Origin: a candidate division WOR-1 bacterium RIFOXYB2_FULL_46_45
GTDB lineage: Bacteria > Margulisbacteria > WOR-1 > XYC2-FULL-46-14
Reading direction: 5' to 3'
Length of the DNA: 64,000 bases
Assembly (NCBI GenBank): GCA_001771585.1
Contig: MEUE01000001.1
Span: 807,984-871,983 of the forward strand
Shown here: positions 1 to 64,000 of the stretch, piece by piece
How positions within the stretch are numbered: position 1 is the stretch's first letter
Layout of the letters: each line of letters begins with the position of its first letter
Notes under the pieces: model-generated
The model's input: only the letters and a program-made list of their open reading frames with translations
Databases searched by the model: none
What the model was told of the DNA's origin: nothing
Position numbers and translations under genes: made by a program

Positions 1-980
1 GGACGCCAATGGCCGTTGATCTTTACGTCCACCAAAAAACGGCCCAAGAATTTTTTCTTCCATTCCGGATCAAAGATATCCTCTTCCGAATAATTCGGCC
101 TAAGGTAGGAATTAAAAAGCGGAGCCACCCCTTCAAGCGACCGGCTGGAAAGAGAAAGCGGCCCAACAATCATCCACTGGCTGGCGGTTTGGCTTGATTT
201 CATCTCGGGGCTCTCGGAATGGGTGGAAGGGATAATCTGGAATCCGCCGACTTTGCCGGAGACCGAGGTTGAAATATCAATCACCCCCGGATGGTTGGCG
301 CGGATCCTTCCGGCATTCAAAAACCGGCTCCCGCTGAAACGGCCGACCCCGATTACTCTCCGGCGCACGGAAGCGACCGTCTCTTCTCTCCCGTCTTTAT
401 AAAGCAGCCGGACCCTCCCCCCGACCCTGTTTTCAAAAATGAGCGCTTCGGGATAATCGAGCGGACGGGAAACAAAAATCGAAAAGACATCTCCGATCGC
501 GGGATTGTATCCCGGCTTCATTGTCATTGAATTGACCAGAACCCTGCTCCCTACCGTCGGTGAAAACGAGCCGCCGAAGATCGAATGATTGGACTCTATG
601 TCGGTATAAAGGGAGGTCCTGGAATTAAAATAAGAACGGTATCTCTTTTGTTGTTTTTGGAATTCAAAGGGCAAAATCGAAAAGATCGTCTTGGGAGAAG
701 CGGTCTTGATGTGGATCGCGTTCACTGCCGCCGCCGCCACCTCCCCCGTTGAAATCCATTGGCTGGCGGTATACCCTTTGGTGTTGACCGATGTTACAGG
801 CGATAAAACCTTTCCTTGCGGAATCCATTTTTTACCGACATCCCGGCTGACTGCGATCTGTCCCCCTTCTTTGTTTTCAATCCGGATCACGTAGTCGTCG
901 ATAAACTTATCGGATGCGTAAGATATGGAAAAAAACAAACAAAGGAAGGCGAGGATATATATCCTCGCCTTCCTCATCAT
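1..980 (-). CDS. secreted protein of unknown function, C-terminus beyond the window
   Basis: The reading frame is open from an ATG at 980 to the left edge, about 326 residues, and no stop is reached. It starts with a signal peptide (MMRKARIYILAFLCLFFSIS, then YAS), so the product is probably exported. The rest is beta-rich with scattered basic residues and I recognise no family. The first ATG overlaps the pepA stop codon as ATGA, so it is translationally coupled as the last visible gene of the argF-argG-argH-ndk-pepA run. Fragments such as VGKKWIPQGKVLSPVTS suggest a surface or beta-sandwich protein, but that is a guess. Confidence 0.75.
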   Translation of the reverse strand, partial: MMRKARIYILAFLCLFFSISYASDKFIDDYVIRIENKEGGQIAVSRDVGKKWIPQGKVLSPVTSVNTKGYTASQWISTGEVAAAAVNAIHIKTASPKTIFSILPFEFQKQQKRYRSYFNSRTSLYTDIESNHSIFGGSFSPTVGSRVLVNSMTMKPGYNPAIGDVFSIFVSRPLDYPEALIFENRVGGRVRLLYKDGREETVASVRRRVIGVGRFSGSRFLNAGRIRANHPGVIDISTSVSGKVGGFQIIPSTHSESPEMKSSQTASQWMIVGPLSLSSRSLEGVAPLFNSYLRPNYSEEDIFDPEWKKKFLGRFLVDVKINGHWR

Positions 981-2398
981 TTGCACAACCATTCTACAAG
1001 AGTTCGGACAGGAGTCCCGGTAGCGCCGTTGTTTTTGAACGCGGTTCCGGCAATATCAATATGCGCCCAGGGTGTGTCTCCCACCGCCTCCCGGATGAAA
1101 ATCCCGCCGGTTGAGGGAGAAGCGCCTCTTCCATCCGTGCAGTTTTTCATGTCGGCGATATTGGACTTTAAGTATTCTTTATATTCGTCAAAAAGCGGCA
1201 GCTCCCACATTTTTTCGCCGGTTTTTTTGGAGGCCTCAATAATCTCGGAAGAGAGTTTTCCCATGACTCCGGAAGCGGCATCCCCCAGCGCCACTACGCA
1301 GCCGCCGGTTAGTGTGGCAACATCGACAATCTTTTGTGCACCAAGCTCACGGACATAGCCGACGGCATCAATCAGAAGCATCCGCCCTTCGGCATCGGTT
1401 GAAATAATCTCAATTGTTTTTCCGGAATACGAGGCAACCACATCCCCAGGCCGGGACGCTTTGCCGTCCGGCATATTTTCGCAGATAGGAATAACCGCGA
1501 TGATGTTTTTCTTTAGTTTTAACTCCGCCGCCGCGCGCATAGTTTCAATTACCACCGCCGCCCCCGCCATATCGGTCTTCATCTCCCACATCTTTTTCTC
1601 CGGCTTAAGCGATATTCCTCCGGAATCGAAGGTAACCCCCTTCCCTACCAATCCCATTGTCTCCGCCTTTCCTCCGTGAAGGTATTTTAGAACAACCACC
1701 CTCCCGGGCTCATCGCTCCCCTCGGCGACCGAAAGCATCGCACCGAACCCGAGTTTTTTGGGATCCGTTATCTGGCAGGAGATGCCATGCGCCTTTGCCA
1801 TCTTTTGCGCGTAATGGGCCAAAACAATAGGTGTCATCTTGTTGGCCGGGGTGTTTACCAGGTCGCGGGCGTTGTTCTGCGCGCGGGCGACAATTTCGCC
1901 GACACGGATTTCTTCTTTAATTTTTGAAAATCGGTTGGGATCGCGGGTTAGGACAATAAATTCGGAAACGGCGAAATTTTTATCCTCTTTTTTATACCCC
2001 TTAAACTTATAGTTCCCAAGGACTGCCCCTTCCACCACCGCCTGCGCGAAATCGTCCGAAAGTGCGGAAGCAATCGTCGCCGCTTTAAGTTTTTTCCCTT
2101 CTTTTACGGCGGCGGCCGCGGCGGTCCTGGCCGCGGAGCTGTCGAATTTTTTCTCTTCGCCCAGACCGACCAGCGCCACTCTTTTGGCATGGAGACGATT
2201 GCAAGTGTTGAAGGTTAAAACTTCACCCAGCGTCCCTTCAATCTCTTTATGCTTTAAAGCGGTTGAAATTTCCCCTTTAAGGATCGGATCAAGGGCGATT
2301 GCCGGACCGAAAAGCTCTTTTTTATCTTTAAAAACACCAACCAATAAAAGATCACAGCTTGTTTTTGTAACATTCCCGACTTTTGCCTCGATTTTCAT
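977..2398 (-). CDS. pepA: leucyl aminopeptidase, M17 family
   Basis: A 473-residue cytosolic aminopeptidase that removes N-terminal residues from peptides using two metal ions. The catalytic C-terminal domain carries the metal and lysine motif GKGVTFDSGGISLKP near residue 250 and STDAEGRMLLIDA near 333, the M17 signature with Ser in place of the usual Asn. The N-terminal macro-like domain (about 1-160) is present, so the length is normal for the family. AGGAGG lies 7 nt before the ATG, in the 11-nt gap after ndk. Its place behind arginine genes and ndk suggests shared housekeeping expression more than a specific pathway link. Confidence 0.93.
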   Translation of the reverse strand: MKIEAKVGNVTKTSCDLLLVGVFKDKKELFGPAIALDPILKGEISTALKHKEIEGTLGEVLTFNTCNRLHAKRVALVGLGEEKKFDSSAARTAAAAAVKEGKKLKAATIASALSDDFAQAVVEGAVLGNYKFKGYKKEDKNFAVSEFIVLTRDPNRFSKIKEEIRVGEIVARAQNNARDLVNTPANKMTPIVLAHYAQKMAKAHGISCQITDPKKLGFGAMLSVAEGSDEPGRVVVLKYLHGGKAETMGLVGKGVTFDSGGISLKPEKKMWEMKTDMAGAAVVIETMRAAAELKLKKNIIAVIPICENMPDGKASRPGDVVASYSGKTIEIISTDAEGRMLLIDAVGYVRELGAQKIVDVATLTGGCVVALGDAASGVMGKLSSEIIEASKKTGEKMWELPLFDEYKEYLKSNIADMKNCTDGRGASPSTGGIFIREAVGDTPWAHIDIAGTAFKNNGATGTPVRTLVEWLCK

Positions 2399-2409
2399 TT
2401 TGTGTCCTC

Positions 2410-2835
2410 CTAAGCTTTAAAAAATATCGGTATCTCGCGGTTGGCCGATTCGATTGAATCCGACCCGTGGACCAAATTTTTCATCGTTCCCATCGGCGAA
2501 AAAATATTCTCTTCTTTTAAATCTCCGCGTATGGTTCCATCCTCCGCCTGACGCGGATCGGTCGCTCCCATCAGTTTGCGCAAATCTAAAACGGCATTGT
2601 TTTTTTCTAATATTGAAACAACCACCGGTCCGGAGGCAATAAATTGGATTAGCCCGTCGTAAAACGGCTTGCCCCGGTGGATGCTGTAAAGATCTTTGGC
2701 CGATTCGGGAAGCATTTCAATCTGCGCCTCTTCCACAACCGTAAAACCGGCGCTTCTTACCCTTTTAAAAATTTCTCGGCGCAGCCCGCGTTCTACCGCG
2801 TCAGGCTTGAGCATGAAGAAGGTTCGCTCTGGCAT
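2410..2835 (-). CDS. ndk: nucleoside diphosphate kinase
   Basis: A 141-residue enzyme that transfers the gamma phosphate between nucleoside triphosphates and diphosphates through a phosphohistidine. The N-terminus MPERTFFMLKPDAVERG is typical. The active-site histidine is in NLVHGSDSIESANREI close to the C-terminus, matching the family consensus. The start lies 35 bases inside the 3' end of argH in another frame. The downstream ATG at residue 8 would remove the first beta strand, so the longer start is chosen. It supplies NTPs and dNTPs and could feed the anaerobic ribonucleotide reductases encoded at 54-58 kb. Confidence 0.95.
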   Translation of the reverse strand: MPERTFFMLKPDAVERGLRREIFKRVRSAGFTVVEEAQIEMLPESAKDLYSIHRGKPFYDGLIQFIASGPVVVSILEKNNAVLDLRKLMGATDPRQAEDGTIRGDLKEENIFSPMGTMKNLVHGSDSIESANREIPIFFKA

Positions 2836-4189
2836 GTTTAACTGCTTCTTTTATCCTTTCGGGAGAGGTCCCCCCGATGACCGTCTTGGCATTGACGCTC
2901 GCTTCGCAGGATAATATCCTCTGCACGTCGTAGCCGAATTTGTCGGAAAATTTCTTCAGTTCGGTTAATGAAATATATTCCAGCTCCATGTTGGAATCCT
3001 CGCAGTAAGCAACGATTTTACCGATAATATGATGCGCGTCGCGGAAGGGGATCCCTTTGTTCACCAGATAATAGACCAGGTCGGTAGCGGTTAAAAAACC
3101 TTTTTTAATCGCCTTCTCCATCACCGCTTTATTCACCTTGATCTCCCGCATCATTTCGATATAGACCGACAGGCAGGCGGAGACGGTATCAAGCGCGTCG
3201 AAAATCGCTTCTTTGTCTTCCTGCATATCGCGGTTGTAGGCCAAGGGCTGGGCCTTCAAGAGAGTCAGCAGGCTCATCAGCTCCCCATAAACCCGGCCGG
3301 TCTTCCCGCGGGTCAGCTCCGCCACATCGGGGTTCTTTTTCTGCGGCATGAGAGATGAGCCGGTGCAAAAATCGTCCGAGATTTCGATAAAATCAAATTC
3401 AAAAGAAGAAAAAATGACCAATTCTTCGGAAAGGCGCGAAAGATGCATCATCAAAACCGACGCGGCATAGGCGGAATCAAGGACAAAGTCCCGGTCGGAG
3501 ACGGCATCGATGCTGTTTTGGCAAATTTTTGAAAAGCCGAGCTCCTTCGCCAGAAATTTCCGGTCGATCGGGAAGAAGGTCCCCGCCAGCGCCCCGGAAC
3601 CGAGCGGGAGCGAATCGGCATTTTGGTGCGCGCGGGTAAAACGTCCCTTGTCGCGCTCCAGCATTTCGTAGTAGGCCATCAGGTAATGGGCGAATGAGAC
3701 CGGCTGGGCTCTCTGCAAGTGCGTGTAGCCGGGCATGATCTGGTTGATATTGGCCTCCGCCAAATCTATTATGACCGACTGCAAATTGGTGATCAAAGAA
3801 ATTATTTCAATCGCTCTCCATTTGAGGTACATCCTCAAATCGGTGGCAACCTGGTCGTTTCTGGAGCGTCCGGTGTGGAGTTTTTTGCCGGTGTCGCCGA
3901 TTTTTGAAATGAGGATTGTTTCGATGTTCATGTGGACGTCTTCGTATTCTTTTTTGAATGTTATTTTTTTAGAATCAATTCCCTTGAGAATCTCTTCCAA
4001 CCCTTTGATTGTTTTCTTGCACTCGGCGGGAGAAAGTATTTTTGCTTTTAATAAAGCGCGGGCATAGGCCATGCTCTGGACGATGTCTTCTTTATATAAG
4101 CGCTTGTCAACGTCAATTGAAGCGGTAAACTCTTCAACCGACTTCGCGGTCGCTTTGGCAAACCTTCCCGACCATGGTTTTGCGGCCAT
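2801..4189 (-). CDS. argH: argininosuccinate lyase
   Basis: Last step of arginine synthesis: splits argininosuccinate into arginine and fumarate. The protein has 462 residues, normal length, and carries the superfamily signature GSSLMPQKKNPD near residue 280, together with HTGRSRNDQVATD and the TGYTHLQ-like segment PGYTHLQRAQPV. The start ATG overlaps the argG stop by one base (TAATG) and is preceded by GGAGGG, so argG and argH are coupled. The fumarate released could go to the fumarase encoded at 8.5-9.9 kb. Confidence 0.96.
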   Translation of the reverse strand: MAAKPWSGRFAKATAKSVEEFTASIDVDKRLYKEDIVQSMAYARALLKAKILSPAECKKTIKGLEEILKGIDSKKITFKKEYEDVHMNIETILISKIGDTGKKLHTGRSRNDQVATDLRMYLKWRAIEIISLITNLQSVIIDLAEANINQIMPGYTHLQRAQPVSFAHYLMAYYEMLERDKGRFTRAHQNADSLPLGSGALAGTFFPIDRKFLAKELGFSKICQNSIDAVSDRDFVLDSAYAASVLMMHLSRLSEELVIFSSFEFDFIEISDDFCTGSSLMPQKKNPDVAELTRGKTGRVYGELMSLLTLLKAQPLAYNRDMQEDKEAIFDALDTVSACLSVYIEMMREIKVNKAVMEKAIKKGFLTATDLVYYLVNKGIPFRDAHHIIGKIVAYCEDSNMELEYISLTELKKFSDKFGYDVQRILSCEASVNAKTVIGGTSPERIKEAVKHARANLLHAQA

Positions 4190-5382
4190 TATTTCCCTCC
4201 CCTATTTTTTGCATTAACTTTTATCGGCAACCCGAACAAGTTGATGAATCCCTCGGCGTCTTTTTGGTTGTAGACCGATTCCCTTTCAAAGGTCGCCAGG
4301 TTGTAATCAAAGAGCGAATATTTGGACTGGCGGCCGACCACCGTACAATTCCCTTTGTAAAGTTTGAGGCGGACCGTCCCGCTGACATATTTTTGGGTCG
4401 AATCGATGAAAGCATCGAGCGCCTCTTTGAGCGGCGTAAACCACTGGCCGTAATAAACCAGTTCGGCGTAACGTTTCGCGACCAATTCTTTGTAATGCGC
4501 CGTATCGCGGTCTAAAGTAATTGATTCCAACGCTTGATGCGCTTTATATAAAATCGTCCCGCCCGGAGTTTCATACACTCCGCGCGATTTCATGCCGACC
4601 AGACGATTTTCGACAATATCGGCCCGGCCGATCCCGTGCCTTCCTCCGGCTTTGTTGAGATATTGGATTAATTCAACCGGTTTCATCGACTTTCCACTTA
4701 CAACTCTCGGCTCTCCCTTTTCAAATCCGATCTCTATGTATTCCGGCTTGTTCGGGGCTTTTTCCGGCGAGCTTGTCAAAAGGAACATCTCCTCTTTCGG
4801 TTCAAACCACGGATCTTCCAAAATTCCCCCTTCATAACTGATATGCCACAGGTTGCGGTCGGAAGAGTACGGTTTTTTCTTTGAGACCGGAATCGGAATG
4901 TTGTTCTTTTTTGCGTAAACGATCTCTTCTTCGCGCCCTTTTAACTCCCACTCTCTCCAAGGAGCAATAATTTTCAGGTTTGGAGCCAAAGCTTTAAAAG
5001 TTAGTTCAAAGCGGACCTGGTCGTTCCCCTTTCCAGTCGCTCCATGGGCAACCGCGTCAGCCTTTTCTTTTTTTGCAATTTCTATCTGGCGCTTGGCGAT
5101 CAGAGGGCGGGCAACCGAGGTTCCCAGAAGATAATCTCCTTCGTAAACCGCCCCCGATTTGAGCATCGGGAACAAAAAGTCCTTGGCAAATTCTTCTTTT
5201 AAATCTTCGATGTATATCTTTGATGCGCCGGTCTTGAGCGCTTTTTCTTTTAAGCCGTCAAGTTCTTCTTCCTGCCCGACGTCGGCGGCGTAGCAAACGA
5301 CCTCGCAATCGTAATTGTCTTTGAGCCATTTGATCATGATCGATGTATCGAGCCCGCCCGAATACGCCAGAACTACTTTCAT
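4189..5382 (-). CDS. argG: argininosuccinate synthase
   Basis: ATP-dependent joining of citrulline and aspartate. The product has 397 residues, the usual length. The N-terminal pyrophosphatase loop AYSGGLDTS is at residues 6-14, and [13 protein letters not shown] near 117 is the conserved citrulline/aspartate site. I place the start at ATG 5382, which overlaps the argF stop as ATGA and has GGAGGG five bases upstream. An upstream in-frame ATG would add eight residues not seen in the family. It lies between argF and argH, giving the complete citrulline-to-arginine branch. Confidence 0.96.
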
Positions 5383-6281
5383 TTGTTCCCTCCAAGTAAT
5401 AAGCAAAGTATCGCCTTTTGGACATGCAAACGATTTTCCGCCTGATCAAACACTACGGAATTCTTGGAATCAATAACCTCATCGGTAACTTCTTCTCCCC
5501 TATGGGCGGGAAGGCAGTGCATAAAGATATAATCCGGTTTCGCGAGTTTAACCAATTCCGCGTTAATTTGAAAACCTTTGAACTTCGCATTTTTACTTTT
5601 GCGCTGTTGTTCCTGTCCCATTGAAGTCCAGACGTCGGTGTAGATGACGTCGGCATCTTTGGCGGCAATCACCGGATCGTTTACGACGGTAATTTGTCCC
5701 TCTTTGTCCATAAATTCCGCCGCCGGTTCATATCCTTTTGGTGTCGCGATAAAAAGGTTCAAGCCGGTTTTGGCGCAAGCCAGCATCAGCGAATGGCAGA
5801 CATTGTTTCCGTCACCGATATACGCTACTTTCATTCCCTGCCCTTCCTTGCTTTTCCCTGCCCTTCCCTGCCATTCCCTAATAGTAAACACGTCAGCCAA
5901 CGCCTGGCAGGGATGTTCTAAGTCCGAGAGCCCGTTTATGACCGGGACCGAAGAAGCATGGGCAAGACGGACAACTTTGTCGTGCTCGAATGTGCGGAGC
6001 ATGATCCCGCTGACATAGCGGGAGAGCGTTTTACCGACATCTTCGATCGCTTCGCGTTTTGAAATCTCGGCGGAAAGGGAGACGGCGTGGCCGCCCAATT
6101 GGAACATGCCGACTTCAAAAGAGACGCGGGTGCGGTTGGACGGTTTTTCAAAGATTAAGGCCAGGCTTTTTCCCTTGAGGCGCTCGCTATTTAACGGCTC
6201 CGCTTTTATTTTGGCGGTTAAATCAAGAATATCAGAAACTTCTTGCCTTGAAAGGTCGTGGATTGAAACGAGATCTTTCAT
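5379..6281 (-). CDS. argF: ornithine carbamoyltransferase with small low-complexity insert
   Basis: Makes citrulline from ornithine and carbamoyl phosphate. From ATG 6281 ([11 protein letters not shown]) it is 300 residues. The carbamoyl-phosphate motif SNRTR lies in [14 protein letters not shown] near residue 50, and the ornithine loop HCLP in [11 protein letters not shown] near 263. The residues [23 protein letters not shown] contain about six more than usual before the conserved VAYIGDGNN; they are encoded by an imperfect repeat of CCCTGCCCTTCC (plus strand, 5834-5880). An upstream in-frame ATG at 6353 is rejected because the TATAAT box lies between it and this start. First gene of the operon. 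Confidence 0.94.
5834..5880. repeat. low-complexity repeat inside argF
   Basis: On the plus strand the 12-mer CCCTGCCCTTCC occurs at 5836 and again at 5856, with degenerate copies between and after. The stretch stays in frame in argF and adds a Gly/Lys/Glu-rich loop just before the conserved VAYIGDG strand. Similar short-period repeats occur in tgt, queA, priA and several spacers of this window. Confidence 0.7.
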
Positions 6282-6293
6282 TGGGATATTATA
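6282..6293 (-). promoter_or_regulatory. argF promoter, probably leaderless
   Basis: A perfect TATAAT (6293-6288, minus strand) ends six bases before the argF ATG at 6281. Transcription would begin at or next to the start codon, leaving no room for a ribosome binding site. No clear -35 is visible. Confidence 0.6.
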
Positions 6294-6334
6294 ACATATC
6301 TCTCCAAAAAACCCACTTGCCGACAATAACTCTT

Positions 6335-6363
6335 TATGGTAGAGTTTTACCATATATATGGTA
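6335..6363. promoter_or_regulatory. operator-like palindromes before the nucleotidyltransferase gene
   Basis: TACCATATATATGGTA (6348-6363) is a perfect 16-bp palindrome ending four bases before the ATG at 6368. A further inverted half-site ATGGTA lies just upstream, giving three alternating half-sites. The encoded protein has its own winged helix, so autorepression is a natural reading. The segment lies between divergent argF and this gene. Confidence 0.6.
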
Positions 6364-6367
6364 ATTT

Positions 6368-6913
6368 ATGATGATTTCATTTAAATCAAAAATAACGGCA
6401 AAAATACTGGAATACTACTTTCTCAATCCGGACACGGAGCGTTACGCTAACGAATTGGCCAAGGCGCTTGAATTGGACCCCAAAAATCTTCATCGCAAAT
6501 TGGAAGAGCTGGAAAAAGAAGGCCTTTTTAAAAGTGAGTTCAGGGGAAAAGAACGCTATTTCTCGCTAAACAAAAAGTTTGCCCTTCTGGATCATTACAA
6601 ACAAATATTTCTAAAAACTTTCGGGCTGGAACACAAGCTAAAACAAATCACCAAAGAGGTCGCGGGTATTAAAGAGGCCTATATTTTTGGTTCTTACGCG
6701 AGAGAAAAAATGGATTCTTCAAGCGACATAGACCTCTTAATTATCGGCAGCCATTCAATTCTTGAACTCCAAAAAAGGATCAATAAATTGCAAAAAGAAA
6801 CCGGCCGGGAATTTAATATAATAAATTTGAGCGAAGCTGAATTTAAAGAAAGAAAGAAAAACGATCAATTAATTAAGAATATTTTTAAAGCGGGGCCAAT
6901 TAAACTGCTATGA
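6368..6913 (+). CDS. winged-helix domain fused to a minimal nucleotidyltransferase (MNT)
   Basis: A 181-residue protein. Residues about 5-65 form a winged helix-turn-helix (YANELAKALELDPKNLHRKL, then a wing ending KERYFSLN). Residues about 95-180 are a minimal nucleotidyltransferase with GSYAR near 107-111 and the metal pair in DIDLLI near 119-121. MNT proteins usually pair with a HEPN partner in HEPN/MNT toxin-antitoxin or AMPylation systems. Here the following frame is only 34 codons (6910-7014), so the partner seems lost. The upstream palindrome suggests self-regulation. It could also be a stand-alone transcription regulator. Confidence 0.8.
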   Translation: MMISFKSKITAKILEYYFLNPDTERYANELAKALELDPKNLHRKLEELEKEGLFKSEFRGKERYFSLNKKFALLDHYKQIFLKTFGLEHKLKQITKEVAGIKEAYIFGSYAREKMDSSSDIDLLIIGSHSILELQKRINKLQKETGREFNIINLSEAEFKERKKNDQLIKNIFKAGPIKLL

Positions 6914-7014
6914 CCAACAATGTTGGCCTTTATGCTGGTGGCGTATCGGTAAGCAAAAAAGAAAACGAAGAATACCTTAGGTTGGCAAAATCAGCTCTCG
7001 GACGCGTTTTATAA
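6910..7014 (+). pseudogene. 34-residue remnant, possibly of a HEPN partner
   Basis: An ATG overlapping the MNT stop as ATGA opens a frame MTNNVGLYAGGVSVSKKENE..., ending at TAA 7014. The second half (EYLRLAKSALGRVL) resembles the first helix of HEPN proteins, the usual partner of MNT genes in this position and with this coupling. Only 21 bases separate it from the 3' end of vapC, so the rest of the gene may have been deleted when the vapBC segment became its neighbour. Function is unlikely. Confidence 0.4.
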
Positions 7015-7035
7015 TTCGGTTCAGCAGCTGGATCA

Positions 7036-7443
7036 TTAAATCTTATACGGCAAAACCAGACATTCGATTTGTTTGTTTAACGCCTCAAATTCAGGGTCCC
7101 GATGAACCAAAACGGCATTCAACTGCTGCGCGGTAGCGGCAATCCACGCGTCCGCCAATGAAACCTGGTGGTTTGCCTTTAATTCGGCCGCGGCAAACCT
7201 TAATTCTTCATTGCTTTCAACAACTTCAATCGGCAGCATGGTCAATTTAAGATAATCCGCCCGCGCCTGCTCCTCCCCCATCCTCATCAGCACAATATAT
7301 AAATATTCCATGTAACTCATAAAAGAAGCGTAAATCTTATTCTGTCCCTCCAAAATTTTTTCAACTTTTTCCGCTCCGGGAGCGTTATCTTTTAGGCAAA
7401 AGATCGCGGAAGTATCCAAAACATAGGGCTTCTTATTTGCCAT
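7036..7443 (-). CDS. vapC: PIN-domain ribonuclease, VapC-type toxin
   Basis: A 135-residue PIN nuclease that should cleave RNA. The acidic metal ligands are visible: Asp in YVLDTSAIF near residue 8, Glu in the central helix around YMEYLY, and the C-terminal Asp pair in SLADAWIAATA and HRDPEFE. Length is normal for VapC. The start overlaps the end of the antitoxin frame by 11 bases, the usual order of antitoxin then toxin. Confidence 0.88.
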   Translation of the reverse strand: MANKKPYVLDTSAIFCLKDNAPGAEKVEKILEGQNKIYASFMSYMEYLYIVLMRMGEEQARADYLKLTMLPIEVVESNEELRFAAAELKANHQVSLADAWIAATAQQLNAVLVHRDPEFEALNKQIECLVLPYKI

Positions 7444-7669
7444 TGTCTCTTTCTCTCTCTTTTTTCCTCTCCTCCAAAAGAGTTTTCAAAAAGTCCACGG
7501 AACTGCCCCGAAAAGATTTTATTGGAGATTTGGGAACCGGAAAAATAGTTATAAAGTTCCCCAAGTCCAGCCAGGCGATCTTCTGTCCCGCCTTAATCCC
7601 GTATTTTCTGCAAATTTCCGCCGGAACCGCCGTCTGCCAGCGCTTAGAAACGGTCGTTTCTGTTTCCAT
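7433..7669 (-). CDS. vapB: AbrB/SpoVT-type antitoxin
   Basis: A 78-residue swapped-hairpin DNA-binding protein (TVSKRWQTAVPAEICRKYGI and KAGQKIAWLDLG) with an acidic and basic C-terminal tail that would wrap VapC. The ATG at 7669 is chosen because GGGAGGTG precedes it by about six bases; a farther upstream ATG would overlap this site. The tail EERKKERERDNGK comes from a T/C-rich run on the plus strand. It is expected to repress its own promoter at 7688-7720. Confidence 0.87.
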   Translation of the reverse strand: METETTVSKRWQTAVPAEICRKYGIKAGQKIAWLDLGNFITIFPVPKSPIKSFRGSSVDFLKTLLEERKKERERDNGK

Positions 7670-7687
7670 AAGAACACCTCCCAAGCC

Positions 7688-7720
7688 ATCTTACAAGTAT
7701 TTATTGTTTTTGTCAAGTAT
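7688..7720 (-). promoter_or_regulatory. vapBC promoter with repeated operator half-sites
   Basis: On the minus strand TTGACA (7716-7711), a 17-bp spacer and TAAGAT (7693-7688) make a near-consensus sigma-70 promoter. The heptamer CAAGTAT (plus strand) occurs at 7694 and 7714, exactly 20 bp apart, overlapping the spacer and the -35. This fits repression by an AbrB-type antitoxin. Confidence 0.7.
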
Positions 7721-7724
7721 TGGA

Positions 7725-7937
7725 TTAAGCTTGACTTGTAATCAACCCCGCCCTCTCCACCACCCCTTCAAATTCTATTCTAAAATCCGGCGAGACCATG
7801 AAGTGCAAAGTAGTAAATTCGGTCTTGGAAGGGTTGGGGGTGCGTAGAGAGAGCATCCCCTCAAAGGCCTCAAAAAAAGGAGCATAAAGGTGGACATCGA
7901 CTGTCGGGACTTTGATGAAATAATCGAGTGTGTTCAT
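7725..7937 (-). CDS. small DUF4911-like protein
   Basis: A 70-residue soluble protein. The pattern FIKVPTVDVHLYAPFFEAFE, then SLRTPNP and FMVSPDFRIEFEGVV, resembles the DUF4911 family, short ferredoxin-fold proteins of unknown role. The ATG overlaps the stop of the upstream binding-protein-like gene as ATGA, so it is the last gene of the fumarase operon. The family call rests on recognition only. Confidence 0.6.
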   Translation of the reverse strand: MNTLDYFIKVPTVDVHLYAPFFEAFEGMLSLRTPNPSKTEFTTLHFMVSPDFRIEFEGVVERAGLITSQA

Positions 7938-8542
7938 AACTTGGTGATATAAAAAATAACCAGCGCCGGCATCTCTTGTTGAAGCAGGAGATTGGCCTCT
8001 TTAAGCTTATTCGCGCCGATAAGCCCGGTAATCGACTTATTATTATATTTTGTAAAATTAGCCTCCCCTTTCGGAGAAAAAAGACCGAGGAGCAAATCCT
8101 TGGAACTTTTGGCCTTGTAGCCCATCAGAAAAAGATCAAACTGCTCTTTCGCCAAGGTCTCTTCCCACGTCCTCCCTTTGGCATAATCAACTATTTTTAT
8201 TTTGACCTTCACGCCGGCTTTTGCCAGCTTATGATCTATATCTTTCGCGATCTCTTTGGTCTTTACCCCGTCGGTGTGGAGAAGGGTGACCGTGCGCGGA
8301 AAGCGAATCGCCGAAGCGTCAAAATCCTGGAGAGAAAAAGGATCGCAGGCCCCAACATTTCCGGGAGGGATGATGCTAGGGGCTTCTTTGGTCAATGCCT
8401 GCGCGATTTTTAGGCGGATCTCCTGATTGCGGCAAGCGGATTTCTTTGTGTTAAATCCGAGGAACCAGATCCCGTCATATTCTTCCGCTAAGACCGGTGA
8501 GAAAAAAAGAAGCAGGAGCAGAAGACTAGTGAAAAAACGCAT
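7934..8542 (-). CDS. short periplasmic binding-protein-like (SBP_bac_5) protein
   Basis: From ATG 8542 the product has 202 residues with a clear signal peptide (MRFFTSLLLLLLFFSPVLAE). The mature part resembles the C-terminal half of oligopeptide/nickel binding proteins: a helix IRLKIAQALTKEAPSIIPPG, a domain with GVKVKIKIVDYAKGRTWEE, the strand FDLFLMGY and the closing PALVIFYI. Whole members of that family exceed 500 residues, so this is a reduced or divergent form. The start lies 17 bases inside fumB. No permease genes are adjacent, so it may serve as a sensor or scaffold. Confidence 0.6.
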   Translation of the reverse strand: MRFFTSLLLLLLFFSPVLAEEYDGIWFLGFNTKKSACRNQEIRLKIAQALTKEAPSIIPPGNVGACDPFSLQDFDASAIRFPRTVTLLHTDGVKTKEIAKDIDHKLAKAGVKVKIKIVDYAKGRTWEETLAKEQFDLFLMGYKAKSSKDLLLGLFSPKGEANFTKYNNKSITGLIGANKLKEANLLLQQEMPALVIFYITKL

Positions 8543-9062
8543 CTCTGCCCTGCGCGTCGTAGGCAACAATGACGGGGAATTTGTAAAGTTTAAGTTCCAA
8601 GACCGCTTCTGGACCCAGGTCTTCGTAGGCGATCTTTTTCGCTTCGGAAACATGGCGGGACAAGAGGGCGGCCACGCCGCCGGTAGCGACAAAATAAATC
8701 GCTTTGTATTTTTTATGCAGTTTTTTGACCTCTTCCGAACGGGGTCCTTTGCCGATCGTCGCCCTGACCCCCAGCTTAAACATCATCGGCATATAAGAAT
8801 CCATGCGGGAGGAGGTGGTCGGACCGATCGCCCCGATCAAGCGCCCGGAATGGCGGGAGGGAGTCGGACCGGCATAAAAAATCACTCTGCCGGACGGATC
8901 AAAGGGCGGTTTTTTCTTTTTTTTCAAGATATTGGCAACCCGTTGGTGCGCGGCATCGCGGGCGGTTAAGACCTTGCCGCTTAGGGCAACCCGATCGCCC
9001 GCTTTAAGTTTTTTTATGTCTTCATCTTTCAGCGGCAGTTCTATTTCATAATATTTCGACAT
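8526..9062 (-). CDS. class I fumarate hydratase, beta subunit
   Basis: A 178-residue C-terminal (swivelling) subunit of the iron-sulfur fumarase/tartrate dehydratase family. Conserved segments are VIFYAGPTPSRHSGRLIGAI near residue 60, GPTTSSRMDSYMP, and TIGKGPRSEEV. It follows the alpha subunit with a one-base gap. Together they interconvert fumarate and malate. The two-subunit [4Fe-4S] enzyme is oxygen-sensitive, in keeping with anaerobic life. Tartrate dehydratase cannot be excluded from sequence alone. Confidence 0.9.
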   Translation of the reverse strand: MSKYYEIELPLKDEDIKKLKAGDRVALSGKVLTARDAAHQRVANILKKKKKPPFDPSGRVIFYAGPTPSRHSGRLIGAIGPTTSSRMDSYMPMMFKLGVRATIGKGPRSEEVKKLHKKYKAIYFVATGGVAALLSRHVSEAKKIAYEDLGPEAVLELKLYKFPVIVAYDAQGRDAFFH

Positions 9063-9063
9063 C

Positions 9064-9897
9064 TTATATTGTAACCTCCCGATAACGGTGGCTGTGGCAT
9101 TCCAGGTTTACCGCGACCGGAAGCGACGCGATGTGGCAGGGAAAAGTTTCGATCAAAACCGCCAGCGCCGTAATATCCCCTCCCAGTCCCATTGCGCCGA
9201 TGCCGAGCCGATTAACCTTTTTTAAGATTTCATCTTCCATCTTGGCAATTCCGGTGTCCGGATTCGGCCGGTTAAGCGGGCGGGTCAAAGCTTTTTTAGC
9301 CAGAAAGGTGGAATAATCAAAGGTTCCCCCCATCCCCACTCCTATAATAATCGGCGGACAAGCCAGCGGAGCTTTTTCTTTTATCCCTTCGACAATGTAG
9401 GCAACGATCTCGTCTCGCGAGGCGGTCGGCAAAAACATTTTTTGAAAACCGCAGTTTTCCGCCCCGCCCCCTTTCGGCAGGATCCCTATTTTGATCTTGT
9501 CGCCGGGAACAAAATCGATATGCAGGATTGCCGGAGTGTTGTCCCTGGTGTTTTTTCTCAAAATCGGGTTGTCGACGATCGACTTGCGAAAGTCCTTGTA
9601 TCCGGCCCGCACCCCGTCGTTCACCGCTTCGCGGAGATTCCCCTTGATGTGGACTTCTTCTCCGATCTCTATAAAAACAATCAGAAATCCGGTGTCCTGG
9701 CAAAGAGGGACATGGTCGTCGGCGGCAACTTTGGCGTTGCGGATAATTTCATCGAGGACCAGCTTGGCGGCCGGCTTCTTTTCGACGGAATGAGCGTGTT
9801 TGAGGATTGCCAGCATATCGAGACTCAAGTTCTGGTTCGCTTCAATGCAGAGTTTCTTTATCGCGCCGGTAATAGTTGAAGCCGCTAATTTACGCAT
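9064..9897 (-). CDS. class I fumarate hydratase, alpha subunit
   Basis: A 277-residue subunit that binds the [4Fe-4S] cluster. The expected cysteines are visible in PLCQDTGFLIVFIE near residue 62, in GGGAENCGFQ and in APLACPPIIIGVGMGG. The length matches family alpha subunits. It is first in a four-gene minus-strand operon (alpha, beta, short binding protein, DUF4911). Its promoter shares a palindrome with the divergent S1-domain gene. Confidence 0.92.
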   Translation of the reverse strand: MRKLAASTITGAIKKLCIEANQNLSLDMLAILKHAHSVEKKPAAKLVLDEIIRNAKVAADDHVPLCQDTGFLIVFIEIGEEVHIKGNLREAVNDGVRAGYKDFRKSIVDNPILRKNTRDNTPAILHIDFVPGDKIKIGILPKGGGAENCGFQKMFLPTASRDEIVAYIVEGIKEKAPLACPPIIIGVGMGGTFDYSTFLAKKALTRPLNRPNPDTGIAKMEDEILKKVNRLGIGAMGLGGDITALAVLIETFPCHIASLPVAVNLECHSHRYREVTI

Positions 9898-9905
9898 CTT
9901 TGAGT

Positions 9906-9929
9906 ATTATAGCATACTTGTGCTATAAT
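9906..9929. promoter_or_regulatory. symmetric divergent promoter for fumarase and S1-domain protein
   Basis: ATTATAGCA (9906-9914), six bases, then TGCTATAAT (9921-9929) form a perfect inverted repeat with 9-bp arms. Each arm is an extended -10 box for one direction: the minus-strand box ends 8 nt before the fumarase ATG (9897), and the plus-strand box ends 9 nt before the S1 ATG (9939). A plus-strand -35, TTGAGT, lies 18 bp upstream of its TATAAT. Both transcripts would be nearly leaderless. Confidence 0.7.
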
Positions 9930-9938
9930 AAGATTATT

Positions 9939-11340
9939 ATGGGTGAAGAAAAAGAAGAAAAGTTTGAAGGGACAACTTTGGGAGCGGATGCCGGACGGAC
10001 GATCGATTCCGATGTCGATGCCTTAATCCAGGGAGCGCTTAAGGAACTCGATACCCACAAAAAAGATAAACCGGCCGAAAAGGCCCTCTCCGCCACTCAT
10101 CTTTCTCCTCCCTCTCATTCTGCACCTCCTCCTTCTTCTTCCTCCCCTGCTGCCTCTCCTCCCTCCTCACCTAAGCCTATGCCTGCGCCTACGCCTTCCC
10201 CCATCTCCCCCGATGACGCGGCTTATTCCAAGAACGCCCCAAAAGATATCCAGGTTGGCGATATCGTGGAGGGAGTTGTTTTAAAAGTGGACCTGACCGG
10301 AGCGCTGGTTGACATAAAATCAAAATCTGACGCCCTTTTGAGAAAGGACGATTTTAGCGGAACAATAAAAGTTGGAGACAAGATCAAGGTGATGGTTGAG
10401 CGGCTGGAGAGCAAAGAGGGCTATGTCGTGGTCTCGCAAAACCGTGCCGAAGAACACCTGAAATGGGACCACGCTTTCGAGGCCTACCGTCGCAGAAGCG
10501 TACTTGAAGCGGTCGTCAAAAGCGCGGTCAAAGGGGGCCTTCTTATTGACTGCAAAGGGATCCGCGGCTTTATTCCCGCCTCACAGGTAGACAAAGCGCC
10601 GGAAACGCCGCTTGAAGAATTTGTCGGCAAGACCATCATGGTAAAAATTATCCAGGTTGATCCGCGGCAGGGAAAAATCGTAATGTCCCACCGCCAGGCG
10701 GCCGGGGAAAAAGAGAAGATCGACACGCAGAAAATTTTTGAAGAGCTTGAGATCGGCCAGGTTAAAAAAGGCCGCGTCTCAAGTATCAAAAGCTTTGGCG
10801 CTTTTGTGAATATCGGCGGGGTTGAGGGGCTCCTCCATCTCTCCGAACTCTCCTGGAAAAGAGTAAAGCACCCTTCCGAAGTCCTCAAAGTCGGCGATGA
10901 GATCGAGGTTTTGATCTTGGGCGTCGACCGCAAAAACCGCAAGGTCTCTTTGGGCTACAAAGAATTACAAGACGACCCGTGGGAAAAGGCGGCCCAAACC
11001 TACAAGCCCGGACAGATTGTGAAAGTGAAGATTCTCCGCTTTGTAAAGTTCGGAACTTTTGTGGAACTGCCGGGGAACCTGGAAGGGCTGGTCCACATCT
11101 CCGAAATTTCTCAAAATAAATTTGAGAATATCGAAGAGGTTATAAAGATCGGCGACACGGTTGACGCGAAAATCCTGCGGGTTATTCCCGAAGAGCAAAA
11201 AATCGGTCTCTCCATAAAGCAGGTCGGGATAGACCGGGAAAAAGCGGCCGTAAACAAAGAGATGGAAGGCCTCCCCTCGGAAAACAAAATCACCATCGGT
11301 GACATGATGGCCGAAAAAGAGAGAGAAAAAGCGGAAGAAG

Positions 11341-11363
<23 letters not shown>
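9939..11363 (+). CDS. rpsA: protein with four S1 RNA-binding domains (ribosomal protein S1-like)
   Basis: A 474-residue protein starting at ATG 9939 (MGEEKEEKFEG). After an acidic N-terminus and a Pro/Ser/Ala-rich linker (about residues 47-90) come four S1 OB-folds, roughly at 97-165, 180-250, 272-342 and 357-428. The last two carry the strong consensus, for example GVEGLLHLSELSW and NLEGLVHISEIS. E. coli S1 has six domains and four-domain forms are common elsewhere, so this is probably S1, binding mRNA at the 30S subunit. The linker contains the hexamer-type repeat GCCTATGCCTGCGCCTACGCCT at about 10175-10196, also found at 22.1 kb. Confidence 0.85.
10084..10202. repeat. pyrimidine-rich repeat encoding the S1 linker
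   Basis: A C/T-rich stretch of short units (CTCCT, CTTCT, then GCCTNNGCCT units) encodes a Pro/Ser/Ala linker. The GCCTAYGCCT units recur in the 22.08-22.21 kb palindrome, so the linker appears to belong to a repeat family spread in this genome. Confidence 0.55.
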
Positions 11364-13127
<1,764 letters not shown>

Positions 13128-13168
13128 TCAGGCCCATGAGGCCGAGACAAAGAGGTGTTAAATACCCG

Positions 13169-14287
13169 ATGAAAAGTCTGAAGCTTACAACCTTAATGGT
13201 TACCATCCTGGCCCTGCTGGCCACCCTATCCTACGCGGAAAAAACGACCGTTGACCTATCTATTGCCGGCTTAAGCGCCCGAACAATCGCCATGGGACGC
13301 GCCTACGTCGGAGTAGCGGATGGAGCCGATGCCCTTTTCACCAACCCGGCCGGTATCGCTACCGCGAAATCATGGGGTATCACCAGCATGCAGACCAAGC
13401 TCTTGGACCGCGTTGACTATAAGATGTTAGGCGGTATTTATTCCCTTCAGACCGGCGTAATCGGAGTCGGCTACATTGGGGCCGTCACCCCGGCCGGATT
13501 CTTGACCACCGACAAAGCCAGTTTGACCGGCGCTACCCCCATATCATATGGAAGTAATATGCTGGTTCTATCATATGGAAAAGAGGCCTATAAAAATACC
13601 TATATCGGCGCCAGTTTGAAAGCACTTAGCAATAATTTTGAAGGGGTGGACGGAAGCGGCAGCGGTTTTGATCTTGACCTTGGAATCCTGGCCCGCCCGA
13701 ACGACCAGGTCAAAGTCGGCGCAGTGATCCAGAACATTCTTCCCGGAGATATGGGTGGAAGCGTAACGTGGAAGACCAACACCAAAGACACGATTCCCGC
13801 CTATTTGAAGGTGGGGGGCAGCTACCTTTTGAATCCGAATATATTAATCGCGGCCGATCTGGATATCCCGGCCTCCTGCAGCGCTCCTCTGGCCCTGCAC
13901 AGCGGCGTTGAATGGAAGCCGCTCCCGATGCTGGCCTTGAGAGGCGGTTTGGACCAGAGTTCGACCGGTAAAAACGAGACGGTAACCGATTTCGCGATCG
14001 GGGTCGGCTTGAATGTCGCCGGTTTCTCCTTTGATTATGCCTATAAAAATAACAGCCTGGTTGAAAACAACAATGCCCATTATATTTCGGTCGCTTTTTC
14101 ACCCGATAATATTGTGAAGAAAGCCCCGCCTCTGGTAGAACAGCAGGCGAAGAAAGCCAATCCGAATGAACCGGCCTTTGCCTCCGAGAAAGAACGCAAC
14201 GAATATCTCTACCTGGTTGCCACCGGCAAGACCAAGGCGCCGGTTCCGGCGGTTGTGGTTACGCAGGCGAAGGTGTTGGGGAAATAG
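13169..14287 (+). CDS. PorV/UPF0164-like outer-membrane barrel protein
   Basis: A 372-residue exported protein with signal peptide (MKSLKLTTLMVTILALLATL, cut after SYA). The mature N-terminus AGLSARTIAMGRAYVGVADG, then ALFTNPAGIA, is the hallmark of PorV/PorQ/UPF0164 beta-barrels. Alternating strands continue to about residue 320, followed by a periplasmic Lys/Pro tail. GAGGTG lies 11 bases before the chosen ATG; an upstream ATG (13136) would put residues ahead of the signal peptide. In other phyla such proteins serve surface-protein export or attachment. Confidence 0.8.
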   Translation: MKSLKLTTLMVTILALLATLSYAEKTTVDLSIAGLSARTIAMGRAYVGVADGADALFTNPAGIATAKSWGITSMQTKLLDRVDYKMLGGIYSLQTGVIGVGYIGAVTPAGFLTTDKASLTGATPISYGSNMLVLSYGKEAYKNTYIGASLKALSNNFEGVDGSGSGFDLDLGILARPNDQVKVGAVIQNILPGDMGGSVTWKTNTKDTIPAYLKVGGSYLLNPNILIAADLDIPASCSAPLALHSGVEWKPLPMLALRGGLDQSSTGKNETVTDFAIGVGLNVAGFSFDYAYKNNSLVENNNAHYISVAFSPDNIVKKAPPLVEQQAKKANPNEPAFASEKERNEYLYLVATGKTKAPVPAVVVTQAKVLGK

Positions 14288-14294
14288 GGAAAAT

Positions 14295-14317
14295 GGCCCG
14301 TAAAGGCCCGTAAGGGC
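14295..14317 (+). repeat. left inverted repeat flanking the S23 gene
   Basis: A 23-mer made of GGCCCGTAAAG and CCCGTAAGGGC pieces. It matches the reverse complement of 14767-14789 at 21 of 23 positions. It touches the S23 stop codon on one side and follows the 3' end of the barrel gene. Confidence 0.8.
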
Positions 14318-14727
14318 TACAAAGGCGAGAAGGGCTTAGGGTGATTTCCTCTCGATACTTTTAATTCTAATGCGTTAATCAGCCGATTCTGCAAAAACAT
14401 TGTTTGTATGCTTATTCTGTCAAAAGTCAAATAAAGGTTTTCGGAAATAAAATTCTTACGAAAAATTCTTCTGATCCAGTCCTGTAATTCGGCCAGGGAT
14501 CTTTTGCTGTATTTTAAAAATTTTATATACTCCTTGATCGATCCGCTATAGTATCCTTCAATAAAATTAGCAGTGCAAGAACTTGAAGCCCGCTCAATTT
14601 GATCACGAAGCTGAAAACAATTGTAGGGAATATGCTTTAAAATTTCTTTTTGTATCATCTCCTCCATTTTATCCAGATTTTTCCAAACGATCATTTTCCT
14701 GTGTCCGTATTCGCTTGTGTTTTCCAT
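14317..14727 (-). CDS. four-helix-bundle protein of the S23 / 23S rRNA intervening-sequence family
   Basis: A 136-residue helical protein. Family features: YGHRKMIVWKNLDKMEEMI at the start, LRDQIERASSSCTANFIEGY in the second helix, then KEYIKFLKYSKRSLAELQDW and a last helix with RLINAL. Relatives are encoded in 23S rRNA intervening sequences, and the Avd protein of diversity-generating retroelements has the same fold. The start at 14727 has GGAGG seven bases upstream; an upstream ATG would add 33 residues read from the repeat. The gene sits between 23-bp inverted repeats and behind a shared upstream element (14807-14834), so it looks like cargo of a small mobile unit. Confidence 0.88.
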   Translation of the reverse strand: MENTSEYGHRKMIVWKNLDKMEEMIQKEILKHIPYNCFQLRDQIERASSSCTANFIEGYYSGSIKEYIKFLKYSKRSLAELQDWIRRIFRKNFISENLYLTFDRISIQTMFLQNRLINALELKVSRGNHPKPFSPL

Positions 14728-14766
14728 TTTACTTCCTCCCTCTTTTTTTCCTTTCTTGCCCTTATT

Positions 14767-14789
14767 GCCTTTACGGGCCCTTACGGGCC
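14767..14789 (-). repeat. right inverted repeat flanking the S23 gene
   Basis: Reverse complement of this 23-mer differs from 14295-14317 at two positions only, an A/G swap in each half. Neighbouring bases continue in the same G/A-rich short-unit style (GGCAATAAGGGCAAGAAAGG on the minus strand). With the left copy it brackets the S23 gene as a 495-bp unit. Confidence 0.8.
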
Positions 14790-14806
14790 TTTTCTTCTCT
14801 CTTTTT

Positions 14807-14834
14807 CCCAGCAATTTTGCCGCCAATTTTGCGT
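14807..14834 (-). repeat. shared upstream element, copy A (before the S23 gene)
   Basis: On the minus strand it ends with the 18-mer GGCGGCAAAATTGCTGGG, preceded by ACGCAAAATT. The full 28 bases are identical to copy B at 31011-31038. It lies about 80 bases upstream of the S23 start and points towards the gene. Confidence 0.85.
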
Positions 14835-14839
14835 TTTAT

Positions 14840-14995
14840 GTCCGGCTTCCATTATCTTATCTCCAGCTTCCATACCGGCATCCACTCCCTTATCCCTACT
14901 TCCCTCCCTCGCAAGTTCCCCTTTGTTTCTTATGAAGAATAGGTTACAATAATGCCCACAGACCCCCTCTTGAAAAAAGGGGGTCGAAGGGGGAA
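14840..14995. repeat. degenerate repeats and a GACCCCC...GGGGGTC hairpin
   Basis: The segment before the large secreted-protein gene contains drifting units (CCAGCTTCCATACC, CGGCTTCCATTATC) and a hairpin at 14961-14985 with arms GACCCCC and GGGGGTC extended by an A/T pair. The hairpin belongs to the same kind of palindrome as the one inside queA at 18449-18471. No gene is supported here; open frames on either strand read only the repeat. Confidence 0.6.
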
Positions 14996-15000
14996 GAATC

Positions 15001-18000
15001 ATGAAATTATTCAAAGCTTCTATTTTTGTCATTTTTTGTTTACTATTACTGTCTTCATTAGCTTATTCGGCTGACACTAACTATCCGAATATTAACTATT
15101 TTAAGGTGGGAGGGAGCACTTCAGAAACCGGGTATATTAATAAGGATTCTTTACAAAACAACCTTATAAGTTTAGAGGTTTCGGACGGAGAAGCTGGCGA
15201 TATTGGACTTTATCAAATTGGGATCAATCTTTACAAAATCAACAAGAATGATTTAGGAAAATATTATCAATTATGGTGGCCATCGCTTTCTACTTGGATT
15301 TATTTTCCATCAAATGCGTCCACAACTCCCGTGAACGATTCACAAGGATATGCTCTTCTTAATGGCCTGTTATGGATTAATACAACCTCCTACAAGTTCT
15401 TTTCCGTTATAAAAAACTCCCAGGATGCTTATTCTAAATATCTTCTTGTTGAAGGGAGTTATTCTTCAAAAGAAAGTGATTTGGGAAAATTGGGAGAAAA
15501 TGAAGTTTTTTACTTGCGATTATCTGTAAAAGATCTGGCTACTTTAGTAACTGAATCGTCCCTATTTTCAAGGACCACCGACTTCACATCCCCCACCACC
15601 ACCATTTCCCCCCCCTCCACTAACCAAAATTCGACTACTTGGAACTATTATGTTAACAGCTCAAATTTAACCGGCGGATTTACCGGAGAAGCAAAGGACA
15701 CCCTCTCCGGAATTGATAATGTTTCCGTGGAGGTTTATGCGGGTAGCTCTCCAAATTTTTGGAGTTGGAACGGAACCGCGTGGGTGTTTTCCGGTAGCTC
15801 AATCCTTAGAATTCCGGCAACTTATAATTCTACGGCCGGAACATGGGCTTATAACACCAATATGTCAACTTTGATTGCCGGACTGAAGGATGGGGATCAT
15901 TATGCTGTAAGGATTCTTGCAAAAGATAAGGCAGGAAATCAAAACTTGGCTAATGCCACTTTTATCTACGACAACACTGCTCCAACTAACCCGACAAAAA
16001 TTGAAACTTTTAACAGCAGCTGGTTCACTACAAAATTGGTTGGAGTTCCGGATCCCAATCAAATCACCAATTTATCCTGGACAAAAGAGGCCTTTGTTCC
16101 ATTTTTTTATTTCCAAGAAGGATCTGATGCCGCCTCGGAAATCAAATCTTATGATTTTGAACTGGCAAAGTATAAAGATCCGATTGCATTTTTATTTAAA
16201 TTCCCTAAAAATTATGTTATAAAGAAAACTATTCCCTACAAAACCTCAGACACAGCATCTCCTAAAGTCTTTAATTATTACTCATCATCTGCTAATCATT
16301 TTAATGCCCCGGTTTACGAAGTACTTACAAAAGAGGCCTTGCCGGATGGACTTTATGAAGCACGGGTAAAGGCTTCGGACGAAGCAGGCAATGTTGCAAC
16401 AAACGAAGTAAGCTTTTATTTTGGCATTGACAGCAAAGCCCCAACCGCGGCAACCGAGCTTGCGGTCGCTCCGGATACCTACATAGCCTATAAATGGAAG
16501 CCGGGATCGGACGAAGTCTCCGGAATGGGTAATCCGACTATATATATTAAAGGGCCAAATGAAACATCCTTCTCGCTCTTAGACGGAAAATCATCTATCG
16601 ACCTTAAGACCGAAATTAAAACTGACTCGTCCGGAAAAAATTATTATGTATCGTCAACCAAGTTAAAGCCGGGAAATTACTCTTTTTATATCATAACAAG
16701 AGATGTGGCAGGAAACACAAACCAATCGCTCACAAAACCATTTGAGGTCAAGCTTGATGCGCCGACACTGATTTCTCCGGCAGACAAGTACAGCACAAAC
16801 AGTCTTCCCTCTTTTTCGGCAAAAACAGTATCTTTGTCATCCGAATCACCCAATTTTGTAAAAAACTACGCATTGTATATTTATGAACATTCTGAAAATG
16901 CCGACAAAGTCAACAACTATACACAAGAATATTTAACAGAAACCCAAGCAATCCTTACCCCAAAAACAGTTCTGTCTGCCAGCACAACTCAATCAGAAGT
17001 TTCCTGGAACATTAACGGAAGCTTTGATGCAAAGACCTACAGCTGGAGAATCGATGTCTATGACAATTTTGGCAACATAAAATCATCGGAAATAAGGAGA
17101 TTTACCCTAACCCAGCCGGTATATCCCAAAATCACCCTCGCTTCCCCTGCCGACAAGGCCGTAACGAACGAAAGTTCAGCAACTTTTTCTTGGGGAACCT
17201 CAACCAGCTTTACAAGCTATGACCTTTACTTAAATGGAACCAAGTATACAACCACGGCCGGAACCTATCCTTTTAAAAACCTATCGGATGGGATTTACAA
17301 ATGGTATGTGCAATCAACCGCTAATATAGGGTTGTTTTCACAAACGGTAACCTCTCAAACCTGGGAAATCACGGTTGATACCAAAGAGCCTACTATTTCT
17401 CTCTCCTCACCGGCGGAAGGGGTAAAATTCGATAACGGTTCAGCCCCTTTTGCCTGGATCGGTTCTTATAAGTTTACCAATTATGATATATATATTGATG
17501 GGAAAAAAGTGGCCGGAACAGATAAATTAACTTATTCATCTTCTCTGGGAGAGGGAAGCCATTCTTGGTATGTTTCTTCATCCTATAAAGGAACGGAAAT
17601 AAAATCAAAAACACAAAACTTTTACATTAATTCTATCGGGCCCACCATCTCCGCCAAAATAGGAAATAACACTCTAGCCAATGATGCCATCATCTCCCCC
17701 ACCGACACTTTAACCGTTGACCTCTCCGACGACAACGGGGTTTCACCCGAAACTATCGCCATTGCGATTGACGGAACCAACATCACCGGCGCGCAAATAT
17801 CGGCCAAAGATACCGCCAATAAGGCCGTCGCGGCATCTTTAAAAATGTCCTTGAAAGAAGGAACCCACACCGTCAAAATTACCGCCAAAGACGCGCTGGG
17901 AAAAGAAAACAGCATTTCTTATTCGGGAATCAAAACCTACTCCGGAAAAGCGAGAGTCCTTGCCAAACCGATGAACTATCCGAACCCCTTCAAACCGTCA

Positions 18001-18258
18001 TCGGGCTCACCGACCACCATCAATTATTCTCTCTCCGACAACGCGGATATAAAAATCATGATCTTTGATCTCGCCGGCAGAATGGTCTGGCAGAACAGCT
18101 ACCCGTCCGGTTCAACCGGCGGTAAGGTTGGAGAAAACGAAGTAACCTGGGACGGCAAATCCTCCGCCGGGCAGATCCAGGGTAACGGGGCGTATCTTTA
18201 TACTATCATCTCCGAAGGGAAGCTCCTTGAGCGGGGCGAAATGGCTATTAACGAATAA
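15001..18258 (+). CDS. large secreted multi-domain protein with a C-terminal FlgD-Ig/sorting-like domain
   Basis: A 1085-residue exported protein with signal peptide MKLFKASIFVIFCLLLLSSL, cut after AYS. It contains several Ig/fibronectin-like modules opened by related strings (LISPADKYSTNS, LASPADKAVTNES, SLSSPAEGVKFDNGS). The last ~95 residues (MNYPNPFKPSSGSPTTINYS ... GNGAYLYTIISEGK) match the FlgD-Ig/type A sorting-domain style of surface proteins. GGGGGAAG precedes the ATG. The first 2.6 kb is visibly richer in A+T than the last 0.6 kb, so the gene may be a mosaic. Likely cell-surface adhesin or cell-wall-active protein; substrate unknown. Confidence 0.8.
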   Translation: MKLFKASIFVIFCLLLLSSLAYSADTNYPNINYFKVGGSTSETGYINKDSLQNNLISLEVSDGEAGDIGLYQIGINLYKINKNDLGKYYQLWWPSLSTWIYFPSNASTTPVNDSQGYALLNGLLWINTTSYKFFSVIKNSQDAYSKYLLVEGSYSSKESDLGKLGENEVFYLRLSVKDLATLVTESSLFSRTTDFTSPTTTISPPSTNQNSTTWNYYVNSSNLTGGFTGEAKDTLSGIDNVSVEVYAGSSPNFWSWNGTAWVFSGSSILRIPATYNSTAGTWAYNTNMSTLIAGLKDGDHYAVRILAKDKAGNQNLANATFIYDNTAPTNPTKIETFNSSWFTTKLVGVPDPNQITNLSWTKEAFVPFFYFQEGSDAASEIKSYDFELAKYKDPIAFLFKFPKNYVIKKTIPYKTSDTASPKVFNYYSSSANHFNAPVYEVLTKEALPDGLYEARVKASDEAGNVATNEVSFYFGIDSKAPTAATELAVAPDTYIAYKWKPGSDEVSGMGNPTIYIKGPNETSFSLLDGKSSIDLKTEIKTDSSGKNYYVSSTKLKPGNYSFYIITRDVAGNTNQSLTKPFEVKLDAPTLISPADKYSTNSLPSFSAKTVSLSSESPNFVKNYALYIYEHSENADKVNNYTQEYLTETQAILTPKTVLSASTTQSEVSWNINGSFDAKTYSWRIDVYDNFGNIKSSEIRRFTLTQPVYPKITLASPADKAVTNESSATFSWGTSTSFTSYDLYLNGTKYTTTAGTYPFKNLSDGIYKWYVQSTANIGLFSQTVTSQTWEITVDTKEPTISLSSPAEGVKFDNGSAPFAWIGSYKFTNYDIYIDGKKVAGTDKLTYSSSLGEGSHSWYVSSSYKGTEIKSKTQNFYINSIGPTISAKIGNNTLANDAIISPTDTLTVDLSDDNGVSPETIAIAIDGTNITGAQISAKDTANKAVAASLKMSLKEGTHTVKITAKDALGKENSISYSGIKTYSGKARVLAKPMNYPNPFKPSSGSPTTINYSLSDNADIKIMIFDLAGRMVWQNSYPSGSTGGKVGENEVTWDGKSSAGQIQGNGAYLYTIISEGKLLERGEMAINE

Positions 18259-19300
18259 ACATCGCATCGCCGAAGGAAAAAAAGCGGTAGTGCTTTAATA
18301 TCGCCTCGCGGTAGGCGTCGAGGATAAATTCCCGCCCCGCAAAAGCGCTAACCATCATCAACAAAGTCGTCCTCGGAAAATGAAAATTGGTGATCATGGC
18401 ATCAATGACTTTGAATTTGTATCCAGGTTTGATGAATAAATTTGTCTTCCCCTCTCTTGAAAAGAGAGGGGTTAGGGGTGAGTTCGATTCTAATGCCCTC
18501 ACCGTCGTTGTTCCAACGGCAATGACCCTCCTGGCCTTTTTAATCGCTTCCCTTGTCTCCTCCGGCACCTCGAAGGATTCGGAGTGCATCTTGTGCTCTT
18601 CAATGTTCTCGGCATAGACCGGCCGAAAAGTATCCAATCCGGTATGGAGCGTTACATAGGCGATTTTGATCCCCTTCTTTTTTATTTTTGAAAGCAGCTT
18701 TTTTGTGAAGTGCAACCCGGCCGTCGGCGCAGCCGAAGCTCCCAATTTATCGGCATAGACGGTTTGATATCGTTTGGATAATTTGGATTTAGAATTTTGA
18801 GCTTGTTTAGAGTTTAGAGTTTCGGATTTAATGTAAGGAGGCAACGGTATCTTCCCGTTTCTCTTCATAAACTTTTCAAGATTCCCCTTAAATTCAATAA
18901 TCTGTTCTCCCGATCCGGTCTTCTCCAAAACCGTTCCGATCAATTCCCCTTTTCCAAAAATAATCCGGGATCCAACTTTTAATCTTTTTCCCGGCTTCAC
19001 CAGGCATTTTTGAATGCGGCCCGTACGGACAGGACAATGTCCTGTCCCTAGCAATAAAACATGAATCTTCGCCGTCCCCCCTTCTTTGATCCCCTCAATC
19101 TGCGCCGGGAGAACTTTTGTATCATTCAAAACCAAAAGATCCCCTTTGTGAAGATAATCAATAATATCGGGAAACTTTTTATGTTCGATTGTCTTTTGTC
19201 CGGCATCCAAAACCATAAGCTTACTTCCATCCCTCTTCGATGCGGGCGTTTGGGCAATCAAATCTTGTGGAAGCTCATAATCAAAATCGGAGGTTCTCAT
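18248..19300 (-). CDS. queA: S-adenosylmethionine:tRNA ribosyltransferase-isomerase with three inserts
   Basis: Makes epoxyqueuosine in tRNA from preQ1 and AdoMet, following Tgt. The product has 350 residues: N-terminus DYELPQDLIAQTPASKRDGS, then DLLVLNDTKVLPAQ, LGASAAPTAGLHFT and ITNFHFPRTTLLMMVSAFAG. Three segments are foreign to the family: GTGHCPVRTG (encoded by the palindrome 19027-19047), KSETLNSKQAQNSKSKLS (repeat 18772-18836) and NSPLTPLFSREG (palindrome 18449-18471). All keep the frame. The core motifs are intact, so activity is expected. The 3' end overlaps the convergent secreted-protein gene by 11 bases. Confidence 0.92.
   Translation of the reverse strand: MRTSDFDYELPQDLIAQTPASKRDGSKLMVLDAGQKTIEHKKFPDIIDYLHKGDLLVLNDTKVLPAQIEGIKEGGTAKIHVLLLGTGHCPVRTGRIQKCLVKPGKRLKVGSRIIFGKGELIGTVLEKTGSGEQIIEFKGNLEKFMKRNGKIPLPPYIKSETLNSKQAQNSKSKLSKRYQTVYADKLGASAAPTAGLHFTKKLLSKIKKKGIKIAYVTLHTGLDTFRPVYAENIEEHKMHSESFEVPEETREAIKKARRVIAVGTTTVRALESNSPLTPLFSREGKTNLFIKPGYKFKVIDAMITNFHFPRTTLLMMVSAFAGREFILDAYREAILKHYRFFSFGDAMFIR
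18449..18471. repeat. palindrome inside queA encoding SPLTPLFSREG
   Basis: CCCCTCTCTT, a 3-base loop and AAGAGAGGGG give a perfect hairpin with 10-bp arms, followed by TTAGGGGTGAG. Repeats of this type, read as SPLTPL..., are widespread in environmental genomes (general knowledge). Here it sits in frame in queA, close to the conserved TTVRALE segment. Confidence 0.75.
18772..18836. repeat. short-period repeat inside queA
   Basis: The plus strand reads as drifting copies of TTTGGAT, TTTAGA and GAGTTTAGAGTTT. It encodes a Ser/Lys/Gln/Asn-rich insert before RYQTVYA of QueA. The composition differs from the surrounding gene. Confidence 0.6.
19027..19047. repeat. 21-bp perfect palindrome inside queA
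   Basis: GGACAGGACA, one A, then TGTCCTGTCC: a perfect inverted repeat with 10-bp arms. It is translated as part of GTGHCPVRTG, a stretch absent from normal QueA. Confidence 0.75.
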
Positions 19301-19319
19301 TTATTTTCCGTTCTCTCAA

Positions 19320-19510
19320 ATTTTTATCGCGAATCGTCGGTCCCGAATGAATTCTAATCCTCCAGCTCGAATGGGAAGTCCCGAATACTCAAATACATTT
19401 CTCAAATCTTTCCTCCCCACCGGGGAGGGGCAATTCGAGAACAAATTCGGGGATTTGAGATCATTTGGGATATTAATTCGTGATAAAAATTCGGGACTTC
19501 TTTTTTTATT
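19320..19510. repeat. palindromic repeat cluster between queA and the DUF2905 gene
   Basis: The outer arms GAAGTCCCGAAT (19372-19383) and ATTCGGGACTTC (19489-19500) are perfectly inverted. Inside are TCTCAAATC and GATTTGAGA and a central hairpin CCTCCCCACCGGGGAGGGG. Words such as ATTCGGGACTT and CTCGAAT recur at 31.06-31.22 kb. The structure resembles a MITE-like palindromic element. No gene is seen in these 216 bases. Confidence 0.65.
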
Positions 19511-19517
19511 ATCATCT

Positions 19518-19739
19518 TCATCTGCGGAAGAAGACATTTAAAAGCAGGGTCAAAAGCAAGCTGACCAGCAACATGGTGGTAATCGGGATATAAATCGTAA
19601 AATTACTACGGCGGATCAAAAGGTCTCCGGGGAGCCGCCCCAGCCAGCTGACTTTCCCCGCCAAAAGAAACAACCCGCCAAGCAGGACAACTATTATTCC
19701 AATATAAATTAAAAGCTTGCCAAGTCCTTCGAATGCCAT
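19518..19739 (-). CDS. DUF2905 small membrane protein
   Basis: A 73-residue protein with two hydrophobic segments (about 7-28 and 48-70) around the conserved loop AGKVSWLGRLPGDLLIRR, the signature of the DUF2905 family. Function is unknown; it should sit in the inner membrane. The TATAAT box lies only six bases upstream of the ATG, so the message is probably leaderless. Confidence 0.88.
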   Translation of the reverse strand: MAFEGLGKLLIYIGIIVVLLGGLFLLAGKVSWLGRLPGDLLIRRSNFTIYIPITTMLLVSLLLTLLLNVFFRR

Positions 19740-19751
19740 ATTTTAATTATA
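19740..19751 (-). promoter_or_regulatory. leaderless promoter of the DUF2905 gene
   Basis: Minus-strand TATAAT (19751-19746) ends six bases before the ATG at 19739. Confidence 0.55.
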
Positions 19752-19757
19752 CTATAC

Positions 19758-21323
19758 TTAAAGATATCTTTGCATCAAGGTAAGATCAAATTCTTCCATA
19801 ATAGACCAAAGTTTTGGCCGCCTGAGAAAATATTCCTTGTTGTCAGAATAAAAAGCGGCAAGGGTGTTGGCAAAAATCTCGCCGTCCCCAAGCATTTCAT
19901 ACTCTTCGTCCGTCAAAATCTTTTTGCCCTCACGCTCGTCCCATTCCCTATAAGTTTTCCCCTTCTCATGTTTATCAAGGGTTGCGGCATATTCTTTTCT
20001 GGCAAGTTCGCCAATTTGCCTCTTTGCATCATTTTGAAGTATTTCCTGCGGATGCCCCGCTTCGTGCGCCATAATGCCGACAATCATTCCGGTCGCGCGA
20101 TCAAGTACCTGCGTTCCCATCGCCACCTCCCTGCGGCGATGGCTGAAATGGGCAATTCCCCTTAATTCCTCCCTTGAGCGGATTACCAGTTCATCAGACC
20201 GGCGGAGCATCTCTTCCCTGTAATAAGATGGAAGAGAATAAAACGACAATAAATTTTTTCTCAGTAATTCAATTTCTTCTCTTTTTGTTTTGCCCTGTTT
20301 CCGATCGGCGCTAAAACGGACCGAATACCCCGGCTGAAATTCTATGGGCCGGGAGAAATCTAATTTAATAAGAGCATCAACCAAAAAAACAGCTCTTAAC
20401 CTTTCAATATTTGTTCTTTCTCTAAAAAGCCGGATCCCCAGCGCCCTGTCAAAAAGATCGTTGATGTCCTCGGTAATTTCTATTTTTCTTATCGTGTTGT
20501 GGAGTTTTTTTGATAACCTTATGCCTTTGGTTCTTGTTCTAAACAATCCCGCCAACAAGCTTCGGCGAAGCCAAGATATCGCAAGCAAGCGCTCTTTCGG
20601 ATCCGCAATCGCATTCGCGATGCGAAGTTCTTTTTCAACCATTCTGCCCCAACGCCCATATTTCCCGGCAAAAGAAACATCGTTCGGCTGCACTTTTTCC
20701 TCTGCCTTTGGTTTAACTGAAGGAAAATAATATGGTTTAAGTTTTTTTATGGTCAGCGTTCCGTTTTCAACCAAAGCGGTAAAAACTTGTTTGTATTGCG
20801 CTTCTCCCTCCCCCGATCTTAAAATAAGATGCTCAATACAGTCTCCACTTTTACTGGACGGAAAAATACTATAGTGTCCATCCCTCATCCCGACAAAATA
20901 ATAATACTTCTGTCCAATCTTAAACATTTTTTCTTCTGCCTCATCAACACTTATACTACACGGCTTACCATGCACAACCTCTATCACGATCGAAAGAACC
21001 TCAATTTCCCCTTTTTTCCCCAAAACAAAAGAAAAAGCTCCAAGTGAAACATCTTCATCCTGGATAAGTATTTTTCTCGCAACCTGTTCACTCCCGAAAC
21101 CGCCCAAATCTTCTTCCTCATATAAAAAAGCGACAAATTCTCCTCCCCCGGTCTTAGTAAAAACATATTTATGGTGAAGTGCATTAAATTCAAAACGGAA
21201 ACCGTTTAAAGAATTAAGCCTCACAACGCTAGGAGCGCCAGGGACAGGAGCCCTGCGGGAAGCGGCCGGACGGATACGCGCTTGATCGGAAAACATTCTT
21301 CGAAACACTCCAAATACGCCCAC
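19758..21323 (-). CDS. HExxH putative zinc metallopeptidase under a sigma-28-like promoter
   Basis: About 521 residues, no signal peptide or membrane segment. The N-terminus is basic and proline-rich (SDQARIRPAASRRAPVPGAP). Residues ~50-200 are beta-rich. Near 418 lies MAHEAGHPQEIL, an HExxH zinc motif, and GDGEIFANTLAAFYSD near 490 supplies acidic residues that could be the third ligand, so a cytosolic or injected metallopeptidase is plausible. The start is GTG 21323 or TTG 21326; AGGAGG lies just upstream. Transcribed from the promoter at 21355-21386. I recognise no named family. Confidence 0.7.
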   Translation of the reverse strand: MGVFGVFRRMFSDQARIRPAASRRAPVPGAPSVVRLNSLNGFRFEFNALHHKYVFTKTGGGEFVAFLYEEEDLGGFGSEQVARKILIQDEDVSLGAFSFVLGKKGEIEVLSIVIEVVHGKPCSISVDEAEEKMFKIGQKYYYFVGMRDGHYSIFPSSKSGDCIEHLILRSGEGEAQYKQVFTALVENGTLTIKKLKPYYFPSVKPKAEEKVQPNDVSFAGKYGRWGRMVEKELRIANAIADPKERLLAISWLRRSLLAGLFRTRTKGIRLSKKLHNTIRKIEITEDINDLFDRALGIRLFRERTNIERLRAVFLVDALIKLDFSRPIEFQPGYSVRFSADRKQGKTKREEIELLRKNLLSFYSLPSYYREEMLRRSDELVIRSREELRGIAHFSHRRREVAMGTQVLDRATGMIVGIMAHEAGHPQEILQNDAKRQIGELARKEYAATLDKHEKGKTYREWDEREGKKILTDEEYEMLGDGEIFANTLAAFYSDNKEYFLRRPKLWSIMEEFDLTLMQRYL

Positions 21324-21354
21324 CAAGATCCTCCTTAGGGGATTCGCCCTATGT

Positions 21355-21386
21355 ATATATATCGTGAATTTTGGATGAAAATTTCA
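21355..21386 (-). promoter_or_regulatory. sigma-28-like promoter for the HExxH gene
   Basis: Minus strand: TGAAATTTTC (21386-21377), 13 bases, then GATA (21363-21360) followed by TATATA. The same arrangement, with identical spacing, precedes four other unusual genes in the window. Confidence 0.75.
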
Positions 21387-21397
21387 ATAAATTCGTG

Positions 21398-21409
21398 TAC
21401 TATTAAGTC
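21398..21409 (+). promoter_or_regulatory. leaderless promoter of the GT2 gene
   Basis: TACTAT (21398-21403) ends six bases before the ATG at 21410. The box is weaker than the others of this type. Confidence 0.4.
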
Positions 21410-22087
21410 ATGTTATCCATCATAGCCCCCGCATTAAACGAAGGAAAAAACCTGCCGGAGCTGGCAGAGAGGATATTCAATTCGGTCCCAAAAGATTCCG
21501 AATTGATTATAGTCGATGACAATTCACAAGATAACACGGCTGAAACCGCCAAAAAGCTCTCCCAAAAATTCAATCTAACACTCCTCTCCCGCCCCAAGCG
21601 GCTGGGACTTTCTTCCGCCGTAATCGATGGGTTTAAACTCGCCAAAGGAAATATTTTGGCGGTGATCGACGCCGATCTCCAGCATCCGCCGGAAGCTTTG
21701 TCCGGAATGCTGGCAAGGATTGAGACCAATTGCGCCGATTTTGTCGTCGGCAGCCGCCTGGTTGCCGGCGGAGGATCAAAAGATTGGCCCTGGTACCGAA
21801 AAATCATCTCTCTTGTCGCGCGTATTCCGGCGATGCCTTTAACCAAAGTTATGGATTTGACCTCCGGTTTTTTTATGTTAAAAAAAGAGGTGATAGAAGG
21901 GGTTGCTTTGAACCCGATCGGCTTCAAGATCTGCCTTGAGATCCTCTGCCGGGGAAAATACCGGAGGGTAGAAGAATACCCGATTATCTTTGGGGAGAGG
22001 CGGCAGGGAAAAAGTAAACTCGGCTCAAAACAAACATTTGAATATCTGGTGCAATTAATGGGACTCTACCTCAAAAAAAAGGCATAG
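21410..22087 (+). CDS. GT2 glycosyltransferase, dolichol/polyprenol-phosphate mannosyltransferase type
   Basis: A 225-residue GT-A enzyme: LSIIAPALNEGKNLPELAER at the N-terminus, VDDNSQDNTAE near 37 (nucleotide-sugar Asp), and AVIDADLQHPPEAL near 82 (the DxD-type metal site). It resembles Dpm1-like enzymes that load a sugar onto a polyprenyl phosphate. No C-terminal membrane domain is present. The ArnT/PMT-type transferase at 31.2-32.5 kb uses such lipid-linked sugars, so the two could act in sequence. Confidence 0.85.
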   Translation: MLSIIAPALNEGKNLPELAERIFNSVPKDSELIIVDDNSQDNTAETAKKLSQKFNLTLLSRPKRLGLSSAVIDGFKLAKGNILAVIDADLQHPPEALSGMLARIETNCADFVVGSRLVAGGGSKDWPWYRKIISLVARIPAMPLTKVMDLTSGFFMLKKEVIEGVALNPIGFKICLEILCRGKYRRVEEYPIIFGERRQGKSKLGSKQTFEYLVQLMGLYLKKKA

Positions 22088-22206
22088 GCACAGGCATAGG
22101 CATAGGAAGGGAAAGGATAGGAAAGAAAAAAAGGAAAGGAAAAATATTATATTTATTTTCCTTTCCTTCGCCTTACCTGCGCCTACGCCTATGCCTCCGC
22201 CTTAAT
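22079..22206. repeat. long imperfect palindrome between convergent genes
   Basis: The left arm is built from AGGCATAGGC and AGGAAGGGAAAGGATAGG units; the right arm read in reverse gives AGGCATAGGCGTAGGCGCAGG and AAGGAAAGGAAAA. The AT-rich centre AAAAATATTATATTTATTTT closes the hairpin. It lies between the ends of the GT2 and DUF151 genes and could terminate both. GCCTAYGCCT units are shared with the S1 linker at 10.18 kb. Confidence 0.65.
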
Positions 22207-22211
22207 TCCCC

Positions 22212-22700
22212 CTAGTCTTTATTGTAATACTTGGTGAAATCTTCCGGCTTGAGGTTGCTGACGAATTCCTTGAACTTGCGGGCCTCTTCCGCGTCGCGGT
22301 CGGCATTGACCAGCTTGGCCTGCAGCATCACGTTTTCGGAGACAAAAATCGGCGTCTCGCCCCGCATCGCTAGAGCAATCGCGTCCGACGGCCGCGCGTC
22401 GATTGAAATTTTTTTCTCCCCCCGCATCAGTTCGATCACCGAAAAAAAGGTCCCGTTCTGAATTTCACTGATAACAACGCGATTGATCGTGCAGCCGGAT
22501 TTTTCAATAACATCTTTGAGCAGGTCGTGGGTCATCGGCCGGGGGGGCTTTATTCCTTGCAAAACCAGAGCGATTGAGGCGGCCTCAAAAATGCCGATCC
22601 AGATCGGCAGAAAATTCATCTCTTCGGGATCTCGTAAAAGGATCATCGGGGAGAGGTTCCGGGGGTCAAAACCGAGTCCGCCCACGGACATCTGGATCAT
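22212..22700 (-). CDS. bifunctional nuclease family (DUF151) protein
   Basis: A 162-residue member of the BFN/DUF151 family: LPIWIGIFEAASIALVLQGI, then RPMTHDLLKDVIEKSG and SIDARPSDAIALAMR, all strongly conserved. Some members have DNase/RNase activity in vitro; the bacterial role is not settled. The ATG overlaps the rplT stop as ATGA, placing it last in the thrS-infC-rpmI-rplT run. Confidence 0.9.
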   Translation of the reverse strand: MIQMSVGGLGFDPRNLSPMILLRDPEEMNFLPIWIGIFEAASIALVLQGIKPPRPMTHDLLKDVIEKSGCTINRVVISEIQNGTFFSVIELMRGEKKISIDARPSDAIALAMRGETPIFVSENVMLQAKLVNADRDAEEARKFKEFVSNLKPEDFTKYYNKD

Positions 22701-23044
22701 TGCGAAATAAACTCCACCAGTTTTTTGAACGCGGCATTGTCAAAAATTGCCAGGTCCGAAAGCATCTTGCGGTTTATCAAAACATTTTTCTTTTTTAACG
22801 CGTTAATAAATTTGCTGTAGGACAAGCCCAGCTCTTTTACCGCAATCCCGACTCGGGTGACCCAAAGCCGCCGCATATCCCGCTTGCGCAGGCGGCGGTC
22901 GCGGGTGGCGTGCTTCATCGCGTGGGTAACGGCCTCTTTGGAGACGCGGTAAAGCTTTTTCAGCGATCCGCGGAAACCCTTGGCCCGGTCAAAAACCTTT
23001 TTGTGGCGGCGGTGCCCCATCTTGCCGCGTTTTACTCTAACCAT
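22697..23044 (-). CDS. rplT: 50S ribosomal protein L20
   Basis: A 115-residue rRNA-binding protein of the large subunit, needed early in 50S assembly. MVRVKRGKMGHRRHKKVFDRAKGFRG is nearly consensus, as is LWVTRVGIAVKELGLSYS. It follows rpmI with an 8-base overlap in the classic infC-rpmI-rplT cluster. In several bacteria L20 represses this operon by binding its leader; no such leader structure is obvious here. Confidence 0.98.
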   Translation of the reverse strand: MVRVKRGKMGHRRHKKVFDRAKGFRGSLKKLYRVSKEAVTHAMKHATRDRRLRKRDMRRLWVTRVGIAVKELGLSYSKFINALKKKNVLINRKMLSDLAIFDNAAFKKLVEFISQ

Positions 23045-23234
23045 ATGGAAGCATCTCCTTTACTCTGCGAATATCGGTCGGGTGAACCAACAGGCCTCTT
23101 TTGTACTGCCGTTTCTTTTTCCGGCCCTTCCATTCCAAAAGATGCCGTGAATTGCTGTGCCGGGCGATGATCTTTCCGGAACCGGTTATCTTGAAACGTT
23201 TGGCCGCCGCTTTTCTCGTTTTTATTTTAGGCAT
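23037..23234 (-). CDS. rpmI: 50S ribosomal protein L35
   Basis: A 65-residue basic protein of the large subunit: MPKIKTRKAAAKRFKITGSG then KIIARHSNSRHLLEWKGRKKKRQ, close to consensus. It overlaps infC by 8 bases and rplT by 8, so the three are translationally coupled. Confidence 0.97.
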   Translation of the reverse strand: MPKIKTRKAAAKRFKITGSGKIIARHSNSRHLLEWKGRKKKRQYKRGLLVHPTDIRRVKEMLPYG

Positions 23235-23742
23235 GTTTTTTAGGCGATAAAATTATCACCATACTCCTTCCTTCCATCATCGGATTTTTCTCCGGGGTCC
23301 CCAGATCCACCACCGCGTCCAGCAGCTTCTGCAAGACCGCCCTCCCGATCTCTTTATGGGTCACTTCCCGCCCCCTGAAATAGACCGCCACTTTCACCTT
23401 GTTCCCTTTTTCAAGGAACTCGCGGGCCTGGCGGATCCGGACATTCAGGTCGTGATCCCCGATCTTAAAAGAGAGTTTAACCTCTTTTAAGACCCCCGCT
23501 TTTTGCGCTTTGCGGACCTCTTTTTCGTGCTTGGTGTCTTCGTATTTCAGTTTGCCAAAATCAATGATCCTGGCCACCGGCGGTTTGGCATTTGGAACAA
23601 TCAAGACCAGGTCTTTCCCCAGCTCTTGCGCCTGTCTTAGCGCGTCGATGGTTTTCAGAACTCCCAGCTGTCCTCCGTCCGGACCGATTACCCGCACCTC
23701 TGGAACTCTGATCCTGTCATTTACATAATAAAACTTGGCGAT
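23227..23742 (-). CDS. infC: translation initiation factor IF-3, probably started by AUC
   Basis: Prevents premature joining of the ribosomal subunits and checks the initiator tRNA. The frame contains YYVNDRIRVPEVRVIGPDGG followed by the two IF-3 domains and ends SMVIILSPKKHA. No ATG, GTG or TTG precedes the conserved VNDRIRVPEVRV segment in frame. The only sensible start is ATC at 23742 (then AKFYYVND), with AGGAG about seven bases upstream, giving 171 residues. Rare AUU/AUC-type starts are known for infC and underlie its autoregulation. A GTG at 23697 would remove about 15 conserved residues. Confidence 0.9.
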   Translation of the reverse strand: MAKFYYVNDRIRVPEVRVIGPDGGQLGVLKTIDALRQAQELGKDLVLIVPNAKPPVARIIDFGKLKYEDTKHEKEVRKAQKAGVLKEVKLSFKIGDHDLNVRIRQAREFLEKGNKVKVAVYFRGREVTHKEIGRAVLQKLLDAVVDLGTPEKNPMMEGRSMVIILSPKKHA

Positions 23743-23762
23743 ATGCTTCTCCTACTCTCCAA

Positions 23763-25463
23763 TTATACCATCTCTTCGCGCAAAATGGAAACAAATTCGG
23801 TAAGGTCCTTCTCTTTGAGGTCCCCCTTGCTTCTTGAACGGACCGAAACCTTGTTGGCCTTTTCCTCGTTGTCGCCGACAATCAGCATGTAAGGAATTTT
23901 TTGCATTTGCGCGTCCCTTATCTTTGACCCGATCTTTTCGGTGCCGGTATCAATCTCAACCCTGAAGTTTTGCGCTTCGAGTTCTTCTTTTATTTTTTGG
24001 GCGTAATTGATATGGCGGTCGGCGATCGGAAGCAGGGCAACCTGGACCGGAGCGAGCCAGAGAGGAAAAGCCCCGCCGTAGTTTTCGATCAGGGCCCCGA
24101 TGAAACGCTCCATCGATCCCAAAACTACCCGGTGGATCATCACCGGCCGTTTTTTCTCCCCTTTTGAATCGATATAGTTCAAGTCGAATTTTTCGGGAAG
24201 ATTAAAATCAACCTGGATCGTCGGCCCCTGCCAGGGGCGCCCCAGCGCGTCTTTCATCTTGATATCAATTTTTGGTCCATAGAAAACCCCGGCCCCTTCG
24301 TCAATCTTATACTCCTGCCCCCTGGCCTTTAACGCCCGAATAAGGGCCTCGGTGGCATGCTTCCAGTTCTCTTCGCTTCCGGCATATTTTTCCGGCCGGG
24401 TGGAGAGATCGACTTCATATTTGAAGCCGAAAGTATCAAGCATCAGAAAAGCGAAATCGATCACTTTGGAAATTTCATTCTGCAACTGCTCTTCGGTGCA
24501 AAAGATATGCGCGTCGTCCTGGGTAAAGCCGCGGACCCGCAGCAGGCCGTGCAAGACCCCGGAGCGTTCGTAGCGGTAGACCGTCCCCAACTCAAAAAAG
24601 CGGATCGGCAGTTCGCGGTAGCTTCTCAATTTGCTCTTGTAGATTAAAATATGCCCGGGACAGTTCATCGGTTTCAAAACATACTGCTGTTTTTCAATCT
24701 CCAGAAAATACATATTCTCTTTGTAGTAGCTGGTGTGTCCGGAGGTGTTCCATAAATTTACTTTCGCGATATGCGGCGTGATGACAAACTGGTAGCCGCG
24801 CTTCTTGTGCTCTTTACGCAGAAAATCCTCAATGGTAAGCCGCAGCTGCGCTCCTTTGGGATGGTAGTAAACCAGCCCCGGCCCCGCCTCATCGTGATAA
24901 ATCCTGAAAAGATCGAGCTCGGGTCCCAGTTTGCGGTGATCCCTTTTGATCGCCTCTTCCAGGCGGGTGACATGATCTTTTAATTCGGTTTCCGAAAGGA
25001 AAGCGGTCCCGTAGATCCGCTGGAGCATCGGGTTCGTTTCAATCCCCTTCCAGTAGGCCCCGGCGACGGTTAGGAGCTTGAAGGCCTTGACCTCTCCGGT
25101 CGATTTGATATGCGGTCCGCGGCAGAGGTCGGTAAAACTGCCGGTTTTATAGAAAGTTACTGTTTGGTCCGGTATATCTTTGAGCAGTTCGAGTTTGTAT
25201 TTTTCTTTTTTTAATAATTTTTCGGCTTCGGCTTTTTTTACTTCAACCCGTTCGAACGGAAGATTTTTTTTGATGATCTCCCTCATCTTCTCTTCGATTT
25301 TTGGAAGATCTTCGGCGGAAAGTGTCACGTTGGGAATATCGAAATCATAGTAAAAGCCGTCCTCGATTGCGGGACCGATCCCAAGCTCGGCTTGAGGGTA
25401 TAATTCTTTTACCGCCGCCGCCAGGATGTGCGAGGCGGAATGTCGTAAGGTCGAAAGGTCCAT
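23763..25463 (-). CDS. thrS: threonyl-tRNA synthetase lacking the TGS domain
   Basis: Charges tRNA-Thr. The product has 566 residues against about 640 for E. coli. It begins directly with the editing domain (LRHSASHILAAAVKE, a HxxxH motif, and FTDLCRGPHIKSTG with the editing cysteine). The class II catalytic core has VLKPMNCPGHILIYK and GLLRVRGFTQDDAHIF, and the anticodon domain ends the protein. The N-terminal TGS domain is absent. The start is fixed by the TAATG overlap with the upstream barrel gene, so the absence is not a start-site error. Confidence 0.94.
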   Translation of the reverse strand: MDLSTLRHSASHILAAAVKELYPQAELGIGPAIEDGFYYDFDIPNVTLSAEDLPKIEEKMREIIKKNLPFERVEVKKAEAEKLLKKEKYKLELLKDIPDQTVTFYKTGSFTDLCRGPHIKSTGEVKAFKLLTVAGAYWKGIETNPMLQRIYGTAFLSETELKDHVTRLEEAIKRDHRKLGPELDLFRIYHDEAGPGLVYYHPKGAQLRLTIEDFLRKEHKKRGYQFVITPHIAKVNLWNTSGHTSYYKENMYFLEIEKQQYVLKPMNCPGHILIYKSKLRSYRELPIRFFELGTVYRYERSGVLHGLLRVRGFTQDDAHIFCTEEQLQNEISKVIDFAFLMLDTFGFKYEVDLSTRPEKYAGSEENWKHATEALIRALKARGQEYKIDEGAGVFYGPKIDIKMKDALGRPWQGPTIQVDFNLPEKFDLNYIDSKGEKKRPVMIHRVVLGSMERFIGALIENYGGAFPLWLAPVQVALLPIADRHINYAQKIKEELEAQNFRVEIDTGTEKIGSKIRDAQMQKIPYMLIVGDNEEKANKVSVRSRSKGDLKEKDLTEFVSILREEMV

Positions 25464-25948
25464 TAAATGGAGAAGCGGAGGCCCGCCCTTGCCCCTATCC
25501 CTGAAAGATTGTAACTGCCGACCCCATAGTCAATGTTCATCCCATCATATCCGCCCTGGATAAAAAATTTAGAGAGGGGCATGAAGTTCTGTTCGTAGCC
25601 GACCGAAAGATTATAGGTAAGTGAACCGGCAGTAACTGTCGCCCCCTGGATGCTGGAGAAAAGATAGCCGATCCCGGCATCTACATAAACAGGAAGACCG
25701 GGAAGACCAAATTTGGCGTTAATCGTTGTCGGAATAAGGGCATTGCTGGTCCCGGCAACCGGCACCCAGGTAGCCACCAAACGGGTATCGAGCAGTGGAA
25801 TCGTTGGAATTCCCAGTTCAAACCCATAACCAAAACTGGAATTCCCATTGTAACTATAATACGCTCCTGAAACACCCATAGAAAGCAAGGCCTGGGAAGA
25901 AGAAGCCATAACCAAAAGCAGGCAAAAAAGCACCAATAATTTTTTCAT
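25463..25948 (-). CDS. small outer-membrane beta-barrel protein
   Basis: A 161-residue exported protein: signal peptide MKKLLVLFCLLLVMASSSQA, then short amphipathic strands (YYSYNGNSSFGYGFELGIP, YVDAGIGYLFSS, FFIQGGYDGMNIDYG) and a last strand ARAGLRFSI ending in the hydrophobic pattern of barrel proteins. Eight strands are likely. GGAGGG lies eight bases before the ATG. It precedes thrS with a TAATG overlap, an odd partner for a synthetase, so it may simply share the promoter TTGTTT-17-TAGGAT upstream. Confidence 0.75.
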   Translation of the reverse strand: MKKLLVLFCLLLVMASSSQALLSMGVSGAYYSYNGNSSFGYGFELGIPTIPLLDTRLVATWVPVAGTSNALIPTTINAKFGLPGLPVYVDAGIGYLFSSIQGATVTAGSLTYNLSVGYEQNFMPLSKFFIQGGYDGMNIDYGVGSYNLSGIGARAGLRFSI

Positions 25949-25987
25949 GTTATATTCCCTCCTAATGCTTAATCCTATCAGAAAACC

Positions 25988-26016
25988 TTGATAAAAACAA
26001 GAAGAAATGCTATAAT
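25988..26016 (+). promoter_or_regulatory. gmk promoter with short leader
   Basis: TTGATA (25988-25993), 17 bp, TGC-TATAAT (26011-26016). The box ends 11 bases before the gmk ATG at 26028. Confidence 0.7.
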
Positions 26017-26027
26017 TTGTGAAGCAA

Positions 26028-26630
26028 ATGCCGAAACACAAACGGGGACTGCTGATTGTCTTATCGGGACCGTCCGGGGTGGGAAAGTCCACCATTGTGA
26101 AGCGGCTGCGCAAGATTAATCCGCGGCTGAAGATGTCGGTCTCCTGCACCACCCGGCCGCCGCGGCTGGGGGAGGCGAATAAGCGGGATTATTTTTTTAT
26201 CTCGAAAGAAGCGTTTACCGAAAAAGTAAAAAACGGCGAGTTCCTGGAGTGGGCGGAAGTGCATGGACGCTATTATGGCACGCCGCGCGAATTTATAGAA
26301 GAGAACTTAAAAAAGAACAATGTGGTCCTTTTGGAAGTTGATGTCCAGGGGGCGGGGACGATCAAAGATTGGCTCTACAAAGCGCGTTTGAGAAAATCGG
26401 CGGTCTTTGTTTTTATCATCCCTCCGTCGGTTGATATGCTCGCCTTCCGGTTAAAGAGAAGGAAGACCGAAAGCTCCGAGCTTTTGAACTATAGGTTGCG
26501 GGCCGCCATAGCCGAATTACAGGTTATGGAAAAATACGATTATATTGTGGTAAACGACCAGGTCGAACACGCGGCCCGAAAGATCCAGGCGATAATTAAT
26601 GTCGAAAAAGAGAGGGTGTTATTAAATTGA
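26028..26630 (+). CDS. gmk: guanylate kinase
   Basis: Phosphorylates GMP to GDP. A 200-residue P-loop enzyme with LIVLSGPSGVGKSTIVKRL at the N-terminus, the GMP-binding SCTTRPPRLGE and RDYFFISKEAF, and LLEVDVQGAGTIKD. The ATG at 26028 is preferred over a GTG nine bases upstream, because the promoter leaves almost no leader. It starts the gmk-rpoZ-coaBC operon, a conserved order in many bacteria. Confidence 0.96.
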   Translation: MPKHKRGLLIVLSGPSGVGKSTIVKRLRKINPRLKMSVSCTTRPPRLGEANKRDYFFISKEAFTEKVKNGEFLEWAEVHGRYYGTPREFIEENLKKNNVVLLEVDVQGAGTIKDWLYKARLRKSAVFVFIIPPSVDMLAFRLKRRKTESSELLNYRLRAAIAELQVMEKYDYIVVNDQVEHAARKIQAIINVEKERVLLN

Positions 26631-26953
26631 GAGAAAGTGTAGACGGCTTATTGGGAAAAGCAAAGAACAAGTTCCTGCTCGTAAATGCGGTGTCGGAGAG
26701 GGCCAAGCAGATCACGGCCGGCTCGCTTCCGTACATCAATGATTTTGACCCGTCGAACCCGATTGTAACCGCCATCCGCGAAATTTGGGCGAACAAGATC
26801 AACATCAAGCTTGAAAGCGCTCCAAAGAAGCAGAAGCCCGAAGAACTGCTTCTAAAAGAAGAACCGCAGGAAGAGCCGAAGAAGAGGGCCAACGCGCTTG
26901 ACCGTTTGGCCAAACACAGCAAGGGCAAGTCCAAAAAGAATGCTGACCGGTAA
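26627..26953 (+). CDS. rpoZ: RNA polymerase omega subunit
   Basis: A 108-residue protein. The core (VDGLLGKAKNKFLLVNAVSERAKQI, then NPIVTAIREIWANKI) is the omega fold that helps fold the beta' subunit. The tail is a charged Lys/Glu extension. The start is TTG, overlapping the gmk stop (TTGA). The gene order gmk-rpoZ-coaBC supports the call. Confidence 0.9.
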   Translation: MRESVDGLLGKAKNKFLLVNAVSERAKQITAGSLPYINDFDPSNPIVTAIREIWANKINIKLESAPKKQKPEELLLKEEPQEEPKKRANALDRLAKHSKGKSKKNADR

Positions 26954-28145
26954 AACCGTAATTGTCGGTATTTCCGGCGGCATCGCGGCCTACAAGACCT
27001 GTGAAATTGTCCGCGGGCTGAAAAAAGAAGGGGCAGAAGTTTTTTGCGTGATGACCGTGTCCGCGCAAAAGTTTGTCTCTCCCCTGACTTTTAGGACCCT
27101 AAGCGGCAATCCGGTCATAACCGACCTTTTTGACGAAGACTTAAACAACACCCCCGTCCCCCATATCGCTTTGAGAGAAAAAGCCGATCTGGTTCTGGTT
27201 GCCCCCGCCACCGCCAATATCATCGGAAAGACCGCCAACGGCCTGGCGGATGACGCGCTGTCGACCCTCCTTCTTTCTGTCAAATGCCCGGTGATCTTCG
27301 CTCCGGCAATGAACCCGGTCATGTGGGAAAATAAAGTTGTCCGGCAAAACTCCAAAAAAATCCAAAAGCTCGGCATTAAGCTGATCGGCCCCGTTTACGG
27401 CGAAGTCGCCTGCGGAGAAGAGGGAACCGGAAGGATGGCCGAAGTTTCTTCCGTTATCGACGCCGTCTTCGATTTGTTGAACCACAAGAATGATTTGTCC
27501 GGACTTAAAATCCTGATTACCGCCGGCGCCACCCGCGAGGCGATCGATCCGATCCGCTTTATCAGCAACCGCTCTTCCGGCAAAATGGGTTTTGCCCTGG
27601 CACATGCCGCCAAAAGAAGGGGAGCGGAGGTTACTCTGATCTCCGGACCAACCTATTTGAACCCGCCGGCAAACGTAAATTTGATTGAAGTAACTTCGGC
27701 GGAAGAGATGCATAAAGCGGTACAAGCCGCCGCTCAAAAACAGGATGTAATCATCATGACCGCGGCGGTAGCGGACTACCGCCCCAATTTTACTTTTATG
27801 CAAAAGCTCCAGAAGCGGGCCGACACCATGAGCCTGGAACTGACCAGAACCGTTGATATTTTGGAGGAGCTGGGCAAGAGCAAGAACGGCTCGTTTTTGG
27901 TCGGCTTTGCCGCAGAGTCAAACAATTTGATTGAGAACGCCCGCGAAAAGATGAAGAAGAAAAATCTTGATCTGATCGTGGCCAACAATGTGGAAGCGTT
28001 TGAAGAGGATTGCTCCGAAGTTTTTATTCTGGACAAAGCGGGAGAAGTCGAACAACTGCCGCTTCAGGAAAAAATCTCAACCGCCAATTCAATTCTGGAT
28101 CGGATCGTTACCCGCGTCTCACCATCGCGAAAAGATCGGGCATAG
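26940..28145 (+). CDS. coaBC: bifunctional phosphopantothenoylcysteine decarboxylase/synthetase
   Basis: Two consecutive steps of coenzyme A synthesis. A 401-residue fusion: the FMN-binding CoaC half has [19 protein letters not shown], the catalytic His in [20 protein letters not shown], and PAMNPVMW; the CoaB half starts near 185 with [20 protein letters not shown], then [12 protein letters not shown] and TAAVADYRP. The ATG lies inside the rpoZ 3' end. Its 3' end overlaps a convergent small zinc-ribbon gene by 38 bases. Confidence 0.95.
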
Positions 28146-28275
28146 GGGACGAGGTATTTAAAACCTTCTGGTTTTTCTCCATGGTTTTTTTCTTGCATTC
28201 CGAGCAGAAGACCGAACCGATTGAAACCGGGGCACCGCAGTCGCAGTAGACGGTACGTTTCTTGGTCTTTGGCAT
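28108..28275 (-). CDS. 55-residue zinc-ribbon protein
   Basis: A small frame MPKTKKRTVYCDCGAPVSIG continuing SVFCSECKKKTMEKN. The CxC and CxxC pairs 12 residues apart make a compact zinc ribbon; the rest is an unstructured tail. AGGTGA lies about eight bases before the ATG, and a TATAAT box (around 28302-28307, minus strand) lies some 25 bases farther up. The frame is convergent with and overlaps coaBC by 38 bases. Function unknown; ribosome-associated or regulatory roles are typical for such proteins. Confidence 0.72.
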   Translation of the reverse strand: MPKTKKRTVYCDCGAPVSIGSVFCSECKKKTMEKNQKVLNTSSPMPDLFAMVRRG

Positions 28276-28328
28276 CCCCAATCACCTCTTTTTCACTTAT
28301 AATTATACCACTTTTTCGCTTAAAATGC

Positions 28329-28340
28329 TATACTTTGAAG
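28329..28340 (+). promoter_or_regulatory. leaderless promoter of hisB
   Basis: TGC-TATACT (hexamer 28329-28334) ends six bases before the ATG at 28341. Confidence 0.55.
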
Positions 28341-28967
28341 ATGGCGCGCAAAGCACAGGTTGTCCGAAAAACAAAAGAGACCCAAATTACGATCGGCTTA
28401 AATCTCGACGGTTCGGGCAAGGGCGTCATTGCAACCCCCCTCCCCTTTTTCAACCACATGCTGGAACTCTTTGCCAAACACGGCATCTTTGATTTGAAAA
28501 TCGAAGCGAAGGGGGATATTGAAATCGACCCGCACCATTTAATCGAGGACACCGGGCTGGCGCTGGGGGAAGCGTTCAACAAGGCCCTTGGAAAAAAACT
28601 GAAAATCGAACGCTACGGCCACGCGGTTTTACCGATGGATGAATCCCTGGCCGAAGTTAAGGCGGCGATTGATATCTCCGGCCGACCGCATTTTACTTTT
28701 AAGGCAAAGTTCCCGCGCGAACTGCTTTATGTCGATCTTCCGGGCGGCAAAAAAATAAAATATTATTTTGACGCCGAAATGCTCAAGGAATTTTTCGAAT
28801 CGTTTGTTTACAAGGCCGGAATTTCCCTGCACATTGAGCTGGTGAGAGGAAAAAATACCCATCATAAGATCGAAGCGATCTTTAAGGCCTTCGGGGTGGC
28901 GCTCTCGCGCGCGTGCGCGATCAACAAACGAAAAAAGGGAATTCCTTCAACCAAAGGGCTTCTCTAA
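28341..28967 (+). CDS. hisB: imidazoleglycerol-phosphate dehydratase
   Basis: A step of histidine synthesis that removes water from imidazole glycerol phosphate. The 208-residue protein is the monofunctional dehydratase. Metal-binding motifs are DPHHLIEDTGLALGEAF near residue 62 and NTHHKIEAIFKAFGVAL near 175. It stands alone; other his genes are not in the window. The 3' end overlaps the convergent secretin gene by four bases. Confidence 0.95.
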   Translation: MARKAQVVRKTKETQITIGLNLDGSGKGVIATPLPFFNHMLELFAKHGIFDLKIEAKGDIEIDPHHLIEDTGLALGEAFNKALGKKLKIERYGHAVLPMDESLAEVKAAIDISGRPHFTFKAKFPRELLYVDLPGGKKIKYYFDAEMLKEFFESFVYKAGISLHIELVRGKNTHHKIEAIFKAFGVALSRACAINKRKKGIPSTKGLL

Positions 28968-30106
28968 ATAACATACGGCGTAATCAAAAACACAATCTCC
29001 GTCTTCTCTTTCTGTTTCACGCGGTTGGTAAAAAGCAAGCCGGCAAAAGGGATGTGTCCCAAAATCGGTATTTTAACGACATTGTCGCGCTCGATCTCCG
29101 ACATTAAGCCGCCGATGACAATTGTCTCGCCGTCTTTTACCCTTAAGGTGGCCGAAGCGTTGCGGGTTGAGATCACCGGGAAATCCCCAGCGGGGGTCGT
29201 CCTCCACTCCGAAATCGCCGAGACCTCCGGTTGAATATTGGCGGTAATATCCCCTTCTTCTCCAAGATGCGGGGTAACCTTGAGCCGAATCCCCGCGTCG
29301 ATGTAGCTTATGCTCCACTGGGTGGTGGTGCTGGAGCTTGAAACCGGGACCGCATAAGGGACCCGGTCGCCGATGTTGATCTGCGCCTCTTGATTGTCCA
29401 AAGTGGCGATCCTCGGATTGGCAATGATATCCGCCTTGCCGTTTGACAAAAGGGCCTGCAGAGTTGACGGTATATCGGAGGCGAGAGAAATTTTTTTCGT
29501 ATCTTTTGGCGTTATAAAGTTAAAGGTCCCCGCCGGATTCCCATGCAGCCACCCCAGCCGCAACGCATCGCTCTTAGCAACCTCGATAATTTTACTCTCG
29601 ATTAATATCCGCGGAACCGGCACATCGAGCGAATCGAGCAGCTCCTCCGCCCCTTGTATCTCCTTCCCTTTTCCTTTAAGAATAATGCTCCGAGCCCTCT
29701 CTCCCGATGAAACCTTTATCTGCGGCATGACTTTGGACAGGATTTCGGCCGCCTTTTGGCTTGAAAGATAATCAAGCTCAACCGCCGAAACCCGGTCAAT
29801 CCCCTCCGGAGCGGCAGAGACAAAAACGATCCCCTCCCCAATGCTGTAATCGATTCCGCTTATATCAAGGACATATCTTAATGCCTCCTCCGCTTCAACC
29901 TCCGTCAAATGCAACGTTGCCTTTTTGGAAAGGAGCGCCGCCTGGTCACCGCTGATAATAAGATTGAGCTTTTCTCTTTTGGCCAGGGAGGAAATCACAT
30001 CAATCACCGCGGCATCCTGAAAATCGAGCTTGGGAATGATTTCGGAAGCAAAGACCGCAGAGGGAAGAATCGACAAAAGAAAAACCGAAACTATTTTTTT
30101 AAACAC
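28964..30106 (-). CDS. secretin of a type IV pilus / type II secretion system
   Basis: Forms the outer-membrane channel. From GTG 30106 the product has 380 residues with signal peptide FKKIVSVFLLSILPSAVFAS. Next come an STN-like segment (KLDFQDAAVIDVISSLAKRE), an N1-type module around SSQKAAEILSKVMPQIKV, and the secretin C-domain from about residue 175 (RILIESKIIEVAKSDALRLG ... IANPRIATLDNQEAQINIGD ... VKDGETIVIGGLM ... IPILGHIPFAGLLFTN). AAGGAGG is six bases upstream. PilQ-type is likely, as the preceding gene is PilP-like, but GspD cannot be excluded. Confidence 0.9.
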   Translation of the reverse strand: MFKKIVSVFLLSILPSAVFASEIIPKLDFQDAAVIDVISSLAKREKLNLIISGDQAALLSKKATLHLTEVEAEEALRYVLDISGIDYSIGEGIVFVSAAPEGIDRVSAVELDYLSSQKAAEILSKVMPQIKVSSGERARSIILKGKGKEIQGAEELLDSLDVPVPRILIESKIIEVAKSDALRLGWLHGNPAGTFNFITPKDTKKISLASDIPSTLQALLSNGKADIIANPRIATLDNQEAQINIGDRVPYAVPVSSSSTTTQWSISYIDAGIRLKVTPHLGEEGDITANIQPEVSAISEWRTTPAGDFPVISTRNASATLRVKDGETIVIGGLMSEIERDNVVKIPILGHIPFAGLLFTNRVKQKEKTEIVFLITPYVI

Positions 30107-30453
30107 AAAACAACCTCCTTCTCCTTGATTTGGGAAACAATGTAACCGTTGACCTCTTCTTTTTCGGCCACCGACTGCCCTTTCCCGTTTATTTCGACAC
30201 AAGCAATCGGGGAAGCGCCGGCCAAAAGACCGGTCAATCTGATATAGCCGTCTTTTATCGGAACCGGCTCAGCTCCGAGAGTCAGCCCGATAATTTTGGC
30301 CCGGTTCGCTCCCCCATAGGTAAACACTGCCTCGCTCGTCGTTGCTGTTTCTTCCTGTTGTTGTGGATTGATGATTTCCGGTTGTTTTTGAGGGGAAGAG
30401 CAGGAAGACAAAAAAAGCGACAACACCATGATTATCCAAAAAAGATTTCTCAT
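30091..30453 (-). CDS. PilP/GspC-like lipoprotein
   Basis: A 120-residue lipoprotein with lipobox LSSC at residues 16-19. After a Gln/Glu/Thr-rich linker comes a small beta domain with YGGANRAKIIGLTLG and GYIVSQIKEKEVVLCL, which resembles the PDZ-less HR domain of PilP/GspC that docks onto the secretin. It overlaps the secretin gene by 16 bases. Its ATG overlaps the stop of the ORF6N gene as ATGA, so translation is coupled to an accessory gene. Confidence 0.7.
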   Translation of the reverse strand: MRNLFWIIMVLSLFLSSCSSPQKQPEIINPQQQEETATTSEAVFTYGGANRAKIIGLTLGAEPVPIKDGYIRLTGLLAGASPIACVEINGKGQSVAEKEEVNGYIVSQIKEKEVVLCLKK

Positions 30454-30998
30454 TTCTCTTCCTCTCTATCCGCCAAAAAACCGATGCGTCTTTTCGGCCT
30501 CGAAGGCGGCGCCATAAGCTGACGAATGGCATCGAAGACACCTTTAGTTTCTATCTCGTTCTTTTCGACTCTTCTTTCCAGTTCCGCCAGCTTATGCGCC
30601 AAATCTTTATGGGTCGCTATTATTTCTCGGAGTTTCACAAACGACCGCATGATAGCTATATTTACCTGAACTGCCCTTTCACTATTAAGGACAGAAGATA
30701 ACATGGCTACCCCTTGCTCCGTAAAAACGGTAACTTTTTTGGAAAACTTTAATGTAGCGGATTGTCTCCTTGAAAAGGAAGTCACAAATTGTGACATCCT
30801 CAAAATTTCCTGTCTTGTCAAGGAAAACATAAAGTCTTCCGGAAATCTATCCCTTTTTCTTTTCACTGCTTGGTTTAAAACTTTTGTTTGTGTCCCATAA
30901 AGCTCTGCCAAATCGCGATCCAGCATCACTTTTTGGCCTCTGATCAAGAAGATCTTCTTTTCGATGATTTGAGCAGGAATCAAATTGGCTTTGTCCAT
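30450..30998 (-). CDS. ORF6N-domain protein
   Basis: A 182-residue protein. Residues about 8-95 are the ORF6N DNA-binding-type domain found in phage and mobile genes: KKIFLIRGQKVMLDRDLAEL, YGTQTKVLNQAVKRKRDRFP, FMFSLTRQEI and VTVFTEQGVAMLSSVL. A coiled coil follows (about 120-160). Copy B of the shared upstream element ends only 12 bases before the ATG. The gene is inserted at the head of the secretin operon and overlaps its first gene, suggesting it arrived as a cassette. Role unknown. Confidence 0.88.
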   Translation of the reverse strand: MDKANLIPAQIIEKKIFLIRGQKVMLDRDLAELYGTQTKVLNQAVKRKRDRFPEDFMFSLTRQEILRMSQFVTSFSRRQSATLKFSKKVTVFTEQGVAMLSSVLNSERAVQVNIAIMRSFVKLREIIATHKDLAHKLAELERRVEKNEIETKGVFDAIRQLMAPPSRPKRRIGFLADREEEK

Positions 30999-31010
30999 AA
31001 CAAACAGGTA

Positions 31011-31038
31011 CCCAGCAATTTTGCCGCCAATTTTGCGT
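31011..31038 (-). repeat. shared upstream element, copy B (before the ORF6N gene)
   Basis: Twenty-eight bases identical to copy A at 14807-14834, in the same orientation relative to its gene. Its core GGCGGCAAAATTGCTGGG ends 12 bases before the ORF6N ATG. Confidence 0.87.
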
Positions 31039-31059
31039 CTGAGGGGGAAGAGTCTCGAA

Positions 31060-31232
31060 TTTTTATCTCAAATCAACCTCTCGAATCAATGCGAACAGGG
31101 CAGGTCCCGAATTAAGAACTCGAATGCTCGAATCGACTCTCGAACCCTTTCAAGATTCGAGATTAAATTCGAGGATTCGGGACTTTTATTTGAGACCCTT
31201 TCATTCGAATTTATTCGGGATTATTGATTAGA
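31060..31232. repeat. degenerate palindromic repeats upstream of the ORF6N gene
   Basis: Drifting units of CTCGAAT, ATTCGAGGATTCGGGAC and their complements fill the gap between the ORF6N gene and the glycosyltransferase gene. GTCCCGAAT and ATTCGGGAC face each other, as in the 19.3-19.5 kb cluster. No gene is visible in these 238 bases. Confidence 0.65.
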
Positions 31233-31236
31233 GAGC

Positions 31237-32520
31237 TTATGACCAGCGGGGCTTAAAGAACTCGACAATCGGGGTCGTATAGTAGGCCAGCAGGAATAAA
31301 AAGATGAGCATAAAGGCCACGATCACATACAAGGCCGGCGGGGCTTTTTTGGTGAAAAAATAGACCGCCGCCGCGATGAGACCGGTGCCCCCCATTGTTA
31401 TAACGAGCGGTAAAAATCCGATTCCCATCTTGGCGTATTCTTTTAAAAGCGAAGCGTTGGTTAAAGGGACAATCAAAAGCAGGAGCAAAAGGGAAATAAA
31501 AACCAAAACTATAAAAGAATTGTCGATCTTCTTTTTTGAGGCGAAAAGGGATCCGATAGTTAAGGCGAGAAAAGGATAAAGGGACATGATGTAACCGGGA
31601 AGCTTGGTGTTGGCGGCCGAAAAGAAACAAAAAGAAAGAATCAACCATAAAAGAACAAAGAAATTTTCTTTTTCCTTCCGTTCTTTCCACAAATTGTACA
31701 TCCCCTCAAATATAAAAGCGGTCCATGGGAGCAGGCCGAGCAAAATAACCGGAATATAATAATAGAATGGACCGGTGTGCGTTTCAACCACTCCGGTAAA
31801 ACGGTTGATCATATAGTAGCCGACTACCCGCTCGTAAAAAATCTGCCCGTGGAGCAAATATTCGGCCAGATACCAGGAGCCGCCGATAACGGCCGAAAGG
31901 ATTAGCCCCAAAATAGGATGACATTCGCCGCAAACGCGGGGAAGCTCTTTTGAAACAAATAAAAAGATCGTAAGGACCAATAATGGCAGAAGGATCCCGA
32001 TCGGCCCTTTCATCAGCACCGCCAGCCCCATAAAAAGATAAAAAAGCCAGTAGAAACCGGGCTTCTTCTCCTTGTAGGCCTTAAAGAAAAATAAAACCGC
32101 CAGAAGCATCAGCGCAACAAGAGGAACGTCAAAGATCGCGACTCTCGATTGAAGTATATATTGAAGAGAGGTCGCCAAAACCAGCCCGGAATAAAAACCG
32201 GCCCGCTCGGAAAAGAGCAGTTTTCCCAAATAATAGACGGTTACCACCCCAATTACCCCGAAAATCGCGCACCAGAGGCGGGCGATGAAATTTGAAAAGC
32301 CAAAGATCGCCCCGGTTGCCGCGGTGAGCCACATAAAGAGCGGAGGATGGATAAACCAGGGCTGTCCGTGAAAATGGAGAGTGAGCCAATCGCCGGTTTG
32401 GATTATTTCTTTTGCCAGCTGGGTGTAAATGACTTCGTCGGTCTCCCAAAGTGAAAAGGTCCCCAGGCCAAAAGTGAAAAGAAAAATCGAAATAAAAATT
32501 AAAATTATCAAGTTCTTCAT
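31237..32520 (-). CDS. ArnT/PMT-type membrane glycosyltransferase
   Basis: A 427-residue polytopic membrane enzyme of the GT39/GT83 style. The first loop has the acidic pair in LWETDEVIYTQLAKEIIQTG and the conserved LHFHGQPWFIHPPLFMWL. Some ten transmembrane helices follow. Such enzymes move a sugar from a polyprenyl phosphate donor to lipid A or protein outside the inner membrane. The start is ATG 32520; a longer upstream frame runs into the divergent AsmA gene and is rejected. Confidence 0.87.
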   Translation of the reverse strand: MKNLIILIFISIFLFTFGLGTFSLWETDEVIYTQLAKEIIQTGDWLTLHFHGQPWFIHPPLFMWLTAATGAIFGFSNFIARLWCAIFGVIGVVTVYYLGKLLFSERAGFYSGLVLATSLQYILQSRVAIFDVPLVALMLLAVLFFFKAYKEKKPGFYWLFYLFMGLAVLMKGPIGILLPLLVLTIFLFVSKELPRVCGECHPILGLILSAVIGGSWYLAEYLLHGQIFYERVVGYYMINRFTGVVETHTGPFYYYIPVILLGLLPWTAFIFEGMYNLWKERKEKENFFVLLWLILSFCFFSAANTKLPGYIMSLYPFLALTIGSLFASKKKIDNSFIVLVFISLLLLLLIVPLTNASLLKEYAKMGIGFLPLVITMGGTGLIAAAVYFFTKKAPPALYVIVAFMLIFLFLLAYYTTPIVEFFKPRWS

Positions 32521-32529
32521 AATGCAAAA

Positions 32530-32562
32530 AGTATACCACAGCATTTTTGTTAGTGCTATAAT
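32530..32562. promoter_or_regulatory. divergent short-leader promoters (glycosyltransferase / AsmA gene)
   Basis: Minus-strand TATACT (32535-32530) ends nine bases before ATG 32520. Plus-strand TGC-TATAAT (32557-32562) ends seven bases before ATG 32570. Both messages would lack a normal leader. Confidence 0.6.
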
Positions 32563-32569
32563 CATCAAT

Positions 32570-34357
32570 ATGAAAAAAAAGCTGTTGATCGTTCTGGCCT
32601 CTTTTATCCTCTTTGCCGCGACTGTCGCCTTTGCTCTCCCGATGCTGATCCCAACCAAAGCGGTCAAGGATTTTGCCGCGCGGCAGATCGGCTCCGCCCT
32701 TAACCGTACCGTCTCGATTGAAGGGGTCTCGATCAATCTTTTTGAGGGAATCCGGCTCAAAGGGATTTATATCGGCAACCGGAAAGGCTTTTCAAACAAA
32801 CCTTTCATTGCGGCAAAGTCGCTCAATTTGCGGTATTCTTTCTGGCCGCTCTTCGTCAGAAAAGTGGTCATCTATGAAATAACGCTCAATACTCCGACGA
32901 TTCTAATAGAAAAGAATGCCAAGGGAGAGATGAATCTGGAGGGGATAGGACATCAGGAGATCAGTAAATCAGTGGGCAGGAAATCAGAAAAACAGGATAT
33001 CAGAAAAACAGAGAAACAAAAAACAAGTCCCGTCGATCTTTTTGTCAACAATATAAACATTAAGAACGGACAGTTTTTGTACCATGATTATTTAACCGGC
33101 ATCTCGGGCGTAAAAAACTTAAATGTCAAAGTCTCCGGAGTCGGACTCTCCCTTATCAAACCGATAGAAATAAAGGCCTCCGCCAGCGCGGTTTATCTTA
33201 AAGAGACCATTCCCCTCTCCCTTTCGGCCAAAGTGGAAATCGATCCATCCTTTAGCAAATTTAAAATCTCCCCTTTCTCCATGCAAATTGCCGGCGAAAG
33301 CTTCTCCTGCCCGATTGAATATAAGAGCGACAAAAAGAAACAGGAAGTTTCTTTTGCCCTTTCCTCCCAAAACCTGTCGATTGATACCCTTCTGGGAATT
33401 TTCGCGGCGCAAAGTGTAACCCCATCCGCCAAGCCGAAGCCGGGAGCGCTGACCCAAAGCATCAAAAACAGCGCAAAGGGGATTCCCGACAATTTAAGCG
33501 TCAAGGGAAGCTTTGACCTGTCAAACGCGGTCTTCCAAAAGTTGAAGCTTAGCCGCTTCAATGCCATTCTTTCGCTCTCCGGAAAAAAAGTTTTCTTAAA
33601 GCTCAAAGAGGTGTCCGGCTACAACGGAACTCTCTCCGGCAGCGGACAGATCAACCTTGCCGCACTCACCTATTCGGTCAAACCGCTCGTCTTGAAAAAT
33701 TTTGAGGCCGGAACTTTTCTTGACGACCTGATCGATTCGTTTGCTCCCGCCCTTTTGAACCTCAAAGGAAAAACGGAAGGATCGCTTGATGTTTCTCTTT
33801 CTCTAACCGGCTCCGGAGTTGAGATGCCGGAAGCGTTTAACAAGGCCAAGATTGACGGAGTAGTCGTTTTGACGAACGGAAGATTAAAGAAGATCAAAAC
33901 ACTGGAAGAGATCGGAAACCGCTTCGGCCTCTCGATGCTTAAAAACGACATTCTGGTTAAGGGGTTGCGGCTGGAAGCGGGATTGCTTAATAAGGTCTTG
34001 AACGTAAAAAAACTGGAATTAAGGGACACCGATCTGGAAGTTGTTTTTTGGGGAGGACTGGACTTTAACAATATGAAATACAAGGAAGGGAACCGGCTCA
34101 CTTTGAAATTGAGCCCCGCCGCCACGGCCGGCTTGCCTCCGGAATTTGCCATATTAAAAGACGAACGCGGGTACACCGCCGCCGATTTTGAATTGCAGGG
34201 CTCCCTTTACGCTCCGATCCCGGCCCCCCGCCTCGATAAGCCGATCGAAAAAGCGATCGGGAACCTCAAAATAAAAATTGAGGCCCAAAAAATTGAGCTG
34301 GAAGAGAGCGTCAAAAAACAGGCGGAAGAAAAGCTCAAAAAGATCCTGAAATTCTGA
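32570..34357 (+). CDS. AsmA-family protein
   Basis: A 595-residue protein with one N-terminal membrane anchor (KKKLLIVLASFILFAATVAF) and a long periplasmic beta-groove region. The N-terminus SALNRTVSIEGVSINLFEGI, then RLKGIYIGN, is typical for AsmA/DUF748 proteins, which act in outer-membrane lipid homeostasis, and the C-terminal AsmA region includes KGKTEGSLDVSLSLTGSG. A Lys/Gln/Ser-rich loop near residues 128-152 is encoded by repeats of AAATCAG and AAACAG (32951-33027). It ends two bases before the next small gene. Confidence 0.8.
   Translation: MKKKLLIVLASFILFAATVAFALPMLIPTKAVKDFAARQIGSALNRTVSIEGVSINLFEGIRLKGIYIGNRKGFSNKPFIAAKSLNLRYSFWPLFVRKVVIYEITLNTPTILIEKNAKGEMNLEGIGHQEISKSVGRKSEKQDIRKTEKQKTSPVDLFVNNINIKNGQFLYHDYLTGISGVKNLNVKVSGVGLSLIKPIEIKASASAVYLKETIPLSLSAKVEIDPSFSKFKISPFSMQIAGESFSCPIEYKSDKKKQEVSFALSSQNLSIDTLLGIFAAQSVTPSAKPKPGALTQSIKNSAKGIPDNLSVKGSFDLSNAVFQKLKLSRFNAILSLSGKKVFLKLKEVSGYNGTLSGSGQINLAALTYSVKPLVLKNFEAGTFLDDLIDSFAPALLNLKGKTEGSLDVSLSLTGSGVEMPEAFNKAKIDGVVVLTNGRLKKIKTLEEIGNRFGLSMLKNDILVKGLRLEAGLLNKVLNVKKLELRDTDLEVVFWGGLDFNNMKYKEGNRLTLKLSPAATAGLPPEFAILKDERGYTAADFELQGSLYAPIPAPRLDKPIEKAIGNLKIKIEAQKIELEESVKKQAEEKLKKILKF
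32951..33027. repeat. short-period repeat inside the AsmA gene
   Basis: Drifting copies of ATCAGNAAATCAG and AGAAAAACAG encode a polar loop. Similar AATCAG words occur at 37.7 and 42.1 kb. Confidence 0.5.
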
Positions 34358-34358
34358 T

Positions 34359-34682
34359 ATGAAAAAACTGCTTTTTATTTTCTTGTTTTTATGTCTTGTT
34401 GCCGCCGCTTTTTCCGCCGGTAAAAATTTTGACCCTTACGATTTCCAAATCAAAAACCTCTACGAAAAACCGCGGGGCGATTCCAAGGTGGTTTTTCAGA
34501 TCCCGATTGACGTCCGTTTTCTTGATATGAGCGAAGACGCCAACTGGTACAAAACCAAAATCATTTTTTCGGTCGGGCCGGTTAAGTTCCAATATATCGG
34601 CTGGGCCTATATCCCGGTTGGAAATTTGTTGAGGGAACAGGCGGCCGCGGCCGCTAGCGCCGAAGCGCAGTCGTCGGAATAA
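34359..34682 (+). CDS. small exported protein
   Basis: A 107-residue protein with signal peptide MKKLLFIFLFLCLVAAAFSA. The mature part has KVVFQIPIDVRFLDMSEDAN and WYKTKIIFSVGPVKFQYIGW, which looks like a small beta (SH3-like) domain, and an Ala-rich tail. It follows the AsmA gene by one base and is surely co-transcribed, so an envelope role is likely. No family is recognised. Confidence 0.65.
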   Translation: MKKLLFIFLFLCLVAAAFSAGKNFDPYDFQIKNLYEKPRGDSKVVFQIPIDVRFLDMSEDANWYKTKIIFSVGPVKFQYIGWAYIPVGNLLREQAAAAASAEAQSSE

Positions 34683-35334
34683 ATTCTTTCCACTCTCCGG
34701 AAGCGAGGTTTAAAAGCTTAACTTCTCCGATTCTTACCCTTTTTAAGTTGATAACTTCGTTGTCAACCGCCTCCAGCATCCTTCTGATCTGACGGTTCAT
34801 CCCTTCGTGGATAGTGATTAAAATTCTGCGCGGGGAAAGGGTTTTTATTTTCGCCGGCGAAGTTTTTTTACCCAATATCACAACTCCTCTCCTCAATCTC
34901 TCAATTTCCGCCAAAGATAACGGCCGAGCAATATCGACAAGATACTCTTTCTCATGCTCATAGCGGGGGTGCATCATTTGATTGGCGTATTCTCCGTCGT
35001 TGGTTAGGATCAGCAGTCCCGAACTGTCTTTGTCCAACCGCCCCACCGGAAAGATCCTTTCTTTTGTTTTCACCAGATCAAAAATTGTTTTGTTTTTTTT
35101 GGCCGCCGTAGTTTCATATCCTTTGGGCTTGTTAAGCATGATGTAAACTTTTTTTTCCGAAAGCTTAATTGCCTTTCCCAAAACCCAAACCTTGTCCTTT
35201 TCAGGATCAATCTTTGTCCCCAATTCCCTTATCGTTCTACCGTTAACCTCAACCTTGCTGTTAACGATTAATTCCTCGGCACGGCGGCGGGAAGCGATTC
35301 CGCAGTCGGCAATGTATTTCTGCAGACGGATCAT
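34654..35334 (-). CDS. RsuA/RluB-family pseudouridine synthase
   Basis: Converts a uridine of ribosomal RNA to pseudouridine. A 226-residue protein: S4 RNA-binding domain at 1-60 (RLQKYIADCGIASRRRAEEL), then the catalytic Asp motif in FPVGRLDKDSSGLLILTNDG near 100, and RQIRRMLEAV near 190. RluB (23S) is the likelier specificity, but RsuA or RluE are possible. The ATG overlaps the ribD stop as ATGA. The 3' end overlaps the convergent small exported gene. Confidence 0.92.
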   Translation of the reverse strand: MIRLQKYIADCGIASRRRAEELIVNSKVEVNGRTIRELGTKIDPEKDKVWVLGKAIKLSEKKVYIMLNKPKGYETTAAKKNKTIFDLVKTKERIFPVGRLDKDSSGLLILTNDGEYANQMMHPRYEHEKEYLVDIARPLSLAEIERLRRGVVILGKKTSPAKIKTLSPRRILITIHEGMNRQIRRMLEAVDNEVINLKRVRIGEVKLLNLASGEWKEFIPTTALRR

Positions 35335-36344
35335 AAGTAGCCTTCAACCAAAATATCCGCCCCGATCTTTTGAAACGACCAGTGCTTGATCGGAAGGGCG
35401 TTTCTCATTTTTTTTATCCCGTCCCCCTCAACCGGAGTGATCGCCTTCTCTCCGCCGGCAATTTTTGGGGCGATAAAAAAAATAACTTTGTCGACAATTT
35501 TTTCTTCTATCGCCGAAGCGTTCAGCTTCCCTCCCCCCTCAAGTAAAATCGATGTGATTTTTGCCTTTCCCAGCTTCTTCATCAGTTTTTTGAGGCCCCC
35601 TTTCGCCGGAGAACAAACCAGCGCCTTTTCCGGCTCAAAAGAGAGGATTTTACTTTTGGGAGAAAGTTCATGTTTTGGATCGACGACTATTTTCAGCGGG
35701 TTTCTGCCCCTAACGTGGCGAACAGTCAAAGCCGGGTCATCTTTTTTGACCGTTCCGATTCCAACCATCACCGCGTCGTTTTCCACCCTCAAACGATGGG
35801 CATATTTTTGCGCCTCTTTTCCGCTGACCCAAAAACTGTCTCCGGTCCCGGTCGCGATTTTACCGTCAAGCGTCATGGCGGTTTTTAATGTGACAAAAGG
35901 AATCCCTGTCGTAATATATTTTACGAACACTTCGTTTAATTTCCGCGCTTCGTCCCCAAGCAGTCCGACTTCAACTTTAATCCCGGCCTTTTTTAATTCC
36001 CCAATCCCCCGCCCCGACACCTTCGGGTTGGGATCAACCATGGCAATAACCACTTTTTTTATCCCCGCATTGATGATCGCTTCGGAGCAGGGAGGATTAT
36101 TTTTCGTTTCAAAAAAACAGCACGGTTCTAAGTTAACATAGAGAGTTGCCCCTTTGGCTTTTCCCCCCGCTTTTTCAATCGCCCAGGCCTCGGCATGGGG
36201 AGTTTTTGGTTCGCTATGGTAGCCCTCGCTTATGATTTTTCCGTTTTTTACGATTACCGCCCCGACCATCGGATCGGGAGAAGTTTTTCCTTTTTGGGAA
36301 GCGGCAAGCGTCAGCGCGCGCCGCATAAAGTCATTCGATTTCAC
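35331..36344 (-). CDS. ribD: riboflavin deaminase/reductase
   Basis: Two steps of riboflavin synthesis in one chain. The deaminase half has the zinc site in TPHAEAWAIE and LEPCCFFETKNNPPCSEAII. The reductase half (about 140-335) has PFVTLKTAMTLDGKIATGTG and ILLEGGGKLNASAI. The start is uncertain: GTG 36344 (VKSNDFMRRAL) matches usual N-termini, while ATG 36326 (MRRALTLAA) is also possible. It overlaps the PASTA gene at its 5' end. No other rib genes are in the window. Confidence 0.92.
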   Translation of the reverse strand: MKSNDFMRRALTLAASQKGKTSPDPMVGAVIVKNGKIISEGYHSEPKTPHAEAWAIEKAGGKAKGATLYVNLEPCCFFETKNNPPCSEAIINAGIKKVVIAMVDPNPKVSGRGIGELKKAGIKVEVGLLGDEARKLNEVFVKYITTGIPFVTLKTAMTLDGKIATGTGDSFWVSGKEAQKYAHRLRVENDAVMVGIGTVKKDDPALTVRHVRGRNPLKIVVDPKHELSPKSKILSFEPEKALVCSPAKGGLKKLMKKLGKAKITSILLEGGGKLNASAIEEKIVDKVIFFIAPKIAGGEKAITPVEGDGIKKMRNALPIKHWSFQKIGADILVEGYL

Positions 36345-36747
36345 TGTCAAAGGCCTCTTCGGTCGTTTCAACTTGGGGCAGGCGTTCGCCTAAAGTAAGA
36401 AAAACGGTCCGTCCCGCTTTTACGATGCGCCCTCCCTCCGGACGCTGGTTGGTAATGACCTCGGTCGCCCCGGCCTGAGATTCTATCTGAAGATTAAGGT
36501 CCATGGTGGAAATAATCTCTTCGGCTTCCGCCAGGCTTTTCCCCGTCAGATTGGGAACCATAATTTCCGGGAGGGGATTAAAGTAAATCGAAACAAAGTA
36601 GCTTAAAAGCACCGGGGAAACGATCAGGATCAGGATTAAGGCCGTCAGCCGTCCGGCGGAGCGCACCTGCATCCTGTAAATCAACGCCGCGATCACAATC
36701 GAAACCAGCGCGACAAAAACAAAATAATATCCCAGCCAGCTTGTCAT
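36331..36747 (-). CDS. membrane protein with a single PASTA domain
   Basis: A 138-residue protein. Two membrane helices occupy about 8-30 and 34-57. The extracytoplasmic part is one PASTA repeat (IMVPNLTGKSLAEAEEIIST, then GRIVKAGRTVFLTLG), the module that binds peptidoglycan fragments on Ser/Thr kinases and PBPs. It follows the kinase-like gene by only eight bases, so a kinase and its PASTA sensor appear as two separate chains. The short acidic C-terminus overlaps ribD. Confidence 0.83.
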   Translation of the reverse strand: MTSWLGYYFVFVALVSIVIAALIYRMQVRSAGRLTALILILIVSPVLLSYFVSIYFNPLPEIMVPNLTGKSLAEAEEIISTMDLNLQIESQAGATEVITNQRPEGGRIVKAGRTVFLTLGERLPQVETTEEAFDSEIE

Positions 36748-36754
36748 TTTTTTG

Positions 36755-37699
36755 TTAAAACCTCATGGTTGAAAAGAGGGCATAAGCAATCCCCGCAATT
36801 ATCGCGAGTAAAACCACAAATAAAAGCTGGAAACTGCGGCTTCGCTCCGCCTTCACCACTTTCATCTGGGCGACCTCCGGCTGTTCCTCATCCTCAAGTT
36901 CGATGCGGGGAACTTCAAACCGGCTCTTCTTTTCCGCCACCAGCTTTTTTTTGAGCGCCTCGTCAATCTCGTCCAAAGAATTGAAACGCAGGAGCGGATC
37001 TTCTTCCAGCACTTTGTATAAGATATCGTTGATATACTTGGGAACCTCCTTGATCACCTTAAAACGGCGCGCCGTTTGACGGTACGGCTCTCCCGAAAGC
37101 ATTTCGTAAAAAACCGCCCCCAGCATAAAAAGATCGGACCTGAAATCGGCCGCCATGCCCAGCGCCTCTTCCGGAGAAAGATAAGGTTGTCCCGACAAGA
37201 CATCCTGTGCTTTTTGCGGGAGAGAATCTTTAATCTCCCCCTGTATGACAAAGTCGGTGACCTTGACCTGCCCTTTTTGGTTTATAAAAATATTGGCCGG
37301 TTTGAGCCCGGCGTGAATGATCCCGCGGCGAGCCGCCTCCGTTAGCGCCGCGATCACGCTTGATATGAGAGAGACGGAATAAGAAACATCAAGCCGTCCT
37401 TTCAAGGCGAGCAGTTCTTTTAAGTTTTGTCCCGCCACGTATTCGCGGACATAATAAAACCCCTGCCAGCCGTAATCGCCGTCATAGAGGCGGGCGATGT
37501 TGGGATGCGTAATTGACGCGAATTCGCGGACCTTCTCTTTCATGCTCTGGATAAGGGTGGAATTCAAAGCCGCCCGTTTGTAAATTTTTATGATCAGTGG
37601 AGTATCGTTTGCGAGAAAGGTCCCCTTGTAAGTTAAGCTATAGGGACTCTCCCCGATTTGTTTGCCGATCCGGTAACGGCTTTTTAAGAAGCGTTCCAT
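36755..37699 (-). CDS. Ser/Thr pseudokinase with C-terminal membrane anchor
   Basis: A 314-residue protein with a protein-kinase fold and a C-terminal helix (LLFVVLLAIIAGIAYALF). The ATP lysine survives (IIKIYK near 38), as do the SPE-type segment YLSPEEA and DFRSDLFMLGAVFYEML. The catalytic loop reads HAGLKPANIF instead of HRDLKPxN, so the catalytic Asp is Gly; DFG is DFV; and the glycine-rich loop is GESPYSLTY. Phosphotransfer is therefore unlikely and a scaffold or sensor role is more probable, with the adjoining PASTA protein. Start ATG 37699; a TATAAT box ends nine bases upstream. Confidence 0.85.
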   Translation of the reverse strand: MERFLKSRYRIGKQIGESPYSLTYKGTFLANDTPLIIKIYKRAALNSTLIQSMKEKVREFASITHPNIARLYDGDYGWQGFYYVREYVAGQNLKELLALKGRLDVSYSVSLISSVIAALTEAARRGIIHAGLKPANIFINQKGQVKVTDFVIQGEIKDSLPQKAQDVLSGQPYLSPEEALGMAADFRSDLFMLGAVFYEMLSGEPYRQTARRFKVIKEVPKYINDILYKVLEEDPLLRFNSLDEIDEALKKKLVAEKKSRFEVPRIELEDEEQPEVAQMKVVKAERSRSFQLLFVVLLAIIAGIAYALFSTMRF

Positions 37700-37714
37700 G
37701 TAGTGAAAATTATA
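37700..37714 (-). promoter_or_regulatory. short-leader promoter of the pseudokinase gene
   Basis: Minus-strand TGC-TATAAT (hexamer 37714-37709) ends nine bases before ATG 37699. Confidence 0.6.
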
Positions 37715-37720
37715 GCACGG

Positions 37721-37783
37721 TTCAGAATATCGGAGAATCAGATTATCGGAACCCGGTTTGCCCGCCTGCGGCAGGCGGCAAAA
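37721..37783. repeat. degenerate repeat and GC hairpin before the KilA-N gene
   Basis: Drifting units (AGAATATCGG, AGAATCAGATTATCGG) are followed by a hairpin with arms CCGCCTG and CAGGCGG around CGG, closed by TTTGC and GCAAA. The right arm runs into copy C of the shared upstream element. Confidence 0.65.
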
Positions 37784-37791
37784 TTGCTGGG
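37774..37791 (+). repeat. shared upstream element, copy C (before the KilA-N gene)
   Basis: GGCGGCAAAATTGCTGGG, identical to the 18-base core of copies A and B and pointing to its gene. The KilA-N ATG follows 26 bases later, with AGGAGGGG between. Confidence 0.85.
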
Positions 37792-37817
37792 GATAGCAAT
37801 AACAGGAGGGGAAAAGC

Positions 37818-38642
37818 ATGAGTAATCAAAAAATCAATGTAAAAGGAACCGAAATAGCTATTTTTAATCGGAAGGAGGAAGACTATATATCTCTTACAGA
37901 TATTGCGAGATACAAAGATTCGGAAAGAAGTGATTATGTCCTTCAAAACTGGATAAGAAACCGTAGTACCATTGAGTTTTTGGGGTTGTGGGAGAAAATT
38001 AATAACCCAAACTTTAAACCCATCGAATTCGATGGGTTTAAAAACGAATCTGGAACCAACAGTTTCTCTCTTACTCCCAAAAAATGGATTGCGGCAACAA
38101 GCGCCATTGGATTAATTTCCAAACCGGGTCGCTTTGGCGGTGGCACTTATGCCCATAAAGATATCGCTTTTGAGTTCGCTTCCTGGATCTCGGCGGAGTT
38201 TAAGCTCTATCTCATCAAGGAATTCCAGCGGCTTAAAGAAGAAGAAAATAAGCGGCTTGCCGTCGGTTGGGATACCAGGCGAATGCTGACAAAAATAAAT
38301 TATCGCATCCACACGGATGCCGTCAAAGAACATCTTGTCCCAAAAGAAATCTCAAAACCATTATCAAACATCATCTTTGCAAATGAAGCCGATCTGCTCA
38401 ACAAAGCATTATTTGGAGTAACCGCCAAGGAATGGCAGGAGAAAAACCCGGGCCTTGAAGGAAATATTCGTGACTATGCCGATGTAACTCAGTTAGTTTG
38501 TCTGGCTAATTTAGAGGTTTTGAATGCCGAGTTTATTCGTCAAGGCCTGCTACAGATGGAAAGATTGGTAAGACTCAATCAAATTGCCATTATTCAAATG
38601 AAATCATTAACCGCTAATAATTCTATCAGAAAGTTGGGTTAA
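37818..38642 (+). CDS. KilA-N-domain protein
   Basis: A 274-residue protein. Residues about 5-110 are the KilA-N DNA-binding-type domain common in phages and mobile genes: ISLTDIARYKDSERSDYVLQ, NWIRNRSTIEFLGLWE, then GRFGGGTYAHKDIAFEFASW. The C-terminal half is helical (EWQEKNPGLEGNIRDYADVT) and resembles the tail found on stand-alone bacterial KilA-N proteins. AGGAGGGG precedes the ATG. It is inserted between the pseudokinase and rnf operons. Function is unknown; phage-derived or defence-related roles are possible. Confidence 0.9.
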   Translation: MSNQKINVKGTEIAIFNRKEEDYISLTDIARYKDSERSDYVLQNWIRNRSTIEFLGLWEKINNPNFKPIEFDGFKNESGTNSFSLTPKKWIAATSAIGLISKPGRFGGGTYAHKDIAFEFASWISAEFKLYLIKEFQRLKEEENKRLAVGWDTRRMLTKINYRIHTDAVKEHLVPKEISKPLSNIIFANEADLLNKALFGVTAKEWQEKNPGLEGNIRDYADVTQLVCLANLEVLNAEFIRQGLLQMERLVRLNQIAIIQMKSLTANNSIRKLG

Positions 38643-38647
38643 GGGTC

Positions 38648-39436
38648 TTAGTTTTCCACTATACACTTGGTAGGGCACTTTTGAATGGCGGCAGAACAGT
38701 CAACGCCGGTTTTGGAATAATCAATCGCGGCCAGATTGTCGCTGACCGCAAAAACCTCGGGAACCGCTTTGGCGCAAATTCCGCAGGCAATACAGCCGAC
38801 CGGACAATTCTTGCGGGTTTGCGCTCCGGTGTCGCGGGAAGAACAGGCAATTACAACTTTGAAATCGTGCGGGCGCAGTGAAATAATCCCGCGCGGACAG
38901 GCGGTCACGCACTTGCCGCAGGCGGTGCATTTTTTAAGATCAATAACCGGCAGACCGTTTTCCATCTTAATGGCGTCAAACGGACAGACACACAAACAAT
39001 CGCCGTAACCTAGGCACCCGTATAAACAGGCCAAGCCGCCACCGCTTATTAAATTTGCCGCGGCGCAGGTCTTGACCCCGTCATATTTCGCTTTTTTAAT
39101 TCTACGATTTTCATTCGCGCCACAGCGAACTGCCGCGATTTTTTTTATGACCGTTTGATTGGCCTGCCCCATCAGGACCGATAATTTGCAGGCTACGTCC
39201 TGCCCGCCAACAGTACAGCCAGTACTCTCCTTTTCACCCGCAATTAGTTTGGAGGCAAAATCGTGGCAACCGGCCGCCCCGCAGGCACCGCAATTGGCGC
39301 CGGGGAGGATCTTCATTATCTCCGCGATCCGCGGATCTTCTTCCACCCTAAAATAATCGGACGCCAGGGCCAAAAGTGCGGCAAAAACAAAGCCCATCAA
39401 CCCTAAAACTATTACAGCGGTTAAAAGTGTTTCCAT
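38648..39436 (-). CDS. rnfB: Rnf electron transport complex subunit B
   Basis: Iron-sulfur subunit of the ion-pumping ferredoxin:NAD oxidoreductase. A 262-residue protein: N-terminal membrane helix, a [4Fe-4S] motif GANCGACGAAGCHDFASKLI, then ferredoxin-type clusters (CLYGCLGYGDCLCVCPFDAI, CTACGKCVTACPRGI) and an extra C-terminal cysteine set (NCPVGCIACGICAKAVPEVF). It takes electrons from ferredoxin. Last gene of the rnfD-G-E-A-B run. Confidence 0.95.
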   Translation of the reverse strand: METLLTAVIVLGLMGFVFAALLALASDYFRVEEDPRIAEIMKILPGANCGACGAAGCHDFASKLIAGEKESTGCTVGGQDVACKLSVLMGQANQTVIKKIAAVRCGANENRRIKKAKYDGVKTCAAANLISGGGLACLYGCLGYGDCLCVCPFDAIKMENGLPVIDLKKCTACGKCVTACPRGIISLRPHDFKVVIACSSRDTGAQTRKNCPVGCIACGICAKAVPEVFAVSDNLAAIDYSKTGVDCSAAIQKCPTKCIVEN

Positions 39437-39439
39437 AAT

Positions 39440-40027
39440 TTATAATCCAAACATTCCAGTAAACCCCAAAAAAGCGAGCGACATCAGCGCCGCGGTGACA
39501 AAGGCAATCGGATAGCCCTGAAACCATTTTGGGATCGGGGCCAGCGCCATCCGCTCGCGGATATAGGCAAAAAGAATGATCGCCAGCGAATAGCCGGCTG
39601 AAACACCGACCGAATAGGCCATCGAGGCGATAAAACTATAGCGATAATCAATCGCCAGGAAGGCAACCGCCAAAATCGCGCAGTTGGTGGTGATCAGCGG
39701 GAGATAAATTCCCATGGAGCGGTAGAGATTGGGGATCATCTTCTTTAAATAAATCTCTTCAAGCTGAACCAGCGCCGCGATTACCAAAATAAAAGAGGCA
39801 GTCCGTAAAAACTCCAATTGAAAAGGGACCAAAACAAAATTATAAAGCCCCCAAGAAATTGCCGAGGAGATAGTCATGACAAAGATCACCGCCGAGCTCA
39901 TCCCAATCGAATTTTCTATGCCGGTTGAAACCCCAAAAAAAGAGCAAAGAGCCAAAAAACGAATCAAGAGAATATTGTTGATCAACAAAGCGGAAAAGAA
40001 AATACCGAAAAGTTCGAGTCCGCTCAT
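39440..40027 (-). CDS. rnfA: Rnf complex subunit A
   Basis: A 195-residue integral membrane subunit with six helices: FGIFFSALLINNILLIRFLA and LYRSMGIYLPLITTNCAILA are typical of RnfA/NqrE. Together with RnfE it forms the membrane pair that holds an iron-sulfur centre and the ion path. It starts within the rnfE stop (overlap of four bases) and is followed by rnfB three bases later. Confidence 0.95.
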   Translation of the reverse strand: MSGLELFGIFFSALLINNILLIRFLALCSFFGVSTGIENSIGMSSAVIFVMTISSAISWGLYNFVLVPFQLEFLRTASFILVIAALVQLEEIYLKKMIPNLYRSMGIYLPLITTNCAILAVAFLAIDYRYSFIASMAYSVGVSAGYSLAIILFAYIRERMALAPIPKWFQGYPIAFVTAALMSLAFLGFTGMFGL

Positions 40028-40614
40028 AAAACTTTATTCTCCATTTTATTTAAAGCCGCCATCAAAATACCGATGGTAATAAAGGCGCCGGGAGGAAGGA
40101 TCATGATCGTCGCGGCATAGGCCTGGCTAAAAAGCTGAAAGCCAAAAACCGAGCCGGCACCCAAAAGTTCCCGAATCACTCCGATCGAAACCAAGGCCAG
40201 GGCAAAGCCGAGACTCATCCCGATCCCATCCATCACCGAACTTAAGACCGGGTTTTTATAGGCAAACGCCTCCGCTCTTCCCAAAATGATGCAGTTTACA
40301 ACTATCAGCGGAACAAAGACCCCCAGCGAAGCGGAGAGCGCAGGGAAATAGGCTTTCATAATATAATCGCTGATTGTGACAAAAGTTGAAATGATTATGA
40401 TAAAAATCGGGATGCGAATTTCATCCGGAATAACTTTGCGCAAAAGTGAAACAACCAAGTTTGATAAGATCAAAACAAAAGCTACCGCAAAGCTCATCCC
40501 CAGCGCGTTTACCGCGTTGTTGGAGACCGCCAGGACCGGACACAAGCCGATCATCAATCTTAAAACCGGGTTTTCCGCGATGATTCCCCTGTTAAGTTCT
40601 TTAAGCAGGCTCAT
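40024..40614 (-). CDS. rnfE: Rnf complex subunit E
   Basis: A 196-residue membrane subunit homologous to RnfA. LKELNRGIIAENPVLRLMIG, GLCPVLAVSNNAVNALGMS and LGVFVPLIVVNCIILGRAEA are the family signatures. It overlaps rnfG and rnfA by four bases each. Confidence 0.95.
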   Translation of the reverse strand: MSLLKELNRGIIAENPVLRLMIGLCPVLAVSNNAVNALGMSFAVAFVLILSNLVVSLLRKVIPDEIRIPIFIIIISTFVTISDYIMKAYFPALSASLGVFVPLIVVNCIILGRAEAFAYKNPVLSSVMDGIGMSLGFALALVSIGVIRELLGAGSVFGFQLFSQAYAATIMILPPGAFITIGILMAALNKMENKVL

Positions 40615-41117
40615 GGTTTTATTTTCTCCAAGGCCTCTTTCACTCCGCGGCAGACCGCGCGGGAAGAGATCGTCGCTCCGGTGATCGCTTGAATGTCTTT
40701 TTTCGGTTCGATCGGGTCGGAGATTTTTTTCTCTACAAATTGCCTCAAAAATTCCGGTTTGATAACATTGGCTCCCAAACCGGCGGTCTCGGTCTGCTCC
40801 AAAATTTTAATTTTGATTATTTTTCCTTCAACGGAGACTCCCGCCAATATCGCGATTTTCCCGGAATAGCCGCGAGGGGCGACCGAAACGGCATAACCGG
40901 CCAAGCGCTCGCCATCCATTCCTCGATAAATTGACTCGGCCTCCATTGTAAAGGCAGACGCTTGGGGAAGAACTTCTTTTAAAGAGGTTTCAAACTTTAT
41001 TCTGGCTTGTTCGGCAATGATCCCTTTCGTAAAAACATAGACCCAGGCCAGCAACCCGGCCGAAACCAAACAGAATAAAGCTAAAACCAGCCCCATTACA
41101 ATTATTTTTTTTGCCAC
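40611..41117 (-). CDS. rnfG: Rnf complex subunit G
   Basis: A 168-residue subunit with one N-terminal helix and a periplasmic FMN domain. Covalent FMN should attach to a threonine in the motif ITGATISSRAV near residue 145, which matches the S/T-G-A-T consensus. GYSGKIAILAGVSVEGKIIK and TETAGLGANV are also conserved. It overlaps rnfD by 16 bases. Confidence 0.94.
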   Translation of the reverse strand: MAKKIIVMGLVLALFCLVSAGLLAWVYVFTKGIIAEQARIKFETSLKEVLPQASAFTMEAESIYRGMDGERLAGYAVSVAPRGYSGKIAILAGVSVEGKIIKIKILEQTETAGLGANVIKPEFLRQFVEKKISDPIEPKKDIQAITGATISSRAVCRGVKEALEKIKP

Positions 41118-42031
41118 AATTTTTTCTCCCCAAAAAAGCGCGGACGCGCGTAACGGTCAATAATTGGAACCAGCATGTTCATGATTAAAATCGAATAGTT
41201 GACCCCCTCCGGAAAACCGCCAAAGAAACGGATTAGTACCGTCAATATTCCGCAGCCAACCCCGAAAATAAACCGCCCTTTTTCCGAAATCGGAGTCGTC
41301 ACATAATCGGTTGCCATGAAAAAGGCACCGAAGAGAAGCCCTCCCGCCAGGATTTGGAAGAGCGGATCCTTTCCAAGTAAAAAGGAGAATAAAGCGACCG
41401 TTCCGATATAAGCGGTCGGCGCCGGCCAGCTGATTACTTTTTTCCAGAATAAAATCCCCGCTCCGATCAAGATCATCAGAGCCGAAGTTTCCCCGAGCGA
41501 ACCGCCGCGGGCACCGATAAACATTTCCCAATAGCCGGGGACCGCTTCCCCGATTTTGGCAAGATAAAGCGGCGTCGGAGTGGTGATGGCATCGAAGGGC
41601 TTAACCCAGGCGGTCATTGCCACCGGCCAGGAGGCAAGGAGCATCGCGCGGGCGGCCAAGGCCGGATTAAAAATGTTGAAACCGAGTCCGCCAAAGAATC
41701 CTTTTACTATAATAACCGCGAAGACCGCTCCAATCGCTCCCATCCATAGAGGAAAATGCGGGGGGATGACCAGGGCCAGGAGCATTCCGGTAATTACCGC
41801 CGAGCCGTCGGAGACGGTGACCGGTTGTTTGCCGAGGCGCTGAAAAACGGCCTCTGCGGCGACTGAAACCAGGGACAAAAAGACCACCATGACCAGAGCG
41901 TGGATCCCAAAAAAATAAACCGAAGCGGCGGTTGGAAAAAGGAGCGCCACAACCACCCACCACATTAAATCTTTTGATGATCCGGGTTCCCTTACGTGAG
42001 GGCCGGAAGATACGGTCAGTAAATTTTCCAT
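41102..42031 (-). CDS. rnfD: Rnf complex subunit D
   Basis: A 309-residue polytopic subunit that carries covalent FMN. Recognised by LAARAMLLASWPVAMTAWVK, DAITTPTPLYLAKIGE (FMN region, slightly different from the usual DAxSGATPL), GGSLGETSALMILIGAGI and EGVNYSILIMNMLVPIIDRY. It is the first gene of the operon: no rnfC precedes it, although rnfC normally does. A TAGAAT box lies about 15 bases before the ATG. RnfC must be elsewhere or be replaced. Confidence 0.94.
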   Translation of the reverse strand: MENLLTVSSGPHVREPGSSKDLMWWVVVALLFPTAASVYFFGIHALVMVVFLSLVSVAAEAVFQRLGKQPVTVSDGSAVITGMLLALVIPPHFPLWMGAIGAVFAVIIVKGFFGGLGFNIFNPALAARAMLLASWPVAMTAWVKPFDAITTPTPLYLAKIGEAVPGYWEMFIGARGGSLGETSALMILIGAGILFWKKVISWPAPTAYIGTVALFSFLLGKDPLFQILAGGLLFGAFFMATDYVTTPISEKGRFIFGVGCGILTVLIRFFGGFPEGVNYSILIMNMLVPIIDRYARPRFFGEKKLWQKK

Positions 42032-42061
42032 GTTGGCAACTTTACTATTCTAGCATATTGG

Positions 42062-42186
42062 CGGGAGAAGAAAATCAGATTATCCGTGAATCAGGGCGAG
42101 AGAATCAGAATATTAGAGCATCAGATTATCTGGTTTTCCGATGTTCTGGTATTCTAGCTCTGATAAACTGATTTTCTGGTATTCCT
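42062..42186. repeat. degenerate repeats upstream of rnfD
   Basis: Drifting units AATCAGATTATC, AGAATCAGAATATTAG and their complements (GATTTTCTGGTATTC) form an imperfect palindrome. No gene is seen here. Confidence 0.6.
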
Positions 42187-42189
42187 CAA

Positions 42190-42222
42190 AATATGTACGC
42201 CCACGTAATATTATCCGCCGCG
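42190..42222 (+). pseudogene. orphan copy of the priA 5' end
   Basis: ATG at 42193 opens with M-Y-A-H-V-I-L-S-A-A, exactly the first ten residues of PriA at 45259. The bases before it (AAAAT versus ACAAT) also nearly match. Six codons differ by synonymous changes only (CAC/CAT, GTA/GTG, ATA/ATT, TCC/TCT, GCC/GCT, GCG/GCA). After the tenth codon the two diverge at once. It marks the old priA start on the far side of the inserted gene pair. Confidence 0.8.
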
Positions 42223-42263
42223 AAATTTTTCCAAAACTTTTCCTAAAAACTTTTACGTATAGC

Positions 42264-42297
42264 TGAAATTTTTAAGAAAAATCGACGATATACATAT
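42264..42297 (+). promoter_or_regulatory. sigma-28-like promoter of the 42.3 kb gene
   Basis: TGAAATTTTT (42264-42273), 13 bases, GATA (42287-42290). The ATG follows seven bases after GATA, so this message is also nearly leaderless. Confidence 0.78.
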
Positions 42298-44025
42298 ATG
42301 ACACCGCCAAATCCGATAGATCAACAGCTTATGCCTGCCCGCCAATTCGTAAGAATGCAGGAAAGAACATCAAAAAAAGGGAGGCCAAACTGTAAATGCA
42401 AGAAAAATAACAACTTTATCCTTGAGCCAAAATGCTCTTTCCCAAAAACAGAAAGCCGGCACAGAGACAAGGAGACCAGGGCATATCTTGCAGAAAGAAA
42501 TTCTATCCCCTACGGGATAAAAACCAATAGCCCCTTTTACCGCTTCTCTTTTTGCCCAAATCTAATAAATATGTTCAGAAGCCATGAAACTTTCTGGGAA
42601 ATGGCAGCTCAAGCCTCTGACTTGCCGCGAGTAAAAGAGACCAGAAAAATAAGGCTGCTCTACCCTGGCGCAGGCTCCCACCTGGCCCCCTTGGATCTCT
42701 TTCACAGCCTTATACAACAAGACAAAATCGATTACGCCAAGGCAATCTATACGGATATAGATCCGCACCAATTAGACACAATCAGGGATGCCCTTGCCAA
42801 GCTTGTAAGGGCAAAAATATACACCGATTTAAAGATCACCCCAAAAAATTATCCGCAGGGAGGGTTCGAAACAACCTTTTCTTTTTACTATCAGGGAAAA
42901 AGGATCGAACTGGTGTACGCCCTAAAAATGAGCGGGGAAGACTATTATAAAGAAGAATACCTGGCGGGCGCGGATGTATTGACAATCCACGATCCCTTCA
43001 ACAAATCAAAGGAGCCTTCTTATTCTTTGCTGAAAACTTATTTAAAGTCTCTGGCAAAATCGACAGCAGAAAACAGTCCGCTAATTATCATGGAAAACCT
43101 GAATGACGGCGGATGTTTTGGTGACTCGAAATATTTTGATCCGACCGTCCTGCCGGGAACCTGGACCAAAAACCCACATCCTTACGGCCACCGGGAAGAG
43201 ATCATGTTTGAAGCGGATTATTCACTGTTTACTTTTGGGGAAACCGGGAGGCACTGTTTTAATTCTTCCCTGACCTATCGGCCGGACTTGTCATTATGGA
43301 AAAACTTCTCTCCGGCCGAAATGCATGTCCTTACTTCTTTTCTGGCCAAGGAAGAAATAGATTTCTTCGTTGAGGTTGACGGAAAAGATGTCAATCTCCG
43401 CGACAATAAATCCGCAAAAGAAGCCGCTAAATTCGAAAAAACTTTTCGGTCTTTCTTTTTTGTGCTCCATAGGGCGACAAGAAGATTAGAAAAAATTAAT
43501 CCCGCTTTTGCAGGGAACCTTGCCCTGCGCACAATCCATTTTTATAAAAAAATGCAAACTCTTTATCCAGAGCTAATGGGAAGGACAAAAAACTATTTTG
43601 ACGACAGAATAACTTTTACCAGAACCAGCAACAAGGATCTCCCTTTGCCTCCGCAAGTCAAAGAACTTACTGTCGGCAGATGGAGCAAGCTTATATATCC
43701 CTATCCATTGCCCGAAAAAGGAAATCCAAAACTGCTGGAATCCCCAATGATATTTCCCAATAAGCAGATCGGTTATACCTATTATAATTTGCCATTGTTT
43801 GAGGGCCTCTTTGACAGCAAAAACAACTTGGTCGGACTGGCAAGGATACCGGAAAGGCCAAACACAGAGAAATCTCCGGAATACCTAAGGCTGGTTAACG
43901 GGAGATTTGTTGAAGCCCAAAGCATAGATTTTATTGCGGATTTTGATATTGTAAAAAGCGGAGTCTTTACAATTGTCCTGGATGATCCTCAAGGCAAAAA
44001 CATTAAAGGCCTGATAAGAAGATAA
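42298..44025 (+). CDS. 575-residue protein of unknown function under a sigma-28-like promoter
   Basis: No signal peptide or membrane segment. The basic N-terminus contains LMPARQFVRMQERTSKKG and four cysteines or so before residue 60. Near residue 120, RLLYPGAGSHLAPLDLF, then KAIYTDIDPHQLD, looks like the first two strands of a Rossmann or methyltransferase fold; MENLNDGGCFGDSKYF near 265 follows. I recognise no family. It converges with the caspase-like gene, only six bases between their stops, and both have the same promoter type. If it is an effector or phage-like protein, a nucleotide- or SAM-binding activity would be the first guess. Confidence 0.72.
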   Translation: MTPPNPIDQQLMPARQFVRMQERTSKKGRPNCKCKKNNNFILEPKCSFPKTESRHRDKETRAYLAERNSIPYGIKTNSPFYRFSFCPNLINMFRSHETFWEMAAQASDLPRVKETRKIRLLYPGAGSHLAPLDLFHSLIQQDKIDYAKAIYTDIDPHQLDTIRDALAKLVRAKIYTDLKITPKNYPQGGFETTFSFYYQGKRIELVYALKMSGEDYYKEEYLAGADVLTIHDPFNKSKEPSYSLLKTYLKSLAKSTAENSPLIIMENLNDGGCFGDSKYFDPTVLPGTWTKNPHPYGHREEIMFEADYSLFTFGETGRHCFNSSLTYRPDLSLWKNFSPAEMHVLTSFLAKEEIDFFVEVDGKDVNLRDNKSAKEAAKFEKTFRSFFFVLHRATRRLEKINPAFAGNLALRTIHFYKKMQTLYPELMGRTKNYFDDRITFTRTSNKDLPLPPQVKELTVGRWSKLIYPYPLPEKGNPKLLESPMIFPNKQIGYTYYNLPLFEGLFDSKNNLVGLARIPERPNTEKSPEYLRLVNGRFVEAQSIDFIADFDIVKSGVFTIVLDDPQGKNIKGLIRR

Positions 44026-44031
44026 CTGTTA

Positions 44032-45150
44032 TTACAGTCTTACACGCCCCTTATTTGCCCATGAAGCAAGATTTTGGGCTACCCTGGGAAGTTCATCAAC
44101 AATCGTTCTTAGTTCTCTTGTACGGTCCGATCCAATAAACCTGGACGCTTCAGATGGGAAATAGGTAAAAAACCTTAATGTCTTTATTGTTTCACTGCAA
44201 AGGCCCTCCCTTACCATGGCAAGAAAGTCTCTTCTAGAAGAACAAGCATCATTTAGCCTTCTATTTAATTCAATAAATTCTCTCAAAAAAGAATTCACGA
44301 ATTCTTTTTGCAGACGTCGATCATCAGACAATCTGTAAATTAATGATAAAGGACCAAGGTCGATATCTTCATTTTCAAGCATGGTACGCACCTCCCTTTC
44401 AAGGGTTAAAGGAAAAAATCGAGCCAGAAGTAAAAACCTCTCTAGTTTTTTTGGATATGGCTCCTCGCATTTGGTAAAAAGCAGTTCCGGCCCCACAACC
44501 AGAGGGCGCTGAAATTCTTGTCTATTAAAAATGAAATCAGGATTGCATAGCATTGATCTGTCCGCCTCCCTATAAGAATCCAACAGGGGCAACAGATATC
44601 CTGTTTTACCACAAGCCATAACAGCAAAATCATCCGTCAACAAACCTACTGTGAGCTGTCCCGTTTTTTCTGCTCTCGTAGCCGTAACAACCGAAACATT
44701 ATTTCCAATGCCTTTTAACCATTGCCCGGAGTGACAAGAAGAGACATGCAACAAACAGGGAAATTCCTCCGCTCCTCGACTTTTTTGAAACAATTGGGTA
44801 TCCATAATCTCCCTCTGACCAAGCACCTGCGTTTTTCCTGCCCGAATAAAATGTCTTCCTCCTTGATCGATATTCCCGTGTCCGATCAAAAAAATCATGG
44901 TTAATGCTTTATCAGGAACAGAAGACAGTGCATGCAAAAAACCCGCGGTATTCCCTTTGTAAATTTCAAATTCAAAGTTCGGAAAAAGACTCCCCATTAC
45001 TCTCGCACTCTTTGCCATATCGCCAGCCATTTTATTTTTTAGTGCTTTCCCTTCTCTGTCCCCTCCCAAAAAACCTATTAAACGGACAGGAACAGACTCC
45101 GTACGAATTTGCCAACCCATCTCTGTCCTTACAACCGATTGAATTGCCAT
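44032..45150 (-). CDS. caspase-like (clan CD) cysteine peptidase candidate
   Basis: A 372-residue soluble protein, start ATG 45150 with AAGGAGA six bases upstream. The pattern TMIFLIGHGNIDQGGRHFIR near residue 88 (His after a hydrophobic strand) and CLLHVSSCHSGQW near 137 (Cys after the next strand) is the His/Cys dyad arrangement of caspases, metacaspases, CHAT and C13 peptidases. The C-terminal ~170 residues are helical and charged. Transcribed from the promoter at 45218-45244, back to back with priA. A role in cell death, signalling or effector processing is possible. Family identity needs structure comparison. Confidence 0.7.
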   Translation of the reverse strand: MAIQSVVRTEMGWQIRTESVPVRLIGFLGGDREGKALKNKMAGDMAKSARVMGSLFPNFEFEIYKGNTAGFLHALSSVPDKALTMIFLIGHGNIDQGGRHFIRAGKTQVLGQREIMDTQLFQKSRGAEEFPCLLHVSSCHSGQWLKGIGNNVSVVTATRAEKTGQLTVGLLTDDFAVMACGKTGYLLPLLDSYREADRSMLCNPDFIFNRQEFQRPLVVGPELLFTKCEEPYPKKLERFLLLARFFPLTLEREVRTMLENEDIDLGPLSLIYRLSDDRRLQKEFVNSFLREFIELNRRLNDACSSRRDFLAMVREGLCSETIKTLRFFTYFPSEASRFIGSDRTRELRTIVDELPRVAQNLASWANKGRVRL

Positions 45151-45217
45151 AAAATGTCTCCTTGCTTTTTGGCGCAAAAATGCGCAATTTTATAATAATT
45201 GATCCTTATAGTATATA

Positions 45218-45244
45218 TATCTTTACATCTTTCAAAAAATTTCA
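45218..45244 (-). promoter_or_regulatory. sigma-28-like promoter of the caspase-like gene
   Basis: Minus strand: TGAAATTTTT (45244-45235), 13 bases, GATA (45221-45218), then TATATA. It overlaps the priA promoter on the other strand, so the two may exclude each other. Confidence 0.78.
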
Positions 45245-45252
45245 GTTATAAT
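45222..45252 (+). promoter_or_regulatory. priA promoter, leaderless
   Basis: TTTACA (45222-45227), 18 bp, TATAAT (45247-45252 by best fit) ending six bases before the priA ATG at 45259. It lies on top of the divergent sigma-28-like promoter. Confidence 0.6.
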
Positions 45253-45258
45253 CACAAT

Positions 45259-47280
45259 ATGTACGCCCATGTGATTTTATCTGCTGCATCAGCCCAAATC
45301 GACAAGATCTTTCACTACGGAATCCCCGAAAACATAAAAGACCAGGTCAAAATCGGATCCCAAGTCTCAATCCCTTTTGGCAAAGGGGAGCGAATCGGCT
45401 ATGTGGTCGGCTTTTCCGAAAAACCGGAAGGCGGTTTTCAGATAAAAGACATCATCGCGGTTATTTCACCGCGGCCGCTCTTCAACGAAAAACAACTCGC
45501 GCTGGCCAAATGGATCGCCGATTATTACAAGTCGTTCCAAATCACCGCCCTGCGGCTGATCATGCCCCCTTCTACTAAACAGAAAGAAGTTAGAAGTTCG
45601 GTTAGGGTAACGAAGCCGGTATCGAGACCGGAAGTTCGAAGTTCGGCCGAACAACGAACATCGAATATCGATACGGGCATCGTAACCGACAAACGATTAA
45701 CAGATGAACAAAATGAGGCACTAAAAAAAATCACCGCCACAACAAACGGAATCGTCTTATTGTATGGAATCACCGGCTCGGGGAAGACCGAAGTGTATCT
45801 ACAATCAATCGCCGAATGCGTCAAAAACGGAAGGCAAGCGATTGTCCTCGTCCCCGAAATAGCGCTGACGCCGCAGATCGTGCAAAGGTTCAAAGAAAGA
45901 TTCGGCGATCAACTGGCAATCCTCCACAGCGACAAGACCATGAAACAGCGCGATAACGAATGGTGGCGCGTATATAATAAGGAAGCTCCAGTCGTTTTAG
46001 GGACCCGCTCCGCCCTCTTTGCCCCGCTCGATAATATCGGGCTGATAATAATGGACGAAGAATATGAATACAGCTACAAACAGGACAAAAGCCCCCGCTA
46101 CCACACCCGCACCGCCGCCAAAAAACTGGCCGAACTGCACAACGCGGTTTTAGTCCTCGGCTCGGCGACCCCGTCGATTGAAACATTTTACAAGGCACAA
46201 ACAAAAGAATACACCCTTGCGAAACTATCCAAAAGAATCGACAATCGACCTCTGCCGCCGGTTGAAATTGTCGATTTGAGGGAAGAAAAAGGGCTCTTGA
46301 GCAAAAAACTGAAAGAAGAGATCGAAAAGACCCTTGATAGAAACGAAAAGATTATTTTGTTTTTAAACCGCCGCGGTTTTTTCCGCGTCTCGTTCTGCGA
46401 AAAATGCGGAGAGAGCATCAAATGCCCCAATTGTTCGGTCCCGTTAATACTGCACGAAGAAAATTTTACTCTCGAATGCAGTTATTGCGAACATTCTATT
46501 TCTGCCAACATCCCCTGCCCCAACTGTCAAAATATAAACCTCTCCCGTTACGGATTGGGGACGCAGAGGATCGAAGCGGATATAACCAAACTTTTCAAAA
46601 AAGCGAAAGTTTTGCGGGTTGATAAAGACGCGGTTAAAAAGCGCGGTTCGCATGACGATATCTTTGAAAAATTCTCAAGCGGAGAGGCAAATATTTTAAT
46701 CGGGACACAGATGGTCGTTAAGGGGCTGGATCTGGCGGAAGTTACTTTGGTCGGCGTGATCAATGCCGATGTCTCTTTGAATATTCCCGACTTCCGCGCA
46801 GCGGAACATACTTTTCAGCATTTGACCCAGGTGGCGGGCAGAGCCGGGCGGCATCATCTGCCGGGGAAAGTTATTATTCAGACTTTTAATCCGGAGCATT
46901 ACGCGATTAAGTTCGCCAAAGAGCATGATTATGACGGTTTTTACGAGCATGAAATAAAATTCCGAGAGGAATTATTCTATCCCCCTTTTTCGGAATTGAT
47001 AAATATCGAAATCAACGGGGAAGACGAAAAGAGTGTTGATGAAACGGTAAGGATGGCGAAGAAACTGCTTGAAAAATATGAGGGCAAGGGAAAGACACAA
47101 GTTCTTGGCCCGGCCAAAGCTCCTCTTGAAAAACTGCGCGGCAATTACCGGCGGCAGATATTATTGAAGGGGGAAAAGATCTCCAATCTGCTCCCCGTTA
47201 TTGATGAGCTTGGGCAAAAGGTCATTCTGCTAAAAAACAGCCGGATGATTGTCGATGTGGAGCCGGTAAGTTTCTTATAA
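45259..47280 (+). CDS. priA: primosomal protein N', DNA helicase
   Basis: Restarts stalled replication forks. From ATG 45259 (MYAHVILSAASAQIDKIFHY) it has 673 residues. Walker A YGITGSGKTEVYLQS is near 170; motif II reads DEEYEYSYKQ, where DEEH is usual; the zinc cysteines lie at about 380-425 (CEKCGESIKCPNCSVP, CSYCEHSISANIPCPNCQ), followed by GLGTQRIE and VAGRAGRH. A polar stretch EVRSSVRVTKPVSRPEVRSS near 110 comes from a short-period DNA repeat. It heads the priA-def-fmt order, broken here by two ATPase genes. Confidence 0.95.
   Translation: MYAHVILSAASAQIDKIFHYGIPENIKDQVKIGSQVSIPFGKGERIGYVVGFSEKPEGGFQIKDIIAVISPRPLFNEKQLALAKWIADYYKSFQITALRLIMPPSTKQKEVRSSVRVTKPVSRPEVRSSAEQRTSNIDTGIVTDKRLTDEQNEALKKITATTNGIVLLYGITGSGKTEVYLQSIAECVKNGRQAIVLVPEIALTPQIVQRFKERFGDQLAILHSDKTMKQRDNEWWRVYNKEAPVVLGTRSALFAPLDNIGLIIMDEEYEYSYKQDKSPRYHTRTAAKKLAELHNAVLVLGSATPSIETFYKAQTKEYTLAKLSKRIDNRPLPPVEIVDLREEKGLLSKKLKEEIEKTLDRNEKIILFLNRRGFFRVSFCEKCGESIKCPNCSVPLILHEENFTLECSYCEHSISANIPCPNCQNINLSRYGLGTQRIEADITKLFKKAKVLRVDKDAVKKRGSHDDIFEKFSSGEANILIGTQMVVKGLDLAEVTLVGVINADVSLNIPDFRAAEHTFQHLTQVAGRAGRHHLPGKVIIQTFNPEHYAIKFAKEHDYDGFYEHEIKFREELFYPPFSELINIEINGEDEKSVDETVRMAKKLLEKYEGKGKTQVLGPAKAPLEKLRGNYRRQILLKGEKISNLLPVIDELGQKVILLKNSRMIVDVEPVSFL
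45586..45679. repeat. short-period repeat inside priA
   Basis: Drifting units of GAAGTTAGAAGTTCGG and GGAAGTTCGAAGTTCGG, then AACGAACATCGAATATCG, encode a polar linker between the N-terminal DNA-binding part and the helicase core. The frame is kept. Confidence 0.65.
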
Positions 47281-47283
47281 GAC

Positions 47284-47329
47284 TTGACAAATCATAACTA
47301 ATCATGATAATATACCGTGTATATCATCA
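47284..47329 (+). promoter_or_regulatory. promoter and palindromic operator of the DUF4143 ATPase
   Basis: TTGACA (47284-47289), 18 bp, TAATAT (47308-47313). Overlapping the -10 and the start of transcription is an inverted repeat TGATAATATAC-CGT-GTATATCATCA (47305-47329), with ten of eleven arm positions complementary. Confidence 0.7.
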
Positions 47330-47332
47330 ACT

Positions 47333-48496
47333 ATGTTTAATAGAACATTAGAAGGGCATTTGCCCGATGAAAGCTTCTTTCTTTTTGGTCCCCGCCAGGT
47401 AGGAAAAAGCACTCTCCTGGGAAAAACCCAAACGGTTTTTGCAATTGACCTTTTGGATCCGGCAATCCAACAATCATATTCCAAGGATCCAGATCTATTG
47501 GCCCGGCAGCTTTTGGCCCAAAAGAAGACCGGGATGGTCCTGATTGACGAAATCCAGCGCGTCCCAAAACTGCTTGACGTAATCCACGGCCTAATGGAAA
47601 AAAATCCCGGTTTTAAGTTTGCCATGTCCGGTTCAAGCGCCAGGAAACTGCGGCACGGCGCCGCCAATCTACTTGGAGGCAGGGCTCTTTACCGCACACT
47701 CTACCCACTTACCCTTCAAGAGATGGAAAAACATTTTAGCCTGGAAAAAGTTCTCCATTTTGGTTCGCTCCCCAAGATTTATACTAATCTTATTGAAGGA
47801 AAACTGGAGCTCGCTCAAGACCTCCTTCGTTCTTATGTTATTACCTACATCAAGGAAGAAATTAAGGCCGAGGCGCTGGTAAGGAATCTTCAGGGTTTCC
47901 AGAATTTTTTGGACATCGCCGCGGCACAGTTTGCCGAACAGGTTAATTTTTCCGATCTGGGACGGCAATGCGCGGTCGCTTACGCTACGGTGCGCGAATA
48001 TTATTCTATCCTGGAAGACACCCTCATTGGTTTTTTGCTTTATCCGTATTTAAAGAGCGAACGCAAACGGATGAGCCACGCCCCCAAATTTTATTTTTTT
48101 GACAACGGCGTTTTGCGCGCCATTTCAGGGACGCTTAAAGATCCGGCCAACCCGATTGAAAAAGGCCGGCTTTTTGAGCAGTGGGTGGTGCAGGAGGTCT
48201 CCCGTCTTAACGCCTATTACCAGAAGGACTGGAAGCTTTCGTTCTGGAGAACGAGCCATGGGGCGGAGGTTGATCTTCTGTTGGAACATGGGGGAAAAAT
48301 TGTTTGCGCCATCGAATGTAAGTTTAAAAAATCCCTCTCGCGCGGCGACCTGTCTGGGGTCTTTGCTTTTCAAGAAGAGCATCCGGATGTTCCGGTCTAT
48401 GTTGCCGCGCCGATTGAGGTCGCCGAAAAAATCGGAGATGCGCTGATTCTTCCGCCAAAACAGCTTTTTGATAAATTATTAACAATAGGCCGGTGA
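47333..48496 (+). CDS. AAA ATPase with DUF4143 domain
   Basis: A 387-residue protein. The N-terminal P-loop domain has FLFGPRQVGKSTLLGKTQTV (Walker A) and GMVLIDEIQRVPKLLDVIHG (Walker B). The C-terminal DUF4143 region has FFDNGVLRAISG and the PD-(D/E)xK-like WRTSHGAEVDLLLEHGGKI, then CAIECKFKKS. This family is abundant in bacteria and archaea, and roles in defence or toxin-antitoxin-like behaviour have been proposed. It separates priA from def and has its own promoter and operator, so it is an insertion into a housekeeping operon. Confidence 0.9.
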   Translation: MFNRTLEGHLPDESFFLFGPRQVGKSTLLGKTQTVFAIDLLDPAIQQSYSKDPDLLARQLLAQKKTGMVLIDEIQRVPKLLDVIHGLMEKNPGFKFAMSGSSARKLRHGAANLLGGRALYRTLYPLTLQEMEKHFSLEKVLHFGSLPKIYTNLIEGKLELAQDLLRSYVITYIKEEIKAEALVRNLQGFQNFLDIAAAQFAEQVNFSDLGRQCAVAYATVREYYSILEDTLIGFLLYPYLKSERKRMSHAPKFYFFDNGVLRAISGTLKDPANPIEKGRLFEQWVVQEVSRLNAYYQKDWKLSFWRTSHGAEVDLLLEHGGKIVCAIECKFKKSLSRGDLSGVFAFQEEHPDVPVYVAAPIEVAEKIGDALILPPKQLFDKLLTIGR

Positions 48497-48505
48497 GTTT
48501 TTTTT

Positions 48506-49039
48506 ATGATATTAAACATCCTAAAGTATCCCGATCCCCTGCTGAAAAAGAAGAGCAAGGGGGTAAAAAGTATCGACGATAAGATTAAGAAACTTATCAA
48601 GGATATGATCGAAACAATGCTGGTTGCTCCCGGGGTCGGTTTAGCCGCCCCTCAAGTCGCGCAACTTGTTCGAGTAATCACCGTTGATGTCTCCCTGGCA
48701 AAACTTCCGCCTGAAGAGAAGAATTCTCCCTGGACCGATAAGCCCTTTGGCCTGGTTAATCCGAAGATAAAAAAGAGGTCGGGATCCCAAACCTTTGAAG
48801 AAGGGTGCCTGTGCCTCCCCGGCATCGTCGGTCCTGTTCAGAGATATTCGGATATAATAGTTGAAGCGCTTGATAAAAACGGGAAGAATGTGACAATTCA
48901 CGCGAAGGGCTTTCTGGCCACCGTTTTACAGCATGAAATCGATCATCTGGAAGGAACGGTCTTTATCGACCGAATCAAAGACAAAACCCTGATCCGCAGT
49001 ATTAATCCGAAAGATGAACCATCGGAGGATAAGCTCTAG
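48506..49039 (+). CDS. def: peptide deformylase
   Basis: Removes the formyl group from new proteins. A 177-residue metalloenzyme with the three family motifs: GVGLAAPQV near 45, EEGCLCLPG near 98 and QHEIDHLEGTVF near 142; the Cys and two His ligands are all present. fmt, its usual neighbour, follows only after an inserted ATPase gene. Confidence 0.96.
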   Translation: MILNILKYPDPLLKKKSKGVKSIDDKIKKLIKDMIETMLVAPGVGLAAPQVAQLVRVITVDVSLAKLPPEEKNSPWTDKPFGLVNPKIKKRSGSQTFEEGCLCLPGIVGPVQRYSDIIVEALDKNGKNVTIHAKGFLATVLQHEIDHLEGTVFIDRIKDKTLIRSINPKDEPSEDKL

Positions 49040-49055
49040 CCTAAAAATTGTCCCC

Positions 49056-49099
49056 TTGACACTCATTTTTACGGCGTGGTATTATACCTCGAGGTATAA
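49056..49099 (+). promoter_or_regulatory. promoter and operator of the ATPase gene between def and fmt
   Basis: TTGACA (49056-49061), 18 bp, TATTAT (49080-49085). A perfect 18-bp palindrome TTATACCTCGAGGTATAA (49082-49099) overlaps the -10 and the expected start of transcription. Confidence 0.75.
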
Positions 49100-49124
49100 C
49101 ACCAAAGCATCGGGGGAGTAAAAA

Positions 49125-50255
49125 ATGAACAATCCTTTTGTTTACGGGGAAGCGGTTTCCGGCCATTACTTTACGGGTCGGGAAAAAGAATGCCGGGAAT
49201 TAAGAGCGGAGCTTAAAAACGGCCAAAATATCATCATTTTTTCTCCGCGCCGTTACGGAAAAACCTCTTTAATAAAAAAAGTTCTGGAGGGGCTCTCAAA
49301 AGAAGGGGTTTTGACTTTTTACATCGACCTGTTTTTCGTAAACTCCAAGCAAAAATTTATTGAAACCTACGCGGAAGCGGTTGCCCAGGAATTAAAGGGG
49401 CCTTTCGCCAAAATAAGCCAAACACTTAAAGAGCTTATCCCGAAAATAATCCCTAAAATTGTCATCAAAACCGGCGGAGGAACCAGCTTTGAGTTTGATT
49501 TTGACCGCACCAGAAAAATTTCCCCCATATTGGAAGATCTTTATGAAAGCGTCCATAAGCTGATTAAACACCAAAAAAAGAAGGCTGTGGTGGTGTTTGA
49601 CGAGTTCCAGGAGCTACTCTCTTTTGACGATGGAGAAATAGAGGCCGGGATGCGCTCAAAATTTCAGTTCCATCGCAATGTGTCCTATGTTTTTTTGGGA
49701 AGCAAAAGGAATTTGATGCAAAAATTATTTGACGACAAAAGCCGCCCTTTTTACAATAGCGGCAGAAAATATCCGTTAAAAAAAATTGAGGCGGAAGAAT
49801 TCGCTAAATTCATAAAACTGCGCTTTGGGCAAACAAGAATAAAGATCAGCGATGAACAGGTGATTAGTCTTCTTGAGCTCACCGGACGCCATCCCTACTA
49901 CACCCAGGAACTCTGTCATTTTGTTTGGGAAAATGCCAGAGAAGACAAAAAGGTAACCGCCGCCACGATCAATAAATCAATCCGCGAGATCCTTTCTTCC
50001 GAATCAACCAACTACAATAATATTTGGGACGGGATTACCGCCAAACAAAAGGGGTTTTTAATCGCCCTGGCAAAAAATCCGGAAGCCAATGTTTATTCTC
50101 AGGAATTTATTCTGGGCAATCAGCTGGGAACCCCTTCCACCATCCAGCGGCTGGTAAAACTTCTTTACGATAAACAAATTATAGAAAAAGAGAACGGCAA
50201 GGTCTTTTTTGAAGATATTTTCTTTGAAAAATGGATCATAAGTAAGGCAACATAA
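49125..50255 (+). CDS. STAND/ATPase_2-type ATP-binding protein
   Basis: A 376-residue protein: FTGREKECRELRAELKNGQN, then Walker A IIIFSPRRYGKTSLIKKVLE near 40, Walker B KKAVVVFDEFQELLSF near 155, a sensor stretch VFLGSKRNLM, and a C-terminal winged-helix-like part (FLIALAKNPEANVYSQEFIL). This is the archaeal-type ATPase_2 group, common in archaea and candidate phyla, often on mobile DNA. It sits between def and fmt with its own promoter, palindrome and GGGGGAG site. The partner is unknown. Confidence 0.87.
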   Translation: MNNPFVYGEAVSGHYFTGREKECRELRAELKNGQNIIIFSPRRYGKTSLIKKVLEGLSKEGVLTFYIDLFFVNSKQKFIETYAEAVAQELKGPFAKISQTLKELIPKIIPKIVIKTGGGTSFEFDFDRTRKISPILEDLYESVHKLIKHQKKKAVVVFDEFQELLSFDDGEIEAGMRSKFQFHRNVSYVFLGSKRNLMQKLFDDKSRPFYNSGRKYPLKKIEAEEFAKFIKLRFGQTRIKISDEQVISLLELTGRHPYYTQELCHFVWENAREDKKVTAATINKSIREILSSESTNYNNIWDGITAKQKGFLIALAKNPEANVYSQEFILGNQLGTPSTIQRLVKLLYDKQIIEKENGKVFFEDIFFEKWIISKAT

Positions 50256-50258
50256 ATT

Positions 50259-51176
50259 ATGCGCATTTTATTTATGGGAACTCCCGCCCCGGCGGCAAAA
50301 TGCCTGCAGGCGCTCCTTGATGCTGGAGAACAAATCGTCGCGGTGGTAACACAACCGGACCAAAAAGCCGGACGGGGCCTAAAAATAACCGAACCCCCGG
50401 TAAAACAATTGGCAAAACAATATCACATCCCGATTGAACAGCCGGAAAAACTGAAAGAGATCGACAAGCTCCGGGCTTACGATCCGGAATTGATTGTGAT
50501 TGTGGCTTACGGAAAAATCCTGCCGAAAGAATTGCTTGAAATCCCAAAATACGGGGCAATCAATGTCCACGCTTCTCTTCTCCCCAAGTATCGCGGGGCC
50601 GGCCCGATCCAGTGGGCGATCTTAAACGGGGAAAAAGAGACTGGGATCACCATCATGCAGGTTGTTCAAGAGCTGGATGCCGGAGATATTTTACTGCAGA
50701 AAAAAATCCCGATCGCTCCGGATGATACATCCGAAACTTTGAGCGAAAAACTTTTTGCCCTTGGAACGGAGCTATTAATTGATGCCGTTGGAAAGATTAA
50801 AAGGGGGACCATCACCGGGACGAAGCAAAAAGACCATGAGGCGACTATGGCGCCGCAATTAATGAAAGAAGCCGGAGAGATTGATTTTAGAAAAACAGCA
50901 GAGGAAGTTCACAATCAAATTAGGGCATTAATCCCCTGGCCGACCGCGCACACTTTTTATCACGGAAAAATACTCAAGCTCTTAAAATCTGAAATTGTTG
51001 CAAATAAAAAAGGGCTCCCCGGAGAAATTCTTGAGACCGATAAGGGCTTTACTGTTTCCTGCCGGGACGCGGCATTAAAAATCACGGAAGTTCAAATGGA
51101 AGGGAAGAGAAAAATGGCCGCCTCCGATTTTATATCGGGGCATAAGCTGAAAGAAATGGATATTTTACCGTCATAA
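50259..51176 (+). CDS. fmt: methionyl-tRNA formyltransferase
   Basis: Formylates the initiator Met-tRNA. A 305-residue enzyme with RILFMGTPAPAAKCLQALLD at the start, the formyl-THF domain motif NVHASLLPKYRGAGPIQWAI near 107, and the C-terminal OB domain after about 205. It works with def, from which it is split by the ATPase gene; only three bases separate it from that gene. Confidence 0.96.
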   Translation: MRILFMGTPAPAAKCLQALLDAGEQIVAVVTQPDQKAGRGLKITEPPVKQLAKQYHIPIEQPEKLKEIDKLRAYDPELIVIVAYGKILPKELLEIPKYGAINVHASLLPKYRGAGPIQWAILNGEKETGITIMQVVQELDAGDILLQKKIPIAPDDTSETLSEKLFALGTELLIDAVGKIKRGTITGTKQKDHEATMAPQLMKEAGEIDFRKTAEEVHNQIRALIPWPTAHTFYHGKILKLLKSEIVANKKGLPGEILETDKGFTVSCRDAALKITEVQMEGKRKMAASDFISGHKLKEMDILPS

Positions 51177-52991
51177 TGAACCTCTACCCATTTCTTTTAA
51201 TAACCTTCTTGTTCCGTCAGCTATGTCTTTAGCTCTTCTGGTGCTTCCTTCCATAATCTCCGGAAGATCAGGCGCAGATGCGTTCCAGTTTGTCGTGCTA
51301 TGAGGAGCATTTTGTGTTCCGGGGACGTTTATCCTCGTTGCTCTTGCAACTTCGGGATCACGATAGGCGGTATGCAATCCCCACAGGTCCATCAAGGCTA
51401 CGCTGACCAAGAGAGAATTCCCCGCCAGTATTGGCATAAGGGTGGCAGCATATAAAGGAGTGTTCATTTCATTGGGACTTGGCATCCTGGGCCATCCCAT
51501 ATGTTCGACGTATGCCGTTGCTTCCGCTTCTAATTCTGCTCTTGCCTGTGCGTTTGGGGCGTATCTGGCCGGTTCCATTAATTCATGAAGATGGAATGGG
51601 TGGTTGGTTGAATCGTGCACAGATGAACAGCCAAAAGAGAGCAACGGCCAGCTAGATGGAGGAATAAACGGCTGGCCATTTTCTGCATTTGGCCAGTCAC
51701 GTTCCCACCTCTCAACCGGCATGCGGGCAATTCCCAATTCTCCCATTAATCTTCTGATTCCGGGAACTTCCACCCCAAGGTCCTCTCCCCAGATAACCAT
51801 GCCGCTTGATTGCAGTGCTCCCAACATAAATCTTGCGCTTGGCATATATTTTTCCGGATCTAAACCATAATACCGAATGCAATTATAAATTTCTCTTCCA
51901 GTTTTAGTATCTGTTTTCCACATTAGATCAGAATCTAGCGGGATTCTGACAGGATCAGCCAGGCCCCAGGTGTGATCTGCCCGACCGGCCCAGACCCCCC
52001 TTTGTGCCATTAGAATTGCGGGCAGGGCAAAAGGGGTTGGGTCTTCCGTTACTTTAATTAAATTTCTTGGGTGGTTCCCCCAATACTGGCCTTCCAGTGC
52101 ATATTGGTCCGGCTCTGCCCCGGCAGCAAAATCAAGATGATAGTATTCTTGGTTTGCCCAGACGTCCGATGCTCCCATTCCGGGGAGGTAGGGGATATCC
52201 TCTATTATCCGAACCCCATGTTTTTCTTCGCATTCTCTTATTACTTCTTCCCATTGTGTGTGTGTTACCCATTGTTCAAAACGATAAAAAGTAGCCTCTT
52301 TTTGGTGTCTTCCCATAAATGCCTGAACTGTACGAGGATCATAGTCCCTAAGTCCGGCCGGCCACTCCTTCCAGTATTTGCTATCCTGATGGTCCCTTAT
52401 TACCATGAAAGGGACATATTCATCCTTCAACCACTTCACATGTCTTTGACAGAAATCCCTGAAGGCCTTGGTCTCTTGTGTGTCCGTTCCTTTTGAATAA
52501 ACCGAGTAGAATTCTTCAAATGCCAACCTTAAAACCTTATATTTGAAGGCCATTGCCCCTTCATAATCAACTCTTGCAGTGCTATTTAATTTTGAGATTA
52601 TATTTTTGTTCTCGCGTATATAAGTGAGAACTCTCTCAGCATTAAAGAAAGGATTATTCTTTTCGACTAACCTTAAGATCGAAACATAGGCCGGCTCCAG
52701 TGCTTTTAAGCTGACTGCGGAATAAGGGCAGATATCTCCGATACCAAGCCTAAAAGGAGGCAAAACCTGATGGAAGCCTATTCCGATCGATCGTAAATAT
52801 CCGGCAAACTTAAAAACATCGGAGAAATCTCCTGTTGAGATGCTCGATTGGGTATGGAGAGAAAAAATAGGCGCCTGCACTGCTACCCCGTAATCAACTG
52901 TCCCCTCCCGCAGGACCATTTTCCAGGCGGGGGCCGAAGGGCTGCTTAATAATGTTTTTACAATATTTTGCGGAACAGACCTGACTTGCAT
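51171..52991 (-). CDS. GH77-like (4-alpha-glucanotransferase-related) protein under a sigma-28-like promoter
   Basis: A 606-residue soluble protein, start ATG 52991 (MQVRSVPQNIVKTLLSS). Several blocks resemble MalQ: STGDFSDVFKFAGYLRSIGI and GFHQVLPPFRLGIGDICPYS near 50-90, VRIIEDIPYLPG near 265, WGEDLGVEVPGIRRLMGELG near 400 (the acid/base Glu region) and SSVHDSTNHPF near 455. I could not find the usual RIDHF nucleophile block, so activity may differ. It lies apart from other glycogen genes. Codon use shows many AGA/AGG arginine codons. Confidence 0.72.
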   Translation of the reverse strand: MQVRSVPQNIVKTLLSSPSAPAWKMVLREGTVDYGVAVQAPIFSLHTQSSISTGDFSDVFKFAGYLRSIGIGFHQVLPPFRLGIGDICPYSAVSLKALEPAYVSILRLVEKNNPFFNAERVLTYIRENKNIISKLNSTARVDYEGAMAFKYKVLRLAFEEFYSVYSKGTDTQETKAFRDFCQRHVKWLKDEYVPFMVIRDHQDSKYWKEWPAGLRDYDPRTVQAFMGRHQKEATFYRFEQWVTHTQWEEVIRECEEKHGVRIIEDIPYLPGMGASDVWANQEYYHLDFAAGAEPDQYALEGQYWGNHPRNLIKVTEDPTPFALPAILMAQRGVWAGRADHTWGLADPVRIPLDSDLMWKTDTKTGREIYNCIRYYGLDPEKYMPSARFMLGALQSSGMVIWGEDLGVEVPGIRRLMGELGIARMPVERWERDWPNAENGQPFIPPSSWPLLSFGCSSVHDSTNHPFHLHELMEPARYAPNAQARAELEAEATAYVEHMGWPRMPSPNEMNTPLYAATLMPILAGNSLLVSVALMDLWGLHTAYRDPEVARATRINVPGTQNAPHSTTNWNASAPDLPEIMEGSTRRAKDIADGTRRLLKEMGRGSL

Positions 52992-52998
52992 GCATTTT

Positions 52999-53025
52999 TA
53001 TCGCAGGCATTTTTTAAAAATTTCA
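52999..53025 (-). promoter_or_regulatory. sigma-28-like promoter of the GH77-like gene
   Basis: Minus strand: TGAAATTTTT (53025-53016), 13 bases, GATA (53002-52999). The ATG at 52991 comes seven bases later. Confidence 0.78.
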
Positions 53026-53053
53026 GGTTATTTTAAGCTGCCTGTTATAATGC

Positions 53054-53069
53054 TATAATTCTTCAAACA
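53054..53069 (+). promoter_or_regulatory. short-leader promoter of the GDT1 gene
   Basis: TGC-TATAAT (hexamer 53054-53059) ends ten bases before ATG 53070. Confidence 0.6.
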
Positions 53070-53630
53070 ATGAATCTCTCCCCGTTTTTAATTTCATTTT
53101 TAATGATCTCAACGGCAGAGCTGGGTGACAAGACCCAGCTTTTGACTTTGGGCTTCGCGACCAAATTTCCGGCCTGGGAAGTAATTGCCGCGGTCGGCTG
53201 CGCTTCCGCCTTGCTGATGGCGGGGGCGGTCCTTTTTGGCGGAATTATAAATTGCTTTGTCCCGCAAATTTATTTGCAGGCCTTGGCCGGAATCCTTTTT
53301 ATCTCCTTCGGGCTCTGGACCCTTTTTGGGACCGAAAAAGAAGAAAAAATCGAAGAAGGAAAAAGCAAGTCCCCGTTTTGGATCGTCTTCTCCGGATTTC
53401 TTTTGGCGGAATTGGGAGACAAAACCCAGCTGGCAACTTTTGCCCTTTCGGCCGAACACGGGGCGCCGCTTCAAATCTGGCTGGGGGCAACACTGGGCAT
53501 GCTGCTTATAAATTCGATCGCCGCACTAAGCGGCGGCTGGATAAAAAAGATGATCCCCGAAAAAATAATTAAAGTTATCGGCGCCGCGATTTTTATTGTT
53601 TTTGGGATCATTGGTTTGGCCGGGATTTAA
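53070..53630 (+). CDS. GDT1/TMEM165 (UPF0016) family cation transporter
   Basis: A 186-residue membrane protein with six helices in two repeats, each with the signature E-x-G-D-K-(T/S): AELGDKTQLLTLGF near 17 and AELGDKTQLATFAL near 115. A charged loop KEEKIEEGKSKS joins the repeats. The family moves Mn or Ca out of the cytoplasm. It is a single-gene unit, divergent from the GH77-like gene. Confidence 0.92.
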   Translation: MNLSPFLISFLMISTAELGDKTQLLTLGFATKFPAWEVIAAVGCASALLMAGAVLFGGIINCFVPQIYLQALAGILFISFGLWTLFGTEKEEKIEEGKSKSPFWIVFSGFLLAELGDKTQLATFALSAEHGAPLQIWLGATLGMLLINSIAALSGGWIKKMIPEKIIKVIGAAIFIVFGIIGLAGI

Positions 53631-53667
53631 CAACAAATTAAGCATTTCTTTGCCAAAAAATAACGGC

Positions 53668-53720
53668 TTGACAGACCCTATCTATAGGATATATTATGAC
53701 ATCCCCACTAGATATAGCGG
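53668..53720 (+). promoter_or_regulatory. nrdR-nrdD operon promoter with two NrdR boxes
   Basis: TTGACA (53668-53673), 18 bp, TATTAT (53692-53697). Box 1, ACCCTATCTATAGGAT (53675-53690), fills the spacer; box 2, CCACTAGATATAGCGG (53705-53720), lies just past the transcription start. They match ACACWATATATWGTGT at about 12 and 13 of 16 positions, and the 30-bp offset fits the usual three-turn spacing. NrdR should repress its own operon. Confidence 0.72.
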
Positions 53721-53725
53721 GTCTT

Positions 53726-54172
53726 ATGAAATGTCCGGTATGCCAAAAAGATGACGATAAGGTACTTGAATCGCGCTCGATTGACGAGGGCGAGCAGGTC
53801 CGCAGGAGGCGCGAATGCAACGCCTGCGGCAACCGTTTTACCTCTTACGAAAGCGTTGAAAAACGGCCGCTGATGGTGATCAAAAAAGACGAGCGGCGCG
53901 AAGAGTTTTCCCGCCAAAAAGTTTTGACAGGGATTTTGAAGGCCTGCGAAAAAAGGCCGGTCTCAATGCAGGCGATCGAAGAGCTGGTGGATAAAGTGGA
54001 AAAAGAAGCGCACCGGCTGGGGAAAGAAATTTCTTCAAAGCAGGTCGGGAATGTAATAATGGAAGAACTGCAATTAATCGACGAAGTCGCGTATATCCGT
54101 TTCGCTTCGGTCTATAAACAATTTAAAGACGCCAATGAATTTGTAAAAGTAGTAAAGGAGGTATCGTTATGA
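53726..54172 (+). CDS. nrdR: transcriptional repressor NrdR
   Basis: Controls ribonucleotide reductase genes in response to nucleotide state. From ATG 53726 it has 148 residues: zinc ribbon MKCPVCQKDDDKVLESRSID with CNACGNRF, followed by an ATP-cone (RPLMVIKKDERREEFSRQKV, then GILKACEKRPVS). An ATG 30 bases upstream would prepend ten residues not found in the family. The stop overlaps the nrdD start as ATGA. Two candidate binding sites lie in the promoter. Confidence 0.95.
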   Translation: MKCPVCQKDDDKVLESRSIDEGEQVRRRRECNACGNRFTSYESVEKRPLMVIKKDERREEFSRQKVLTGILKACEKRPVSMQAIEELVDKVEKEAHRLGKEISSKQVGNVIMEELQLIDEVAYIRFASVYKQFKDANEFVKVVKEVSL

Positions 54173-56286
54173 ATCCAGTAGCCGTTCTTCCCGAAAAAGC
54201 CCCGGTTGAAGCGAGAGAGGACGATTCAACCGACTTGTCCCTTTTTGTCCGTACGTCTTCCGAGAATATTGTCGGCTGGGACAGGGAGAAGATCGTCTCC
54301 GCCCTGGTGCGCGAGACCAGCTTGACCCGCGACATCGCCGAAATTATCGGACATGAAGTGGAACGCCAGATCCAGGCCATGAGGATCAAAGGGATCACCT
54401 CCCCCTTGATCCGCGAACTGGTCGACGTAAAACTTTTGGAATACGGGCTTGAAGAAGCGCGGCGCCGCCACACCCGCTTGGGAACGCCGCTTTATGACGT
54501 GAAAGAAATTATTTTAAACCAGAACAAGGAGAACGCCAATGTCCCGCACGGGCCGGAAGCGACCAATTTGACCCTGGCCGAAAATATTAAAAAAGAATTC
54601 GCGCTCCTGCATGTCTTCACCCCCGATATCGCCGACGCGCATATGAGAGGAGATCTCCACCTGCACGATTTGGGCTTTATCGACCGCCCCTACTGCTCCG
54701 GACAATCGGTTGAGTACGTAAAAAAATTCGGACTGGATTTGCCAAACGCGCTCTCAATCGCCAAGCCGGCCAAGCACGCCGACGTTCTTCTGGCGCAGAT
54801 GGTAAAATTCTCGGCCGCCCTGCAGGGAGTTTTTGCCGGCGCGATCGGCTGGGACGCGGTCAACGTTTTCTTTGCCCCGTTTTTGGTCGGCATGTCGGAC
54901 AAAGATGTGAAACAAGTGGCGCAGATGATGATCTACGAATATTCACAGCAAGCGGTGGCGCGCGGCGGACAGGCGATCTTTTCCGACATCAACCTTTATT
55001 GGGAGATGCCGAAACACTTTGCGTCGGTTCCCGCGATCGGACCGGGAGGACAGTATACCGGAAAAGTTTATTCCGACTACATCAAAGAATCGCAGAAATT
55101 TGTCTGGGCGCTATTTGATGTATATCGGGACGGCGATGGCTCCGGACGCCCCTTCTTCTTCCCCAAACCGCTGGTGCATATGACCGAAAGATTCTTCCAA
55201 GCCGAGGGGCACGAAAAATTTCTCCGCCACATCTCCGAAGTCGCTTCGGTGATGGGTAACACCTATTTTGTCTTCGACCGCGGAGACACCGCCAAAATTT
55301 CCGAATGCTGCCGGTTATCGTTTAAACTGGAACAGTCGGATCTGGACGACGCGCGCGAGCCGTGGAGGATGAGATATTCCGCCCTGCAAAATGTCACCGT
55401 CAATCTCCCCCGGCTGGCCTTCCGCGCGGCGGGAGACGACCAGAAGTTTTTTACGCTCCTAAGCGGAGCGCTGGAAATGGTAGCCAAGGCGCATATTCAA
55501 AAGAAAAAATTTATCGAAGAGATTTTGGCGCAGGGAGCAAACGGACCGCTCTCCATGCTGGCGATGAAACGCGACGGCCAGCCGTATTTGAGGATGTGGA
55601 GGGTTAGTTATTTGGTCGGGATCCTGGGACTTAACGAAGTGGTCCAGTTCCATCTTGGAAAAGAACTTCATGAGAGCCGCGAGGCTTTGAAGTTCGGCCT
55701 GAAGGTGATCTCCATGATGAAAATAAAATGCGAAGAGCTGACCAAAAAGCACGGGATGCACTTTGTGCTGGAGCAGACCCCGGCCGAATCGACCGCCTAC
55801 CGCTTTGCCAAACTCGACCTGCAGAATTTCAAAAAAGAGGCCCAAGCGGTGGTCAAGGGAAATCTTTCCAGCAACGAAATTTACTACACCAATTCGACTT
55901 ATTTTAATGTTTCCAACCGGATGAATCCGGTCGACCGGGTAAAACAGGAAGGGCTCTTCCACCCGCTTATCGACGCGGGAGCCCTAACCCATGTCTGGAT
56001 GGGGGAATCGCGGCCGGACCCGGAATCGATCGCCAATTTTGTGATCAAGACGATGCGCCAGACTGACAACGCCCAGGTCGCTTTTTCGCCCGAGTTCACC
56101 TCCTGCAACGACTGTTCAAAAATTGTCCGCGGACTGCGAAGCACCTGCCCCTCCTGTTCTTCCGAAAATATTGAAGGGATCACCAGGATCACCGGTTATT
56201 TTTCAAAGATCAACGGCTGGAACAAAGGGAAGAGCGGAGAACTCAAAGACCGCTTCCGAACCGGAGGGCTGTTAAGTGCCAACTGA
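54169..56286 (+). CDS. nrdD: anaerobic (class III) ribonucleoside-triphosphate reductase, copy 1
   Basis: Makes dNTPs without oxygen by a glycyl radical. The 705-residue chain starts with an ATP-cone (LFVRTSSENIVGWDREKIVS). Active-site segments are DRPYCSGQSVEYVKKFGLD near 174 and FDRGDTAKISECCRLSFKLE near 370. A zinc ribbon (SCNDCSKIVRGLRSTCPSCS) leads to the radical loop GITRITGYFSK near 674. GGAGG precedes the start. No activase (nrdG) is in the window. A redoxin two genes on suggests a thioredoxin-like reductant and not formate. Confidence 0.95.
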   Translation: MNPVAVLPEKAPVEAREDDSTDLSLFVRTSSENIVGWDREKIVSALVRETSLTRDIAEIIGHEVERQIQAMRIKGITSPLIRELVDVKLLEYGLEEARRRHTRLGTPLYDVKEIILNQNKENANVPHGPEATNLTLAENIKKEFALLHVFTPDIADAHMRGDLHLHDLGFIDRPYCSGQSVEYVKKFGLDLPNALSIAKPAKHADVLLAQMVKFSAALQGVFAGAIGWDAVNVFFAPFLVGMSDKDVKQVAQMMIYEYSQQAVARGGQAIFSDINLYWEMPKHFASVPAIGPGGQYTGKVYSDYIKESQKFVWALFDVYRDGDGSGRPFFFPKPLVHMTERFFQAEGHEKFLRHISEVASVMGNTYFVFDRGDTAKISECCRLSFKLEQSDLDDAREPWRMRYSALQNVTVNLPRLAFRAAGDDQKFFTLLSGALEMVAKAHIQKKKFIEEILAQGANGPLSMLAMKRDGQPYLRMWRVSYLVGILGLNEVVQFHLGKELHESREALKFGLKVISMMKIKCEELTKKHGMHFVLEQTPAESTAYRFAKLDLQNFKKEAQAVVKGNLSSNEIYYTNSTYFNVSNRMNPVDRVKQEGLFHPLIDAGALTHVWMGESRPDPESIANFVIKTMRQTDNAQVAFSPEFTSCNDCSKIVRGLRSTCPSCSSENIEGITRITGYFSKINGWNKGKSGELKDRFRTGGLLSAN

Positions 56287-58363
56287 ACTGCTGGAGAGAA
56301 CAGTTTCGGCGGAAGAGACGACCGATCTTTCGGTTTTTGTCCGCACTTCAACCGACAATATTGTCGGCTGGGACAAAAGCAAGATTGTCGACGCTTTAAC
56401 CAAAGAGACCGGGATAAAACCCGAGATCGCCAACATCATCGCGGTTGAAGTTGAAAAGCAGATCCAGGCGCTGGATATTAAAAATATCACTGCCCCCTTG
56501 ATCCGCGAACTGGTGGATGTCAAACTTTTGGAATACGGGCTGGAAGACGCCAGAAGAAAGCACACCCGGCTGGGAACACCGGTTTACGACGTGAAGAGGA
56601 TGATGCACCGCAAAAATAAGGAGAACGCCAACACTCCGCATACCCCCGAAGCGACCAACCTGACCCTGGCCGAAAACATTAAAAAAGAATTCGCCCTGCT
56701 CAACGTTTTTTCTCCCGAGGTCTCCGACGCGCATATGCAGGGATTGATCCATATCCACGATCTCGGTTTTGTCGACCGCCCCTACTGCTCCGGCCAGTCG
56801 GTTGAATATATTAAAAAGTTCGGCCTGGATCTCCCCGATGCCCCCTTTTCCGCCAAGCCGGCCGCCGACGCGGACGAGCTGGTCGACCACCTGGTAAAAT
56901 TTTCTCTGGCGCTCCACGGACACTTTGCCGGCGCGATCGGCTGGGACGCGGTCAACATGTTTATCGCTCCTTATATTGAGGGGCTGGGGAAAGGGCATAT
57001 CAAAAAACTGGCCCGAAAGCTGGTGACCGAATTCGCCTTCATCGCAGTCTCCCGCGGCGGGCAGGGACTCTTCTCCGATTTGAATATTTATTATGAAATT
57101 CCGAAACATTTTGAAAACACCCCGGCAATCGGCCGCGGAGGGGAATTGACCGGAAAAAATTATTCCGAATACAAGCGGGAGGCACAGGATTTTGCCTCCG
57201 CCATGTTTGAAGTTTTCCTTGAGGGAGACGCAGCGGGACGCCCCTTCTTTTTTCCCAAACCGCTGGTTCACATGACCGAAAAGTTTTTTAAAGAAGAAGG
57301 TCACGAGGCTTTTCTTTCCTTGATTTCCGAAGTCGCCTCGACTATGGGGAACACTTATTTTGTCTTTGACCGCGGCGATACCGCCAAAATTTCCGAATGC
57401 TGCCGGCTCTCCTTTAAACTGGAACAGTCGGATTTGGACGACGCCAGGGAACCGTGGAAGATGAGGTATTCGGCGATCCAGAATGTCACCATCAACCTTC
57501 CCCGGGTCGCCTATCTGGCAAATAAGGACGAAGCCTCCCTGTTTGAAGTCCTGCATCAGGCGATGGAGGTGGCGGCCAAAAGCCACCTGCAAAAAAGGGC
57601 TTTTATCTCCGACTTGCTCAAAGAAGGGAAAGAAGGTCCGCTGGCGCTTTTGGCTAACAACCGCGACGGCGAGACCTATCTGCGAATGCGGCGTTCAACC
57701 CACCTGATTGGGATTTTAGGGCTGAACGAATTGGCACAATACCACACCAATTCCGAATTGCACGAAGGGAACGCGGCCCTCAAGCTGGGCTTGAAGGTGG
57801 TCTCTTTTATGAAATTAAACTGCGAAGAACTTTCCAAAAAATACAAGATAAATTTTGTCCTGGAGCAGACCCCGGCCGAATCGACCGCCTACCGCTTTGC
57901 CAAACTCGACCAGGAACATTATCCCAATGAATCAAAAAATGTGCTTAAGGGAAACCCGGAAAACAAAGAAATTTATTACACCAATTCCACTTATTTTAAT
58001 GTCCGCCATCAAATGAACCCGATTGAACGGGTGAAACAGGAAGGGCTTTTTCATCCGCTAATTGACGCGGGGGCTTTGACCCACATTTGGCTTGGAGAAT
58101 CGCGACCAAATCCGCAATCGATCGCCAATTTTGTGATCAAAACTTTCCGCGAGACGCAGAACAGCCAGATCGCCTTTTCTCCGGAGTTCACCTCTTGCGG
58201 CGACTGCGGAAAAACTTCCCGCGGGTTGAAGGAGAAATGCTCTTTCTGCGATTCTTTGGAAGTTGAAGGGATCACCAGGATTACCGGCTATTTTTCGAGG
58301 ATTCCGGGATGGAACAAAGGAAAAATCGGCGAATTAAAGGATCGGGTCAGACAGGAGGTATAA
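56276..58363 (+). CDS. nrdD: anaerobic ribonucleoside-triphosphate reductase, copy 2
   Basis: A 695-residue paralogue of the preceding gene; the two align along their whole lengths and most catalytic segments are identical (PYCSGQSVEYIKKFGLD near 169, GDTAKISECCRLSFKLE, RITGYFSRIPGWNKGK near 668). ATP-cone and zinc ribbon are both kept, so it seems active. They differ mainly in the regulatory half and in a helix around residues 200-290. GTG start with GGAGGG six bases before, overlapping copy 1 by 11 bases. Tandem NrdD copies are unusual; a heterodimer or division of substrates is possible. Confidence 0.94.
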   Translation: MPTELLERTVSAEETTDLSVFVRTSTDNIVGWDKSKIVDALTKETGIKPEIANIIAVEVEKQIQALDIKNITAPLIRELVDVKLLEYGLEDARRKHTRLGTPVYDVKRMMHRKNKENANTPHTPEATNLTLAENIKKEFALLNVFSPEVSDAHMQGLIHIHDLGFVDRPYCSGQSVEYIKKFGLDLPDAPFSAKPAADADELVDHLVKFSLALHGHFAGAIGWDAVNMFIAPYIEGLGKGHIKKLARKLVTEFAFIAVSRGGQGLFSDLNIYYEIPKHFENTPAIGRGGELTGKNYSEYKREAQDFASAMFEVFLEGDAAGRPFFFPKPLVHMTEKFFKEEGHEAFLSLISEVASTMGNTYFVFDRGDTAKISECCRLSFKLEQSDLDDAREPWKMRYSAIQNVTINLPRVAYLANKDEASLFEVLHQAMEVAAKSHLQKRAFISDLLKEGKEGPLALLANNRDGETYLRMRRSTHLIGILGLNELAQYHTNSELHEGNAALKLGLKVVSFMKLNCEELSKKYKINFVLEQTPAESTAYRFAKLDQEHYPNESKNVLKGNPENKEIYYTNSTYFNVRHQMNPIERVKQEGLFHPLIDAGALTHIWLGESRPNPQSIANFVIKTFRETQNSQIAFSPEFTSCGDCGKTSRGLKEKCSFCDSLEVEGITRITGYFSRIPGWNKGKIGELKDRVRQEV

Positions 58364-58366
58364 AAA

Positions 58367-58633
58367 ATGGAACCACAAGTAAAGGTATTCGGAAAACCGG
58401 GCTGCGAATTTTGCAAGACGACCGTTAAAAAGTTTGAAACTTTTTTTGGACAATGGAAAAAAGAAAACCCGTTGGCATTTTTTGACATGGAGACCGCGGA
58501 TGGGCTGGCCGAAGGGGCTTTTTATTCGGTCACCAAGATTCCTTCGACCGTGATCGAAAAGGACGGGGAAATTCTCGCGCGCTGGGACGGGAAGGTTCCT
58601 CTCTCTTCGGAATTCAAAAACTTCTTCAACTAA
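58367..58633 (+). CDS. thioredoxin-fold redoxin
   Basis: An 88-residue protein with the redox motif CEFC in VFGKPGCEFCKTTVKKFE and the cis-proline segment TKIPSTVIEKDGE, the marks of glutaredoxin/NrdH-type proteins. It follows the second nrdD after three bases and should reduce the reductase disulfide, as redoxins do for some NrdD groups. Last gene of nrdR-nrdD-nrdD-redoxin. Confidence 0.85.
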   Translation: MEPQVKVFGKPGCEFCKTTVKKFETFFGQWKKENPLAFFDMETADGLAEGAFYSVTKIPSTVIEKDGEILARWDGKVPLSSEFKNFFN

Positions 58634-60120
58634 TCCAGGTCGCGGACCAGAAGCGCGTTGCTGACCGGCCTTGAGCCATTGTTTTCAACGGGGCGGTTGA
58701 TCACCCGATTATTAACCGTCATCGTGGTTGAGCCGCCGCCATCCAGGTTCAGCGCCTCATAAGCCCCGATTGAAAGCAGGATCCCGGCCAGCTCTTCAAG
58801 GGTCGCCCCGATGCTGTAGCTTTCCCCCTGCCGAACGATCCTGCGCGGCTTACCGTCCACCGCCACCATCAAAATTTGACCGTCTTTGGTTATACCCACT
58901 GCAGTCCGCGCCGCCCGTCCCTCCCCGACATCGGACCTGAAACGTTCGTAGTGTTTTGAAACGTACAGCCGCCCATCCTTCAAAAGCCGCGGCCCACCCC
59001 CCATTACATGGAGAAGATTATTTTTTATCTCCGACGAAAAAGGCATAATGTTAATGGATATTTTTGCGAAGTCCCCCGCTTTCACACTGCCAAAAACATT
59101 CTCGACAAACATCGGTGAAAAATAGACGACATAGCCGTTGTCCGGAATGCGGGAGTTGCCGATATGCCGGCGCGCGACTTTACCGTTCTCAATTGTAAGT
59201 TCGTAGCCCTGCCCTCCGGTTCCGGTCAGCTCCCCGTAATGCTTGGTAAAAATTATCACGTCGTTGTTCTCGGGGGGTTGGTTAACCCCGGTGATCGGAT
59301 AGCGGCGGTTGTTGATCTCCACGTACCCGTCAAGAAAGACCCGGTCGATCGAAGCGTTGTTTTTTGAATCGATGATAACCGAGGTGCGGTTGTGGATCGG
59401 GTAAGAGATCAATTCTCCGTTGATCAGCAAAACTCCCAGGGGACGGCCGGTATAGTCAAAAAAGGTCCCGTTGATACCTGCAAGAGCATTGTGTTTGTCT
59501 TCAATTGAAGAAACTTTTTCTTTGTAAAAATGGATCCGGCTTATCTTTTGCCAGGGGGTAAAAATATTTGCCAGCGACTGGAAAAAGGTGGGGGAGCGCA
59601 TCGCCAGTGCGGGAAAAATCTCGGCCTTTTTGGGATCAACCCGCAAAACGTGGATTCCCTGGTAGCCGCCGGGGCCCCCTTTGGTCACAAAAGAATATTC
59701 AACCCCTTCCGCGATCCGGCTCCTGGTTTCCACTTTGGAAAATTCACGGCCAAAATCGATCACGATGCGGTTGGGGGAGCCAAGCGGATAGATTTTATGT
59801 TCAACCGGGTATTCTAGCGGGAAATAAACGACCGTGTCGTTCCCTTCTTTACGAACCTTTAGCTCCTTAACCACCCAATCGTTGATCGCATAATCTCGGG
59901 ACTCGTTATTTTCGGTTTTGCAGTTCAAAAGTTGGACCGCAAAGCCCTTGTCTTGCGGTTTAATCCGATAGTAGGCCTCTCCTTCCATCTCAAAGACCAC
60001 TCGGATCTTGTCGTCGTAAGGCTTGTAGCGGATCTTTGTCAGCGTCGCCGCCGAACAAATGTCAAATGACAAATGACAAATGACAAATAAAACCAAAATT
60101 ATAACTCTTATCGTGCGCAT
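58630..60120 (-). CDS. AMIN domain plus phosphodiester glycosidase (NAGPA) domain exported protein
   Basis: A 496-residue exported protein. The signal peptide (RTIRVIILVLFVICHLSFDI, then CSAA) is partly built from the DNA repeat TGACAAATGACAAATGACAAA. An AMIN-type domain (about 28-130) binds cell-wall material, and a NAGPA domain (about 150-490) follows, with GINGTFFDYTGRPLGVLLIN, RTAVGITKDGQILMVAVDG and ALNLDGGGSTTMTVNNRVIN. It should act on wall or exopolysaccharide sugars. Start ATG 60120: a TATAAT box ends six bases upstream, which rules out the longer frame. Confidence 0.88.
   Translation of the reverse strand: MRTIRVIILVLFVICHLSFDICSAATLTKIRYKPYDDKIRVVFEMEGEAYYRIKPQDKGFAVQLLNCKTENNESRDYAINDWVVKELKVRKEGNDTVVYFPLEYPVEHKIYPLGSPNRIVIDFGREFSKVETRSRIAEGVEYSFVTKGGPGGYQGIHVLRVDPKKAEIFPALAMRSPTFFQSLANIFTPWQKISRIHFYKEKVSSIEDKHNALAGINGTFFDYTGRPLGVLLINGELISYPIHNRTSVIIDSKNNASIDRVFLDGYVEINNRRYPITGVNQPPENNDVIIFTKHYGELTGTGGQGYELTIENGKVARRHIGNSRIPDNGYVVYFSPMFVENVFGSVKAGDFAKISINIMPFSSEIKNNLLHVMGGGPRLLKDGRLYVSKHYERFRSDVGEGRAARTAVGITKDGQILMVAVDGKPRRIVRQGESYSIGATLEELAGILLSIGAYEALNLDGGGSTTMTVNNRVINRPVENNGSRPVSNALLVRDLD
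60063..60089. repeat. AAATGAC tandem repeat encoding part of a signal peptide
   Basis: Three to four copies of the 7-mer AAATGAC. In the minus frame they read as VICHLSFDIC, the end of the hydrophobic core of the AMIN/NAGPA signal peptide. Confidence 0.75.
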
Positions 60121-60132
60121 GGCAAAATTATA
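60121..60132 (-). promoter_or_regulatory. leaderless promoter of the AMIN/NAGPA gene
   Basis: Minus-strand TGC-TATAAT (hexamer 60132-60127) ends six bases before ATG 60120. A divergent TAAGAT box (60144-60149) ends seven bases before the trpC ATG. Confidence 0.6.
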
Positions 60133-60156
60133 GCACGATATGATAAGATTGGGATT

Positions 60157-60921
60157 ATGATCCTTGATGAAATAATCAAAAACAAACGGGAAGAAATCAA
60201 AAACCTTAAAATCCCTGCTTGCCCCGAGCGAAGTCGAGGGGCTATTCCCTTTAAATCTGCCTTGCAGCGCTCCGACAAAATCAAATTGATCGCCGAAGTC
60301 AAAAAACAATCCCCCTCTGCGGGGGTAATCTGCCCGAATTTTGATCCGGTTAAAATTGCAAAGATTTATGAAAAGGCAGGGGCCTCTGCGATCTCTGTTT
60401 TGACTGACCAAAAATTTTTCGGCGGTTCAATTGAAGACCTGAAAAAGGTCAAAGCGGCGGTAAAAATCCCGGTCCTGCGCAAAGATTTTATTATCGATGA
60501 AAAACAAATATACGAATCCATGGCGGCCGGGGCGGACGCGATTTTGTTGATCGTGAAAGTTTTGGGGCTGCAACAATTGAAAGAGTTCCTCAAGATAACC
60601 GAAAAGCTAAAGATGGACGCGCTGGTTGAAATCCACAATTCGGACGAGGCGGAGATGGCCCTTGAAGCCGGGGCTGAAATTATTGGGATTAACAATCGTG
60701 ATCTGCAGACCTTCCGGGTTGATTTCAAGAACACTTTAGGCCTGATCAAAAAGTATCCGGAATTGAAAAACAGAATCCTCGTCTCCGAAAGCGGGATAAA
60801 AAATTCAAAGCAGGTCTCCGAGCTTCATGCCGCCGGCGTCTCGGCGATTTTGGTTGGGGAGAGCCTGCTTAAAGCAAAAGATATCTCTGCTAAAATTGCG
60901 GAATTAATCGGCTTATCATAA
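60157..60921 (+). CDS. trpC: indole-3-glycerol phosphate synthase with an in-frame repeat insert
   Basis: A step of tryptophan synthesis. A 254-residue TIM barrel: MILDEIIKNKREEIKNLK, IKLIAEVKKQSPSAGVICPN near 45, ILRKDF-type VLRKDFIIDEKQIYES near 107, EIHNSDEAEMALEAGAEIIG with GINNRDLQTFRVD, and SESGIKNSKQVSELHAAGVS. Residues 21-28 (ACPERSRG) come from a palindromic repeat at 60221-60242 placed in a variable N-terminal loop. No other trp genes are nearby. Confidence 0.95.
   Translation: MILDEIIKNKREEIKNLKIPACPERSRGAIPFKSALQRSDKIKLIAEVKKQSPSAGVICPNFDPVKIAKIYEKAGASAISVLTDQKFFGGSIEDLKKVKAAVKIPVLRKDFIIDEKQIYESMAAGADAILLIVKVLGLQQLKEFLKITEKLKMDALVEIHNSDEAEMALEAGAEIIGINNRDLQTFRVDFKNTLGLIKKYPELKNRILVSESGIKNSKQVSELHAAGVSAILVGESLLKAKDISAKIAELIGLS
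60221..60242. repeat. CPERSRG repeat inside trpC
   Basis: A 22-bp imperfect palindrome beginning GCCCCGAGCGAAG and ending TCGAGGGGC. Repeats that read CPERSRG or, on the other strand, RLRSGQAG are common in environmental genomes. The reverse-strand reading here is indeed RLRSGQAG. Confidence 0.75.
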
Positions 60922-60940
60922 AAGGCCCTCCGCGCAGAAA

Positions 60941-62347
60941 TTACTCCCAAGATGAGTCAAAAATAAAATTGCCGCCCAAAGATTCAAGATTACTTAAAGT
61001 AACTCCGCACAAATCATCGTGCTCGGATTTTAATCTCTTAATCAGCCATTCCAATATCACAACTTTTTTGGCTGTTCTATCCAACACAAGATTATATCTT
61101 TTTATTGCTTCAAAAGCGGCACGCAATTTTTCTCTATAATACATATTATTGCAAGAAAGCGCATAAGCCGCAATAATATCGGCAATCTGCTCAATTTTTT
61201 CTTCAGAAAGAAGCTCCTTTCTTTGAAGTCTATTTTCAAGAGCCAGGACAAAAACCAAATAACCTGCAAACCCATTCTGAAAATCATGCCCTTTGGCTCT
61301 TTGCGCGGTCAAATCAAGATTATCCCTTGTCATTCTTCTTGATAATTCCCGGAAAAAAACCAACAATAAGACATCATCATTAATCACTTCTAAATTTATC
61401 CTTAAAAGATCATAAAAACCGGCTTTGCCAAGCCCTTTATTTGGCGAATCGGCAACAGCACATTCCACATATTTGAGCGCTCCCTCAAGATCCTTTTCTC
61501 TCAATAACCTACTAACTTCATGAAAATGATTTTGTAATCTTTCGAACTTTCCTTCTGTCTCTTTGTTTTGATCATAGTGATAATAATTACGCAAAAGCTC
61601 ATCCACTTTTCTTGCTTGTGATCCCTTTTCGATTATCCATAAAGGGGTATGAATAAGCTTTTCTTCCCCTTTAATAATTAGTAATTCTCCTGTTTCTCTT
61701 GCTCTTTCTAATTCTGCCAATTTAATCCAAAAAAAATTTCGGCCAAATCTACCAATAAAACGATCTCTTAACTCTGTAGGAAGATCATTTTGATCAGAAA
61801 AAATTGAAAGAAAGGGATTGGCAAATGTATATGGAAAAACCAAAATCCCATCATCAAAGGGGGTTCCTTGCGATATTAAGGCTGTAACATCTCTTTCACT
61901 AATAGGAATGCGGCGCCATTTTGGAAAGATTGCAACAACCGTTTCAGGAATTGGCGATAAATATTTTCCGTAACAATCGACACTACCTGAATAAACCCTA
62001 TGAAGAGACAAATCATCATCAAACACCGTATTCCCATGCAAAATAAACGACCCCACCCTTTCACACCTATAAGCTTCAGCGAAGCCCATCTGCCGGCCAT
62101 AGGCTGGAAAAACGGTAATTCTTCTCTTAAGTTCGGGAGATAAACCCCTAAAAGGTTCGGCGGACAACAGTTTTGCTGGAGAAGTATGGTTAATGACAAC
62201 ATATTTTCCGGTCCTCTCCAACTGCTCAAAATTAACATTTGAAAAGGGAGGGCCCTTAACTGCAACAACAGCACTGCGGGCAATGCTATAAACTCTTGCC
62301 GGTATGCTTCTATAAGCCGCTCCGAAATCAATTGATCTCATATTCAA
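60941..62347 (-). CDS. 468-residue protein of unknown function, second gene of a sigma-28-like transcript
   Basis: No signal peptide or clear membrane segment. The N-terminus MNMRSIDFGAAYRSIPARVY and the following YSIARSAVVAV are basic and amphipathic. The middle (GKYVVINHTSPAKLLS ... LVFPYTFANPFLSIF) faintly recalls an acyltransferase NH-x4 block but lacks its Asp, so I do not call it. The C-terminal half is helical, possibly TPR-like (LLREKDLEGALKYVECAVAD). It starts 29 bases after the TPR gene ends and is probably in the same transcript. The shared IPAR string with that gene is notable. Confidence 0.68.
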   Translation of the reverse strand: MNMRSIDFGAAYRSIPARVYSIARSAVVAVKGPPFSNVNFEQLERTGKYVVINHTSPAKLLSAEPFRGLSPELKRRITVFPAYGRQMGFAEAYRCERVGSFILHGNTVFDDDLSLHRVYSGSVDCYGKYLSPIPETVVAIFPKWRRIPISERDVTALISQGTPFDDGILVFPYTFANPFLSIFSDQNDLPTELRDRFIGRFGRNFFWIKLAELERARETGELLIIKGEEKLIHTPLWIIEKGSQARKVDELLRNYYHYDQNKETEGKFERLQNHFHEVSRLLREKDLEGALKYVECAVADSPNKGLGKAGFYDLLRINLEVINDDVLLLVFFRELSRRMTRDNLDLTAQRAKGHDFQNGFAGYLVFVLALENRLQRKELLSEEKIEQIADIIAAYALSCNNMYYREKLRAAFEAIKRYNLVLDRTAKKVVILEWLIKRLKSEHDDLCGVTLSNLESLGGNFIFDSSWE

Positions 62348-62376
62348 CTATCATTTTTTAATTTTGGCTCATTTTT

Positions 62377-62814
62377 TTATGGATAAGGTCGAACTTTATA
62401 CCACGTACTTATAGGAGGGATCTCTATACCCTTTATTGCATCTTCCAGTTTACTTGTTGCCCGCCTATATTCCTTTAAAGCTAAAATCCCCTTATCCAAA
62501 TCAGTTGCTATTTCAAAAGAATTCCTCGCCGTGGAAAGTTCTCTTTCCATTAATTGTGCCAACCCCAAATTAAACCATAAAACAGGAAGCTCATTGGGGA
62601 ACTCGAGAGTGGCGTTATACAATATATTTTTGGCTTCTGTATAATTACCCGACATTAAGTATGCCAGCCCCAAATTATTTAATCTTGCTGCCGCAGGATA
62701 ATTGCCCTTAAACAAAAAACGTAATCCTCTCTCTCCAAAGAACATAGAGTCAGGGAATTTCCTGGCTAATTTGCCCGAACATCTCGCTGGAATAAATCTG
62801 GACACTTTTAACAT
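62377..62814 (-). CDS. small TPR protein under a sigma-28-like promoter
   Basis: A 145-residue protein. After the N-terminus MLKVSRFIPARCSGKLARKF come about two and a half TPR repeats (AARLNNLGLAYLMSGNYTEA, then VLWFNLGLAQLMERELSTAR). It has no signal peptide. GGGAGGG lies nine bases before the ATG. It is the first gene of a two-gene unit with the 468-residue protein, and could be its chaperone or adaptor. Confidence 0.72.
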   Translation of the reverse strand: MLKVSRFIPARCSGKLARKFPDSMFFGERGLRFLFKGNYPAAARLNNLGLAYLMSGNYTEAKNILYNATLEFPNELPVLWFNLGLAQLMERELSTARNSFEIATDLDKGILALKEYRRATSKLEDAIKGIEIPPISTWYKVRPYP

Positions 62815-62834
62815 TTTTCAACCCTCCCAATTAT

Positions 62835-62861
62835 TATCTTTGCGTTTTTCCAAAAATTTCA
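62835..62861 (-). promoter_or_regulatory. sigma-28-like promoter of the TPR operon
   Basis: Minus strand: TGAAATTTTT (62861-62852), 13 bases, GATA (62838-62835), then ATAAT. Unlike the other copies it leaves room for a leader with a ribosome binding site. Confidence 0.78.
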
Positions 62862-62901
62862 ATGTTTTTTATACTGCCGCTCGGAGTAATAATTTTCATG
62901 T

Positions 62902-62913
62902 TATAATATAAAA
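62902..62913 (+). promoter_or_regulatory. leaderless promoter of the aldolase gene
   Basis: TATAAT (62902-62907) ends six bases before ATG 62914. Confidence 0.6.
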
Positions 62914-63870
62914 ATGTACAGACCGCAAATCAAGGTTCTCGATTGCACCATCCGCGACGGCGGGCTTATCAATAACCACCAGTTTGAGGATAATTTCGTC
63001 CGCGCGGTTTATAAGGCATTATCCGAAGCCGGAGTCGATTATATCGAACTCGGCTACCAGGCCTCGACCAAATTCTTCTCTCCCGACAAGTTCGGCAAAT
63101 GGAAATTCTGTGACGAAGCCCACTTGAGAAAAATAACCGAAGGGATCGAATCCAAAAGCAAGCTCTCTACCATGGTTGATATTGGCAGGGTCATTTTGGA
63201 TGAGGTGAAGCCGAAAAAAGAGAGCGTAGTTGATATGATCCGGGTCGCCTGTTATGTCAAAGATATCGACAAGGCAATCGCGCACCTTAATGTATATAAC
63301 GATAAAGGCTATGAAACCACCGTCAATATCATGGCTATTTCAACCGCCCTGGCGCCGGACTTGGAAGAAGGGTTGGCAGAGCTCGCCTTGTCCCCGGTCA
63401 AAGCGGTTTATATTGTGGACAGCTACGGGGCCCTCTTTTCGGAGCAGGTCCATTTTCTGGTTGAGCTGGCAAAGAAGCATTTGAATCCGAAAGGAATTGA
63501 GGTCGGCTTTCACGCCCACAACAACCAGCAGCTCGGTTTTGCCAACACAATTGAAGCGATTCGAAAAGGCGCTAATTATATGGACGCGACAATCTACGGA
63601 ATCGGCCGCGCTGCCGGGAACTGCCCGCTGGAACTTCTGCTGGCTTTCCTCAAGAATCCAAAATTTAAACTTGATCCGATCCTAAAAATAATCGGGGAAG
63701 AGTTTCTTCCTTTGAGAGAAAAAATCGAATGGGGCTACATGATCCCCGACATGGTTACCGGAATCTTAAACCAGCACCCCAGAGCCGCTATCGCCTACCG
63801 TGGAAATAAAGAAAAAGTCGGCTTTGACGAATTTTACCGCTCGTTGTTGAATGACAGCGAATTGAGCTAG
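62914..63870 (+). CDS. DRE-TIM metallolyase family aldolase
   Basis: A 318-residue TIM barrel of the HMG-CoA-lyase/4-hydroxy-2-oxovalerate aldolase superfamily. VLDCTIRDGGLINNHQFEDN at the start carries the Arg-Asp pair and metal Asp; DYIELGYQ near 42 and GFHAHNNQQLGFANTIEAIR near 193 (metal His pair) follow, then DATIYGIGRAAGNCPLELLL. It is shorter than isopropylmalate synthase and has no regulatory domain. The substrate is not clear from sequence; stand-alone relatives occur beside surface-polysaccharide genes. It forms a single-gene unit with a leaderless promoter. Confidence 0.85.
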   Translation: MYRPQIKVLDCTIRDGGLINNHQFEDNFVRAVYKALSEAGVDYIELGYQASTKFFSPDKFGKWKFCDEAHLRKITEGIESKSKLSTMVDIGRVILDEVKPKKESVVDMIRVACYVKDIDKAIAHLNVYNDKGYETTVNIMAISTALAPDLEEGLAELALSPVKAVYIVDSYGALFSEQVHFLVELAKKHLNPKGIEVGFHAHNNQQLGFANTIEAIRKGANYMDATIYGIGRAAGNCPLELLLAFLKNPKFKLDPILKIIGEEFLPLREKIEWGYMIPDMVTGILNQHPRAAIAYRGNKEKVGFDEFYRSLLNDSELS

Positions 63871-63913
63871 GCGATCATCGGCGGCACCATCCTCTTGACA
63901 ATTATTATTTGCC

Positions 63914-63942
63914 ATGTTAACCTATTTATACTTGGTTAACAT
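63914..63942. promoter_or_regulatory. GTTAAC operator near the right edge
   Basis: ATGTTAACC (63914-63922) and GGTTAACAT (63934-63942) are a perfect inverted repeat around a TATACT box (63927-63932). Another AGTTAACAT follows at about 63963-63971. TTGACA at 63895 is too far for a normal spacer. It looks like the control region of the gene that begins at the edge. Confidence 0.6.
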
Positions 63943-63988
63943 AAGTTAATCAATCAGCTCTTAGTTAACATCAAAAAAGGCGGTTTTT

Positions 63989-64000
63989 ATGGTAAAAAAA
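63989..64000 (+). CDS. start of a gene cut by the right edge
   Basis: ATG at 63989 with AAGGCGG about six bases upstream opens M-V-K-K before the window ends. Given the palindromic operator just before it, a self-regulated transcription factor is possible, but nothing of the protein is visible. Confidence 0.35.

Follow-up and report, generated by a model that had tools for sequence, protein, structure and literature searches.

What kind of element is formed by an S23 gene that is located between the genes for a barrel protein and a secreted protein and is flanked on both sides by inverted repeats? The question is raised by one locus in the window, the whole stretch of 64,000 nt from a candidate division WOR-1 bacterium that was analysed here. 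The gene (14317–14727, minus strand) encodes an S23 (23S rRNA-intervening-sequence) protein of 136 amino acids with a pI of 9.5, which matches Pfam PF05635 with 63.2 bits (E = 3e-17) and 2GSC (XCC0516) in a phmmer search (E = 9e-5). Its start is most likely the ATG at 14727, located behind the ribosome binding site GGGAGG; a TTG at 14826 was dropped in favour of this ATG. S23 is the only open reading frame between the arms of the repeat, and there is no transposase in the unit.

The inverted repeat is real, and is longer than noted earlier. Positions 14295–14317 (GGCCCGTAAAGGCCCGTAAGGGC) are identical to the reverse complement of 14767–14789 (GGCCCGTAAGGGCCCGTAAAGGC) at 21 of 23 positions, the same count as given in the preliminary description, and these 23-mers form the core of a longer pair (14291–14334 with 14750–14793) of 44 nt that is 82% complementary, with the arms 415 nt apart. 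The local alignment score of the S23 flanks is 34, compared with a maximum of 30 in 5000 first-order Markov randomisations, and of 19 among 2421 block pairs with equal spacing taken from the window. Just one of the flanks of 58 other window genes scores >16, and none >22. Both arms were located by repeat search on the minus strand. Read in the sense of the gene, the upstream arm (14750–14793) is an array of words, AAAAGGCCCGTAAGGGCCCGTAAAGGCAATAAGGGCAAGAAAGG, with the AAGGC/AAGGGC words that are typical of this S23 subfamily, while the downstream arm (14291–14334) is its reverse complement. The repeats had been said to enclose the gene exactly, with one touching the stop codon. The arms do bracket S23, and the left arm contains the stop codon (14317–14319) together with the last ~5 codons.

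In the predicted RNA fold of 14289–14797 the terminal inverted repeats close the unit as a long stem (dG = −136.3 kcal/mol, z = −4.67), and the S23 reading frame occupies the loop. A search of 13900–15200 against Rfam gave no match to a known RNA family. The word of the unit is ~10 nt in length, not 7 nt. Further copies of this word with no more than one mismatch number 12 in the genome, the same as for a reversed-pattern control, so that exact-word counting says little.

The preliminary description had also pointed to a shared element outside the right repeat, and had cited it in favour of a mobile unit. From its match to the consensus TGGN8TTGC this element (TTGGCGGCAAAATTGCTGG, 14808–14826, minus strand) is a predicted sigma-54 (−24/−12) promoter, rather than a transposon end. 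The predicted transcription start (~14797) adjoins the upstream arm at its outer end. The genome contains rpoN and 14 exact occurrences of TTGGCGGCAAAATTGCTGG, and of 99 S23 genes in the class 34 have the consensus upstream, compared with 3 on the opposite strand and none for the reversed sequence. The site is not specific to S23, because it also precedes ORF6N, KilA-N and GxxExxY genes in the genome. ORF6N and KilA-N genes having the element in common with S23 are located at 30450–30998 and 37818–38642 of the window and at L059, L061 and L063; an ORF6N-like gene is apparently tandemly duplicated at C3:437–438 kb. Some units, including that of the window, have the promoter outside the arms and others (such as L106) have it inside, and the start of transcription is thus not always at the outer end of an arm.

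Bracketing by word arrays is a general property of S23 genes, both in the class and in other phyla. Each gene was given a flank score by aligning its 220 nt of upstream sequence with the 220 nt downstream, taken as reverse complement. For 98 S23 genes from 31 genomes (WOR-1/Saganbacteria, including public records of both) the median is 18.5, compared with 11 for flanks mispaired within or between genomes. Fifty-four of the 98 lie above the 95th percentile of the mispaired flanks and 32 above the 99th (Mann–Whitney p = 5e-26, treating as independent loci some of which are related). Among 75 loci of public genomes, of which almost all belong to other phyla (Bacteroidota, Planctomycetota, Chloroflexota, Desulfobacterota, Bacillota, Patescibacteria and others), the corresponding numbers are 48 and 26 (p = 1e-36). 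All 11 S23 genes on cyanobacterial plasmids are bracketed with scores of 19–36, where mispaired scores are also high because words are common to several loci. By flank score ~40% of S23 loci have no clear bracketing. The brackets are inverted arrays of quasi-repeated words of 7–10 nt; the best period of the best-scoring arms is 7 or 14 in 50 of 81 and 8 in 16 of 81. In 70 cases the upstream arm is rich in purines on the gene strand, and in 8 it is rich in pyrimidines; the median distance from the end of this arm to the start codon is 18 nt. Of 100 S23 genes, 21 have a tRNA gene within 600 nt (0 of 41 control loci), some of these being orthologous and so representing fewer independent events. 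These genes are mostly on the tRNA strand, with several located between tRNAs. Units within tRNA gene clusters, mostly in the direction of the tRNAs, include L089, L090, L092, L110 and L124, with others.

The type of word follows the S23 subfamily. The share of S23 pairs at non-syntenic sites that have similar arrays is ~3% where the proteins are <40% identical, rising to 22% at 55–60% identity, 44% at 60–65%, 67% at 65–70% and 82% at ≥70%; in reversed controls it is at most 11%. Ten S23 genes are present in the genome of the window (1.70 Mb, 99.5% complete). The nine whose flanks were read are unlinked and have different words in each case, and the genome contains no second S23 copy of the subfamily to which the window gene belongs. 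That subfamily (motif HRKMIVW) has four relatives of 52–59% identity, in other families and at unrelated sites. Each of the four lies between arrays of AAGGC/AAGGGC words, with 8–20 of these per 130 nt compared with a mean of 1.1 at other S23 loci. The coupling of word and protein seen in these sequences is consistent with cognate recognition by S23, but is no proof of it, and may at least partly be simple co-inheritance.

Gain and loss of the units can be followed in several relatives. In two Desulfobacterota genomes S23 genes that are 86–93% identical lie at four unrelated sites, and the units align over ~560 bp, arms included, with sharp ends on both sides. Three sites on cyanobacterial plasmids have counterparts, on plasmids closely related to them, that lack the unit. 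In Picosynechococcus PCC 7003 an S23 unit separates cas10 from cmr3, which are divided by a 12-nt gap in PCC 7002; in Anabaena sp. 90 a unit lies between cas6 and cas4, at a place where Dolichospermum, with flanks 98–99% identical, has unrelated sequence; and in Nostoc edaphicum a unit separates nrdB from nrdA, which in Calothrix NIES-4105 have only a short spacer between them. The word arrays are gone together with the gene in all three, and in the cas10/cmr3 and nrdB/nrdA pairs they are the outermost part of the unit. CRISPR-cas operons on cyanobacterial plasmids interrupted by S23 units at cas6/cas4 or cas10/cmr3 are found at L301, L304 and L307. Within one WOR-1 genus a site carries a unit in one genome (G011) and is without it in another (G014), gene and arrays being absent together. 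For L107 no two-sided empty site was found. Since the empty sites lose both gene and arrays, and the four Desulfobacterota units have sharp ends, S23 and its arrays behave as a mobile unit lacking a transposase.

These comparisons bear on a quite different explanation, in which S23 is a stationary and autoregulated gene, with arrays that act as iteron-like operators, RNA-stability stems or terminators and have grown by slipped-strand replication. Change of heptamer copy number by slippage is known in the Coxiella intervening sequence (PMC4990558), and a different unit occupies the same site in both G011 and G014 (protein 96% identical, DNA 93–98% identical per block) with one indel in the array further downstream. 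Presence and absence at several orthologous sites, and closely similar S23 proteins at unrelated sites, argue against it, and we regard a stationary gene as improbable.

At the window locus itself parts of the block tgt–secreted protein–barrel–queA are kept in order in four relatives (G004, G006, G008 and G009), where comparison confirmed that S23 is absent. The unit is thus not fixed at this site. In the window (11991–19300) the barrel gene precedes that of the secreted protein, an order swapped relative to the four genomes, and it is at this new junction that the S23 unit is found. An exact empty counterpart of the site is lacking, as the surrounding gene order differs from that of the relatives. 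By inspection no target-site duplication is seen at the window copy or at the cyanobacterial empty sites; in both cases the flanks are too diverged to exclude a short one. The proposal of a mobile unit of ~0.5 kb without a transposase is therefore borne out in relatives, by the empty sites and the four Desulfobacterota insertions. For the window copy, which shows neither a target-site duplication nor a second copy of its subfamily, movement is inferred. Our favoured interpretation, which we hold to be reasonably likely, is that the window locus is one member of a widespread set of small mobile units, in which S23 forms a loop between mirrored, subfamily-typical word arrays that serve as the ends.

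Word hairpins also occur without S23. There are four further intergenic examples in the window (19319–19491, 22079–22203, 31066–31234 and 42067–42187), making ~1 per 16 kb, which if typical would correspond to roughly a hundred per genome. They suggest a second explanation, that the word hairpin, of REP/MITE or STRR-like kind, is the older element, and that S23 and other small genes have inserted into the loops as passengers. The hairpin at 31066–31234 belongs to a family of about ten solo copies in the genome with 73–97% identity, one member of which (L253, G000:C1:466055–466617) is a word hairpin of ~200 bp with a nuclease-like GxxExxY gene (PF13366, PDDEXK_3) exactly in its loop. Three S23-free loci (L009, L015 and L017) have the words of the window unit in common with it, as seen by whole-arm alignment. 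Insertion into an older hairpin is harder to reconcile with the S23 data, where the empty sites of cyanobacteria and WOR-1 lack arrays and gene alike, gene and arms travel jointly in the Desulfobacterota units, and the word type follows the S23 subfamily across genera. We consider it unlikely as a general account, yet the gene in the loop at L253 keeps it alive for the GxxExxY family. GxxExxY genes of the class are bracketed, with 17 of 21 scoring >16, a value also exceeded by 14% of mispaired flanks because the words share a common grammar, roughly CNCNAAT/CNCNAAG. Only four records of GxxExxY genes were found on plasmids. Direct duplications occur at two solo hairpins, an 81-bp tail of an NtrC-like gene at L249 and ~20 bp at L250, and none at the other five of the seven copies examined, so target-site duplication at solo hairpins is not general.

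The S23 units can be compared with several known systems. In Coxiella the intervening sequence of 23S rRNA is an element of 428 nt with an S23 reading frame in the loop of a stem and, just upstream of that frame, tandem GACAGAT heptamers whose copy number differs between strains; it is excised by RNase III (PMC4990558). Like those of Coxiella and Leptospira, the window unit of about 430–500 nt has its S23 frame in the loop of a long stem. It differs in being intergenic, rather than located in helix 25 or 45 of 23S rRNA, in its words of ~10 nt rather than heptamers, and in having its own putative sigma-54 promoter and ribosome binding site; RNase III excision is only predicted here. Because the plan of the Coxiella element (S23 frame, stem and tandem heptamers) matches, units of the window type are probably intergenic relatives of the ribosomal intervening sequences, with word arrays as their ends.

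The STRR of cyanobacteria are intergenic quasi-tandem heptamers, often in inverted pairs. Heptamer arrays of similar character have been described in Xanthomonas (GGGAATC) and Nostoc (PMC4692102) and in Beggiatoaceae (TAACTGA; PMC4679880). These reports make no mention of S23, whereas the arrays described here enclose a gene, S23, and move along with it. No literature linking S23 genes outside rRNA to word arrays was found in a search that excluded preprints and most subscription journals. MITEs and REPINs are also short and intergenic, with inverted ends, no transposase and multi-copy solo forms. The ends of S23 units are instead degenerate arrays that differ between units, a conserved gene is carried, and inspection showed no target-site duplication. 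REP/RAYT systems have a Y1 transposase beside the repeats and the window unit has none; the two Y1_Tnp genes of the genome are both elsewhere. One of the loci of the genome (L053/L245, G000:C1:696665–697251) has a Y1 (RAYT-like) transposase gene amid REP-like CCCCACA…TGTGGGG hairpins.

A further possibility is that S23 is an Avd-like protein belonging to a diversity-generating retroelement, and that a reverse transcriptase acting in trans mobilises or diversifies it, as had been thought plausible for mobility. PF05635 proteins resemble Avd, with which S23 shares a homologous four-helix fold, and a relation between 4DWL and 2GSC has been reported (PMC10053308). The 99.5% complete genome nevertheless gave no match to RVT_1 (PF00078) despite its ten S23 genes. 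Since it lacks a reverse transcriptase the retroelement link is not supported and the likeness to Avd is structural only; we consider this explanation very improbable.

For the mobile unit with mirrored arrays, the following sequence of events is proposed. The S23 gene would be transcribed from the sigma-54 promoter, and the arms could then pair in the RNA as a long stem enclosing the reading frame, as in the 23S rRNA intervening sequences. A double-strand-specific RNase (RNase III) may cut the unit from host transcripts, and this would account for the tolerance of units in tRNA operons and midway through CRISPR and nrd operons. The S23 protein is basic and is likely to recognise the words of its own unit; the unit would be moved by a factor acting in trans, or by S23 together with host enzymes. 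More tentatively, and with some doubt on our part, S23 and GxxExxY genes might both represent minimal mobile elements found throughout the bacteria, having cognate arrays of short degenerate words as ends in place of fixed inverted repeats, and a protein that is specific for the words of its own unit and helps to move or build the arrays, with ribosomal intervening sequences and the STRR heptamers of cyanobacteria as branches or remnants.

The mobile-unit interpretation joins puzzles that are handled apart in the papers found, namely the ribosomal intervening sequences, the heptamer repeats abundant in bacterial genomes and the numerous ‘four helix bundle’ genes that are orphans. It also proposes for S23 a function open to test, the recognition of its own word array. 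If it is true, mobile elements can have degenerate and subfamily-specific ends, which would be missed by programs that look for exact terminal repeats.

Follow-up and report, generated by a model that had tools for sequence, protein, structure and literature searches.

A FliA-type promoter sequence upstream of genes of mixed function in a WOR-1 bacterium, and its possible link to a filamentless flagellum-derived apparatus

Five genes distributed over a 64-kb stretch of DNA (the window) are preceded by the same short sequence, which raises the question of what reads this sequence and what the genes marked by it have in common. A preliminary description had ascribed it to a sigma-28-type promoter shared by a hidden regulon of five unusual genes. 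All five sites proved to be exact, in both position and strand (Table 1), whereas the expected number of occurrences of TGAAATTTTY-N13-GATA in the window under a dinucleotide model was 0.006. For the form GAAATTTT-N14-GATA, the model predicted 0.05 copies for the window and 1.4 for the whole genome, which in fact contains 53, compared with 1 for a reversed-pattern control. Among the 20 GAAATTTT words present in the window, five are followed by GATA within 8 to 20 bases, and the spacing was exactly 14 in all five cases. A window search allowing two mismatches added just two matches, against 3.9 expected overall, which indicates that the signal is carried by the exact matches. The shared sequence was confirmed, but the predicted regulon is not limited to five genes: it comprises at least 53 transcription units in this genome, and probably 100 or more.

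Table 1. Promoters found in the window and the genes that they precede
Feature	Position	Strand	Observation
Promoter 1, TGAAATTTTC-N13-GATA	21360..21386	-	Exact match; leadered start ~33 bp downstream
Promoter 1 gene, 522 aa	19758..21326	-	HEAGH (zinc peptidase-like) motif; without Pfam family
Promoter 2	42264..42290	+	Exact match; ATG 7 bp after GATA (leaderless)
Promoter 2 gene, 575 aa	42298..44025	+	Start codon on inferred +1; without Pfam or NCBIfam family
Promoter 3	45218..45244	-	Exact match
Promoter 3 gene, 381 aa (372 aa from ATG at 45150)	44032..45177	-	Caspase-like by GHG...SSCHSG motif only
Promoter 4	52999..53025	-	Exact match; ATG 7 bp after GATA (leaderless)
Promoter 4 gene, 606 aa, 4-alpha-glucanotransferase (GH77)	51171..52991	-	PF02446, E=1e-68; domain from residue 41
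Promoter 5	62835..62861	-	Exact match
Promoter 5 first gene, 145 aa, TPR protein	62377..62814	-	TPR_2, E=4e-8
Promoter 5 second gene, 468 aa	60941..62347	-	29 bp from TPR gene, same strand; without Pfam or NCBIfam family

The copies of the motif are not scattered inside genes. At least 52 of the 53 lie just upstream of an open reading frame, within about 100 bp, and their orientation is fixed, pointing toward the gene. The base immediately preceding the motif (-34) was a T in all 53 copies, although it was absent from the search pattern, and a purine occupied the eighth base after GATA, the inferred +1, in 51 of them. Relative to this position, GAAATTTT spans -33 to -26 and (C)GATAA spans -12 to -7, an order and spacing of elements characteristic of sigma-28 (FliA) promoters; the match to the Escherichia coli FliA layout proposed at the outset holds to the base for the -35/-10 arrangement. 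The motif, its geometry and its conservation are virtually certain, and the prediction from sequence that TGAAATTTT-N14-(C)GATAA acts as a promoter of the sigma-28 type is strongly supported. The motif is AT-rich, and several copies are preceded by a AAAATAACCT-like stretch. Both features would suit a transcription-factor operator or a chance occurrence in AT-rich intergenic DNA. However, the number of copies relative to the control, the invariable orientation, the conserved -35/-10 spacing and the purine at +1 are at odds with either origin, and 17 genes have their start codon on the inferred +1 or on the next base, exactly 7 to 8 bases after GATA. This fixed distance makes an operator site unlikely, and a chance artefact was rejected by both the reversed-pattern control and the dinucleotide expectation; we therefore regard this explanation as extremely improbable.

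The genes downstream of the motif, whose context was read from the stretches around the sites and operons, form a mixed set of unassigned proteins, peptidase-, kinase-, phosphatase- and transferase-like enzymes, and regulators. The proposal that the window genes fall outside ordinary housekeeping was partly borne out. Several have no family, including the caspase-like protein, for which Pfam and NCBIfam searches returned none and whose structure model (mean pLDDT, 42) was too low for use. One, in turn, is a 4-alpha-glucanotransferase, whose scores against the NCBIfam malQ-type models nonetheless fell short of the curated thresholds, and elsewhere in the genome the regulon includes topoisomerase I and response regulators, together with phosphoglucomutase, glucan enzymes and a lipoprotein-like GH8 protein. 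No flagellar gene was found among the scanned genes downstream of the motif, and the basal-body operon contains no clear copy of it; thus, flagellar genes were ruled out as the main targets. A simple scan of that operon for a sigma-54 promoter gave none. The absence of flagellar genes noted earlier holds for the window but not for the genome, where flagellar-type genes are present.

Two sigma factors of the FliA family, of 222-248 aa and 203 aa, are encoded in the genome, so the FliA/WhiG-type factor that had been sought does exist. TIGR02479 (FliA/WhiG) was the best NCBIfam match for both, with scores of 143 and 73.7 bits, respectively, under the curated cut-off of 189.6 bits, whereas the FliA proteins of flagellated relatives score above 206. 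The gene for the 222-248 aa factor lies within the flagellar-type flgG-flgJ/flgB-fliJ operon, and in many genomes the other adjoins flhA. It is very likely that one or both of them read the motif. An alignment of their contact regions did not separate the two in this respect. Region 4 of the 203 aa protein has FliA as its best PDB match, which leans toward this factor as the reader; for its part, a genome (90% complete) with 122 copies of the motif and no detectable 203 aa factor leans weakly toward the 222-248 aa one. A variant of the motif, GAAATTT-N8-TTYTRAC-GATA, may belong to whichever of the two factors does not read the main form. As for the anti-sigma factor that had also been sought, FlgM (PF04316) was not found in this genome by a search that could miss small or divergent forms, and it is present in flagellated relatives; a coupled 70 aa open reading frame, directly upstream of the gene for the 203 aa factor, is a candidate by position only. 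In all, the sigma-28-type shared control first proposed was supported, and the tests that could be run against it did not overturn it.

The apparatus encoded alongside these sigma factors retains the MS ring, the P and L rings, the rod, the ATPase complex and the export gate. Genes for FlgB, FlgC, FlgG, FlgH and FlgI are present, as are FliK-like proteins and an FlhB with the NPTH motif, so that the FlhB/FliK switch is kept. In contrast to a true flagellum, flagellin (PF00669) is absent in all 31 genomes of the class, being found in 8 others of the phylum, and FliG is reduced to 172 aa, with the N and M domains and no C-terminal motor domain. Among the Flg_bbr_C matches listed for the class, all are rod-sized and none is of hook size. 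The missing flagellin and truncated FliG are what would be expected if the apparatus were a decaying flagellum and the promoters were remnants of its motility regulon. Several observations argue against this, however. The order of the operon and the short FliG (153 to 186 aa in four other class genomes) recur across the class, the motif occurs in many sharply defined copies, and the genes that it precedes do not serve motility. Furthermore, flagellated relatives in the phylum carry the apparatus beside a true flagellum, and the FlhA of the apparatus forms its own clade (support, 100/100). Decay is accordingly a very improbable explanation. Judged from these comparisons, the apparatus is a separate and ancient system, found phylum-wide and coexisting with true flagella. 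The motif, for its part, was found in every one of the 30 other class genomes and is rare outside the class.

What the apparatus may do with so mixed a regulon is suggested by the regulon proteins themselves. Composition statistics, with neighbouring genes rather than matched unknown proteins as controls, showed that their N-termini are arginine-rich and acid-poor, and the same bias recurs in relatives. Such an N-terminal signal might direct many of the products out of the cell via the apparatus, a possibility that we place somewhat short of even; topoisomerase I, the response regulators and the lipoprotein-like GH8 protein are unlikely type III export substrates. These data suggest a sigma-28 'late' programme of the apparatus, export substrates included. 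By analogy with the true flagellum, completion of the basal structure would free the sigma factor, and the 'late' genes would then be transcribed; here they would be mixed enzymes, regulators and unassigned proteins instead of filament genes. Such a coupling of sigma release to assembly is as easily wrong as right.

The mixed content, with its response regulators, topoisomerase I, phosphoglucomutase and glucan enzymes, would also fit a sigma-28 regulon that governs life stages broadly and is unconnected with export, the basal apparatus doing some other job. A growth-state switch of this kind has a precedent in Bdellovibrio bacteriovorus, where the FliA motif occurs in 92 of 140 attack-phase promoters, many of them of non-flagellar genes (PMC3627812). 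Such a regulon would not account for the N-terminal bias and its repetition in relatives, for the fixed position of the sigma gene inside the basal-body operon, or for the retention of the FlhB/FliK substrate switch when filament proteins and, among the matches listed, hook proteins were not seen. We consider it rather doubtful, though of appreciable weight. The best explanation overall, which we hold to be probable, is a sigma-28-type regulon of a flagellum-derived apparatus that includes candidate export substrates, and of the options first raised for the window genes (a developmental, surface or effector response), an effector response best fits the wider evidence, without being proven.

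The results suggest that the former motility programme has been turned to another purpose, which may be protein export. More tentatively, and as something possible rather than probable, this whole class of uncultured bacteria may have turned a flagellum descendant that has a rod but no filament into a machine devoted to exporting or injecting proteins. The machine would have one or more sigma-28 factors of its own and dozens of substrates under common control, several of which carry domains of eukaryotic type, and in the flagellated members of the phylum it would stand beside a true flagellum. If so, the motif would be a genome-wide readable address for the 'late' genes of such a machine, and sequence data would suffice to draw up a list of candidate substrates for an export system not yet described, in a lineage known here from genomes only. 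The findings also bear on the change from flagellum to secretion system, since a rod-and-ring form lacking the filament would be old, phylum-wide and able to coexist with true flagella.

No description of such a system was found in the literature searched, the coverage of which was incomplete; several known systems nevertheless share parts of it. B. bacteriovorus also has a FliA-type promoter (TTAAG-N16-CCGATA) before many non-flagellar genes, its targets including proteases and uncharacterised proteins (PMC3627812), but it has a full flagellum whose genes belong to the regulon, while here flagellin is absent and no scanned target is flagellar; also unlike Bdellovibrio, a third of the exact sites have leaderless starts. 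In Campylobacter jejuni, the Feds/Cia proteins are likewise non-flagellar and sigma-28 controlled, and several are secreted via the flagellar export apparatus (PMC5223770). There, however, four Fed proteins accompany a working flagellum, whereas here there are dozens of candidate genes, a flagellin-less apparatus and export that is predicted. Chlamydia trachomatis has sigma-28 promoters without a flagellum, with only two targets, tsp and hctB (PMC12282069), as opposed to at least 53 sites here. The FliA-FlgM system of E. coli and Salmonella resembles the present one in promoter layout, FliA-family sigma factor and FlhB/FliK switch, and differs in that FlgM was not found here, the two FliA-like factors score below the cut-off and no filament genes are seen. 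Finally, the export gate, ATPase complex and MS ring of the apparatus are homologous to those of both the flagellum and the injectisome, but the injectisome lacks the flagellar rod and the P and L rings, which the apparatus described here possesses.

All five window sites claimed in the preliminary description were exact and correctly placed, where about 0.006 copies of that pattern are expected in the window (G+C content, 46.9%). In the genome (1.70 Mb in four contigs, labeled 99.5% complete in the database), GAAATTTT-N14-GATA occurred 53 times, versus once for the backwards pattern used as the control; when up to one mismatch was allowed, the counts were 127 and 16, respectively. The one-mismatch sites were read in part, and the figure of at least 100 units in the regulon is an estimate.

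The DNA around all 53 exact sites was read and aligned without further assumptions. The motif had been claimed to stand just upstream of genes, and a same-strand ORF did begin within approximately 100 bp downstream in at least 52 of the 53. T directly preceded the motif in every case, and C directly preceded GATA in 35. The region 3' of GATA was A/T rich, with A or G at the eighth base in 51 of 53 sites, usually after a pyrimidine. At 17 sites an ATG started 7 or 8 bases after GATA, on or adjoining this eighth base, leaving no space for a Shine-Dalgarno sequence, which was present in many other downstream genes. The simplest reading of the alignment is that the eighth base is +1 and that the mRNAs of these 17 genes are leaderless. 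Counted back from this putative +1, TGAAATTTT would lie at -34 to -26 and CGATAA at -12 to -7, positions that match the FliA layout (TAAAGTTT-N11-GCCGATAA) invoked earlier. A AAAATAACCT-like stretch, which could be a UP element or an activator site, was observed directly 5' of the -35 element at L027, L121, L124, L125, L129, L135, L280, L282, and L287 (L numbers denote stretches read). Divergent pairs of promoter-like sites shared one intergenic gap at L271 (C1:459.6 kb), L274 (C1:612.8 kb), and L122 (C3:56.7 kb).

Each of the 30 further class genomes compared carried the exact motif (2 to 122 copies; controls, 0 to 3), class membership being as labeled in the database. The 43 genomes of the phylum outside the class contained 0 to 10 copies, apart from two of a single genus with 38 and 20, nearly all CGATA. 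Outside the phylum, genomes contained 0 to 7 copies, about as many as the controls. A second promoter form, GAAATTT-N8-TTYTRAC-GATA, also stood 5' of ORFs; it showed 14 copies in the host genome, was found in 24 of the 31 class genomes, and gave no control matches.

The search for a FliA/WhiG-family sigma factor yielded two FliA-like factors, of 222 to 248 and 203 aa, but both fell under the curated FliA/WhiG cutoff, which the FliA of most flagellated relatives passes. We regard them as relatives of FliA and not as certified members. Both are candidate readers of the motif and could not be told apart in this role; the second promoter form may be read by the second FliA-like factor. In many genomes, although not in the host genome, the 203-aa sigma gene and an apparatus-type flhA lay near each other on one contig. 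Directly 5' of this sigma gene, and coupled to it, was an ORF of approximately 70 aa (65 to 73 aa), conserved in the class, whose product has a basic start and a conserved end (..PILRRFWKFTRD..) and is a candidate anti-sigma factor. FlgM was not found in the host genome.

The 222- to 248-aa sigma gene sits inside a flgG-to-fliJ operon, between flgJ and flgB (flgJ and fliJ were assigned by position and cross-genome likeness). The class genomes read had kept the operon order intact, and it was recognizable in four genomes outside the class, including G034 and G037, which also possess flagellin, FlgM, and canonical FliA. Flagellin was absent from all 31 class genomes searched. Among the matches listed, those to Flg_bbr_C in the class were all rod sized, and flagellated relatives also had frames of 407 to 864 aa, sizes at which hook and hook-associated proteins are expected. 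FliG comprised the N and M domains only (172 aa here; 153 to 186 aa in four other class genomes read). In the FlhA tree, flagellar copies split from apparatus copies with 100/100 support, and second copies from flagellated genomes grouped with those of nonflagellated genomes. Judged from these sequences, the apparatus is an old system separate from the true flagellum.

Downstream genes were classed by Pfam scans, in which many proteins matched no family and none was flagellar. The NtrC-type sigma-54 activators of L006 and L133 are close relatives, both putatively leaderless regulon members, which suggests a further layer of control. Elsewhere in the window (53696-58363, +), an NrdR-like ORF was followed by two same-family ORFs (705 and 695 aa) with an overlap of a few bases; judged from their sequence, the two are probably duplicated genes for ribonucleotide reductase.

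Locations of sigma factors, apparatus loci, second-form sites, and regulated genes (C, host contig; L, stretch read)
Feature	Location	Basis or remark
RpoD	host genome	
Short sigma factor	host genome	taken for ECF type
FliA/WhiG-like sigma, 222-248 aa	host genome	
Sigma, 203 aa, FliA-like region 4	C3:140513 (L245)	
ORF, 114 aa, RpoD-like sigma region 4 only	C4:104449-104703 (L034)	
ORF, 65-73 aa	upstream of C3:140513 (L245); L246, L250, L259, L260	
flgG-flgA-flgH-flgI-flgJ-sigma-flgB-flgC-fliE-fliF-fliG-fliH-fliI-fliJ	C3:19846 down to 10097	operon
fliK-like, flgF-like, fliM, fliP, fliR, flhB, flhA	C3:248-257 kb	second locus; Pfam
FliN-, FliO-, FliQ-like ORFs; FlhB with NPTH	C3:248-257 kb	by eye
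Second-form sites (examples)	C1:459579, C1:622151, C3:56703	
Ser/Thr kinases	L010, L014	Pfam
PP2C phosphatase	L013	Pfam
Two NtrC-type activators, other response regulators	L006, L133, L012	Pfam
ADP-ribosylglycohydrolase	L277	Pfam
GNAT acetyltransferase	L131	Pfam
Alpha/beta hydrolase	L127	Pfam
GH8	L017	Pfam
GH77	window	Pfam
Phosphoglucomutase	L285	Pfam
Topoisomerase I	L117	Pfam
AAA ATPase	L121	Pfam
Matches to ARMT1-like (weak) and to N-terminal asparagine amidohydrolase	L003, L005	Pfam
HEAGH protein; 575-aa unknown; TPR protein plus 468-aa unknown	window	
Caspase-like protein	window	by motif only

With start codons chosen by rule and some genes incomplete in the stretches read, arginine made up 8.7% of the first 30 residues in about 73 regulon proteins versus 4.7% in 102 controls (P = 6e-8), and acidic residues 7.0% versus 10.1%. 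The control genes came from the window and from further stretches and were not matched to the regulon for unknown status. Measured against the remainder of each protein, the N-terminal depletion of acidic residues was also stronger in the regulon than in the controls (P = 7e-7), and the same N-terminal trend appeared in 30 motif-downstream proteins, nearly all from other class genomes. Extra stretches preceded the domains of GH77 (starting at residue 41), phosphoglucomutase (36), and the alpha/beta hydrolase (74). Both features would suit a type III export signal, without proving one.

Under the mechanism favored here, basal-body and gate genes would be expressed first, from other promoters; on completion of the rod and turning of the FlhB/FliK switch, a FliA-like sigma would become active and transcribe the late set, part of it predicted to be exported. 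The analysis demonstrates the promoter, its regulon, and the apparatus, and from these the coupling and the export are inferred. The main rival would be a global life-stage switch without export; a life-stage switch role has been proposed for the FliA of Bdellovibrio (PMC3627812). For the predicted export, the Fed/Cia set of Campylobacter (PMC5223770) offers the closest functional parallel.
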